Positions 1-64,000 of a stretch of DNA of 64,000 bases are shown here, piece after piece. The translations under genes were made by a program, and so were the position numbers. This DNA comes from Salminus brasiliensis (lineage: Eukaryota > Chordata > Actinopteri > Characiformes > Bryconidae). The notes beneath the pieces were generated by a model that did not search any database, was not told the origin of the DNA, and worked only from the letters and a program-made list of their open reading frames with translations. Position 1 is the first letter of the stretch. Each line of letters opens with the position of its first letter. The stretch spans positions 3,801,640 to 3,865,639 of the forward strand of contig NC_132901.1 in the NCBI RefSeq assembly GCF_030463535.1. Direction: 5' to 3'.

Positions 1-3000
1 AACCCCATGAGAAACCTCATTAACACACACCTCAAACAGTAACACTTACCCCATTAGAAACCTTATTAACACACCTCAAACAGTAACACTAACACCAGAA
101 GAAACCTCATTAACACACACCTCAAACAGTAAGACTAACCTCATTATAAACCGCAAAGAGTAACACTAAGCCCATTAGAAACCTCATTAACACACACCTC
201 AAACAATAACACTAACCCCATTATAAACCTCATTAACACACACCTCAAACAGTAACACTAACCCAATCAGAAACCTCATTAACACACACCTCAAACAATA
301 ACACTAACCCCATTATAAACCTCATTAACACACACCTCAAACAGTAACACTAACCCAATCAGAAACCTCATTAACACACACCTCAAACAGTAACACTAAC
401 CCCATTATAAACCTCATTACGACACACCTCAAACAGTAACACTAACCCCAGTCGAAATCTGATTAACACACACCTCAAACATTAACACTAACCCCAGTAG
501 AAACCTCATTAACACACACCTGAGAAATTCCTACTAACCCCATTATATACCTCATTACCACGCACCGAAAACAGTAACACTAACCCTATTAGAAACCTTA
601 TTAACACACCTCAAACAGTAACACTAACACCAGAAGAAACCTCATTAACACACACCTCAAACAGTAAGACTAACCTCATTAGAAACCGCAAAGAGTAACA
701 CTAAGCCCATCAGAAACTTCATTAACACACACCGCAAACAGTAATACTAACCCCATTAGAAACCTCATTAACACACCTCAAACAATAACACTAACCCCAT
801 TATAAACCTCATTGCCATGCACCTCAAACAGTAACAATAACCCCATTAGAAACCTCATTAACACACACCTCAAACAGTAAAACTAACCTCATTAAAAACT
901 GCATTAACACACACCCCAAACAGTAACACTAACACCAGTAGAAACTTCATTAACACACACCTCAAACAGTAACACTAACCCAATCAGAAACCTCATTAAC
1001 ACACCTCAAACAGTAACACTAACCCCATTATAAACCTCATTAACACACCCCCCAAACAGTAACACTAACACCAGTAGAAACTTCATTAACACACACCTCA
1101 AACAGTAACACTAACCCCATCAGAAACCTCATTAACACACACCTCAAACAGTAAGAATATCCCCATGAGAAACTTCATTAACACACACCGCAAACAGTAA
1201 TACTAACCCCATGAGAAACTTCATTAACACACACCTCAAACGGTAAAACTAACCCCATTAGAAACCTCATTAACACACATCTTAAACAGTAACACTAATC
1301 CCATTAGAAACTTCATTAACACACACCTCAAACATTAACACTCACCCCATTAGAAACCTCATTAACACACACCTCAAACAGTAAAACTAACCCCATTAGA
1401 TACCTCATTAACACACACCTCAAACAGTAAGAATATCCCCATGAGAAACTTCATTAACACACACCTCAAACAGTAACACTAACCCCATTAGAAACCTTAT
1501 TAACACACCTTAAACAGTAACACTAACCCCATTAGATACCTCATTAACACACACATCAAACATTAACACTCACCCCATTAGAAACCTCATTAACACACAC
1601 CTCAAACTGTAAGACTAACCCCATAAGAAACCTCATTAACACACACCTCAAACAGTAACACTAACCCCATTAGAAACCTCATTAACACACCTGAAACATT
1701 AACACTAACCCATCAGAAACATCATTAACACACACCTCAAACAGTAACACTAACCCCATTAGAAACCGCAAACAGTAACACTAAGCCCATCAGAAACTTC
1801 ATTAACACACACCTCAAACAGTAACACTAACCCCATTAGAAACCTTATTAACACACACCTCAAACAGTAACACTAACATCAGAAAAAAACTCATTAACAC
1901 ACACCTCAAACAGTAAGACTAACCTCATTAGAAACCGCAAAGAGTAACAATAACCCCATTAGAAACCTCATTAACACACACCCCAAACAGTAACACTAAC
2001 ACCAGTAGAAACTTCATGAACACACACCTCAAACAGTAACACTAACCCCATCAGAAACCCCATTAACACACATCTTAAACAGTAACACTAATCCCATGAG
2101 AAACTTCATTAACACACACCTTAAACAGTAAAACTAACCCCATTAAAAACTGCATTAACATACACATCAAACAGTAACAATAACCCCATTAGAAACCTCA
2201 TTAACACACACCTCAAACAGTAACACTAACCCAATCAGAAACCTCATTAACACATGCCTCAAACAGTAACACTAACCCCATTAGAAACCTCATTAACACA
2301 CACCTTAAACAGTAACACTAACCCCATTAGAAACCTCATTAACACACATCTTAAACAGTAACACTAATCCCATTAGAAACTTCATTAACACACACCTCAA
2401 ACATTAACACTCACCCCATTAGAAACCTCATTAACACATACCTTAAACAGTAAAACTAACCCCATTAAAAACTGCATTAACATACACATCAAACAGGAAT
2501 ACTAACCCCATTAGAAACCTCATTAACACACACCACAAACAGTAACACTAACCCCAGTAGAAACCTCATCAACACACACCTCAAACAGTAACACTAACCC
2601 AATCAGAAACCTCATTAACACACCTCAAACAGTAACACTAACCCCATCAGAAACCTTATTAACACACACCTCAAACAGTAAGAATATCCCCATGAGAAAC
2701 TTCATTAACACACACCTCAAACAGTAACACTAACCCTATAAGAAACCTCATTAACACACACCTCAAACAGTAACACTAACCCCATATGAAACCTCATTAA
2801 CACACACCCCAAACAGTAACACCTCATTAACACACACATCAAACATTAACACTCACCCCATTAGAAACCTTATTAACACACCTTAAACAGTAACACTAAC
2901 CCCATTAGATACCTCATTAACACACACATCAAACATTAACACTCACCCCATTAGAAACCTCATTAACACACACCTCAAACTGTAACACTAACCCCATTAG

Positions 3001-3069
3001 AAACCTCATTAACACACACCTCAAACAGTAACACTAACCCCATTAGAAACTTCATTAACACACACCTCA
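1..3069. repeat. 46-bp minisatellite array 1 (starts outside window)
   Basis: Head-to-tail units of about 46 bp contain the cores CACACACCTCAAACAGTAAC and CACTAACCCCATTAGAAAC. About 66 units are visible, and the left end is cut by the window. Variant units include a short form with CCGCAAAGAGTAACACTAAG, a form with AGTAAGAATATCCCC, and a form with ATTAACACTCACCCC. A block of about three units (near 40-180) recurs near 580-720, so the array has its own higher-order structure. It ends where CACACACCTCA runs into GGAACTCAAC. No gene is visible. Confidence 0.93.
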
Positions 3070-5221
3070 GGAACTCAACAAATGTAAACCCATTACATCA
3101 CATCTTCTCCACCTCATTAAACCCTTCTTATTTTACACCACCTTCATCATCTACTACCACACCACATCCTCCCTCACGAACAGGCCCAATTCCTCAGATT
3201 CGGACTCAACCCAGAACAGTCCTCCTTACCAACTATCCTACATCACTGGACCTCTTCACTGGTTCAGAAGCTCGCTCTTCCACACTCTTCCCTAGACTAC
3301 AGCTGATCTCTGAGCTGAAACTATCCCTTTAATCAATGCTCTCGTCTGGACTACGGTGGACTGATGCTAGCGTAGCACTCTTCCTGTAAACCATGTGATC
3401 CACCAAGCCCATTTCAGTCCACTTCAGGAGGTTCGTTTTTGGACACAAACCTGGAAACATCTGCTCATCTCCAGACTTTTAATTCAGACAAGGCCTTGAT
3501 TCAGCCCATCTGCTTTCAGCCATCCAGACAAGGCCTTGATTTGGGAAGCTCATACAGTATCTTCATCTAGATGAAGAAGCGTCTTTCAGAGAAGAGCACA
3601 GAAGGTGTATTAGCTTTGACCTTGACCTGAAACAGTGTCCATATCACTACACACTAATTCAGCCGCTCAGCCATACTGTCCCCGCCTCACTGAGAGACTA
3701 CAGCATGTAGGAGTCAGCAGGAGCCCCGTCCAGTATGCTAGCAATACAGCAGTGTGTTGTGTGTATTCATGTTTGTAGATGTAGAGTGGTCTTCGTAGCC
3801 GTGTTCCTCATCCGGGTCCATTACAACGCATAGCACCAGGAAGCTCCTACAGGAGGAACCTCAACGGTGGGGTGGTTAGCCTCTGAAGAACTGTAGCATT
3901 CAGATAATGGACTATATTGTAGATATTTTCAACAGCTGGACACGTCGGCCGACTGTATGATTCTCAACACAATATACTTATATATACATATACTGCCTGG
4001 CCACCACTAGATTTAACTTAGCAAATAGATAAGAGCTTCCCATTGGATAATTGTAGCCTTAAGAAAACCACTTTCTAGTGAGGCTAACCGGCAGAAACGG
4101 CTTTAGTTGCTAAGGACAGAGATTTATGGTACAGAGGTAGATCTACTTCACTACTGTACTAAAGTACTAAAATACTGTATCTGTATCTACTGGAGTATTA
4201 TATACTTTTTTACTACATATTTTAGTGTTTACATTGTTTATGTGCTGCATCGTTATTCGTTACAATTATAACAAACCATTTCAAACCCACATCATCACCT
4301 CCAGAGCACTAGATGGCGCTCTCACCGGGTTTGATGAAGCCGCCTCAGCATTGTACAGAAAATGTTGAGTACCTGAGTGCCACTCAAGTCACTTTTACTC
4401 AAGTCTGGGTCTCTAGTGCTTTATACGTGTCTGGTTTAGCCTGCTACGTTATTTAGCATTAGACTATTAGCCAACGTTAGCCTGACATAAGCCAATGAAT
4501 GTGGAAGACCCTTATTCATGGATGGGAGACCCGAGTTCCCTTCCTAGCTGAAGGCTACACCAATGAAACTGGGAAGTGAGCCTCCAAAATGTCTTCAAAC
4601 CTGCTATGGTCAGGTCTTCTTGCTAACTTCCTGTTAGTGATCATGATGGACTACAGCTGGTAGCTTCTCAACGCCCACATTACCAGCCCTGAGTGGACTG
4701 ACCAACACACAGTACAACGGGAAAGTCCAGGGAGGTCAGTGCAGATCTGAGGAGGACGACTAGACGTGTGCTGCTGAAGAGTGTCTCTACATGCACCAGC
4801 TGCATCTCCTACAGACAGCAGCTGAGACAGTACGCCACCTACTGGTCAACAGTAAGTATTACAGAGGGAGAAGATCTTACAGAGGGAAGCGATCATGTAA
4901 AGCTCTCTCTTACAATTTAAAAATAGGATCAAATTGATTGATTGATTGATGTTAATGAGCATTGTTACATCGTTCGTTTGATCTCCTGTTTTATTTTCTC
5001 AGCAAAGACAAACCATCTCATAAAAGCATCTTCCTGTTTTAACTGCAGGTGAACAGAGGACACGCGGACACTGGGCGGAACTCGCCATGGCAACCGAGCA
5101 GCTCTTTCTATTGATGACATCACAATGGTGGAGCTCCCTGTCACAGTCTTCCGAGCTCGGAACTCCTTCACTTCTTCTCAGGACACTGAGGAAGAGACAA
5201 GCTGTCCGACTTGGTCCTGAC
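3070..5221. other. Module A 5' flank, no supported gene
   Basis: This is non-repetitive sequence shared with the other modules. It contains a 17-bp direct repeat (AGACAAGGCCTTGATT type, near 3486 and 3526), an 18-bp perfect palindrome at 3560-3577, AT-rich sequence near 3970-4000 and 4190-4260, two CTCF-like motifs and a short GATT tandem near 4934. Copy A carries a 20-bp segment near 3432-3451 and AAAA at 4064-4067. It lacks the 5-bp insertion seen in B and D near 4213. I see no long open frame. A small spliced frame is listed separately. Confidence 0.8.
4306..4845. promoter_or_regulatory. Convergent CTCF-like motif pair, module A
   Basis: GCACTAGATGGCGC at 4306-4319 (+ strand) matches the vertebrate CTCF core CCASYAGRKGGCRS at all but the first position. 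ACGCCACCTACTGG at 4832-4845 reads CCAGTAGGTGGCGT on the - strand and matches all but the last position. The motifs point toward each other about 526 bp apart, upstream of the kinase. Binding is inferred from motif only. Confidence 0.45.
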
Positions 5222-5239
5222 GTTTGTCTTAGCGATTGA
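4791..5239 (+). CDS. Candidate small spliced ORF upstream of kinase (83 aa), doubtful
   Basis: An ATG at 4791 opens a 61-nt segment ending at a strong donor (A|GTAAGTAT, intron from 4852). An acceptor TTTTAACTGCAG ends at 5048. Joining 4791-4851 to 5049-5239 gives one open frame of 83 residues. It passes through a second ATG at 5087 in good Kozak context (GCCATGG) and stops at TGA 5237-5239, inside the first 12-bp repeats. The same frame is open in the other modules, with ATGs at 13671, 24240, 34366, 43246, 53815 and 63941. Differences in D are mostly amino-acid changing, for example H to Q and E to K, so there is no sign of constraint. I recognise no domain. It may be a non-coding leader exon of the kinase; the same donor is also phase-compatible with the kinase exon at 6070. 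Confidence 0.2.
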
Positions 5240-5789
5240 CTTAGCAGCAGTCGTAGCGGTTCACTTAGCGATAGTCTTAGTGAACGTCTTAGTGGTAGTC
5301 TTAGCGACAGTCTTAGTGATTGTCTTAGTGACAGTTTTAGTCTCACTGACTGGCTTAGCGATTTAGTGACTACCGTAGTTATTGGCTTGGTCACAGCCTT
5401 AGCTATTAGCTTAATCATAGTCTTAGAGACTAAACTGGTGATTGTCCTAGCGACAGTCTCACTGATTGGCTTAGCGACTTAGCGACTGTCGTAGTTTTTG
5501 GCTTAGTCACAGTCTTAGCTACTACCTTAATCATAGTCTTAGAGACTAACTCAGTGATTGTCTTAGAGACAGTCTTAGGGATTGTCCTAGCCACTGGCTT
5601 AGTGACAGTTTTAGCTGTTGGCTTAGCATTAGACTTAGCCACTGGTTTAGCTTATAGTATTAGTGACTAGCTTAGCAATAGCGTTAGAGACAGTCTTAGC
5701 TATTGGCTTAGTCACATTCTTAGCTGTTGGCTTAGCGACAGTATTAGCAACTGGCTTAGCCACAGTGTTAGTTATTGTCTTAGCTGTAG
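5222..5789. repeat. 12-bp minisatellite, module A (long form)
   Basis: These are imperfect tandem 12-mers of the form CTTAGTGACAGT / CTTAGTGATTGT, with the CTTAG step well kept. Because the period is a multiple of three, both strands show artificial open frames: lysine/threonine-rich on the - strand and leucine/valine-rich on the + strand. Two 23-bp direct repeats (ATCATAGTCTTAGAGACTAA type) flank 116 bp that are missing in modules B and E. The array ends about 30 bp before the candidate first kinase exon. Confidence 0.88.
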
Positions 5790-6069
5790 GGAATTGCAGG
5801 TTCTTCATCCAGCAGTAGATGATGGAGCAGGAGTCTACAGCTACAGGTCATTCATACAGTTCTGCTGGAATCTGATCTTACAGATCCACACTTTGTTGCT
5901 TTGATTAGATTTTAGATTTAGGTCTCGGGATCCATGTTTACTCTCTGTGATGTGAACTGGAATAAGCTCTGTTAGGAGCTTCATTAAGAGCTAAGAGAAT
6001 TGTAGGCACTACCTACTCCATTCTAGACGTCAGTCTGTACAGACTCCAACCCTTATGTCCTGTATTTAG
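5790..6069 (+). promoter_or_regulatory. Kinase A upstream interval, candidate first exon and intron
   Basis: ATGATGGAGCAGGAGTCTAC begins at 5819. The segment 5819-5846 is 28 nt (nine codons plus one base) and ends ACAG|GTCATT, a weak donor. Joined to the acceptor at 6069 (GTATTTAG), it restores a GAT codon in the kinase frame. It is therefore a candidate first coding exon, supported only by phase. A perfect 14-bp palindrome AGTCTGTACAGACT lies at 6032-6045. I cannot place a TATA box or transcription start. Confidence 0.35.
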
Positions 6070-7886
6070 ATGTTGGGCGGCGAAAGAGGAAAAGAAAGGA
6101 GGAGGGCAGCCAGAGGTTCTCACAGAGAACAACCGAGGTTGCCAGAAGTAAAAGCCCGGTAAGGAAGAGAAGGAAGGGAGAAGTTAGCCAGCCCAAGATA
6201 ATGACCAGAAGACAGCGGAGCGACATCAAGCCAGGTTAGCTCATTGGCCAGACCACTGCACACAAGGAAGTGGTCCAGTATTTAGTGCAATAGCCTGTGC
6301 TGCTATTAGATAGACTCCTGAGAGATGATGGGGAGAGAGCTGATGTTCAGCTTCAACACTGTTTGTTTTCCACAGACACTTTTGCCTCTCTCTACGTCAC
6401 TGGAGAGAAACTGGGAGAAGGAGGCTTCGGCGCCGTCTTCGAGGGAACCCGGGTTTCCGACGGCCTACAGGTTCTTAAATCACCCCTCCAGAACTTCATT
6501 ATCTCATCTGTTCCCTTTTCAGTCCTCATAACATTCACACCTCGTCTCCTCTCTGTCTGCAGGTGGCCGTTAAATTCGTCACCAAGCGGGACGACGATGA
6601 ATACGTCCAATGCGTAAGTGCACCTGGAAGCCAGGTTTTACTGTCCGATCACACATCACGCTCCCAGACTTCACTGCACTCACCTTTCCACCAACCTTGC
6701 CCTGCGTTTCTGTTCTTCCAGCCTGTTCAGCTCAGGACCGTGCCCATGGAGGTGGCTCTAATGAACAGGATGAGCCAGCCACCCACCAGCAATGTGGTGA
6801 AGCTCATCGAGTGGTTCGACGAGCCTGAGCGCTACATCCTGGTCCTGGAGCGCCCAGATCCTTGCCAGGACTTGCAGTCCTTGATCGACCAGTGGGGAGG
6901 TTCGGTCAGTGAAGAGATAGCCAGGGACATCATGCTCCAGACGGTGGAGGCAGCAAGAACGTGCCAGAAGCGAGGTGTCCTGCACAGAGACATCAAACTG
7001 GAGAACTTCCTGATCAACACAGACACCTCAGAGATCAAGCTGATCGACTTCGGCTGTGGGGACTGGGTCAAGAAAGGCGGATACCGTGAATTTGCAGGTA
7101 AACTGGAGTCTAGGGACGAAACTTACACGTTACCTTAGAAACATGAGTCTGAGAGGACCCATGTGTCCCTCTCATGGCCACTTCACTGGAAAGTTAACGA
7201 GCTGGACGCTCTTCTTCTTTTATGTTCTCAGGCACCTTTCAGTACTGCCCCCCAGAGTTCTTTCTAAAGGGGAGGTACCACGCCAGTCCTGCGACAGTCT
7301 GGTCTCTAGGAGTCCTACTGTTCAGGCTGGTTAGTGGACACCTTCCCTTTACAGACGAGCAGGAAATCGTGGAGGGGCTTCTGAGCTTCAAGGACCACCT
7401 ATCCAATGGTGAGATATCTGAGAGCCTCCTCGAGAGACTCTTAGAAGTTCAGGACGACGTGTTCTGCACGGTCATCTTTCTGAAATGTACTTAAGTATCT
7501 CTCTCACATCCAATCCAATCCCGTCCCTCTGCACAGAATGCTGCAATCTGATTAGGAGGTGTCTGCAGCGCAACCCATCCCAGAGGCCCAAAGTGAAGCA
7601 GATCCTGAAGCACGACTGGTTCCAGTGCAGCGTTCCTACCGAGGATCAGGTTAGCCATGGAAAATGAGAATGACTGCTTAGAGAAAAAACAGTAGAAGCT
7701 AAAATATCTAGAGTTGTGATCGAGGAGGCAAAGGAAAGAAAAACTACTAGAAATGAAGAGGAAGATCTGAATTTTAAGGATTTCTGATCCTTAGACGTGC
7801 TTCCGTCTCCAATGCGTATCTCCTGGGTTGTGTTTCAGGTCCTGAGAACAGAGCAGCCTTCAGAGCAGAGGAGACAAACTGTCTGA
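6070..7886 (+). CDS. PIM-family serine/threonine protein kinase, copy A
   Basis: Predicted exons: 6070-6234, 6376-6470, 6563-6613, 6722-7097, 7232-7408, 7537-7649 and 7839-7886 (TGA), all GT-AG and phase-consistent. From ATG 6201 the product is 297 residues; human PIM1 is 313. Motifs, numbered from that Met: glycine loop LGEGGFGAVFEG (24-35), VAVK with Lys47, alphaC Glu70, the PIM-type hinge ERPDP (103-107), HRDIKLEN (Asp150, Asn155), DFG (169-171), PPE (192-194), and RNPSQRP near the C terminus. The proline-containing hinge is the PIM hallmark; PIMs are constitutively active cytoplasmic and nuclear kinases that favour basic substrates. The frame is open upstream of ATG 6201 back to 6030 and encodes a basic stretch (KRKRKEE, RKRRKGE), so the true start is probably in an upstream exon. 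If exon 6 were not spliced at 7650, the protein would end VSHGK at 7667. Arg65 and Gln142 are the copy-specific residues. Confidence 0.9.
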
Positions 7887-7908
7887 AGTTGGCCCGTTTC
7901 ATCAACAG

Positions 7909-8722
7909 GTAAAAATGGGTATAAGGAGCTCCAGCGTTGAGCTGTGGAGCTGTGGAGCTGTGCTTTATGGAATGATGGTGCTCCATCCAATAAGTCTGGG
8001 ATGAGTTGGGGATGAGGTGAGTTGGTGATAATCCTGAGCTGACTAACGCTCTCGTCACTGAATGCAATCAAATTCTCACAGCAGTGCTCCTCCAAATTTT
8101 AGTAGAAAGCCGTCTTCCCTGGCAGTAGAGAGAGTTACCCCAACAAAAGCAGGATCAACTCTTTTAAATGCCGTTAATTTTGGAAGAAGCAGTGAATGAA
8201 CAGGCGTCCCAATACTTTTGTCAATATAGTGTAGAGTCCCTAAAGTCTTTACAGGAAGCCCCAGCAGTGTGTGTAGCTGGGAATGGGTACACTTGACGTG
8301 CTTTGGCTTGCTTAAGGAAATTCCCATGTAAGGCTGGGAACTGTTTACCCTCGTCTTAATGACGACGACTCCGTCTGATAAATGATGAGAGTGAACGGCG
8401 GATTCTGGAAGGTGGGAAAGTTCACCACTGGTTTAATCTGCTGCTGTCTTAGAGGCCTGACACCAGTGTTTGTGGAAATGGGGGTCAGCAGAGCTCCGAG
8501 AGGGGGGTGGGACAGAGGGGCAGTTCACTCTTACAGTGAAGATGACCTCATTCCCTTTAAGCGCTAAGCGCTCCCCACTTCTCGTAGAGCTTAGAAGCCT
8601 TTTTTTGGACAGAAGCACCAAACAGTGTATGAACCAAAAGCCTGTGAAGCGGTTAGCCTTTAGCTCACTGCTGCGCTGAGTAGAAGCTGCTGCTGCTGCT
8701 GTGTTGATTGTGTGTGTTTCAG
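7909..8722 (+). other. Probable 3'-UTR intron of kinase A
   Basis: CAACAG|GTAAAA at 7908/7909 lies 22 nt after the stop codon. GTGTGTGTTTCAG ends at 8722 before GATTCCTCC. Together they predict an intron that removes the transposon-like repeat and about 490 bp of further sequence (a GCGCTAAGCGC motif near 8562, a CTG run near 8688). A stop only 22 nt before the junction would not be expected to trigger nonsense-mediated decay. This is inferred from splice signals only. Confidence 0.45.
7915..8233 (-). mobile_element. DNA-transposon-like (MITE-type) repeat fragment, module A
   Basis: The right end, CCCAATACTTTTGTCAATAT followed by AGTGTA, is the reverse complement of an ACACTATATTG...AAAAGTATTGGGAC terminus that I know from abundant teleost non-autonomous DNA transposons. 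The inner sequence (ACTCATCCCAGACTTATTGG on the - strand, and others) also looks like that family. I see no matching inverted repeat at the left end, so the copy is truncated or its left boundary is misplaced. Minus-strand open frames here are not genes. The higher-order repeat boundary falls inside it. The class is from memory and needs a repeat-library search. Confidence 0.55.
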
Positions 8723-9724
8723 GATTCCTCCTTTCCTCCATCCTTGGTTGCCTGGTTCCTCCAGAACTCATCCCTAGGTCATGCCATCTGCCAACTCCCG
8801 CCCCTTCTAGCCTCGACTCTGCCCCATCACTTTTTCCACACTCCTTGCCTTTACCTTCCCCTCTGGCCACACCTCGGACCGCTGCTTGAACCTTTGCACG
8901 TCTTCTGCCCTTAATCTGCGGACCCTCCTAGGCGTAGAGCTTGTTCCCCGAGCTCCGTCGCTCCCTCTCGCTGCAGTACCTCAGTTCCCTCGACCGTAGT
9001 CCATGCGCCCCTCCACTGTCAGTGCCTGGAGTAGAAGCCTCTGGACTGGCTCCTCCATTCTGCACGACTCCCCAGGTGCGTCGTCTTGCTGACCCGTCGC
9101 AGGATCGGCTGACCCTCCCTCGGCTTTCTCAGCTTTCCGTTATTCTGCTGTCTTCTAGCAGCCGGTCTCCACATTACGTCCGTCGTTAGTAAGAAGTACG
9201 TGTAGAAGTAGGGAAGGACTAAGAAGTACTTTTCCACAATCCGGCGCCAACCAGAGGAGGATGGGTTCCCCTACTGAGCCTGGGTTCCTCTCAAGGTTTC
9301 TTCCTGGCTTCTCAGGGAGTTTTTCCTTGCCACCGTTGCCCTCGGCTTGCTCCTTAGGGGTCTAGGCCTGGATTCTAGCCTTATTCACTAGCGACACAAC
9401 GGGCTAAATTCAATGGAGTATTTAATCGGACGTCCGTCTTACTTATCTGACCTCCATACTTTCAACCCCCACCCCCCTTACAGCCCCCTCTCATATTATC
9501 AGAAGCTGATGGCATGGTCTGAACTAACAGACTTATCCTCTGACCAATCTGACCTCCTATAAATTCCAGCTCCGTCCTTCTCCCACCAAGCAGAAGCCAC
9601 CTGAGCTCCAGCCCAGAGTTCTCAGAGTTCTCCCCCTTCCCTTACAGTCTCCTCCCATATGATCAGAAGCTGATGGCCTGGTCTGAACGCCCCTGATCAA
9701 AATAAAGATTTTTAGAGCACTGCT
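8723..9724 (+). other. Probable terminal 3'-UTR exon of kinase A
   Basis: No convincing coding frame is present. The segment 9250-9365 (GAGGAGGATGGGTTCCCCTA, TCTCAAGGTTTCTTCCTGGC, GGGAGTTTTTCCTTGCCACC) matches, from memory, a dispersed segment common in teleost 3' UTRs. A direct repeat AGAAGCTGATGGC.TGGTCTGAAC occurs near 9500 and 9665. The exon is bounded by the acceptor at 8722 and the AATAAA at 9701. Confidence 0.5.
9701..9706 (+). terminator. Poly(A) signal AATAAA, kinase A
   Basis: AATAAA is followed about 15-30 nt later by GCTCAGGTGAATGTGTTTAT, a plausible cleavage site with a GU-rich downstream element. The signal is kept in every module. Confidence 0.65.
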
Positions 9725-11831
9725 CAGGTGAATGTGTTTATTATCACTGATGATTCACTCCATTTCAGAAAGCATTACTGTACATCATACTGACGCTAAC
9801 AGCTAACAGCTAACAACGGTTCTACCTTCAGTGTTAGAACATGTGGAGGCATCTGGAGCCGAGCAGAGTCTTCAGAGCTGAAACGATGACCAGCTGTAGC
9901 CATAAGACACGTCTCTGGACAACTTGGCTATGATTAGTCAGATTCAGTGGTGGATTTATCTGTTTTACCTTCTGTTAAATGAGACATAAAATAATATGTC
10001 ATATAAACAACTAAACAGAGCCTAAATGCTAACTCCAGCCACACAAGAGAAGGGAGAATGGCTGGGCAGAGGCTAAAAGCTAATGCTAGATGCAAAATAG
10101 CAATCAGTGCTACAGTTATTAGTGCTGAAGGACTGAGATGCTAATCTACTTTTAATAGCTTTGGTAAAGCTAATGCTAGGCTGACCGCTACTGACTGTGC
10201 TGACTGGACACAGCGAGAACTTAGAAAGCAACACCATCCAGTAAGACTTGAGAATAGTTACAGCAAATACGTTTGTTCGGATTTGGATTTGCTACAGTTC
10301 TAAGCTACGCTACGCTAGGCTAGGTTGTGCTATGGTATGCGGCCAGTCAGTCATATACACTGAGTAATAACTGACGAGCTCCTTCAGGCAATAAACAGAC
10401 GCTAACGGCTAACTGCTGCCTCTGAGGTAAGAAAACACTTCATGAGGTAAAACTGATCCATTTCTGAGTGAATATTGGTAATATGTATCAGTTCTAACTG
10501 AATATTGATTATTTTAAAGCTTTAACTAAATCACTTTCACATTACTGTGGTAAAACGTCTGGTTATGACTGAGGACTTTAGCTAGCTAACAAGCTAACTA
10601 GCTGTAATGGAACGTAATGGCATTACTTTTATGCTAATGACCTTTAGGTATCAGATAGTGTGGTTTTAATTAGCATGAGGGAATTGTAGCTACGTAGCTA
10701 AGTAACATTATGTTGTAATGAAATCCGACTTTAATGGTTTAAACGAAGTTTTCAAATCTGAATCTTTTCACATCGCCAAGCTTTTTCACAACAGCCGTCC
10801 CCATTATCAGCCACTTCCCCGAAGTCAGCATTTCCACCCTAGATGCACAAGATTACTACGTTGTTGTCATCTATGATAAATATATCAAATATAACATGGA
10901 TATTTGACGTAGTTTAGCATGTGATTGTGATTTTTGTCATGTTACATTCCCATTAGTTAGCTAACTAGCTACGTCTTTTTTCAGTCATTAGCACGGGGAG
11001 CTAGCTAACCATAAACACTCATTCACACCATAAAAGTTTTTCAGGACGGGTTTGTGAGCATAAATGTGGGTATTTATTTATACATATTTAATATTTTTAT
11101 TTAATAGCTTTTTTGTTTTACTGTGGTGATGTTTTCAGATATTTTTGAAAATTTTTATTCTATATTTGAGTCTCTTTAAGTCTCTTTTCACTATACTGTT
11201 TTCCCCAAAATGACCCTTGCTGACCATAAAGCAGGGCTGATTTACCGTATTTTACCTCAGTAATCATATTTTTAAAAGGTTTAAAGATGACTGAAGTGCT
11301 GTTGATTCAGTATGAATTCAGGGTGCAAAAGTGACACTGAATCATCATCAGATTTGATAATTGATTCAGTAAATGATTCAATTAATTGATTCAATGAATT
11401 AACGTCAAAAGTTTAGCATTGACTCAACATCTGTTTAATGACTGATTGCTATCGGAGTAGAACTTGGTGGAGGAAGTGACTGATTGGAGAGGTAAGACTT
11501 GGCGGTAGTGCTAGATGACTAGTCTGACCTCACGTCTGGTCTCACGTCTGGTCTTCACTATTTTCTTTCCTCAAAATGACCCGGGCTGCATAAAGCAGGG
11601 TTGATTTACCGTATTTTACCTCAGTAATCAGATTTTTAAAAGGTTTAAAGATGACTGAGGTGGCGTCAATCTTCTGTTGATGTTTTGTTAAAATTTCAGG
11701 GTTGATTCAGTATGAATTTAGGGAGCAAAATTGACGATGAATCAACATAAGATTGGATTATTGATTCAAAGAATGACGTTAACGGCGAAACATTAACGTT
11801 GACTTAACATCTATTCAATGACTGATGAATG
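9725..11831. other. Spacer between modules A and B
   Basis: This is AT-rich sequence with many GCTAA/GCTAG steps (10030-10700, for example GCTAACAGCTAACAGCTAAC) and no supported gene. An internal duplication with a period of about 366 bp is visible: AAAATGACCC...AAAGCAGGG through TCAATGACTGAT near 11206-11450 and again near 11572-11828. Both halves include TTTTTAAAAGGTTTAAAGAT and several ATTGATTCA motifs. Confidence 0.75.
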
Positions 11832-11943
11832 CCTCATTAACACACACCTCAAACTGTAAGACTAACCCCATCAGAAACCTCATTAACACACACCTCAAAC
11901 AGTAACACTAACCCCATTAGAAACCTCATTAACACACACCTCA
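11832..11943. repeat. 46-bp minisatellite array 2 (collapsed, about 2.4 units)
   Basis: The flanks are the same as in the long arrays (GACTGATGAATG on the left, GGAACTCAAC on the right), but only 112 bp of repeat remain. This accounts for most of the shorter spacing between A and B. Confidence 0.92.
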
Positions 11944-14102
11944 GGAACTCAACAAATGTAAACCCATTACATCACATCTTCTCCACCTCATTAAACCCTT
12001 CTTATTTTACACCACCTTCATCATCTACTACCACACCACATCCTCCCTCACGAACAGACCCAATTCCTCAGATTCGGACTCAACCCAGAACAGTCCTCCT
12101 TACCAACTATCCTACAGCACTGGACCTCTTCACTGGTTCAGAAGCTCGCTCTTCCACACTCTTCCCTAGACTACAGCTGATCTCTGAGCTGAAACTATCC
12201 CTTTAATCAATGCTCTCGTCTGGACTACGGTGGACTGATGCTAGCGTAGCACTCTTCCTGTAAACCATGTGATCCACCAAGCCCATTTCAGTCCACTTCA
12301 GGAGGTTCGTTTTTGGACACAAACCTGGAAACATCTGCTCATCTCCAGACTTTTAATTCAGACAAGGCCTTGATTCAGCCCATCTGCTTCCAGCCATCCA
12401 GACAAGGCCTTGATTTGGGAAGCTCATACAGTATCTTCATCTAGATGAAGAAGCGTCTTTTAGAGAAGAGCACAGAAGGTGTATTAGCTTTGACCTTGTC
12501 CTGAAACAGTGTCCATATCACTACACACTAATTCAGCCGCTCAGCCATACTGTCCCCGCCTCACTGAGAGACTACAGCATGTAGGAGTCAGCAGGAGCCC
12601 CGTCCAGTATGCTAGCAATACAGCAGTGTGTTGTGTGTATTCATGTTGGTAGATGTAGAGTGGTCTTCGTAGCCGTGTTCCTCATCCGGGTCCATTACAA
12701 CGCATAGCACCAGGAAGTTCCTACAGGAGGAACCTCAACGGTGGGGTGGTTAGCCTCTGAAGAACTGTAGCATTCAGATAATGGACTATATTGTAGATAT
12801 TTTCAACAGCTGGACACGTCGGCCGACTGTATGATTCTCAACACAATATATTTATATATACATATACTGCCTGGCCACCACTAGATTTAACTTAGCAAAT
12901 AGATAAGAGCTTCCCATTGGATAATTGTAGCCTTAAGCCACTTGCTAGTGAGGCTAACCGGCAGAAACGGCTTTAGTTGCTAAGGACAGAGATTTATGGT
13001 ACAGAGGTAGATCTACTTCACTACTGTACTAAAGTACTAAAATACTGTATCTGTATCTACTGGAGTATTATATACTTTTTTACTTCACTACATATTTTAG
13101 TGTTTACATTGTTTATGTGCTGCATCGTTACTCGATACAATTATAACAAACCATTTCAAACCCATATCATCACCTCCAGAGCACTAGATGGCGCTGTCAC
13201 CGGGTTTGATGAAGCCGCCTCAGCATTGTACAGAAAATGTTTAGCACCTGAGTGCCACTCAAGTCACTTTTACTCAAGTCTGGTTCTCTAGTGCTTTATA
13301 CGTGTCTGGTTTAGCCTGCTACGTTATTTAGCATTAGACTATTAGCCAACGTTAGCCTGACATAAGCCAATGAATGTGGAAGACCCTTATTCATGGATGG
13401 GAGACCCGAGTTCCCTTCCTAGCTGAAGGCTACACCAATGAAACTGGGAAGTGAGCCTCCAAAATGTCATCAAACCTGCTATGGTCAGGTCTTCTTGCTA
13501 ACTTCCTGTTAGTGATCATGATGGACTACAGCTGGTAGCTTCTCAACGCCCACATTACCAGCCCTGAGTGGACTGACCAACACACAGTGCAACGGGAAAG
13601 TCCAGGGAGGTCAGTGCAGATCTGAGGAGGACGACTGTAGTAGACGTGTGCTGCTGAAGAGTGTCTCTACATGCACCAGCTGCATCTCCTACAGACAGCA
13701 GCTGAGACAGTACGCCACCTACTGGTCAACAGTAAGTATTACAGAGGGAGAAGATCTTACAGAGGGAAGCGATGATGTAAAGCTCTCTCTTACAATTTAA
13801 AAAATATGATCACATTGATTGATTGATTGATGTTAATGAGCATTGTTACATCGTTCGTTTGATCTCCTGTTTTATTTTCTCAGCAAAGACAAATCATCTC
13901 ATAAAAGCATCTTCCTGTTTTAACTGCAGGTGAACAGAGGACACGCGGACACTGGGCGGAACTCGCCATGGCAACCGAGCAGCTCTTTCTATTGATGACA
14001 TCACAATGGTGGAGCTCCCTGTCACAGCCTTCCGAGCTCGGAACTCCTTCACTTCTTCTCAGGACACTGAGGAAGAGACAAGCTGTCCGATTTGGTCCTG
14101 AC
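11944..14102. other. Module B 5' flank, no supported gene
   Basis: This is orthologous to 3070-5221. It carries the 20-bp segment (as A) and the 5-bp insertion in the T-run context near 13084 (as D), and lacks AAAA after CCTTAAG (as C). The 18-bp palindrome is at 12434-12451. The small spliced frame with ATG 13671 is intact. The apparent 104-codon frame near 12977-13291 begins at a non-ATG codon and is shorter in C and D, so I do not call it. Confidence 0.78.
13181..13725. promoter_or_regulatory. Convergent CTCF-like motif pair, module B
   Basis: The + motif is at 13181-13194 and the - motif at 13712-13725, with start-to-start spacing of 531 bp. Both sequences are unchanged from module A. 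Confidence 0.45.
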
Positions 14103-14554
14103 GTTTGTCTTAGCGATTGACTTAGCAGCAGTCGTAGCGGTTCACTTAGCGACAGTCTTAGTGAACGTCTTAGTGGTAGTCTTAGCGGCAGTCTTAGTGA
14201 TTGTCTTAGTGACAGTTTTAGTCTCACTGACTGGCTTAGCGATTTAGTGACTACCGTAGTTATTGGCTTAGTCACAGCCTTAGCTATTAGCTTAGTCATA
14301 GTCTTAGAGACTAACTTAGTGATTGTCTTAGAGACAGTCTTAGGGATTGTCCTAGCCACTGGCTTAGTGACAGTTTTAGCTGTTGGCTTAGCATTAGACT
14401 TAGCCACTGGCCTAGCTTATAGTATTAGTGACTAGCTTAGCAATAGCGTTAGAGACAGTCTTAGCTATTGGCTTAGTCACATTCTTAGCTGTTGGCTTAG
14501 CGACAGTATTAGCAACTGGCTTAGCCACAGTGTTAGTTATTGTCTTAGCTGTAG
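14103..14554. repeat. 12-bp minisatellite, module B (short form)
   Basis: This array is 116 bp shorter than in A, C, D and F. The missing part lies exactly between two copies of ATCATAGTCTTAGAGACTAA, as expected for slippage or recombination between direct repeats. The deletion fuses the - strand pseudo-frame into one of 175 codons, which shows that frame length here is incidental. Confidence 0.88.
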
Positions 14555-14834
14555 GGAATTGCAGGTTCTTCATCCAGCAGTAGATGATGGAGCAGGAGTC
14601 TACAGCTACAGGTCATTCATACAGTTCTGCTGGAATCTGATCTTACAGATCCACACTTTGTTGCTTTGATTAGATTTTAGATTTAGGTCTCGGGATCCAT
14701 GTTTACTCTCTGTGATGTGAACTGGAATAAGCTCTGTTAGGAGCTTCATTAAGAGCTAAGAGAATTGTAGGCACTACCTACTCCATTCTAGACGTCAGTC
14801 TGTACAGACTCCAACCCTTATGTCCTGTATTTAG

Positions 14835-16651
14835 ATGTTGGGCGGCGAAAGAGGAAAAGAAAGGAGGAGGGCAGCCAGAGGTTCTCACAGAGAACAACCG
14901 AGGTTGCCAGGAGTAAAAGCCCGGTAAGGAAGAGAAGGAAAGGAGAAGTTAGCCAGCCCAAGATAATGACCAGAAGACAGCGGAGCGACATCAAGCCAGG
15001 TTAGCTCATTGGCCAGACCACTGCACACAAGGAAGTGGTCCAGTATTTAGTGCAATAGCCTGTGCTGCTATTAGATAGACTCCTGAGAGACGATGGGGAG
15101 AGAGCTGATGTTCAGCTTCAACACTGTTTGTTTTCCACAGACACTTTTGCCTCTCTCTACGTCACTGGAGAGAAACTGGGAGAAGGAGGCTTCGGCGCCG
15201 TCTTCGAGGGAACCCGGGTTTCCGACGGCCTACAGGTTCTTAAATCACCCCTCCAGAACTTCATTATCTCATCTGTTCCCTTTTCAGTCCTCATAACATT
15301 CACACCTCGTCTCCTCTCTGTCTGCAGGTGGCCGTTAAATTCGTCACCAAGCGGGACGACGATGAATACGTCCAATGCGTAAGTGCACCTGGAAGCCAGG
15401 TTTTACTGTCCGATCACACATCACGCTCCCAGACTTCACTGCACTCACCTTTCCACCAACCTTGCCCTGCACTCCTGTTCCTGCAGCCTGTTCAGCTCAA
15501 GACCGTGCCCATGGAGGTGGCTCTAATGAACAGGATGAGCCAGCCACCCACCAGCAATGTGGTGAAGCTCATCGAGTGGTTCGATGAGCCTGAGCGCTAC
15601 ATCCTGGTCCTGGAGCGCCCAGATCCTTGTCAGGACTTGCAGTCCTTGATCGACCAGTGGGGAGGTTCGGTCAGTGAAGAGATAGCCAGGGACATCATGC
15701 TCCAGACGGTGGAGGCAGCAAGAACGTGCCACAAGCGAGGTGTCCTGCACAGAGACATCAAACTGGAGAACTTCCTGATCAACACAGACACCTCAGAGAT
15801 CAAGCTCATCGACTTCGGCTGCGGGGACTGGGTCAAGAAAGGCGGATACCGTGAATTTGCAGGTAAACTGGAGTCTAGGGACGAAATTTACACGTTACCT
15901 TAGAAACATGAGCCTGAGAGGACCCATTTGTCCCTCTCATAGCCACTTCACTGGAAAGGTAACGAGCTGGACGCTCTTCTTCTTTTATGTTCTCAGGCAC
16001 CTTTCAGTACTGCCCCCCAGAGTTCTTTCTAAAGGGGAGGTACCACGCCAGTCCTGCGACAGTCTGGTCTCTAGGAGTCCTACTGTTCAGGCTGGTTAGT
16101 GGACACCTTCCCTTTACAGACGAGCAGGAAATCGTGGAGGGGCTTCTGAGCTTCAAGGACCACCTATCCAATGGTGAGATATCTGAGAGCCTACTCGAGA
16201 GACTCTGAGAAGTTCAGGACGACGTGTTCTGCACGGTCGTCTTTCTGAAATGTACTTAAGTATCTCTCTCCCATCCAATCCAATCCCGTCCCTCTGCACA
16301 GAATGCTGCAATCTGATTAGGAGGTGTCTGCAGCGCAACCCATCCCAGAGGCCCAAAGTGAAGCAGATCCTGAAGCACGACTGGTTCCAGTGCAGCGTTC
16401 CTACCGAGGATCAGGTTAGCCATGGAAAATGAGAATGACTGCTTAGAGAAGAAACAGTAGAAGCTAAAATATCTAGAGTTGTGATCGAGGAGGCGAAGGA
16501 AAGAAAAACTACTAGAAATGAAGAGGAAGATCTGAATTCTAAGGATTTCTGATCCTTAGACGTGCTTCCGTCTCCAATGCGTATCTCCTGGGTTGTGTTT
16601 CAGGTCCTGAGAACAGAGCAGCCTTCAGAGCAGAGGAGACAAACCGTCTGA
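14835..16651 (+). CDS. PIM-family serine/threonine protein kinase, copy B
   Basis: Exons: 14835-14999, 15141-15235, 15328-15378, 15487-15862, 15997-16173, 16302-16414 and 16604-16651. The internal ATG is at 14966, and the candidate upstream exon is 14584-14611. From the ATG the protein is 297 residues with the glycine loop, Lys47, Glu70, the ERPDP hinge, HRD Asp150 and DFG Asp169 all intact. It differs from A at residue 65 (Lys for Arg) and residue 142 (His for Gln, just before the HRD loop). Upstream of the ATG, two substitutions relative to A (AGA to AGG, AAG to AAA) are both silent in the kinase frame but not in the competing ATG-TTG frame. This supports real coding across 14835-14965. The exon 4 acceptor tract is CCTGCAG rather than TTCCAG. 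Confidence 0.9.
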
Positions 16652-16679
16652 AGTTGGCCCGTTTCATCAACAGGTAAAA

Positions 16680-16990
16680 ATGGGTATAAGGAGCTCCAGC
16701 GTGGAGCTGTGGAGCTGTGCATTATGGAATGATGGTGCTCCATCCAATAAGTCTGGGATGAGTTGGGGATGAGGTGAGTTGGTGATAATCCTGAGCGGAC
16801 TAACGCTCTCGTCACTGAATGCAATCAAATTCTCACAGCAGTGCTCCTCCAAATTTTAGTAGAAAGCCTTCTTCCCTGGCAGTAGAGAGAGTTACCCCAA
16901 CAAAAGCAGGATCAACTCTTTTAAATACCCTTAAATTTGGAAGAAGCAGTGAATGAACAGGTGTCCCAATACTTTTGTCAATATAGTGTA
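16680..16990 (-). mobile_element. MITE-type repeat fragment, module B
   Basis: This is the same element as at 7915-8233, 8 bp shorter because one GAGCTGTG step is missing near its left end. It shows independent substitutions (for example AAATACCCTTAAATT), so the insertion predates module duplication. Confidence 0.55.
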
Positions 16991-17479
16991 GAGTCCCTAA
17001 AGTCTTTACAGGAAGCCCCAGCAGTGTGTGTAGCTGGGAATGGGTACACTTGACGTGCTTTGGCTTGCTTAAGGAAATTCCCATGTAAGGCTGGGAACTG
17101 TTTACCCTCGTCTTAATGACGACGACTCCGTCTGATAAATGATGAGAGTGAACGGCGGATTCTGGAAGGTGGGAAAGTTCACCACTGGTTTAATCTGCTG
17201 CTGTCTTAGAGGCCTGACACCAGTGTTTGTGGAAATGGGGGTCAGCAGAGCTCCGAGAGGGGGGCGGGACAGAGGGCCAGTTCACTCTTACAGTGAAGAT
17301 GACCTCATTCCCTTTAAGCGCTAAGCGCTCCCCACTTCTCGTAGAGCTTAGAAGCCTTTTTTTGGACAGAAGCACCAAACAGTGTATGAACCAAAAGCCT
17401 GTGAAGCGGTTAGCCTTTAGCTCACTGCTGCGCTGAGTAGAAGCTGCTGCTGCTGCTGTGTTGATTGTGTGTGTTTCAG

Positions 17480-18484
17480 GATTCCTCCTTTCCTCCATCC
17501 TTGGTTGCCTGGTTCCTCCAGAACTCATCCCTAGGTCATGCCATCTGCCAACTCCCGCCCCTTCTAGCCTCGACTCTGCCCCATCACTTTTTCCTCACTC
17601 CATGCCTTCACCTTCCCCTCTGGCCACACCTCGGACCGCTGCTCGAATCTTCGCGCGTCTTCTGCCCTTAATCTGCGGACCCTCCTAGGCGTAGAGCTTG
17701 TTCCCCGAGCTCCGCCGCTCCCTCTCGCTGCAGTACCTCAGTTCCCTCGACCGTAGTCCATGCGCCCCTCCACTGTCAGTGCCTGGAGTAGAAGCCTCTG
17801 GACTGGCTCCTCCATTCTGCACGACTCCCCAGGTGCGTCGTCTTGCTGACCCGTCGCAGGATCGGCTGACCCTCCCTCGGCTTTCTCAGCTTTCCGTTAT
17901 TCTGCTGTCTTCTAGCAGCCGGTCTCCACATTACGTCCGTCGTTAGTAAGAAGTACGTGTAGAAGTAAGGAAGGACTAAGAAGTACTTTTCCACAATCCG
18001 GCGCCAACCAGAGGAGGATGGGTTCCCCTACTGAGCCTGGGTTCCTCTCAAGGTTTCTTCCTGGCTTCTCAGGGAGTTTTTCCTTGCCACCGTTGCCCTC
18101 GGCTTGCTCCTTAGGGGTCTAGGCCCGGATTCTAGCCTTATTCACTAGCGACACAACAGGCTAAATTCAATGGAGTATTTAATCGGACGTCCGTCTTACT
18201 TATCTGACCTCCATACTTTCAACCCCCACCCCCCTTACAGCCCCCTCTCATATTATCAGAAGCTGATGGCATGGTCTGAACTAACAGACTTATCCTCTGA
18301 CCAATCTGACCTCCTATAAATTCCAGCTCCGTCCTTCTCCCACCAAGCAGAAGCCACCTGAGAGCTCCAGCCCAGAGTTCTCAGAGTTCTCCCCCTTCCC
18401 TTACAGTCTCCTCCCATATGATCAGAAGCTGATGGCCTGGTCTGAACGCCCCTGATCAAAATAAAGATTTTTAGAGCACTGCTC
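17480..18484 (+). other. Probable terminal 3'-UTR exon of kinase B
   Basis: The acceptor GTGTTTCAG ends at 17479 and the poly(A) signal is at 18460. The exon has the same teleost-type segment and internal direct repeat as module A. A 2-bp insertion (GAGAGCTCC) lies near 18361. Confidence 0.5.
18460..18465 (+). terminator. Poly(A) signal AATAAA, kinase B
   Basis: This AATAAA has the same GU-rich downstream context as copy A. Confidence 0.65.
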
Positions 18485-20592
18485 AGGTGAATGTGTTTAT
18501 TATCACTGATGATTCACTCCATTTCAGAAAGCATTACTGTACATCATACTGACGCTAACAGCTAACAGCTAACAACGGTTCTACCTTCAGTGTTAGAACA
18601 TGTGGAGGCATCTGGAGCCGAGCAGAGTCTTCAGAGCTGAAACGATGACCAGCTGTAGCCATAAGACACGTCTCTGGACAACTTGGCTATGATTAGTCAG
18701 ATTCAGTGGTGGATTTATCTGTTTTACCTTCTGTTAAATGAGACATAAAATAATATGTCATATAAACAATTAAACAGAGCCTAAATGCTAACTCCAGCCA
18801 CACAAGAGAAGGGAGAATGGCTGGGCAGAGGCTAAAAGCTAATGCTAGACGCAAAATAGCAATCAGTGCTACAGTTATTAGTGCTGAAGGACTGAGATGC
18901 TAATCTACTTTTAATAGCTTTGGTAAAGCTAACGCTAGGCTGACCGGCTACTGACTGTGCTGACTGGACACAGCGAGAACTTAGAAAGCAACACCATCCA
19001 GTAAGACTTGAGAATAGTTACAGCAAATACGTTTGTTCGGATTTGGATTTGCTACAGTTCTAAGCTACGCTACGCTAGGCTAGGTTGTGCTATGGTATGC
19101 GGCCAGTCAGTCATATACACTGAGTAATAACTGACGAGCTCCTTCAGGCAATAAACAGACGCTAACGGCTAACTGCTGCCTCTGAGGTAAAAAAACACTT
19201 CATGAGGTAAAACTGATCCATTTCTGAGTGAATATTGGCAATATGTATCAGTTCTAACTGAATATTGATTATTTTAAAGCTTTAACTAAATCACTTTCAC
19301 ATTACTGTGGTAAAACGTCTGGTTATGACTGAGGACTTTAGCTAGCTAACAAGCTAACTAGCTGTAATGGAACGTTAATGGCATTACTTTTATGCTAATG
19401 ACCTTTAGGTATTAGATAGTGTGGTTTTAATTAGCATGAGGGAATTGTAGCTACGTAGCTAAGTAACATTATGTTGTAATGAAATCCGACTTTAATGGTT
19501 TAAAAGAAGTTTTCAAATCTGAATCTTTTCACATGGCCAAGCTTTTTCACAACAGCCGTCCCCATTATCAGCCACTTCCCCGAAGTCAGCATTTCCGCCC
19601 TAGATGCACAAGATTACCACGTTGTTGTCATCTATGTCAAATATATCAAATATAACATGGATATTTGACGTAGTTTAGCATGTGATTGTGATTTTTGTCA
19701 TATTACATTCCCATTAGTTAGCTAACTAGCTACGTCTTTTTTCAGTCATTAGCACGGGGAGCTAGCTAACCATAAACGCTCATTCACACCATAAAAGTTT
19801 TTCAGGACGGGTTTGTGAGCATAAATGTGGGTATTTATTTATACATATTTCATATTTTTATTTAATAGCTTTTTTGTTTTACTGTGGTGATGTTTTCAGA
19901 TATTTTTAAAAATTTAATTCTATATTGGACAAGTTTCTTTAAGTCTCTTTTCACTATACTGTTTTCCCCAAAATGACCCTTGCTGACCATAAAGCAGGGC
20001 TGATTTACCGTATTTTACCTCAGTAATCAGATTTTTAAAAGGTTTAAAGATGACTGAAGTGCTGTTGATTCAGTATGAATTCAGGGTGCAAAAGTGACAC
20101 TGAATTATCATCAGATTAGATAATTGATTCAGTGAATGATTCAATTAATTGATTCAATGAATTAACGTCGACAGTTTAGCATTGACTCAACATCTGTTTA
20201 ATGACTGATTGCTATCGGAGTAGAACTTGGTGGAGGAAGTGACTGATTGGAGAGGTAAGACTTGGCGTTAGTGCTAGATGACTAGTCTGACCTCACGTCT
20301 GGTCTCACGTCTGATCTTCACTATTTCCTTTCCTCAAAATGACCTGTGCTGCATAAAGCAGGGTTGATTTACTATAATTTACCAGTAATCATATTTTTAA
20401 AAGGTTTAAAGATGTCTGAGGTGGCGTCGATCTTCTGTTGATGTTTTGTTAAAATTTCAGGGTTGATTCAGTATGAATTTAGGGAGCAAAATTGACGCTG
20501 AATCAACATAAGATTGGATTATGGATTCAATGAATGACGTTAACGGCGACAGTTTAACGTTGACTTAACATCTATTCAATGACTGATGAATG
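18485..20592. other. Spacer between modules B and C
   Basis: GCTA-rich and AT-rich with no gene. The roughly 366-bp internal duplication is present (near 19970 and 20336), with more divergence between halves than in A, for example GATTTACTATAATTTACCAG in the second half. Confidence 0.75.
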
Positions 20593-22537
20593 CCTCATTA
20601 ACACACACCTCAAACAGTAATACTAACCCCATCAGAAACCTCATTAACACACACCTCAAACAGTAACACTAACCCCATTAGAAACCGCAAACAGTAACAC
20701 TAAGCCCATCAGAAACTTCATTAACACACACCTCAAACAGTAACACTAACCCCATTAGAAACCTTATTAACACACCTCAAACAGTAACACTAACATCAGA
20801 AGAAACCTCATTAACACACACATCAAACAGTAAGACTAACCCCATTAGAAACTGCATTAACATAAACCTCAAACTGTAACACTAACCCCATTATAAACCT
20901 CATTACGACACACCTCAAACAGTAACACTAACCCCATTAGAAACCTCATTAACACACACCCCAAACAGTAACACTTACCCCATTAGAAACCTTATTAACA
21001 CACCTCAAACAGTAACACTAACACCAGAAGAAACCTCATTAACACACACCTCAAACAGTAAGACTAACCTCATTATAAACCGCAAAGAGTAACACTAAGC
21101 CCATTAGAAACCTCATTAACACACACCTCAAACAGTAACACTAACACCAGTAGAAACCTCATTAACACACACCTCAAACAGTAAAACTAACCCCATTAGA
21201 TACCTCATTAACACACACCTCAAACAGTAACACTAACCCAATCAGAAACCTCATTAACACACACCTCAAACAGTAACACTAACCCCATCAGAAACCTCAT
21301 TAACACATGCCTCAAACAATAATACTAACCCCATTATAAATCTCATTACGACACACCTCAAACAGTAACACTAACCCCAGTCGAAATCTGATTAACACAC
21401 ACCTCAAACAGTAAGACTAACCTCATTAGAAACCTTATTAACACACCTCAAACAGTAACACTAACACCAGAAGAAACCTCATTAACACACACCTCAAACA
21501 GTAAGACTAACCTCATTAGAAACCGCAAAGAGTAACACTAAGCCCATCAGAAACCTCATTAACACACACCTCAAACAATAACACTAACCCCATCAGAAAC
21601 CTCATTAACACACACCACAAACAGTAACACTAACCCCATTATAAACCTCATTAACACACACCTCAAACAGTAACACTAACCCCATTAGAAACTTCATTAA
21701 CACACACCGCAAACAGTAACAATAACCCCATTAGAAACTTCATTAACACACACCTCAAACATTAACACTCACCCCATTAGAAACCTCATTAACACACATC
21801 TTAAACAGTAACACTAATCCCATTAGAAACTTCATTAACACACACCTCAAACATTAACACTCACCCCATTAGAAACCTCATTAACACACACCTCAAACAG
21901 TAAAACTAACCCCATTAAAAACTGCATTAACATACACATCAAACAGGAATACTAACCCCATTAGAAACCTCATTAACACACACCACAAACAGTAACACTA
22001 ACCCCAGTAGAAACCTCATCAACACACACCTCAAACAGTAACACTAACCCCATCAGAAACCTCATTAACACACACCTCAAACAGTAAGAATATCCCCATG
22101 AGAAACTTCATTAACACACACCTCAAACAGTAACACTAACCCCATTAGAAACCTTATTAACACACCTTAAACAGTAACACTAACCCCATTAGATACCTCA
22201 TTAACACACACATCAAACATTAACACTCACCCCATGAGAAACTTCATTAACACACACCTCAAACATTAACACTCACCCCATTAGAAACCTCATTAACACA
22301 CACCTCAAACTGTAACACTAACCCCAGTAGAAACCTCATCAACACACACCTCAAACAGTAAGAATATCCCCATGAGAAACTTCATTAACACACACCTCAA
22401 ACAGTAACACTAACCCCATTAGAAACCTCATTAACACACACCTCAAACAGTAACACTAACCCCATTAGAAACCTCATTAACACACACCTCAAACAGTAAC
22501 ACTAACCCCATTAGAAACCTCATTAACACACACCTCA
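20593..22537. repeat. 46-bp minisatellite array 3 (1,945 bp, about 42 units)
   Basis: Same unit as array 1. The three-unit block containing CCGCAAAGAGTAACACTAAG occurs near 20975-21100 and again near 21425-21545, and matches blocks in array 1. Units become more regular toward the right end. Confidence 0.93.
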
Positions 22538-24670
22538 GGAACTCAACAAATGTAAACCCATTACATCACATCTTCACCACCTCATTAAACCCTTCTTATT
22601 TTACACCACCTTCATCATCTACTACCACACCACATCCTCCCTCACGAACAGGCCCAATTCCTCAGATTCAGACTCAACCCAGAACAGTCCTCCTTACCAA
22701 CTATCCTACATCACTGGACCTCTTCACTGGTTCAGAAGCTCGCTCTTCCACACTCTTCCCTAGACTACAGCTGATCTCTGAGCTGAAACTATCCCTTTAA
22801 TCAATGCTCTCGTCTGGACTACGGTGGACTGATGCTAGCGTAGCACTCTTCCTGTAAACCATGTGATCCACCAAGCCCATTTCAGTCCACTTCAGGAGGT
22901 GGAAACATCTGCTCATCTCCAGACTTTTAATTCAGACAAGGCCTTGATTCAGCCCATCTGCTTTCAGCCATCCAGACAAGGCCTTGATTTGGGAAGCTCA
23001 TACAGTATCTTCATCTAGATGAAGAAGCGTCTTTCAGAGAAGAGCACAGAAGGTGTATTAGCTTTGACCTTGTCCTGAAACAGTGTCCATATCACTACAC
23101 ACTAATTCAGCCGCTCAGCCATACTGTCCCCGCCTCACTGAGAGACTACAGCATGTAGGAGTCAGCAGGAGCCCCGTCCAGTATGCTAGCAATACAGCAG
23201 TGTGTTGTGTGTATTCATGTTGGTAGATGTAGAGTGGTCTTCGTAGCCGTGTTCCTCAGCCGGGTCCATTACAACGCATAGCACCAGGAAGCTCCTACAG
23301 GAGGAACCTCAACGGTGGGGTGGTTAGCCTCTGAAGAACTGTAGCATTCAGATAATGGACTATATTGTAGATATTTTCAACAGCTGGACACGTCGGCCGA
23401 CTGTACGATTCTCAACACAATATACTTATATATACATATACTGCCTGTCCACCACTAGATTTAACTAAGCAAATAGATAAGAGCTTCCCATTGGATAATT
23501 GTAGCCTTAAGCCACTTGCTAGTGAGGCTAACCGGCAGAAACGGCTTTAGTTGCTAAGGACAGAGATTTATGGTACAGAGGTAGATCTACTTCACTACTG
23601 TACTAAAGTACTAAAATACTGTATCTGTATCTACTGGAGTATTATATACTTTTTTACTACATATTTTAGTGTTTACATTGTTTATGTGCTGCATCGTTAT
23701 TCGTTACAATTATAACAAACCATTTCAAACCCACATCATCACCTCCAGAGCACTAGATGGCGCTGTCACCGGGTTTGATGAAGCCGCCTCAGCATTGTAC
23801 AGAAAATGTTGAGTACCTGAGTGCCACTCAAGTCACTTTTACTCAAGTCTGGGTCTCTAGTGCTTTATACGTGTCTGGTTTAGCCTGCTACATTATTTAG
23901 CATTAGACTGTTAGCCAACGTTAGCCTGACATAAGCCAATGAATGTGGAAGACCCTTATTCATGGATGGGAGACCCGAGTTCCCTTCCTAGCTGAAGGCT
24001 ACACCAATGAAACTGGGAAGTGAGCCTCCAAAATGTCTTCAAACCTGCTATGGTCAGGTCTTCTTGCTAACTTCCTGTTAGTGATCATGATGGACTACAG
24101 CTGGTAGCTTCTCAACGCCCACATTACCAGCCCTGAGTGGACTGACCAACACACAGTACAACGGGAAAGTCCAGGGAGGTCAGTGCAGATCTGAGGAGGA
24201 CGACTGTAGTAGACGTGTGCTGCAGAAGAGTGTCTCTACATGCACCAGCTGCATCTCCTACAGACAGCAGCTGAGACAGTACGCCACCTACTGGTCAACA
24301 GTAAGTATTACAGAGGGAGAAGATCTTACAGAGTGAAGCGATGATGTAAAGCTCTCTCTTACAATTTAAAAATAGGATCAAATTGATTGATTGATTGATG
24401 TTAATGAGCATTGTTACATCGTTCGTTTGATCTCCTGTTTTATTTTCTCAGCAAAGACAAACCATCTCATAAAAGCATCTTCCTGTTTTAACTGCAGGTG
24501 AACAGAGGACACGCGGACACTGGACGGAACTCGCCATGGCAACCGAGCAGCTCTTTCTATTGATGACATCACAATGGTGGAGCTCCCTGTCACAGTCTTC
24601 CGAGCTCGGAACTCCTTCACTTCTTCTCAGGACACTGAGGAAGAGACAAGCTGTCCGACTTGGTCCTGAC
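22538..24670. other. Module C 5' flank, no supported gene
   Basis: This lacks the 20-bp segment (as D), lacks AAAA after CCTTAAG (as B) and lacks the 5-bp insertion (as A). The palindrome is at 23008-23025. The small spliced frame with ATG 24240 is intact. Confidence 0.78.
23750..24294. promoter_or_regulatory. Convergent CTCF-like motif pair, module C
   Basis: The + motif is at 23750-23763 and the - motif at 24281-24294. Cores are unchanged. Confidence 0.45.
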
Positions 24671-25238
24671 GTTTGTCTTAGCGATTGACTTAGCAGCAGT
24701 CGTAGCGGTTCACTTAGCGATAGTCTTAGTGAACGTCTTAGTGGTAGTCTTAGCGACAGTCTTAGTGATTGTCTTAGTGACAGTTTTAGTCTCACTGACT
24801 GGCTTAGCGATTTAGTGACTACCGTAGTTATTGGCTTGGTCACAGCCTTAGCTATTAGCTTAGTCATAGTCTTAGAGACTAAACTGGTGATTGTCCTAGC
24901 GACAGTCTCACTGATTGGCTTAGCGACTTAGCGACTGTCGTAGTTTTTGGCTTAGTCACAGTCTTAGCTACTACCTTAATCATAGTCTTAGAGACTAACT
25001 CAGTGATTGTCTTAGAGACAGTCTTAGGGATTGTCCTAGCCACTGGCTTAGTGACAGTTTTAGCTGTTGGCTTAGCATTAGACTTAGCCACTGGTTTAGC
25101 TTATAGTATTAGTGACTAGCTTAGCAATAGCGTTAGAGACAGTCTTAGCTATTGGCTTAGTCACATTCTTAGCTGTTGGCTTAGCGACAGTATTAGCAAC
25201 TGGCTTAGCCACAGTGTTAGTTATTGTCTTAGCTGTAG
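24671..25238. repeat. 12-bp minisatellite, module C (long form)
   Basis: Same length as in A (568 bp), including the 116 bp missing from B. It differs from A by few substitutions, for example AGCTTAGTCATAG. Confidence 0.88.
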
Positions 25239-25518
25239 GGAATTGCAGGTTCTTCATCCAGCAGTAGATGATGGAGCAGGAGTCTACAGCTACAGGTCAT
25301 TCATACAGTTCTGCTGGAATCTGATCTTACAGATCCACACTTTGTTGCTTTGATTAGATTTTAGATTTAGGTCTCGGGATCCATGTTTACTCTCTGTGAT
25401 GTGAACTGGAATAAGCTCTGTTAGGAGCTTCATTAAGAGCTAAGAGAATTGTAGGCACTACCTACTCCATTCTAGACGTCAGTCTGTACAGACTCCAACC
25501 CTTATGTCCTGTATTTAG

Positions 25519-27335
25519 ATGTTGGGCGGCGAAAGAGGAAAAGAAAGGAGGAGGGCAGCCAGAGGTTCTCACAGAGAACAACCGAGGTTGCCAGAAGTAA
25601 AAGCCCGGTAAGGAAGAGAAGGAAGGGAGAAGTTAGCCAGCCCAAGATAATGACCAGAAGACAGCGGAGCGACATCAAGCCAGGTTAGCTCATTGGCCAG
25701 ACCACTGCACACAAGGAAGTGGTCCAGTATTTAGTGCAATAGCCTGTGCTGCTAATAGATAGACTCCTGAGAGATGATGGGGAGAGAGCTGATGTTCAGC
25801 TTCAACACTGTTTGTTTTCCACAGACACTTTTGCCTCTCTCTACGTCACTGGAGAGAAACTGGGAGAAGGAGGCTTCGGCGCCGTCTTCGAGGGAACCCG
25901 GGTTTCCGACGGCCTACAGGTTCTTAAATCACCCCTCCAGAACTTCATTATCTCATCTGTTCCCTTTTCAGTCCTCATAACATTCACACCTCGTCTCCTC
26001 TCTGTCTGCAGGTGGCCGTTAAATTCGTCACCAAGCGGGACGACGATGAATACGTCCAATGCGTAAGTGCACCTGGAAGCCAGGTTTTACTGTCCGATCA
26101 CACATCACGCTCCCAGACTTCACTGCACTCACCTTTCCACCAACCTTGCCCTGCGTTTCTGTTCTTCCAGCCTGTTCAGCTCAGGACCGTGCCCATGGAG
26201 GTGGCTCTAATGAACAGGATGAGCCAGCCACCCACCAGCAATGTGGTGAAGCTCATCGAGTGGTTCGACGAGCCTGAGCGCTACATCCTGGTCCTGGAGC
26301 GCCCAGATCCTTGCCAGGACTTGCAGTCCTTGATCGACCAGTGGGGAGGTTCGGTAAGTGAAGAGATAGCCAGGGACATCATGCTCCAGACGGTGGAGGC
26401 AGCAAGAACGTGCCAGAAGCGAGGTGTCCTGCACAGAGACATCAAACTGGAGAACTTCCTGATCAACACAGACACCTCAGAGATCAAGCTGATCGACTTC
26501 GGCTGCGGGGACTGGGTCAAGAAAGGCGGATACCGTGAATTTGCAGGTAAACTGGAGTCTAGGGACGAAATTTACACGTTACCTTAGAAACATGAGTCTG
26601 AGAGGACCCATGTGTCCCTCTCATGGCCACTTCACTGGAAAGGTAACGAGCTGGACGCTCTTCTTCTTTTATGTTCTCAGGCACCTTTCAGTACTGCCCC
26701 CCAGAGTTCTTTCTAAAGGGGAGGTACCACGCCAGTCCTGCGACAGTCTGGTCTCTAGGAGTCCTACTGTTCAGGCTGGTTAGTGGACACCTTCCCTTTA
26801 CAGACGAGCAGGAAATCGTGGAGGGGCTTCTGAGCTTCAAGGACCACCTATCCAATGGTGAGATATCTGAGAGCCTCCTCGAGAGACTCTTAGAAGTTCA
26901 GGACGACGTGTTCTGCACGGTCATCTTTCTGAAATGTACTTAAGTATCTCTCTCACATCCAATCCAATCCCGTCCCTCTGCACAGAATGCTGCAATCTGA
27001 TTAGGAGGTGTCTGCAGCGCAACCCATCCCAGAGGCCCAAAGTGAAGCAGATCCTGAAGCACGACTGGTTCCAGTGCAGCGTTCCTACCGAGGATCAGGT
27101 TAGCCATGGAAAATGAGAATGACTGCTTAGAGAAAAAACAGTAGAAGCTAAAATATCTAGAGTTGTGATCGAGGAGGCGAAGGAAAGAAAAACTACTAGA
27201 AATGAAGAGGAAGATCTGAATTTTAAGGATTTCTGATCCTTAGACGTGCTTCCGTCTCCAATGCGTATCTCCTGGGTTGTGTTTCAGGTCCTGAGAACAG
27301 AGCAGCCTTCAGAGCAGAGGAGACAAACCGTCTGA
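25519..27335 (+). CDS. PIM-family serine/threonine protein kinase, copy C
   Basis: Exons: 25519-25683, 25825-25919, 26012-26062, 26171-26546, 26681-26857, 26986-27098 and 27288-27335. The internal ATG is at 25650 and the candidate upstream exon is 25268-25295. The predicted protein is identical to A (Arg65, Gln142), with all kinase motifs present. The oddity is in exon 4: the Val codon of GGSVSEE is GTA, not GTC, so the DNA reads TCG|GTAAGT, a near-consensus splice donor at 26354. If used and joined to exon 5, the frame shifts and stops within about 12 codons, before the HRD and DFG loops, giving a dead kinase. Whether it is used cannot be told from sequence. Confidence 0.9.
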
Positions 27336-27363
27336 AGTTGGCCCGTTTCATCAACAGGTAAAA

Positions 27364-27682
27364 ATGGGTATAAGGAGCTCCAGCGTTGAGCTGTGGAGCT
27401 GTGGAGCTGTGCTTTATGGAATGATGGTGCTCCATCCAATAAGTCTGGGATGAGTTGGGGATGAGGTGAGTTGGTGATAATCCTGAGCTGACTAACGCTC
27501 TCGTCACTGAATGCAATCAAATTCTCACAGCAGTGCTCCTCCAAATTTTAGTAGAAAGGTGTCTTCCCTGGCAGTAGAGAGAGTTACCCCAACAAAAGCA
27601 GGATCAACTCTTTTAAATGCCGTTAATTTTGGAAGAAGCAGTGAATGAACAGGCGTCCCAATACTTTTGTCAATATAGTGTA
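27364..27682 (-). mobile_element. MITE-type repeat fragment, module C
   Basis: Same position and boundaries as in A. It carries GGTGTCTTCC where A has GCCGTCTTCC. Confidence 0.55.
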
Positions 27683-28171
27683 GAGTCCCTAAAGTCTTTA
27701 CAGGAAGCCCCAGCAGTGTGTGTAGCTGGGAATGGGTACACTTGACGTGCTTTGTCTTGCTTAAGGAAATTCCCATGTAAGGCTGGGAACTGTTTACCCT
27801 CGTCTTAATGACGACGACTCCGTCTGATAAATGATGAGAGTGAACGGCGGATTCTGGAAGGTGGGAAAGTTCACCACTGGTTTAATCTGCTGCTGTCTTA
27901 GAGGCCTGACACCAGTGTTTGTGGAAATGGGGGTCAGCAGAGCTCCGAGAGGGGGGCGGGACAGAGGGCCAGTTCACTCTTACAGTGAAGATGACCTCAT
28001 TCCCTTTAAGCGCTAAGCGCTCCCCACTTCTCGTAGAGCTTAGAAGCCTTTTTTTGGACAGAAGCACCAAACAGTGTATGAACCAAAAGCCTGTGAAGCG
28101 GTTAGCCTTTAGCTCACTGCTGCGCTGAGTAGAAGCTGCTGCTGCTGCTGTGTTGATTGTGTGTGTTTCAG

Positions 28172-29174
28172 GATTCCTCCTTTCCTCCATCCTTGGTTGC
28201 CTGGTTCCTCCAGAACTCATCCCTAGGTCATGCCATCTGCCAACTCCCGCCCCTTCTAGCCTTGACTCTGCCCCATCACTTTTTCCTCACTCCATGCCTT
28301 CACCTTCCCCTCTGGCCACACCTCGGACCGCTGCTCGAACCTTCGCACGTCTTCTGCCCTTAATCTGCGGACCCTCCTAGGCGTAGAGCTTATTCCCCGA
28401 GCTCCGCTGCTCCCTCTCGCTGCAGTACCTCAGTTCCCTCAACCGTAGTCCATGCGCCCCTCCACTGTCAGTGCCTGGAGTAGAAGCCTCTGGACTGGCT
28501 CCTCCATTCTGCACGACTCCCCAGGTGCGTCGTCTTGCTGACCCGTCGCAGGATCGGCTGACCCTCCCTCGGCTTTCTCAGCTTTCCGTTATTCTGCTGT
28601 CTTCTAGCAGCCGGTCTCCACATTACGTCCGTCGTTAGTAAGAAGTACGTGTAGAAGTAAGGAAGGACTAAGAAGTACTTTTCCACAATCCGGCGTCAAC
28701 CAGAGGAGGATGGGTTCCCCTACTGAGCCTGGGTTCCTCTCAAGGTTTCTTCCTGGCTTCTCAGGGAGTTTTTCCTTGCCACCGTTGCCCTCGGCTTGCT
28801 CCTTAGGGGTCTAGGCCCGGATTCTAGCCTTATTCACTAGCGACACAACAGGCTAAATTCAATGGAGTATTTAATCGGACGTCCGTCTTACTTATCTGAC
28901 CTCCATACTTTCAACCCCCACCCCCCTTACAGCCCCCTCTCATATTATCAGAAGCTGATGGCATGGTCTGAACTAACAGACTTATCCTCTGACCAATCTG
29001 ACCTCCTATAAATTCCAGCTCCGTCCTTCTCCCACCAAGCAGAAGCCACCTGAGCTCCAGCCCAGAGTTCTCAGAGTTCTCCCCCTTCCCTTACAGTCTC
29101 CTCCCATATGATCAGAAGCTGATGGCCTGGTCTGAACGCCCCTGATCAAAATAAAGATTTTTAGAGCACTGCTC
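28172..29174 (+). other. Probable terminal 3'-UTR exon of kinase C
   Basis: The acceptor ends at 28171 and AATAAA is at 29150. Composition is as in A, with scattered substitutions near 28380-28440. Confidence 0.5.
29150..29155 (+). terminator. Poly(A) signal AATAAA, kinase C
   Basis: Conserved signal with the same downstream GU-rich tract. Confidence 0.65.
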
Positions 29175-30921
29175 AGGTGAATGTGTTTATTATCACTGAT
29201 GATTCACTCCATTTCAGAAAGCATTACTGTACATCATACTGACGCTAACAGCTAACAGCTAACAACGGTTCTACCTTCAGTGTTAGAACATGTGGAGGCA
29301 TCTGGAGCCGAGCAGAGTCTTCAGAGCTGAAACGATGACCAGCTGTAGCCATAAGACACGTCTCTGGACAACTTGGCTATGATTAGTCAGATTCAGTGGT
29401 GGATTTATCTGTTTTACCTTCTGTTAAATGAGACATAAAATAATATGTCATATAAACAACTAAACAGAGCCTAAATGCTAACTCCAGCCACACAAGAGAA
29501 GGGAGAATGGCTGGGCAGAGGCTAAAAGCTAATGCTAGACGCAAAATAGCAATCAGTGCTACAGTTATTAGTGCTGAAGGACTGAGATGCTAATCTACTT
29601 TTAATAGCTTTGGTAAAGCTAACGCTAGGCTGACCGGCTACTGACTGTGCTGACTGGACACAGCGAGAACTTAGAAAGCAACACCATCCAGTAAGACTTG
29701 AGAATAGTTACAGCAAATACGTTTGTTCGGATTTGGATTTGCTACAGTTCTAAGCTACGCTACGCTAGGCTAGGCTGTGCTATGGTATGCGGCCAGTCAG
29801 TCATATACACTGAGTAATAACTGACGAGCTCCTTCAGGCAATAAACAGACGCTAACGGCTAACTGCTGCCTCTGAGGTAAGAAAACACTTCATGAGGTAA
29901 AAATGATCCATTTCTGAGTGAATATTGGTAATATGTATCAGTTCTAACTGAATATTGATTATTTTAAAGCTTTAACTAAATCACTTTCACATTACTGTGG
30001 TAAAACGTCTGGTTATGACTGAGGACTTTAGCTAGCTAACAAGCTAACTAGCTGTAATGGAACGTAATGGCATTACTTTTATGCTAATGACCTTTAGGTA
30101 TTAGATAGTGTGGTTTTAATTAGCATGAGGGAATTGTAGCTACGTAGCTAAGTAGCATTATGTTGTAATGAAATCCGACTTTAATGGTTTAAACGAAGTT
30201 TTCAAATCTGAATCTTTTCACATCGCCAAGCTTTTTCACAACAGCCGTCCCCATTATCAGCCACTTCCCCGAAGTCAGCATTTCCGCCCTAGATGCACAA
30301 GATTACTACGTTGTTGTCATCTATGTCAAATATATCAAATATATCATGGATATTTGACGTAGTTTAGCATGTGATTGTGATTTTTGTCATATTACATTCC
30401 CATTAGTTAGCTAACTAGCTACGTCTTTTTTCAGTCATTAGCACGGGGAGCTAGCTAACCATAAACGCTCATTCACACCATAAAAGTTTTTCAGGACGGG
30501 TTTGTGAGCATAAATGTGGGTATTTATTTATACATATTTAATATTTTTATTTAATAGCTTTTTTGTTTTACTGTGGTGATGTTTTCAGATATTTTAAAAC
30601 ATTTTTATTCTATATTTGACAAGTTTCTTTAAGTCTCTTTTCACTATACTGTTTTCCCGAAAAATGACCCTTGCTGACCATAAAGCAGAGCTGATTTACC
30701 GTATTTTACCTCAGTAATCAGATTTTTAAAAGGTTTAAAGATGTCTGAGGTGGCGTCAATCTTCTGTTGATGTTTTGTTAAAATTTCAGGGTTGATTCAG
30801 TATGAATTTAGGGAGCAAAATTGACGATGAATAAACATAAGATTGGATTATTGATTCAATGAATGACGTTAACGGCGACAGTTTAACGTTGACTTAACAT
30901 CTATTCAATGACTGATGAATG
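29175..30921. other. Spacer between modules C and D (single-copy version)
   Basis: This is shorter than the A and B spacers because the internal duplication is single copy. The left part of the first half (AAAATGACCCTTGCTGACC near 30660) runs directly into the right part of the second half (TGTCTGAGGTGGCGTCAATC). A 64-codon ATG frame at 30168-30362 is broken in B and different in A, so it is not called. Confidence 0.75.
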
Positions 30922-32691
30922 CCTCATTAACACACACCTCAAACAGTAACACTAACCCCACCAGAAACCTCATTAACACACACCACAAACATTAACACTA
31001 ACCCCATCAGAAACCTCCTTAACACACCTGAAACATTAACACTAACCCATCAGAAACATCATTAACACACACCTCAAACAGTAATACTAACCCCATCAGA
31101 AACCTCATTAACACACACCTCAAACATTAACACTAACCCCATCAGAAACCTCATTAACACACCTGAAACATTAACACTAACCCATCAGAAACATCATTAA
31201 CACACACCTCAAACAGTAACACTAACCCCATCAGAAACCTCATTAACACACACCTCAAACAGTAAGACTAACCCCATGAGAAACTTCATTAAAACACACC
31301 TCAAACAGTAACACTAACCCCATTAGAAACCTTATTAACACACCTCAAACAGTAACACTAACATCAGAAGAAACCTCATTAACACACACCTCAAACAGTA
31401 AGACTAACCTCATTAGAAACCGCTAAGAGTAACACTAAGCCCATCAGAAACTTCATTAACACACACCTCAAACAATAACACTAACCCCATTAGAAACCTC
31501 ATTAACACACACCTCAAACAGTAACACTAACCCCATTAGATACCTCATTAACACACACCTCAAACATTAACACTAACCCCATTAGAAACTGCATTAACAT
31601 AAAACTCAAACTGTAACACTAACCTCATTATAAACCTCATTACGACACACCTCAAACAGTAACACTAACCCCATTAGAAACCTCATTAACACACACCTCA
31701 GAAATTCCTACTAACCCCATTAGAAACCTCATTAACACACACCTCAAACAGTAACACTTACCCCATTAGAAACCTTATTAACACACCTCAAACAGTAACA
31801 CTAACACCAGAAGAAACCTCATTAACACACACCTCAAACAGTAAGACTAACCTCATTAGAAACCGCAAAGAGTAACACTAAGCCCATCAGAAACTTCATT
31901 AACACACACCTCAAACAATAACACTAACCCCATTAGAAACCTCATTAACACACCTCAAACAATAACATTAACCCCATTAGAAACCTCATTAACACACACC
32001 TCAAACAGTAACACTAACCCCATTAGAAACCTCATTAACACACACCACAAACAGTAACAATAACCCCATTAGAAACCTCATTAACACACACCTCAAACAG
32101 TAACACTAACCCCATTAGAAACCTCATTACCACGCACCGCAAACAGTAATACTAACCCCATGAGAAACTTCATTAACACACACCTCAAACATTAACACTC
32201 ACCCCATTAGAAACCTCATTAACACACACCTCAAACTGTAACACTAACCCCAGTAGAAACCTCATTACCACGCACCGCAAACAGTAATACTAACCCCATG
32301 AGAAACTTCATTAACACACACCTCAAACAGTAAAACTAACCCCATTAGATACCTCATTAACACACACCTCAAACAGTAAGAATATCCCCATGAGAAACTT
32401 CATTAACACACACCTCAAACAGTAACACTAACCCCATTAGAAACCTTATTAACACACCTTAAACAGTAACACTAACCCCATTAGATACCTCATTAACACA
32501 CACCTTAAACAGTAACACTAACCCCATTAGAAACCTCATTAACACACACATCAAACAGTAACACTAACCCCATTAGAAACCTCATTAACACACACCTCAA
32601 ACATTAACACTAACCCCATTAGAAACCTCATTAACACACACCTCAAACATTAACACTAACCCCATTAGAAACCTCATTAACACACACCTCA
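30922..32691. repeat. 46-bp minisatellite array 4 (1,770 bp, about 38 units)
   Basis: The left part contains a local two-unit variant with ACCTGAAACATTAACACTAA repeated near 31025 and 31165. The three-unit block with CCGCAAAGAG or CCGCTAAGAG appears near 31315-31440 and 31755-31880. The right end has near-identical units. Confidence 0.93.
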
Positions 32692-34796
32692 GGAACTCAA
32701 CAAATGTAAACCCATTACATCACATCTTCTCCACCTCATTAAACCCTTCTTATTTTACACCACCTTCATCATCTACTACCACACCACATCCTCCCTCACG
32801 AACAGACCCAATTCCTCAGATTCGGACTCAACCCAGAACAGTCCTCCTTACCAACTATCCTACAGCACTGGACCTCTTCACTGGTTCAGAAGCTCGCTCT
32901 TCCACACTCTTCCCTAGACTACAGCTGATCTCTGAGCTGAAACTATCCCTTTAATCAATGCTCTCGTCTGGACTACGGTGGACTGATGCTAGCGTAGCAC
33001 TCTTCCTGTAAACCATGTGATCCACCAAGCCCATTTCAGTCCACTTCAGGAGGTGGAAACATCTGCTCATCTCCAGACTTTTAATTCAGACAAGGCCTTG
33101 ATTCAGCCCATCTGCTTTCAGCCATCCAGACAAGGCCTTGATTTGGGAAGCTCATACAGTATCTTCATCTAGATGAAGAAGCGTCTTTCAGAGAAGAGCA
33201 CAGAAGGTGTATTAGCTTTGACCTTGTCCTGAAACAGTGTCCATATCACTACACACTAATTCAGCCGCTCAGCCATACTGTCCCCGCCTCACTGAGAGAC
33301 TACAGCATGTAGGAGTCAGCAGGAGCCCCGTCCAGTATGCTAGCAATACAGCAGTGTGTTGTGTGTATTCATGTTGGTAGATGTAGAATGGTCTTCGTAG
33401 CCGTGTTCCTCAGCCGGGTCCATTACAACGCATAGCACCAGGAAGTTCCTACAGGAGGAACCTCAACGGTGGGGTGGTTAGCCTCTGAAGAACTGTAGCA
33501 TTCAGATAATGGACTATATTGTAGATATTTTCAACAGCTGGACACATCGGCCGACTGTATGATTCTCTACACAATATATTTATATATACATATACTGCCT
33601 GGCCACCACTAGATTTAACTTAGCAAATACATAAGAGCTTCCCATTGGATAATTGTAGCCTTAAGAAAACCACTTGCTAGTGAGGCTAACCGGCAGAAAC
33701 GGCTTTAGTTGCTAAGGACAGAGATTTATCGTACAGAGGTAGATCTACTTCACTACTGTACTAAAGTACTAAAATACTGTATCTGTATCTACTGGAGTAT
33801 TATATACTTTTTTACTTCACTACATATTTTAGTGTTTACATTGTTTATGTGCTGCATCGTTACTCGTTACAATTATAACAAACCATTTCAAACCCACATC
33901 ATCACCTCCAGAGCACTAGATGGCGCTGTCACCGGGTTTGATGAAGCCGCCTCAGCATTGTACAGAAAATGTTGAGCACCTGAGTGCCACTCAAGTCACT
34001 TTTACTCAAGTCTGGGTCTCTAGTGCTTTATACGTGTCTGGTTTAGCCTGCTACGTTATTTAGCATTAGACTATTAGCCAACGTTAGCCTGACATAAGCC
34101 AATGAATGTGGAAGACCCTTATTCATGGATGGGAGACCCGAGTTCCCTTCCTAGCTGAAGGCTACACCAATGAAACTGGGAAGGTCTTCTTGCTAACTTC
34201 CTGTTAGTGATCATGATGGACTACAGCTGGTAGCTTCTCAACGCCCACATTACTAGCCCTGAGTGGACTGACCAACACACAGTGCAACGGGAAAGTCCAG
34301 GGAGGTCAGTGCAGATCTGAGGAGGACGACTGTAGTAGACGTGTGCTGCTGAAGAGTGTCCCTACATGCAACAGCTGCATCTCCTACAGACAGCAGCTAA
34401 GACAGTACGCCACCTACTGGTCAACAGTAAGTATTACAGAGGGAGAAGATCTTACAGAGGGAAGCGATGATGCAAAGCTCTCTGTTACAATTTAAAAATA
34501 GGATCAAATTGATTGATTGATTGATGTTAATAAGCATTGTTACATCGTTCGTTTGATCTCCTGTTTTATTTTCTCAGCAAAGACAAATCATCTCATAAAA
34601 GCATCTTCCTGTTTTAACTGCAGGTGAACAGAGGACACGCGGACACTGGGCGGAACTCGCCATGGCAACCGAGCAGCTCTCTCTATTGATGACATCACAA
34701 TGGAGGAGCTCCCTGTCACAGCCTTCCGAGCTCGGAACTCCTTCACTTCTTCTCAGGACACTGAGGAAGAGACAAGCTGTCCGACTTGGTCCTGAC
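32692..34796. other. Module D 5' flank, no supported gene
   Basis: This lacks the 20-bp segment (as C), carries AAAA after CCTTAAG (as A) and carries the 5-bp insertion (as B). A 37-bp segment starting TGAGCCTCCAAAATG, present in A-C, is deleted at GGGAAGGTCTTC near 34183. The palindrome is at 33162-33179. Confidence 0.78.
33913..34420. promoter_or_regulatory. Convergent CTCF-like motif pair, module D
   Basis: The + motif is at 33913-33926 and the - motif at 34407-34420. Spacing is 494 bp because of the 37-bp deletion; both cores are kept. Confidence 0.45.
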
Positions 34797-35364
34797 GTTT
34801 GTCTTAGCGATTGACTTAGCAGCAGTCGTAGCGGTTCACTTAGCGACAGTCTTAGTGAACGTCTTAGTGGTAGTCTTAGCGACAGTCTTAGTGATTGTCT
34901 TAGTGACAGTTTTAGTCTCACTGACTGGCTTAGCGATTTAGTGACTACCGTAGTTATTGGCTTAGTCACAGCCTTAGCTATTAGCTTAATCATAGTCTTA
35001 GAGACTAAACTGGTGATTGTCCTAGCGACAGTCTCACTGATTGGCTTAGCGACTTAGTGACTAGTGTAGTTTTTGGCTTAGTCACAGTTTTAGCTACTAC
35101 CTTAATCATAGTCTTAGAGACTAACTTAGTGATTGTCTTAGAGACAGTCTTAGGGATTGTCCTAGCCACTGGCTTAGTGACAGTTTTAGCTGTTGGCTTA
35201 GCATTAGACTTAGCCACTGGCCTAGCTTATAGTATTAGTGACTAGCTTAGCAATAGCGTTAGAGACAGTCTTAGCTATTGGCTTAGTCACATTCTTAGCT
35301 GTTGGCTTAGCGACAGTATTAGCAACTGGCTTAGCCACAGTGTTAGTTATTGTCTTAGCTGTAG
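34797..35364. repeat. 12-bp minisatellite, module D (long form)
   Basis: Long form with the 116-bp segment. Local changes such as GACTAGTGTAGTTTTTGG differ from A and C. Confidence 0.88.
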
Positions 35365-35644
35365 GGAATTGCAGGTTCTTCATCCAGCAGTAGATGATGG
35401 AGCAGGAGTCTACAGCTACAGGTCATTCATACAGTTCTGCTGGAATCTGATCTTACAGATCCACACTTTGTTGCTTTGATTAGATTTTAGATTTAGGTCT
35501 CGGGATCCATGTTTACTCTCTGTGATGTGAACTGGAATAAGCTCTGTTAGGAGCTTCATTAAGAGCTAAGAGAATTGTAGGCACTACCTACTCCATTCTA
35601 GACGTCAGTCTGTACAGACTCCAACCCTTATGTCCTGTATTTAG

Positions 35645-37461
35645 ATGTTGGGCGGCGAAAGAGGAAAAGAAAGGAGGAGGGCAGCCAGAGGTTCTCACAG
35701 AGAACAACCGAGGTTGCCAGAAGTAAAAGCCCGGTAAGGAAGAGAAGGAAGGGAGAAGTTAGCCAGCCCAAGATAATGACCAGAAGACAGCGGAGCGACA
35801 TCAAGCCAGGTTAGCTCATTGGCCAGACCACTGCACACAAGGAAGTGGTCCAGTATTTAGTGCAATAGCCTGTGCTGCTAATAGATAGACTCCTGAGAGA
35901 TGATGGGGAGAGAGCTGATGTTCAGCTTCAACACTGTTTGTTTTCCACAGACACTTTTGCCTCTCTCTACGTCACTGGAGAGAAACTGGGAGAAGGAGGC
36001 TTCGGCGCCGTCTTCGAGGGAACCCGGGTTTCCGACGGCCTACAGGTTCTTAAATCACCCCTCCAGAACTTCATTATCTCATCTGTTCCCTTTTCAGTCC
36101 TCATAACATTCACACCTCGTCTCCTCTCTGTCTGCAGGTGGCCGTTAAATTCGTCACCAAGCGGGACGACGATGAATACGTCCAATGCGTAAGTGCACCT
36201 GGAAGCCAGGTTTTACTGTCCGATCACACATCACGCTCCCAGACTTCACTGCACTCACCTTTCCACCAACCTTGCCCTGTGTTCCTGTTCTTCCAGCCTG
36301 TTCAGCTCAAGACCGTGCCCATGGAGGTGGCTCTAATGAACAGGATGAGCCAGCCACCCACCAGCAATGTGGTGAAGCTCATCGAGTGGTTCGATGAGCC
36401 TGAGCGCTACATCCTGGTCCTGGAGCGCCCAGATCCTTGCCAGGACTTGCAGTCCTTGATCGACCAGTGGGGAGGTTCGGTCAGTGAAGAGATAGCCAGG
36501 GACATCATGCTCCAGACGGTGGAGGCAGCAAGAACGTGCCAGAAGCGAGGTGTCCTGCACAGAGACATCAAACTGGAGAACTTCCTGATCAACACAGACA
36601 CCTCAGAGATCAAGCTGATCGACTTCGGCTGCGGGGACTGGGTCAAGAAAGGCGGATACCGTGAATTTGCAGGTAAACTGGAGTCTAGGGACGAAATTTA
36701 CACGTTACCTTAGAAACATGAGCCTGAGAGGACCCATGTGTCCCTCTCATGGCCACTTCACTGGAAAGGTAACGAGCTGGACGCTCTTCTTCTTTTATGT
36801 TCTCAGGCACTTTTCAGTACTGCCCCCCAGAGTTCTTTCTAAAGGGGAGGTACCACGCCAGTCCTGCGACAGTCTGGTCTCTAGGAGTCCTACTGTTCAG
36901 GCTGGTTAGTGGACACCTTCCCTTTACAGACGAGCAGGAAATCGTGGAGGGGCTTCTGAGCTTCAAGGACCACCTATCCAATGGTGAGATATCTGAGATC
37001 CTCCTCGAGAGACTCTTAGAAGTTCAGGACGACGTGTTCTGCACGGTCGTCTTTCTGAAATGTACTTAAGTATCTCTCTCCCATCCAATCCAATCCCGTC
37101 CCTCTGCACAGAATGCTGCAATCTGATTAGGAGGTGTCTGCAGCGCAACCCATCCCAGAGGCCCAAAGTGAAGCAGATCCTGAAGCACGACTGGTTCCAG
37201 TGCAGCGTTCCTACCGAGGATCAGGTTAGCCATGGAAAATGAGAATGACTGCTTAGAGAAAAAACAGTAGAAGCTAAAATATCTAGAGTTGTGATCGAGG
37301 AGGCGAAGGAAAGAAAAACTACTAGAAATGAAGAGGAAGATCTGAATTCTCAGCATTTCTGATCCTTAGACGTGCTTCCGTCTCCAATGCGTATCTCCTG
37401 GGTTGTGTTTCAGGTCCTGAGAACAGAGCAGCCTTCAGAGCAGAGGAGACAAACCGTCTGA
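35645..37461 (+). CDS. PIM-family serine/threonine protein kinase, copy D
   Basis: Exons: 35645-35809, 35951-36045, 36138-36188, 36297-36672, 36807-36983, 37112-37224 and 37414-37461. The internal ATG is at 35776 and the candidate upstream exon is 35394-35421. The protein combines Lys65 (as B) with Gln142 (as A and C), and all catalytic residues are intact. Exon 5 starts GCACT instead of GCACC, which is silent. This copy straddles the higher-order junction: its coding part belongs to the first block, while its 3' tail from 37754 matches the tail of A. A transcript from D is therefore a recombinant of two module lineages. Confidence 0.9.
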
Positions 37462-37489
37462 AGTTGGCCCGTTTCATCAACAGGTAAAA

Positions 37490-37808
37490 ATGGGTATAAG
37501 GAGCTCCAGCGTTGAGCTGTGGAGCTGTGGAGCTGTGCTTTATGGAATGATGGTGCTCCATCCAATAAGTCTGGGATGAGTTGGGGATGAGGTGAGTTGG
37601 TGATAATCCTGAGCTGACTAACGCTCTCGTCACTGAATGCAATCAAATTCTCACAGCAGTGCTCCTCCAAATTTTAGTAGAAAGCCTTCTTCCCTGGCAG
37701 TAGAGAGAGTTACCCCAACAAAAGCAGGATCAACTCTTTTAAATGCCGTTAAATTTGGAAGAAGCAGTGAATGAACAGGCGTCCCAATACTTTTGTCAAT
37801 ATAGTGTA
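37490..37808 (-). mobile_element. MITE-type repeat fragment containing the block junction, module D
   Basis: Same element as in A. Its left part (to 37753) differs from A, for example GCCTTCTTCC near 37683 and GTTAAATTTGG near 37749. From 37754 on it is identical to A. This transition defines the duplication boundary. Confidence 0.55.
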
Positions 37809-38297
37809 GAGTCCCTAAAGTCTTTACAGGAAGCCCCAGCAGTGTGTGTAGCTGGGAATGGGTACACTTGACGTGCTTTGGCTTGCTTAAGGAAATTCCC
37901 ATGTAAGGCTGGGAACTGTTTACCCTCGTCTTAATGACGACGACTCCGTCTGATAAATGATGAGAGTGAACGGCGGATTCTGGAAGGTGGGAAAGTTCAC
38001 CACTGGTTTAATCTGCTGCTGTCTTAGAGGCCTGACACCAGTGTTTGTGGAAATGGGGGTCAGCAGAGCTCCGAGAGGGGGGTGGGACAGAGGGGCAGTT
38101 CACTCTTACAGTGAAGATGACCTCATTCCCTTTAAGCGCTAAGCGCTCCCCACTTCTCGTAGAGCTTAGAAGCCTTTTTTTGGACAGAAGCACCAAACAG
38201 TGTATGAACCAAAAGCCTGTGAAGCGGTTAGCCTTTAGCTCACTGCTGCGCTGAGTAGAAGCTGCTGCTGCTGCTGTGTTGATTGTGTGTGTTTCAG

Positions 38298-39299
38298 GAT
38301 TCCTCCTTTCCTCCATCCTTGGTTGCCTGGTTCCTCCAGAACTCATCCCTAGGTCATGCCATCTGCCAACTCCCGCCCCTTCTAGCCTCGACTCTGCCCC
38401 ATCACTTTTTCCACACTCCTTGCCTTTACCTTCCCCTCTGGCCACACCTCGGACCGCTGCTTGAACCTTTGCACGTCTTCTGCCCTTAATCTGCGGACCC
38501 TCCTAGGCGTAGAGCTTGTTCCCCGAGCTCCGTCGCTCCCTCTCGCTGCAGTACCTCAGTTCCCTCGACCGTAGTCCATGCGCCCCTCCACTGTCAGTGC
38601 CTGGAGTAGAAGCCTCTGGACTGGCTCCTCCATTCTGCACGACTCCCCAGGTGCGTCGTCTTGCTGACCCGTCGCAGGATCGGCTGACCCTCCCTCGGCT
38701 TTCTCAGCTTTCCGTTATTCTGCTGTCTTCTAGCAGCCGGTCTCCACATTACGTCCGTCGTTAGTAAGAAGTACGTGTAGAAGTAGGGAAGGACTAAGAA
38801 GTACTTTTCCACAATCCGGCGCCAACCAGAGGAGGATGGGTTCCCCTACTGAGCCTGGGTTCCTCTCAAGGTTTCTTCCTGGCTTCTCAGGGAGTTTTTC
38901 CTTGCCACCGTTGCCCTCGGCTTGCTCCTTAGGGGTCTAGGCCTGGATTCTAGCCTTATTCACTAGCGACACAACGGGCTAAATTCAATGGAGTATTTAA
39001 TCGGACGTCCGTCTTACTTATCTGACCTCCATACTTTCAACCCCCACCCCCCTTACAGCCCCCTCTCATATTATCAGAAGCTGATGGCATGGTCTGAACT
39101 AACAGACTTATCCTCTGACCAATCTGACCTCCTATAAATTCCAGCTCCGTCCTTCTCCCACCAAGCAGAAGCCACCTGAGCTCCAGCCCAGAGTTCTCAG
39201 AGTTCTCCCCCTTCCCTTACAGTCTCCTCCCATATGATCAGAAGCTGATGGCCTGGTCTGAACGCCCCTGATCAAAATAAAGATTTTTAGAGCACTGCT
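38298..39299 (+). other. Probable terminal 3'-UTR exon of kinase D
   Basis: Identical by eye to 8723-9724 of module A. The acceptor ends at 38297 and AATAAA is at 39276. Confidence 0.5.
39276..39281 (+). terminator. Poly(A) signal AATAAA, kinase D
   Basis: Conserved signal at the expected +29,575 offset from copy A. Confidence 0.65.
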
Positions 39300-41406
39300 C
39301 AGGTGAATGTGTTTATTATCACTGATGATTCACTCCATTTCAGAAAGCATTACTGTACATCATACTGACGCTAACAGCTAACAGCTAACAACGGTTCTAC
39401 CTTCAGTGTTAGAACATGTGGAGGCATCTGGAGCCGAGCAGAGTCTTCAGAGCTGAAACGATGACCAGCTGTAGCCATAAGACACGTCTCTGGACAACTT
39501 GGCTATGATTAGTCAGATTCAGTGGTGGATTTATCTGTTTTACCTTCTGTTAAATGAGACATAAAATAATATGTCATATAAACAACTAAACAGAGCCTAA
39601 ATGCTAACTCCAGCCACACAAGAGAAGGGAGAATGGCTGGGCAGAGGCTAAAAGCTAATGCTAGATGCAAAATAGCAATCAGTGCTACAGTTATTAGTGC
39701 TGAAGGACTGAGATGCTAATCTACTTTTAATAGCTTTGGTAAAGCTAATGCTAGGCTGACCGCTACTGACTGTGCTGACTGGACACAGCGAGAACTTAGA
39801 AAGCAACACCATCCAGTAAGACTTGAGAATAGTTACAGCAAATACGTTTGTTCGGATTTGGATTTGCTACAGTTCTAAGCTACGCTACGCTAGGCTAGGT
39901 TGTGCTATGGTATGCGGCCAGTCAGTCATATACACTGAGTAATAACTGACGAGCTCCTTCAGGCAATAAACAGACGCTAACGGCTAACTGCTGCCTCTGA
40001 GGTAAGAAAACACTTCATGAGGTAAAACTGATCCATTTCTGAGTGAATATTGGTAATATGTATCAGTTCTAACTGAATATTGATTATTTTAAAGCTTTAA
40101 CTAAATCACTTTCACATTACTGTGGTAAAACGTCTGGTTATGACTGAGGACTTTAGCTAGCTAACAAGCTAACTAGCTGTAATGGAACGTAATGGCATTA
40201 CTTTTATGCTAATGACCTTTAGGTATCAGATAGTGTGGTTTTAATTAGCATGAGGGAATTGTAGCTACGTAGCTAAGTAACATTATGTTGTAATGAAATC
40301 CGACTTTAATGGTTTAAACGAAGTTTTCAAATCTGAATCTTTTCACATCGCCAAGCTTTTTCACAACAGCCGTCCCCATTATCAGCCACTTCCCCGAAGT
40401 CAGCATTTCCACCCTAGATGCACAAGATTACCACGTTGTTGTCATCTATGTCAAATATATCAAATATAACATGGATATTTGACGTAGTTTAGCATGTGAT
40501 TGTGATTTTTGTCATGTTACATTCCCATTAGTTAGCTAACTAGCTACGTCTTTTTTCAGTCATTAGCACGGGGAGCTAGCTAACCATAAACACTCATTCA
40601 CACCATAAAAGTTTTTCAGGACGGGTTTGTGAGCATAAATGTGGGTATTTATTTATACATATTTAATATTTTTATTTAATAGCTTTTTTGTTTTACTGTG
40701 GTGATGTTTTCAGATATTTTTGAAAATTTTTATTCTATATTTGAGTCTCTTTAAGTCTCTTTTCACTATACTGTTTTCCCCAAAATGACCCTTGCTGACC
40801 ATAAAGCAGGGCTGATTTACCGTATTTTACCTCAGTAATCATATTTTTAAAAGGTTTAAAGATGACTGAAGTGCTGTTGATTCAGTATGAATTCAGGGTG
40901 CAAAAGTGACACTGAATCATCATCAGATTTGATAATTGATTCAGTAAATGATTCAATTAATTGATTCAATGAATTAACGTCAAAAGTTTAGCATTGACTC
41001 AACATCTGTTTAATGACTGATTGCTATCGGAGTAGAACTTGGTGGAGGAAGTGACTGATTGGAGAGGTAAGACTTGGCGGTAGTGCTAGATGACTAGTCT
41101 GACCTCACGTCTGGTCTCACGTCTGGTCTTCACTATTTTCTTTCCTCAAAATGACCCGGGCTGCATAAAGCAGGGTTGATTTACCGTATTTTACCTCAGT
41201 AATCAGATTTTTAAAAGGTTTAAAGATGACTGAGGTGGCGTCAATCTTCTGTTGATGTTTTGTTAAAATTTCAGGGTTGATTCAGTATGAATTTAGGGAG
41301 CAAAATTGACGATGAATCAACATAAGATTGGATTATTGATTCAAAGAATGACGTTAACGGCGAAACATTAACGTTGACTTAACATCTATTCAATGACTGA
41401 TGAATG
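39300..41406. other. Spacer between modules D and E
   Basis: Copy of 9725-11831, including the roughly 366-bp internal duplication. Three substitutions were seen at 40432, 40451 and 40452. All three match module B, and two of them match C as well. No gene. Confidence 0.75.
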
Positions 41407-41518
41407 CCTCATTAACACACACCTCAAACTGTAAGACTAACCCCATCAGAAACCTCATTAACACACACCTCAAACAGTAACACTAACCCCATTAGAAACC
41501 TCATTAACACACACCTCA
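41407..41518. repeat. 46-bp minisatellite array 5 (collapsed, about 2.4 units)
   Basis: Identical to array 2 in length and sequence. Confidence 0.92.
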
Positions 41519-43677
41519 GGAACTCAACAAATGTAAACCCATTACATCACATCTTCTCCACCTCATTAAACCCTTCTTATTTTACACCACCTTCATCATC
41601 TACTACCACACCACATCCTCCCTCACGAACAGACCCAATTCCTCAGATTCGGACTCAACCCAGAACAGTCCTCCTTACCAACTATCCTACAGCACTGGAC
41701 CTCTTCACTGGTTCAGAAGCTCGCTCTTCCACACTCTTCCCTAGACTACAGCTGATCTCTGAGCTGAAACTATCCCTTTAATCAATGCTCTCGTCTGGAC
41801 TACGGTGGACTGATGCTAGCGTAGCACTCTTCCTGTAAACCATGTGATCCACCAAGCCCATTTCAGTCCACTTCAGGAGGTTCGTTTTTGGACACAAACC
41901 TGGAAACATCTGCTCATCTCCAGACTTTTAATTCAGACAAGGCCTTGATTCAGCCCATCTGCTTCCAGCCATCCAGACAAGGCCTTGATTTGGGAAGCTC
42001 ATACAGTATCTTCATCTAGATGAAGAAGCGTCTTTTAGAGAAGAGCACAGAAGGTGTATTAGCTTTGACCTTGTCCTGAAACAGTGTCCATATCACTACA
42101 CACTAATTCAGCCGCTCAGCCATACTGTCCCCGCCTCACTGAGAGACTACAGCATGTAGGAGTCAGCAGGAGCCCCGTCCAGTATGCTAGCAATACAGCA
42201 GTGTGTTGTGTGTATTCATGTTGGTAGATGTAGAGTGGTCTTCGTAGCCGTGTTCCTCATCCGGGTCCATTACAACGCATAGCACCAGGAAGTTCCTACA
42301 GGAGGAACCTCAACGGTGGGGTGGTTAGCCTCTGAAGAACTGTAGCATTCAGATAATGGACTATATTGTAGATATTTTCAACAGCTGGACACGTCGGCCG
42401 ACTGTATGATTCTCAACACAATATATTTATATATACATATACTGCCTGGCCACCACTAGATTTAACTTAGCAAATAGATAAGAGCTTCCCATTGGATAAT
42501 TGTAGCCTTAAGCCACTTGCTAGTGAGGCTAACCGGCAGAAACGGCTTTAGTTGCTAAGGACAGAGATTTATGGTACAGAGGTAGATCTACTTCACTACT
42601 GTACTAAAGTACTAAAATACTGTATCTGTATCTACTGGAGTATTATATACTTTTTTACTTCACTACATATTTTAGTGTTTACATTGTTTATGTGCTGCAT
42701 CGTTACTCGATACAATTATAACAAACCATTTCAAACCCATATCATCACCTCCAGAGCACTAGATGGCGCTGTCACCGGGTTTGATGAAGCCGCCTCAGCA
42801 TTGTACAGAAAATGTTTAGCACCTGAGTGCCACTCAAGTCACTTTTACTCAAGTCTGGTTCTCTAGTGCTTTATACGTGTCTGGTTTAGCCTGCTACGTT
42901 ATTTAGCATTAGACTATTAGCCAACGTTAGCCTGACATAAGCCAATGAATGTGGAAGACCCTTATTCATGGATGGGAGACCCGAGTTCCCTTCCTAGCTG
43001 AAGGCTACACCAATGAAACTGGGAAGTGAGCCTCCAAAATGTCATCAAACCTGCTATGGTCAGGTCTTCTTGCTAACTTCCTGTTAGTGATCATGATGGA
43101 CTACAGCTGGTAGCTTCTCAACGCCCACATTACCAGCCCTGAGTGGACTGACCAACACACAGTGCAACGGGAAAGTCCAGGGAGGTCAGTGCAGATCTGA
43201 GGAGGACGACTGTAGTAGACGTGTGCTGCTGAAGAGTGTCTCTACATGCACCAGCTGCATCTCCTACAGACAGCAGCTGAGACAGTACGCCACCTACTGG
43301 TCAACAGTAAGTATTACAGAGGGAGAAGATCTTACAGAGGGAAGCGATGATGTAAAGCTCTCTCTTACAATTTAAAAAATATGATCACATTGATTGATTG
43401 ATTGATGTTAATGAGCATTGTTACATCGTTCGTTTGATCTCCTGTTTTATTTTCTCAGCAAAGACAAATCATCTCATAAAAGCATCTTCCTGTTTTAACT
43501 GCAGGTGAACAGAGGACACGCGGACACTGGGCGGAACTCGCCATGGCAACCGAGCAGCTCTTTCTATTGATGACATCACAATGGTGGAGCTCCCTGTCAC
43601 AGCCTTCCGAGCTCGGAACTCCTTCACTTCTTCTCAGGACACTGAGGAAGAGACAAGCTGTCCGATTTGGTCCTGAC
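41519..43677. other. Module E 5' flank, no supported gene
   Basis: Copy of the module B flank with the same indel states. The palindrome is at 42009-42026 and the small spliced frame starts at 43246. Confidence 0.78.
42756..43300. promoter_or_regulatory. Convergent CTCF-like motif pair, module E
   Basis: The + motif is at 42756-42769 and the - motif at 43287-43300. Confidence 0.45.
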
Positions 43678-44129
43678 GTTTGTCTTAGCGATTGACTTAG
43701 CAGCAGTCGTAGCGGTTCACTTAGCGACAGTCTTAGTGAACGTCTTAGTGGTAGTCTTAGCGGCAGTCTTAGTGATTGTCTTAGTGACAGTTTTAGTCTC
43801 ACTGACTGGCTTAGCGATTTAGTGACTACCGTAGTTATTGGCTTAGTCACAGCCTTAGCTATTAGCTTAGTCATAGTCTTAGAGACTAACTTAGTGATTG
43901 TCTTAGAGACAGTCTTAGGGATTGTCCTAGCCACTGGCTTAGTGACAGTTTTAGCTGTTGGCTTAGCATTAGACTTAGCCACTGGCCTAGCTTATAGTAT
44001 TAGTGACTAGCTTAGCAATAGCGTTAGAGACAGTCTTAGCTATTGGCTTAGTCACATTCTTAGCTGTTGGCTTAGCGACAGTATTAGCAACTGGCTTAGC
44101 CACAGTGTTAGTTATTGTCTTAGCTGTAG
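43678..44129. repeat. 12-bp minisatellite, module E (short form)
   Basis: Carries the same 116-bp deletion as module B. Confidence 0.88.
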
Positions 44130-44409
44130 GGAATTGCAGGTTCTTCATCCAGCAGTAGATGATGGAGCAGGAGTCTACAGCTACAGGTCATTCATACAGT
44201 TCTGCTGGAATCTGATCTTACAGATCCACACTTTGTTGCTTTGATTAGATTTTAGATTTAGGTCTCGGGATCCATGTTTACTCTCTGTGATGTGAACTGG
44301 AATAAGCTCTGTTAGGAGCTTCATTAAGAGCTAAGAGAATTGTAGGCACTACCTACTCCATTCTAGACGTCAGTCTGTACAGACTCCAACCCTTATGTCC
44401 TGTATTTAG

Positions 44410-46226
44410 ATGTTGGGCGGCGAAAGAGGAAAAGAAAGGAGGAGGGCAGCCAGAGGTTCTCACAGAGAACAACCGAGGTTGCCAGGAGTAAAAGCCCGGT
44501 AAGGAAGAGAAGGAAAGGAGAAGTTAGCCAGCCCAAGATAATGACCAGAAGACAGCGGAGCGACATCAAGCCAGGTTAGCTCATTGGCCAGACCACTGCA
44601 CACAAGGAAGTGGTCCAGTATTTAGTGCAATAGCCTGTGCTGCTATTAGATAGACTCCTGAGAGACGATGGGGAGAGAGCTGATGTTCAGCTTCAACACT
44701 GTTTGTTTTCCACAGACACTTTTGCCTCTCTCTACGTCACTGGAGAGAAACTGGGAGAAGGAGGCTTCGGCGCCGTCTTCGAGGGAACCCGGGTTTCCGA
44801 CGGCCTACAGGTTCTTAAATCACCCCTCCAGAACTTCATTATCTCATCTGTTCCCTTTTCAGTCCTCATAACATTCACACCTCGTCTCCTCTCTGTCTGC
44901 AGGTGGCCGTTAAATTCGTCACCAAGCGGGACGACGATGAATACGTCCAATGCGTAAGTGCACCTGGAAGCCAGGTTTTACTGTCCGATCACACATCACG
45001 CTCCCAGACTTCACTGCACTCACCTTTCCACCAACCTTGCCCTGCACTCCTGTTCCTGCAGCCTGTTCAGCTCAAGACCGTGCCCATGGAGGTGGCTCTA
45101 ATGAACAGGATGAGCCAGCCACCCACCAGCAATGTGGTGAAGCTCATCGAGTGGTTCGATGAGCCTGAGCGCTACATCCTGGTCCTGGAGCGCCCAGATC
45201 CTTGTCAGGACTTGCAGTCCTTGATCGACCAGTGGGGAGGTTCGGTCAGTGAAGAGATAGCCAGGGACATCATGCTCCAGACGGTGGAGGCAGCAAGAAC
45301 GTGCCACAAGCGAGGTGTCCTGCACAGAGACATCAAACTGGAGAACTTCCTGATCAACACAGACACCTCAGAGATCAAGCTCATCGACTTCGGCTGCGGG
45401 GACTGGGTCAAGAAAGGCGGATACCGTGAATTTGCAGGTAAACTGGAGTCTAGGGACGAAATTTACACGTTACCTTAGAAACATGAGCCTGAGAGGACCC
45501 ATTTGTCCCTCTCATAGCCACTTCACTGGAAAGGTAACGAGCTGGACGCTCTTCTTCTTTTATGTTCTCAGGCACCTTTCAGTACTGCCCCCCAGAGTTC
45601 TTTCTAAAGGGGAGGTACCACGCCAGTCCTGCGACAGTCTGGTCTCTAGGAGTCCTACTGTTCAGGCTGGTTAGTGGACACCTTCCCTTTACAGACGAGC
45701 AGGAAATCGTGGAGGGGCTTCTGAGCTTCAAGGACCACCTATCCAATGGTGAGATATCTGAGAGCCTACTCGAGAGACTCTGAGAAGTTCAGGACGACGT
45801 GTTCTGCACGGTCGTCTTTCTGAAATGTACTTAAGTATCTCTCTCCCATCCAATCCAATCCCGTCCCTCTGCACAGAATGCTGCAATCTGATTAGGAGGT
45901 GTCTGCAGCGCAACCCATCCCAGAGGCCCAAAGTGAAGCAGATCCTGAAGCACGACTGGTTCCAGTGCAGCGTTCCTACCGAGGATCAGGTTAGCCATGG
46001 AAAATGAGAATGACTGCTTAGAGAAGAAACAGTAGAAGCTAAAATATCTAGAGTTGTGATCGAGGAGGCGAAGGAAAGAAAAACTACTAGAAATGAAGAG
46101 GAAGATCTGAATTCTAAGGATTTCTGATCCTTAGACGTGCTTCCGTCTCCAATGCGTATCTCCTGGGTTGTGTTTCAGGTCCTGAGAACAGAGCAGCCTT
46201 CAGAGCAGAGGAGACAAACCGTCTGA
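44410..46226 (+). CDS. PIM-family serine/threonine protein kinase, copy E (twin of B)
   Basis: Exons: 44410-44574, 44716-44810, 44903-44953, 45062-45437, 45572-45748, 45877-45989 and 46179-46226. The internal ATG is at 44541 and the candidate upstream exon is 44159-44186. Exons and introns look identical to copy B, including Lys65, His142 and the silent differences in the basic N-terminal extension. I found no difference by eye, so short reads could not separate the two loci. Confidence 0.9.
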
Positions 46227-46254
46227 AGTTGGCCCGTTTCATCAACAGGTAAAA

Positions 46255-46565
46255 ATGGGTATAAGGAGCTCCAGCGTGGAGCTGTGGAGCTGTGCATTAT
46301 GGAATGATGGTGCTCCATCCAATAAGTCTGGGATGAGTTGGGGATGAGGTGAGTTGGTGATAATCCTGAGCGGACTAACGCTCTCGTCACTGAATGCAAT
46401 CAAATTCTCACAGCAGTGCTCCTCCAAATTTTAGTAGAAAGCCTTCTTCCCTGGCAGTAGAGAGAGTTACCCCAACAAAAGCAGGATCAACTCTTTTAAA
46501 TACCCTTAAATTTGGAAGAAGCAGTGAATGAACAGGTGTCCCAATACTTTTGTCAATATAGTGTA
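46255..46565 (-). mobile_element. MITE-type repeat fragment, module E
   Basis: Copy of 16680-16990 with the same 8-bp shortening. Confidence 0.55.
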
Positions 46566-47054
46566 GAGTCCCTAAAGTCTTTACAGGAAGCCCCAGCAGT
46601 GTGTGTAGCTGGGAATGGGTACACTTGACGTGCTTTGGCTTGCTTAAGGAAATTCCCATGTAAGGCTGGGAACTGTTTACCCTCGTCTTAATGACGACGA
46701 CTCCGTCTGATAAATGATGAGAGTGAACGGCGGATTCTGGAAGGTGGGAAAGTTCACCACTGGTTTAATCTGCTGCTGTCTTAGAGGCCTGACACCAGTG
46801 TTTGTGGAAATGGGGGTCAGCAGAGCTCCGAGAGGGGGGCGGGACAGAGGGCCAGTTCACTCTTACAGTGAAGATGACCTCATTCCCTTTAAGCGCTAAG
46901 CGCTCCCCACTTCTCGTAGAGCTTAGAAGCCTTTTTTTGGACAGAAGCACCAAACAGTGTATGAACCAAAAGCCTGTGAAGCGGTTAGCCTTTAGCTCAC
47001 TGCTGCGCTGAGTAGAAGCTGCTGCTGCTGCTGTGTTGATTGTGTGTGTTTCAG

Positions 47055-48059
47055 GATTCCTCCTTTCCTCCATCCTTGGTTGCCTGGTTCCTCCAGAACT
47101 CATCCCTAGGTCATGCCATCTGCCAACTCCCGCCCCTTCTAGCCTCGACTCTGCCCCATCACTTTTTCCTCACTCCATGCCTTCACCTTCCCCTCTGGCC
47201 ACACCTCGGACCGCTGCTCGAATCTTCGCGCGTCTTCTGCCCTTAATCTGCGGACCCTCCTAGGCGTAGAGCTTGTTCCCCGAGCTCCGCCGCTCCCTCT
47301 CGCTGCAGTACCTCAGTTCCCTCGACCGTAGTCCATGCGCCCCTCCACTGTCAGTGCCTGGAGTAGAAGCCTCTGGACTGGCTCCTCCATTCTGCACGAC
47401 TCCCCAGGTGCGTCGTCTTGCTGACCCGTCGCAGGATCGGCTGACCCTCCCTCGGCTTTCTCAGCTTTCCGTTATTCTGCTGTCTTCTAGCAGCCGGTCT
47501 CCACATTACGTCCGTCGTTAGTAAGAAGTACGTGTAGAAGTAAGGAAGGACTAAGAAGTACTTTTCCACAATCCGGCGCCAACCAGAGGAGGATGGGTTC
47601 CCCTACTGAGCCTGGGTTCCTCTCAAGGTTTCTTCCTGGCTTCTCAGGGAGTTTTTCCTTGCCACCGTTGCCCTCGGCTTGCTCCTTAGGGGTCTAGGCC
47701 CGGATTCTAGCCTTATTCACTAGCGACACAACAGGCTAAATTCAATGGAGTATTTAATCGGACGTCCGTCTTACTTATCTGACCTCCATACTTTCAACCC
47801 CCACCCCCCTTACAGCCCCCTCTCATATTATCAGAAGCTGATGGCATGGTCTGAACTAACAGACTTATCCTCTGACCAATCTGACCTCCTATAAATTCCA
47901 GCTCCGTCCTTCTCCCACCAAGCAGAAGCCACCTGAGAGCTCCAGCCCAGAGTTCTCAGAGTTCTCCCCCTTCCCTTACAGTCTCCTCCCATATGATCAG
48001 AAGCTGATGGCCTGGTCTGAACGCCCCTGATCAAAATAAAGATTTTTAGAGCACTGCTC
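47055..48059 (+). other. Probable terminal 3'-UTR exon of kinase E
   Basis: Copy of 17480-18484, including the GAGAGCTCC variant. Confidence 0.5.
48035..48040 (+). terminator. Poly(A) signal AATAAA, kinase E
   Basis: Conserved signal. Confidence 0.65.
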
Positions 48060-50167
48060 AGGTGAATGTGTTTATTATCACTGATGATTCACTCCATTTC
48101 AGAAAGCATTACTGTACATCATACTGACGCTAACAGCTAACAGCTAACAACGGTTCTACCTTCAGTGTTAGAACATGTGGAGGCATCTGGAGCCGAGCAG
48201 AGTCTTCAGAGCTGAAACGATGACCAGCTGTAGCCATAAGACACGTCTCTGGACAACTTGGCTATGATTAGTCAGATTCAGTGGTGGATTTATCTGTTTT
48301 ACCTTCTGTTAAATGAGACATAAAATAATATGTCATATAAACAATTAAACAGAGCCTAAATGCTAACTCCAGCCACACAAGAGAAGGGAGAATGGCTGGG
48401 CAGAGGCTAAAAGCTAATGCTAGACGCAAAATAGCAATCAGTGCTACAGTTATTAGTGCTGAAGGACTGAGATGCTAATCTACTTTTAATAGCTTTGGTA
48501 AAGCTAACGCTAGGCTGACCGGCTACTGACTGTGCTGACTGGACACAGCGAGAACTTAGAAAGCAACACCATCCAGTAAGACTTGAGAATAGTTACAGCA
48601 AATACGTTTGTTCGGATTTGGATTTGCTACAGTTCTAAGCTACGCTACGCTAGGCTAGGTTGTGCTATGGTATGCGGCCAGTCAGTCATATACACTGAGT
48701 AATAACTGACGAGCTCCTTCAGGCAATAAACAGACGCTAACGGCTAACTGCTGCCTCTGAGGTAAAAAAACACTTCATGAGGTAAAACTGATCCATTTCT
48801 GAGTGAATATTGGCAATATGTATCAGTTCTAACTGAATATTGATTATTTTAAAGCTTTAACTAAATCACTTTCACATTACTGTGGTAAAACGTCTGGTTA
48901 TGACTGAGGACTTTAGCTAGCTAACAAGCTAACTAGCTGTAATGGAACGTTAATGGCATTACTTTTATGCTAATGACCTTTAGGTATTAGATAGTGTGGT
49001 TTTAATTAGCATGAGGGAATTGTAGCTACGTAGCTAAGTAACATTATGTTGTAATGAAATCCGACTTTAATGGTTTAAAAGAAGTTTTCAAATCTGAATC
49101 TTTTCACATGGCCAAGCTTTTTCACAACAGCCGTCCCCATTATCAGCCACTTCCCCGAAGTCAGCATTTCCGCCCTAGATGCACAAGATTACCACGTTGT
49201 TGTCATCTATGTCAAATATATCAAATATAACATGGATATTTGACGTAGTTTAGCATGTGATTGTGATTTTTGTCATATTACATTCCCATTAGTTAGCTAA
49301 CTAGCTACGTCTTTTTTCAGTCATTAGCACGGGGAGCTAGCTAACCATAAACGCTCATTCACACCATAAAAGTTTTTCAGGACGGGTTTGTGAGCATAAA
49401 TGTGGGTATTTATTTATACATATTTCATATTTTTATTTAATAGCTTTTTTGTTTTACTGTGGTGATGTTTTCAGATATTTTTAAAAATTTAATTCTATAT
49501 TGGACAAGTTTCTTTAAGTCTCTTTTCACTATACTGTTTTCCCCAAAATGACCCTTGCTGACCATAAAGCAGGGCTGATTTACCGTATTTTACCTCAGTA
49601 ATCAGATTTTTAAAAGGTTTAAAGATGACTGAAGTGCTGTTGATTCAGTATGAATTCAGGGTGCAAAAGTGACACTGAATTATCATCAGATTAGATAATT
49701 GATTCAGTGAATGATTCAATTAATTGATTCAATGAATTAACGTCGACAGTTTAGCATTGACTCAACATCTGTTTAATGACTGATTGCTATCGGAGTAGAA
49801 CTTGGTGGAGGAAGTGACTGATTGGAGAGGTAAGACTTGGCGTTAGTGCTAGATGACTAGTCTGACCTCACGTCTGGTCTCACGTCTGATCTTCACTATT
49901 TCCTTTCCTCAAAATGACCTGTGCTGCATAAAGCAGGGTTGATTTACTATAATTTACCAGTAATCATATTTTTAAAAGGTTTAAAGATGTCTGAGGTGGC
50001 GTCGATCTTCTGTTGATGTTTTGTTAAAATTTCAGGGTTGATTCAGTATGAATTTAGGGAGCAAAATTGACGCTGAATCAACATAAGATTGGATTATGGA
50101 TTCAATGAATGACGTTAACGGCGACAGTTTAACGTTGACTTAACATCTATTCAATGACTGATGAATG
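48060..50167. other. Spacer between modules E and F
   Basis: Copy of the B-C spacer with the two-copy internal duplication. No gene. Confidence 0.75.
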
Positions 50168-52112
50168 CCTCATTAACACACACCTCAAACAGTAATACTA
50201 ACCCCATCAGAAACCTCATTAACACACACCTCAAACAGTAACACTAACCCCATTAGAAACCGCAAACAGTAACACTAAGCCCATCAGAAACTTCATTAAC
50301 ACACACCTCAAACAGTAACACTAACCCCATTAGAAACCTTATTAACACACCTCAAACAGTAACACTAACATCAGAAGAAACCTCATTAACACACACATCA
50401 AACAGTAAGACTAACCCCATTAGAAACTGCATTAACATAAACCTCAAACTGTAACACTAACCCCATTATAAACCTCATTACGACACACCTCAAACAGTAA
50501 CACTAACCCCATTAGAAACCTCATTAACACACACCCCAAACAGTAACACTTACCCCATTAGAAACCTTATTAACACACCTCAAACAGTAACACTAACACC
50601 AGAAGAAACCTCATTAACACACACCTCAAACAGTAAGACTAACCTCATTATAAACCGCAAAGAGTAACACTAAGCCCATTAGAAACCTCATTAACACACA
50701 CCTCAAACAGTAACACTAACACCAGTAGAAACCTCATTAACACACACCTCAAACAGTAAAACTAACCCCATTAGATACCTCATTAACACACACCTCAAAC
50801 AGTAACACTAACCCAATCAGAAACCTCATTAACACACACCTCAAACAGTAACACTAACCCCATCAGAAACCTCATTAACACATGCCTCAAACAATAATAC
50901 TAACCCCATTATAAATCTCATTACGACACACCTCAAACAGTAACACTAACCCCAGTCGAAATCTGATTAACACACACCTCAAACAGTAAGACTAACCTCA
51001 TTAGAAACCTTATTAACACACCTCAAACAGTAACACTAACACCAGAAGAAACCTCATTAACACACACCTCAAACAGTAAGACTAACCTCATTAGAAACCG
51101 CAAAGAGTAACACTAAGCCCATCAGAAACCTCATTAACACACACCTCAAACAATAACACTAACCCCATCAGAAACCTCATTAACACACACCACAAACAGT
51201 AACACTAACCCCATTATAAACCTCATTAACACACACCTCAAACAGTAACACTAACCCCATTAGAAACTTCATTAACACACACCGCAAACAGTAACAATAA
51301 CCCCATTAGAAACTTCATTAACACACACCTCAAACATTAACACTCACCCCATTAGAAACCTCATTAACACACATCTTAAACAGTAACACTAATCCCATTA
51401 GAAACTTCATTAACACACACCTCAAACATTAACACTCACCCCATTAGAAACCTCATTAACACACACCTCAAACAGTAAAACTAACCCCATTAAAAACTGC
51501 ATTAACATACACATCAAACAGGAATACTAACCCCATTAGAAACCTCATTAACACACACCACAAACAGTAACACTAACCCCAGTAGAAACCTCATCAACAC
51601 ACACCTCAAACAGTAACACTAACCCCATCAGAAACCTCATTAACACACACCTCAAACAGTAAGAATATCCCCATGAGAAACTTCATTAACACACACCTCA
51701 AACAGTAACACTAACCCCATTAGAAACCTTATTAACACACCTTAAACAGTAACACTAACCCCATTAGATACCTCATTAACACACACATCAAACATTAACA
51801 CTCACCCCATGAGAAACTTCATTAACACACACCTCAAACATTAACACTCACCCCATTAGAAACCTCATTAACACACACCTCAAACTGTAACACTAACCCC
51901 AGTAGAAACCTCATCAACACACACCTCAAACAGTAAGAATATCCCCATGAGAAACTTCATTAACACACACCTCAAACAGTAACACTAACCCCATTAGAAA
52001 CCTCATTAACACACACCTCAAACAGTAACACTAACCCCATTAGAAACCTCATTAACACACACCTCAAACAGTAACACTAACCCCATTAGAAACCTCATTA
52101 ACACACACCTCA
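50168..52112. repeat. 46-bp minisatellite array 6 (1,945 bp)
   Basis: Same length and variant order as array 3 wherever compared, with no unit gained or lost. Confidence 0.93.
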
Positions 52113-54245
52113 GGAACTCAACAAATGTAAACCCATTACATCACATCTTCACCACCTCATTAAACCCTTCTTATTTTACACCACCTTCATCATCTACTAC
52201 CACACCACATCCTCCCTCACGAACAGGCCCAATTCCTCAGATTCAGACTCAACCCAGAACAGTCCTCCTTACCAACTATCCTACATCACTGGACCTCTTC
52301 ACTGGTTCAGAAGCTCGCTCTTCCACACTCTTCCCTAGACTACAGCTGATCTCTGAGCTGAAACTATCCCTTTAATCAATGCTCTCGTCTGGACTACGGT
52401 GGACTGATGCTAGCGTAGCACTCTTCCTGTAAACCATGTGATCCACCAAGCCCATTTCAGTCCACTTCAGGAGGTGGAAACATCTGCTCATCTCCAGACT
52501 TTTAATTCAGACAAGGCCTTGATTCAGCCCATCTGCTTTCAGCCATCCAGACAAGGCCTTGATTTGGGAAGCTCATACAGTATCTTCATCTAGATGAAGA
52601 AGCGTCTTTCAGAGAAGAGCACAGAAGGTGTATTAGCTTTGACCTTGTCCTGAAACAGTGTCCATATCACTACACACTAATTCAGCCGCTCAGCCATACT
52701 GTCCCCGCCTCACTGAGAGACTACAGCATGTAGGAGTCAGCAGGAGCCCCGTCCAGTATGCTAGCAATACAGCAGTGTGTTGTGTGTATTCATGTTGGTA
52801 GATGTAGAGTGGTCTTCGTAGCCGTGTTCCTCAGCCGGGTCCATTACAACGCATAGCACCAGGAAGCTCCTACAGGAGGAACCTCAACGGTGGGGTGGTT
52901 AGCCTCTGAAGAACTGTAGCATTCAGATAATGGACTATATTGTAGATATTTTCAACAGCTGGACACGTCGGCCGACTGTACGATTCTCAACACAATATAC
53001 TTATATATACATATACTGCCTGTCCACCACTAGATTTAACTAAGCAAATAGATAAGAGCTTCCCATTGGATAATTGTAGCCTTAAGCCACTTGCTAGTGA
53101 GGCTAACCGGCAGAAACGGCTTTAGTTGCTAAGGACAGAGATTTATGGTACAGAGGTAGATCTACTTCACTACTGTACTAAAGTACTAAAATACTGTATC
53201 TGTATCTACTGGAGTATTATATACTTTTTTACTACATATTTTAGTGTTTACATTGTTTATGTGCTGCATCGTTATTCGTTACAATTATAACAAACCATTT
53301 CAAACCCACATCATCACCTCCAGAGCACTAGATGGCGCTGTCACCGGGTTTGATGAAGCCGCCTCAGCATTGTACAGAAAATGTTGAGTACCTGAGTGCC
53401 ACTCAAGTCACTTTTACTCAAGTCTGGGTCTCTAGTGCTTTATACGTGTCTGGTTTAGCCTGCTACATTATTTAGCATTAGACTGTTAGCCAACGTTAGC
53501 CTGACATAAGCCAATGAATGTGGAAGACCCTTATTCATGGATGGGAGACCCGAGTTCCCTTCCTAGCTGAAGGCTACACCAATGAAACTGGGAAGTGAGC
53601 CTCCAAAATGTCTTCAAACCTGCTATGGTCAGGTCTTCTTGCTAACTTCCTGTTAGTGATCATGATGGACTACAGCTGGTAGCTTCTCAACGCCCACATT
53701 ACCAGCCCTGAGTGGACTGACCAACACACAGTACAACGGGAAAGTCCAGGGAGGTCAGTGCAGATCTGAGGAGGACGACTGTAGTAGACGTGTGCTGCAG
53801 AAGAGTGTCTCTACATGCACCAGCTGCATCTCCTACAGACAGCAGCTGAGACAGTACGCCACCTACTGGTCAACAGTAAGTATTACAGAGGGAGAAGATC
53901 TTACAGAGTGAAGCGATGATGTAAAGCTCTCTCTTACAATTTAAAAATAGGATCAAATTGATTGATTGATTGATGTTAATGAGCATTGTTACATCGTTCG
54001 TTTGATCTCCTGTTTTATTTTCTCAGCAAAGACAAACCATCTCATAAAAGCATCTTCCTGTTTTAACTGCAGGTGAACAGAGGACACGCGGACACTGGAC
54101 GGAACTCGCCATGGCAACCGAGCAGCTCTTTCTATTGATGACATCACAATGGTGGAGCTCCCTGTCACAGTCTTCCGAGCTCGGAACTCCTTCACTTCTT
54201 CTCAGGACACTGAGGAAGAGACAAGCTGTCCGACTTGGTCCTGAC
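52113..54245. other. Module F 5' flank, no supported gene
   Basis: Copy of the module C flank. The palindrome is at 52583-52600 and the small spliced frame starts at 53815. Confidence 0.78.
53325..53869. promoter_or_regulatory. Convergent CTCF-like motif pair, module F
   Basis: The + motif is at 53325-53338 and the - motif at 53856-53869. Confidence 0.45.
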
Positions 54246-54813
54246 GTTTGTCTTAGCGATTGACTTAGCAGCAGTCGTAGCGGTTCACTTAGCGATAGTC
54301 TTAGTGAACGTCTTAGTGGTAGTCTTAGCGACAGTCTTAGTGATTGTCTTAGTGACAGTTTTAGTCTCACTGACTGGCTTAGCGATTTAGTGACTACCGT
54401 AGTTATTGGCTTGGTCACAGCCTTAGCTATTAGCTTAGTCATAGTCTTAGAGACTAAACTGGTGATTGTCCTAGCGACAGTCTCACTGATTGGCTTAGCG
54501 ACTTAGCGACTGTCGTAGTTTTTGGCTTAGTCACAGTCTTAGCTACTACCTTAATCATAGTCTTAGAGACTAACTCAGTGATTGTCTTAGAGACAGTCTT
54601 AGGGATTGTCCTAGCCACTGGCTTAGTGACAGTTTTAGCTGTTGGCTTAGCATTAGACTTAGCCACTGGTTTAGCTTATAGTATTAGTGACTAGCTTAGC
54701 AATAGCGTTAGAGACAGTCTTAGCTATTGGCTTAGTCACATTCTTAGCTGTTGGCTTAGCGACAGTATTAGCAACTGGCTTAGCCACAGTGTTAGTTATT
54801 GTCTTAGCTGTAG
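54246..54813. repeat. 12-bp minisatellite, module F (long form)
   Basis: Copy of the module C array. Confidence 0.88.
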
Positions 54814-55093
54814 GGAATTGCAGGTTCTTCATCCAGCAGTAGATGATGGAGCAGGAGTCTACAGCTACAGGTCATTCATACAGTTCTGCTGGAATCTGAT
54901 CTTACAGATCCACACTTTGTTGCTTTGATTAGATTTTAGATTTAGGTCTCGGGATCCATGTTTACTCTCTGTGATGTGAACTGGAATAAGCTCTGTTAGG
55001 AGCTTCATTAAGAGCTAAGAGAATTGTAGGCACTACCTACTCCATTCTAGACGTCAGTCTGTACAGACTCCAACCCTTATGTCCTGTATTTAG

Positions 55094-56910
55094 ATGTTGG
55101 GCGGCGAAAGAGGAAAAGAAAGGAGGAGGGCAGCCAGAGGTTCTCACAGAGAACAACCGAGGTTGCCAGAAGTAAAAGCCCGGTAAGGAAGAGAAGGAAG
55201 GGAGAAGTTAGCCAGCCCAAGATAATGACCAGAAGACAGCGGAGCGACATCAAGCCAGGTTAGCTCATTGGCCAGACCACTGCACACAAGGAAGTGGTCC
55301 AGTATTTAGTGCAATAGCCTGTGCTGCTAATAGATAGACTCCTGAGAGATGATGGGGAGAGAGCTGATGTTCAGCTTCAACACTGTTTGTTTTCCACAGA
55401 CACTTTTGCCTCTCTCTACGTCACTGGAGAGAAACTGGGAGAAGGAGGCTTCGGCGCCGTCTTCGAGGGAACCCGGGTTTCCGACGGCCTACAGGTTCTT
55501 AAATCACCCCTCCAGAACTTCATTATCTCATCTGTTCCCTTTTCAGTCCTCATAACATTCACACCTCGTCTCCTCTCTGTCTGCAGGTGGCCGTTAAATT
55601 CGTCACCAAGCGGGACGACGATGAATACGTCCAATGCGTAAGTGCACCTGGAAGCCAGGTTTTACTGTCCGATCACACATCACGCTCCCAGACTTCACTG
55701 CACTCACCTTTCCACCAACCTTGCCCTGCGTTTCTGTTCTTCCAGCCTGTTCAGCTCAGGACCGTGCCCATGGAGGTGGCTCTAATGAACAGGATGAGCC
55801 AGCCACCCACCAGCAATGTGGTGAAGCTCATCGAGTGGTTCGACGAGCCTGAGCGCTACATCCTGGTCCTGGAGCGCCCAGATCCTTGCCAGGACTTGCA
55901 GTCCTTGATCGACCAGTGGGGAGGTTCGGTAAGTGAAGAGATAGCCAGGGACATCATGCTCCAGACGGTGGAGGCAGCAAGAACGTGCCAGAAGCGAGGT
56001 GTCCTGCACAGAGACATCAAACTGGAGAACTTCCTGATCAACACAGACACCTCAGAGATCAAGCTGATCGACTTCGGCTGCGGGGACTGGGTCAAGAAAG
56101 GCGGATACCGTGAATTTGCAGGTAAACTGGAGTCTAGGGACGAAATTTACACGTTACCTTAGAAACATGAGTCTGAGAGGACCCATGTGTCCCTCTCATG
56201 GCCACTTCACTGGAAAGGTAACGAGCTGGACGCTCTTCTTCTTTTATGTTCTCAGGCACCTTTCAGTACTGCCCCCCAGAGTTCTTTCTAAAGGGGAGGT
56301 ACCACGCCAGTCCTGCGACAGTCTGGTCTCTAGGAGTCCTACTGTTCAGGCTGGTTAGTGGACACCTTCCCTTTACAGACGAGCAGGAAATCGTGGAGGG
56401 GCTTCTGAGCTTCAAGGACCACCTATCCAATGGTGAGATATCTGAGAGCCTCCTCGAGAGACTCTTAGAAGTTCAGGACGACGTGTTCTGCACGGTCGTC
56501 TTTCTGAAATGTACTTAAGTATCTCTCTCACATCCAATCCAATCCCGTCCCTCTGCACAGAATGCTGCAATCTGATTAGGAGGTGTCTGCAGCGCAACCC
56601 ATCCCAGAGGCCCAAAGTGAAGCAGATCCTGAAGCACGACTGGTTCCAGTGCAGCGTTCCTACCGAGGATCAGGTTAGCCATGGAAAATGAGAATGACTG
56701 CTTAGAGAAAAAACAGTAGAAGCTAAAATATCTAGAGTTGTGATCGAGGAGGCGAAGGAAAGAAAAACTACTAGAAATGAAGAGGAAGATCTGAATTTTA
56801 AGGATTTCTGATCCTTAGACGTGCTTCCGTCTCCAATGCGTATCTCCTGGGTTGTGTTTCAGGTCCTGAGAACAGAGCAGCCTTCAGAGCAGAGGAGACA
56901 AACCGTCTGA
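55094..56910 (+). CDS. PIM-family serine/threonine protein kinase, copy F (twin of C)
   Basis: Exons: 55094-55258, 55400-55494, 55587-55637, 55746-56121, 56256-56432, 56561-56673 and 56863-56910. The internal ATG is at 55225 and the candidate upstream exon is 54843-54870. The protein is identical to A and C. It shares with C the silent GTA codon that makes an internal TCG|GTAAGT donor at 55929. The one difference from C that I found is in intron 5: G at 56498 against A at 26923. B and D also have G there, while A has A. This shows that F is not a pure digital copy of C. Confidence 0.9.
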
Positions 56911-56938
56911 AGTTGGCCCGTTTCATCAACAGGTAAAA

Positions 56939-57257
56939 ATGGGTATAAGGAGCTCCAGCGTTGAGCTGTGGAGCTGTGGAGCTGTGCTTTATGGAATGAT
57001 GGTGCTCCATCCAATAAGTCTGGGATGAGTTGGGGATGAGGTGAGTTGGTGATAATCCTGAGCTGACTAACGCTCTCGTCACTGAATGCAATCAAATTCT
57101 CACAGCAGTGCTCCTCCAAATTTTAGTAGAAAGGTGTCTTCCCTGGCAGTAGAGAGAGTTACCCCAACAAAAGCAGGATCAACTCTTTTAAATGCCGTTA
57201 ATTTTGGAAGAAGCAGTGAATGAACAGGCGTCCCAATACTTTTGTCAATATAGTGTA
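56939..57257 (-). mobile_element. MITE-type repeat fragment, module F
   Basis: Copy of 27364-27682, including the GGTGTCTTCC variant. Confidence 0.55.
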
Positions 57258-57746
57258 GAGTCCCTAAAGTCTTTACAGGAAGCCCCAGCAGTGTGTGTAG
57301 CTGGGAATGGGTACACTTGACGTGCTTTGTCTTGCTTAAGGAAATTCCCATGTAAGGCTGGGAACTGTTTACCCTCGTCTTAATGACGACGACTCCGTCT
57401 GATAAATGATGAGAGTGAACGGCGGATTCTGGAAGGTGGGAAAGTTCACCACTGGTTTAATCTGCTGCTGTCTTAGAGGCCTGACACCAGTGTTTGTGGA
57501 AATGGGGGTCAGCAGAGCTCCGAGAGGGGGGCGGGACAGAGGGCCAGTTCACTCTTACAGTGAAGATGACCTCATTCCCTTTAAGCGCTAAGCGCTCCCC
57601 ACTTCTCGTAGAGCTTAGAAGCCTTTTTTTGGACAGAAGCACCAAACAGTGTATGAACCAAAAGCCTGTGAAGCGGTTAGCCTTTAGCTCACTGCTGCGC
57701 TGAGTAGAAGCTGCTGCTGCTGCTGTGTTGATTGTGTGTGTTTCAG

Positions 57747-58749
57747 GATTCCTCCTTTCCTCCATCCTTGGTTGCCTGGTTCCTCCAGAACTCATCCCTA
57801 GGTCATGCCATCTGCCAACTCCCGCCCCTTCTAGCCTTGACTCTGCCCCATCACTTTTTCCTCACTCCATGCCTTCACCTTCCCCTCTGGCCACACCTCG
57901 GACCGCTGCTCGAACCTTCGCACGTCTTCTGCCCTTAATCTGCGGACCCTCCTAGGCGTAGAGCTTATTCCCCGAGCTCCGCTGCTCCCTCTCGCTGCAG
58001 TACCTCAGTTCCCTCAACCGTAGTCCATGCGCCCCTCCACTGTCAGTGCCTGGAGTAGAAGCCTCTGGACTGGCTCCTCCATTCTGCACGACTCCCCAGG
58101 TGCGTCGTCTTGCTGACCCGTCGCAGGATCGGCTGACCCTCCCTCGGCTTTCTCAGCTTTCCGTTATTCTGCTGTCTTCTAGCAGCCGGTCTCCACATTA
58201 CGTCCGTCGTTAGTAAGAAGTACGTGTAGAAGTAAGGAAGGACTAAGAAGTACTTTTCCACAATCCGGCGTCAACCAGAGGAGGATGGGTTCCCCTACTG
58301 AGCCTGGGTTCCTCTCAAGGTTTCTTCCTGGCTTCTCAGGGAGTTTTTCCTTGCCACCGTTGCCCTCGGCTTGCTCCTTAGGGGTCTAGGCCCGGATTCT
58401 AGCCTTATTCACTAGCGACACAACAGGCTAAATTCAATGGAGTATTTAATCGGACGTCCGTCTTACTTATCTGACCTCCATACTTTCAACCCCCACCCCC
58501 CTTACAGCCCCCTCTCATATTATCAGAAGCTGATGGCATGGTCTGAACTAACAGACTTATCCTCTGACCAATCTGACCTCCTATAAATTCCAGCTCCGTC
58601 CTTCTCCCACCAAGCAGAAGCCACCTGAGCTCCAGCCCAGAGTTCTCAGAGTTCTCCCCCTTCCCTTACAGTCTCCTCCCATATGATCAGAAGCTGATGG
58701 CCTGGTCTGAACGCCCCTGATCAAAATAAAGATTTTTAGAGCACTGCTC
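57747..58749 (+). other. Probable terminal 3'-UTR exon of kinase F
   Basis: Copy of 28172-29174. Confidence 0.5.
58725..58730 (+). terminator. Poly(A) signal AATAAA, kinase F
   Basis: Conserved signal. Confidence 0.65.
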
Positions 58750-60496
58750 AGGTGAATGTGTTTATTATCACTGATGATTCACTCCATTTCAGAAAGCATT
58801 ACTGTACATCATACTGACGCTAACAGCTAACAGCTAACAACGGTTCTACCTTCAGTGTTAGAACATGTGGAGGCATCTGGAGCCGAGCAGAGTCTTCAGA
58901 GCTGAAACGATGACCAGCTGTAGCCATAAGACACGTCTCTGGACAACTTGGCTATGATTAGTCAGATTCAGTGGTGGATTTATCTGTTTTACCTTCTGTT
59001 AAATGAGACATAAAATAATATGTCATATAAACAACTAAACAGAGCCTAAATGCTAACTCCAGCCACACAAGAGAAGGGAGAATGGCTGGGCAGAGGCTAA
59101 AAGCTAATGCTAGACGCAAAATAGCAATCAGTGCTACAGTTATTAGTGCTGAAGGACTGAGATGCTAATCTACTTTTAATAGCTTTGGTAAAGCTAACGC
59201 TAGGCTGACCGGCTACTGACTGTGCTGACTGGACACAGCGAGAACTTAGAAAGCAACACCATCCAGTAAGACTTGAGAATAGTTACAGCAAATACGTTTG
59301 TTCGGATTTGGATTTGCTACAGTTCTAAGCTACGCTACGCTAGGCTAGGCTGTGCTATGGTATGCGGCCAGTCAGTCATATACACTGAGTAATAACTGAC
59401 GAGCTCCTTCAGGCAATAAACAGACGCTAACGGCTAACTGCTGCCTCTGAGGTAAGAAAACACTTCATGAGGTAAAAATGATCCATTTCTGAGTGAATAT
59501 TGGTAATATGTATCAGTTCTAACTGAATATTGATTATTTTAAAGCTTTAACTAAATCACTTTCACATTACTGTGGTAAAACGTCTGGTTATGACTGAGGA
59601 CTTTAGCTAGCTAACAAGCTAACTAGCTGTAATGGAACGTAATGGCATTACTTTTATGCTAATGACCTTTAGGTATTAGATAGTGTGGTTTTAATTAGCA
59701 TGAGGGAATTGTAGCTACGTAGCTAAGTAGCATTATGTTGTAATGAAATCCGACTTTAATGGTTTAAACGAAGTTTTCAAATCTGAATCTTTTCACATCG
59801 CCAAGCTTTTTCACAACAGCCGTCCCCATTATCAGCCACTTCCCCGAAGTCAGCATTTCCGCCCTAGATGCACAAGATTACTACGTTGTTGTCATCTATG
59901 TCAAATATATCAAATATATCATGGATATTTGACGTAGTTTAGCATGTGATTGTGATTTTTGTCATATTACATTCCCATTAGTTAGCTAACTAGCTACGTC
60001 TTTTTTCAGTCATTAGCACGGGGAGCTAGCTAACCATAAACGCTCATTCACACCATAAAAGTTTTTCAGGACGGGTTTGTGAGCATAAATGTGGGTATTT
60101 ATTTATACATATTTAATATTTTTATTTAATAGCTTTTTTGTTTTACTGTGGTGATGTTTTCAGATATTTTAAAACATTTTTATTCTATATTTGACAAGTT
60201 TCTTTAAGTCTCTTTTCACTATACTGTTTTCCCGAAAAATGACCCTTGCTGACCATAAAGCAGAGCTGATTTACCGTATTTTACCTCAGTAATCAGATTT
60301 TTAAAAGGTTTAAAGATGTCTGAGGTGGCGTCAATCTTCTGTTGATGTTTTGTTAAAATTTCAGGGTTGATTCAGTATGAATTTAGGGAGCAAAATTGAC
60401 GATGAATAAACATAAGATTGGATTATTGATTCAATGAATGACGTTAACGGCGACAGTTTAACGTTGACTTAACATCTATTCAATGACTGATGAATG
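58750..60496. other. Spacer between modules F and G (single-copy version)
   Basis: Copy of the C-D spacer with the collapsed internal duplication. No gene. Confidence 0.75.
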
Positions 60497-62266
60497 CCTC
60501 ATTAACACACACCTCAAACAGTAACACTAACCCCACCAGAAACCTCATTAACACACACCACAAACATTAACACTAACCCCATCAGAAACCTCCTTAACAC
60601 ACCTGAAACATTAACACTAACCCATCAGAAACATCATTAACACACACCTCAAACAGTAATACTAACCCCATCAGAAACCTCATTAACACACACCTCAAAC
60701 ATTAACACTAACCCCATCAGAAACCTCATTAACACACCTGAAACATTAACACTAACCCATCAGAAACATCATTAACACACACCTCAAACAGTAACACTAA
60801 CCCCATCAGAAACCTCATTAACACACACCTCAAACAGTAAGACTAACCCCATGAGAAACTTCATTAAAACACACCTCAAACAGTAACACTAACCCCATTA
60901 GAAACCTTATTAACACACCTCAAACAGTAACACTAACATCAGAAGAAACCTCATTAACACACACCTCAAACAGTAAGACTAACCTCATTAGAAACCGCTA
61001 AGAGTAACACTAAGCCCATCAGAAACTTCATTAACACACACCTCAAACAATAACACTAACCCCATTAGAAACCTCATTAACACACACCTCAAACAGTAAC
61101 ACTAACCCCATTAGATACCTCATTAACACACACCTCAAACATTAACACTAACCCCATTAGAAACTGCATTAACATAAAACTCAAACTGTAACACTAACCT
61201 CATTATAAACCTCATTACGACACACCTCAAACAGTAACACTAACCCCATTAGAAACCTCATTAACACACACCTCAGAAATTCCTACTAACCCCATTAGAA
61301 ACCTCATTAACACACACCTCAAACAGTAACACTTACCCCATTAGAAACCTTATTAACACACCTCAAACAGTAACACTAACACCAGAAGAAACCTCATTAA
61401 CACACACCTCAAACAGTAAGACTAACCTCATTAGAAACCGCAAAGAGTAACACTAAGCCCATCAGAAACTTCATTAACACACACCTCAAACAATAACACT
61501 AACCCCATTAGAAACCTCATTAACACACCTCAAACAATAACATTAACCCCATTAGAAACCTCATTAACACACACCTCAAACAGTAACACTAACCCCATTA
61601 GAAACCTCATTAACACACACCACAAACAGTAACAATAACCCCATTAGAAACCTCATTAACACACACCTCAAACAGTAACACTAACCCCATTAGAAACCTC
61701 ATTACCACGCACCGCAAACAGTAATACTAACCCCATGAGAAACTTCATTAACACACACCTCAAACATTAACACTCACCCCATTAGAAACCTCATTAACAC
61801 ACACCTCAAACTGTAACACTAACCCCAGTAGAAACCTCATTACCACGCACCGCAAACAGTAATACTAACCCCATGAGAAACTTCATTAACACACACCTCA
61901 AACAGTAAAACTAACCCCATTAGATACCTCATTAACACACACCTCAAACAGTAAGAATATCCCCATGAGAAACTTCATTAACACACACCTCAAACAGTAA
62001 CACTAACCCCATTAGAAACCTTATTAACACACCTTAAACAGTAACACTAACCCCATTAGATACCTCATTAACACACACCTTAAACAGTAACACTAACCCC
62101 ATTAGAAACCTCATTAACACACACATCAAACAGTAACACTAACCCCATTAGAAACCTCATTAACACACACCTCAAACATTAACACTAACCCCATTAGAAA
62201 CCTCATTAACACACACCTCAAACATTAACACTAACCCCATTAGAAACCTCATTAACACACACCTCA
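60497..62266. repeat. 46-bp minisatellite array 7 (1,770 bp)
   Basis: Same length and variant order as array 4. Confidence 0.93.
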
Positions 62267-64000
62267 GGAACTCAACAAATGTAAACCCATTACATCACAT
62301 CTTCTCCACCTCATTAAACCCTTCTTATTTTACACCACCTTCATCATCTACTACCACACCACATCCTCCCTCACGAACAGACCCAATTCCTCAGATTCGG
62401 ACTCAACCCAGAACAGTCCTCCTTACCAACTATCCTACAGCACTGGACCTCTTCACTGGTTCAGAAGCTCGCTCTTCCACACTCTTCCCTAGACTACAGC
62501 TGATCTCTGAGCTGAAACTATCCCTTTAATCAATGCTCTCGTCTGGACTACGGTGGACTGATGCTAGCGTAGCACTCTTCCTGTAAACCATGTGATCCAC
62601 CAAGCCCATTTCAGTCCACTTCAGGAGGTGGAAACATCTGCTCATCTCCAGACTTTTAATTCAGACAAGGCCTTGATTCAGCCCATCTGCTTTCAGCCAT
62701 CCAGACAAGGCCTTGATTTGGGAAGCTCATACAGTATCTTCATCTAGATGAAGAAGCGTCTTTCAGAGAAGAGCACAGAAGGTGTATTAGCTTTGACCTT
62801 GTCCTGAAACAGTGTCCATATCACTACACACTAATTCAGCCGCTCAGCCATACTGTCCCCGCCTCACTGAGAGACTACAGCATGTAGGAGTCAGCAGGAG
62901 CCCCGTCCAGTATGCTAGCAATACAGCAGTGTGTTGTGTGTATTCATGTTGGTAGATGTAGAATGGTCTTCGTAGCCGTGTTCCTCAGCCGGGTCCATTA
63001 CAACGCATAGCACCAGGAAGTTCCTACAGGAGGAACCTCAACGGTGGGGTGGTTAGCCTCTGAAGAACTGTAGCATTCAGATAATGGACTATATTGTAGA
63101 TATTTTCAACAGCTGGACACATCGGCCGACTGTATGATTCTCTACACAATATATTTATATATACATATACTGCCTGGCCACCACTAGATTTAACTTAGCA
63201 AATACATAAGAGCTTCCCATTGGATAATTGTAGCCTTAAGAAAACCACTTGCTAGTGAGGCTAACCGGCAGAAACGGCTTTAGTTGCTAAGGACAGAGAT
63301 TTATCGTACAGAGGTAGATCTACTTCACTACTGTACTAAAGTACTAAAATACTGTATCTGTATCTACTGGAGTATTATATACTTTTTTACTTCACTACAT
63401 ATTTTAGTGTTTACATTGTTTATGTGCTGCATCGTTACTCGTTACAATTATAACAAACCATTTCAAACCCACATCATCACCTCCAGAGCACTAGATGGCG
63501 CTGTCACCGGGTTTGATGAAGCCGCCTCAGCATTGTACAGAAAATGTTGAGCACCTGAGTGCCACTCAAGTCACTTTTACTCAAGTCTGGGTCTCTAGTG
63601 CTTTATACGTGTCTGGTTTAGCCTGCTACGTTATTTAGCATTAGACTATTAGCCAACGTTAGCCTGACATAAGCCAATGAATGTGGAAGACCCTTATTCA
63701 TGGATGGGAGACCCGAGTTCCCTTCCTAGCTGAAGGCTACACCAATGAAACTGGGAAGGTCTTCTTGCTAACTTCCTGTTAGTGATCATGATGGACTACA
63801 GCTGGTAGCTTCTCAACGCCCACATTACTAGCCCTGAGTGGACTGACCAACACACAGTGCAACGGGAAAGTCCAGGGAGGTCAGTGCAGATCTGAGGAGG
63901 ACGACTGTAGTAGACGTGTGCTGCTGAAGAGTGTCCCTACATGCAACAGCTGCATCTCCTACAGACAGCAGCTAAGACAGTACGCCACCTACTGGTCAAC
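62267..64000. other. Module G 5' flank, cut by window end
   Basis: Copy of the D flank with the same indel states, including the 37-bp deletion. The palindrome is at 62737-62754. By the 29,575-bp offset the next kinase body would begin near 65220, outside the window. Confidence 0.8.
63488..63995. promoter_or_regulatory. Convergent CTCF-like motif pair, module G
   Basis: The + motif is at 63488-63501 and the - motif at 63982-63995. Confidence 0.45.

Follow-up and report, generated by a model that had tools for sequence, protein, structure and literature searches.

A young three-gene tandem duplication, probably formed by unequal crossover, within an array of 17 PIM-like kinase genes

The stretch of Salminus brasiliensis DNA under study, a window of 64,000 nucleotides, was placed at C28:3,801,640-3,865,639 of an assembly of 1,066,335,885 bases (1.07 Gb) in 103 contigs, and was analysed together with the surrounding chromosome region (C28:3,620,001-3,915,600; 295.6 kb without N). 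A search of this region with the peptides of five kinase exons revealed 17 complete five-exon kinase sets between 3,673,473 and 3,868,453 (~195 kb), arranged head to tail and all on the + strand, which we named K1 to K17 in order. Six of them lie within the window: K11 at 6376-7667, the left neighbour of the duplication described below and outside it, with open exons and splice sites through to the stop codon; K12 at 15141-16432 (exons 15141-15235, 15328-15378, 15487-15862, 15997-16173 and 16302-16432); K13 at 25825-27116; K14 at 35951-37242; K15, a copy of K12, at 44716-46007; and K16, a copy of K13, at 55400-56691. The kinase exons are open in all 17 genes at equal relative places, with AG ahead of each exon, GT behind the first four and a stop codon at the end of the fifth; an upstream K/R-rich exon likewise has its donor in 17 of 17. 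A pseudogene array was ruled out by these open frames, and the sequence-only reading, which had proposed a gene-bearing tandem repeat, was borne out in that a kinase gene with open exons is found in each module. Among the 17 genes, the kinase coding sequence takes 12 distinct forms and the kinase-domain protein 6, and their 8.15-kb module cores have a mean identity of 97.07% (range 92.5-100%, 136 pairs). No kinase exon was found in the 47 kb downstream of K17, to 3,915,600.

K12 matched the Pfam family Pkinase (3.4e-59), and its best solved relative was human PIM1 (E 3.2e-73, query 4-264), with the whole kinase domain aligned. The top 42 of 291 sequences in the PDB search were all PIM-1 or PIM-2, followed by MARK3 at 1.3e-35 (among the best 60 of 291). 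The glycine loop, the ERPDP hinge, HRD and DFG of K12 line up with human PIM1; the glycine loop, lysine, HRD, DFG and an ERPxP hinge are present in the PIM1 alignment and in all 17 translations. K1 to K17 are predicted to be active kinases. None of the nine non-kinase open reading frames tested from one module reached the Pfam cut-off, the Rfam search returned no family at gathering score, and the tRNA search found none.

The 5' part of the genes was compared with a paralogue on C11. The K/R-rich exon upstream of K12 (14835-14999, +) is open and is conserved in that paralogue, with 30 of the 54 compared residues identical, and an upstream stretch with YWST is also recognisable there. A start codon of the array kinase genes was not found. 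The ATG of MTRRQR is a doubtful candidate, because the C11 paralogue reads ITTRRQR at that place and an open, conserved frame continues further upstream. Within the array, dN/dS was 0.12 (mean dN 0.0020, mean dS 0.0173, over 136 non-independent pairs). In the comparison with one C11 paralogue, dN was 0.103 and dS 0.451 for the kinase exons (ratio 0.23), and dN 0.267 and dS 0.523 for the K/R-rich exon. These values fit purifying selection on the array kinase, whose genes look constrained. A protein search with the main kinase exon, in which 150 of 425 candidates were scored and the counts are lower bounds, gave at least 69 genome matches at E≤1e-10: at least 17 on C28, at least 6 on C11, at least 35 on C5 and at least 11 elsewhere. 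The best match outside C28 reached 77% by protein search, among 150 of 425 candidates scored, and 81% by DNA search, among 39 of 124 candidates scored.

A 46-bp minisatellite stands before every array gene, with between 2 and 193 units per gene. From K1 to K17, a count with a 20-base marker that allowed up to 3 substitutions gave 21, 82, 29, 17, 17, 69, 37, 32, 100, 193, 153, 2, 43, 36, 2, 43 and 36 units, and no such unit follows K17 in the flank to 3,915,600. In the window, the minisatellite upstream of K11 occupies 1-3069 and extends beyond the left edge (153 units in total); that before K12 lies at 11832-11943 (about 2 units; copy before K15 at 41407-41518), that before K13 at 20593-22537 (43 units; copy before K16 at 50168-52112) and that before K14 at 30922-32691 (36 units; copy before K17 at 60497-62266). 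The irregular spacing of the genes is in large part due to this variation in spacer length. A stretch of 12-bp repeats was also seen upstream of K12 at 14107-14549, with equivalents at 5226-5784, 24675-25233, 34801-35359, 43682-44124 and 54250-54808. These had been called promoter-proximal from the letters alone, a description that is unproven: exon-like stretches in common with the C11 paralogue flank them on both sides, so that they may be intronic.

The top repeat offset in the window, by far, was 29,575 bp (27,987 shared 24-mer pairs in a k-mer offset count; runner-up 9,220). A base-by-base comparison of 8179-34425, the last base comparable within the window, with the sequence 29,575 bp downstream showed 4 ungapped mismatches in 26,247 bp, at 10857, 10876, 10877 and 26923. 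The match continues on the chromosome beyond the end of the window and in full covers 29,904 bp with the identical four mismatches and no indel, pairing C28:3,809,818-3,839,721 with 3,839,393-3,869,296 (left copy 8179-38082 and right copy 37754-67657 in window numbering). Both the offset and the left edge at 8179 claimed by the sequence-only reading are thus exact. Of the six modules that it had lettered B to G, the last has its kinase gene, K17, past base 64000, where it could not have been seen in the window.

The assembly contains two copies of this block, K12-K13-K14 and K15-K16-K17. Block 1 (8179-37753, +) comprises the 3' flank of K11 followed by the K12, K13 and K14 modules up to the tract at which the crossover is placed below; the window part of block 2 (37754-64000, +) comprises K15 and K16 as well as the upstream portion of the K17 module, the block ending at window-equivalent 67328 and its last shared tract at 67657. 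The minisatellites before the three genes have 2, 43 and 36 units in each block. Modules within a block differ, as had been proposed, with K12, K13 and K14 98.7-98.9% identical over the 8.15-kb core, and the blocks are far more alike than the modules inside them: K12/K15 are 100.00% and K13/K16 99.99% identical over the same core. A satellite-like higher-order structure with further blocks on both sides had also been suggested, but the block occurs only twice in 295.6 kb. Its spacings of 8765-10684-10126 are absent as a repeated pattern from the ten spacings before K11 (14377, 10568, 13413, 13126, 14024, 10640, 10412, 13609, 18049 and 16338), which do not share this period and therefore leave two blocks in the assembly, and the 47 kb after K17 hold no kinase exon. 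Apparently, the structure is one recent segmental duplication within a longer, irregular array. Elsewhere in the array, K6 and K7 share exact matches of 1,220 and 3,956 bp, separated by one base, at an offset of 10,640, which show another young event.

Since the match of 29,904 bp is longer than the offset of 29,575 bp, the two copies overlap by 329 bp. This tract of 329 bp, situated 3' of the coding exons, does not differ between K11, K14 and K17 and bounds the two copies; in the window it is found 3' of K11 at 8179-8507 (+), the putative crossover tract, and 3' of K14 at 37754-38082 (+), at the block junction. To the left of the tract, K11 and K14 match at 2970 of 3000 positions, and to the right of it K14 and K17 are 97.2% identical over 3,604 columns, tract included. 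This is the pattern expected if the K14 module is a hybrid, its coding part K17-like and its 3' flank K11-like. The 46-bp minisatellite was ruled out as the crossover site, because the shared tract lies outside it.

Taken together, we consider it likely that one very recent three-module tandem duplication arose by unequal homologous crossover within the array of 17 PIM-like kinase genes, with short-tract conversion besides. The crossover itself and its direction we infer as follows. The 329-bp tract 3' of K11 would have paired with the equivalent tract in the then-last gene, now K17, and unequal homologous exchange would have produced the order K11-K12-K13-hybrid K14-K15-K16-K17, so that an array of 14 genes would have become one of 17. 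Gene conversion of short tracts from module to module would have acted before the crossover and probably also after it. The duplication is known from one assembly. At a mutation rate of 0.5-1 x 10^-8 per generation, the presence of 0 private substitutions in 29,904 sites would make it younger than about 5,000-10,000 generations, an age that gene conversion could hide.

All 4 differences between the blocks are variants present in other array modules, and no base is private to one block. At 3,812,496, 3,812,515 and 3,812,516, the left copy reads T, A and T, as does K10, and the right copy C, T and C, as do K12 and K15; at 3,828,562, K13 has A, as K11 does, and K16 has G, as the other modules do. 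The pattern points to short gene-conversion tracts as the probable source of the four differences, which alleles or polishing with paralogous reads could also have produced. We further applied a four-gamete test to K1-K14 (137 informative sites), excluding K15-K17 because they are recent copies. Conflict between neighbouring sites was 0.239, against a permuted mean of 0.292 (sd 0.0085), and 0 of 1000 permutations were as low. Conflict was 2% below 50 bp, 6% at 50-100 bp, 22% at 100-200 bp, 26% at 200-500 bp and 41% at 500-1000 bp, and was uneven at longer distance (28% at 1-2 kb, 46% at 2-4 kb, 16% at 4-6 kb). Given this low conflict at short range and its rise with distance, short tracts appear to be exchanged between the array modules.

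Individuals may plausibly differ in copy number at this locus. A stronger form of this idea, that three-gene PIM-like blocks make up a copy-number-variable cassette, with blocks added or removed through crossover at 3' tracts that they share and individuals differing in dosage, is a possibility that we put forward tentatively; if true, kinase dosage would differ between individuals of the species. PIM kinases are always active and are controlled mostly by amount, so extra copies could act directly via dosage, and raised dosage would be their main effect. An assembly artefact, in which a three-module stretch that is single per haplotype was written twice, through a loop at the shared tract or with both haplotypes placed in series, is unlikely. 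It would account for the near-perfect identity, and the equal minisatellite counts fit an assembly duplicate as well as a real duplication; the 4 differences, too, are of paralogue type, as alleles or polishing errors could be. However, the junction tract is just 329 bp long, with differing bases near on either side, and is too short to mislead long reads. The 295.6 kb without N, which span a 9.4-kb minisatellite, suggest, without proving, a long-read assembly, in which a misjoin through this tract is unlikely, and between two haplotypes we would expect minisatellites of unequal length and more than 4 differing sites in 29,904.

It is far less probable that the block is a macrosatellite, repeated many times in the animal and shown in two copies by the assembly. 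Gene-bearing macrosatellites are known in mammals, and common accurate long reads do not reach the length of the block, so that further identical copies could have collapsed. Against this stand the two copies in the assembly, the lack of kinase exons and 46-bp units from K17 to 3,915,600, the period missing from the ten spacings before K11, and the finding that nothing outside C28 exceeded 81% among the 39 of 124 DNA and 150 of 425 protein candidates scored. Homogenisation of two old three-module blocks by long gene-conversion tracts is hardly credible: conversion between modules appears evident, but nearly 30 kb would have to be copied, including spacers of equal unit number, whereas the array mosaic decays within a few hundred bases, and a single crossover is the simpler account.

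A recent duplication by unequal crossover, the reading that we prefer, gives a clear view of the growth of a large vertebrate gene family, in which the 329-bp tract, the hybrid module and variants of other modules already separating the copies can all be seen. The structure is not of a new kind; it is a clear and young case of a process already known. Because the genes of the two blocks are hardly distinguishable, both the mapping of short reads and the annotation of genes will probably fail here.

D4Z4, RS447/USP17 and TSPY are gene-bearing macrosatellites, and the array resembles them in its kilobase-scale, gene-containing units placed head to tail, with modules that are on average 97% alike. 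It differs from them in that module length is irregular (8.8-18 kb), owing to the minisatellite spacers, and in that the 29,575-bp order occurs only twice. That unequal crossing over ranks among the main sources of tandem duplication is textbook knowledge (PMC3464592), and PMC13431229 reports a tandem bias of vertebrate segmental duplications. No paper that our literature search found deals with a tandem array of fish PIM genes: 'pim' is absent from the available parts of PMC5041008, PMC10183018 and PMC3464592 and from PMC4177888, and in PMC3359783, on fugu kinases, it occurs only in one reference and one table. A large PIM family in zebrafish is indicated by the title of Rakshambikai et al. 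2014, cited in PMC5763363. The array resembles vertebrate PIM1-3 and that family in its kinase domain, which aligns full length to human PIM1; unlike them, the genes here form a compact one-strand array of 17 near-identical members with 46-bp minisatellite spacers and a recent three-gene duplication. Three canonical-looking relatives on C6 and C2 show only 39-44% identity to the array in the main exon, among 150 of 425 candidates scored. Zebrafish NLR genes are presented in the available part of PMC5041008 as a tandem gene cluster grown by unequal crossover and gene conversion, and clusters of this type share with our array the head-to-tail paralogues, irregular spacing, mosaic sequences and young duplications at several scales. 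The present array differs in belonging to another gene family and in that the crossover tract and hybrid module of its youngest event are directly readable.

A 12-bp repeat stretch lies upstream of the kinase genes, at 14107-14549 of the window and at equivalent places before other kinase genes (5226-5784, 24675-25233, 34801-35359, 43682-44124 and 54250-54808), with open frames on both strands. Motif counting found 26-30 CTTAG motifs per gene, 500-1500 bp upstream, in all 17 PIM-like kinase genes (K1-K17) of the head-to-tail array on contig C28. Since a repeat-like stretch was also found at the corresponding place in a C11 paralogue, the 12-bp stretch may predate the C28 array.

Within the array, a 5.2-kb stretch (C28:3,738,898-3,744,074) recurs between K6 and K7 at an offset of 10,640 with one base different, another young event, one that involved a single module. 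The modules also carry a roughly 250-bp dispersed repeat (window 20330-20588), perhaps a transposable element: a DNA search of the assembly, with 39 of 124 candidates scored, found sequences about 70-81% identical to it on many contigs besides C28. Just right of the array lie two further minisatellites, one about 5.7 kb long (C28:3,875,814-3,881,543) and the other with a period near 68 bp (C28:3,909,265-3,910,846).

A protein search of the assembly, in which 150 of 425 candidates were scored, located further relatives. Outside the window, the main PIM-like kinase exon has at least 35 matches in C5:33,167,777-37,614,380, spread across 4.4 Mb on both strands, and 5 of these share an in-frame TGA. 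C11:36,421,998-36,475,809 holds at least six PIM-like genes; one of them, read in part, is the C11 paralogue mentioned above. Among the matches listed, five share a strand and the sixth has the opposite orientation, and they are 74-77% identical to the C28 array.
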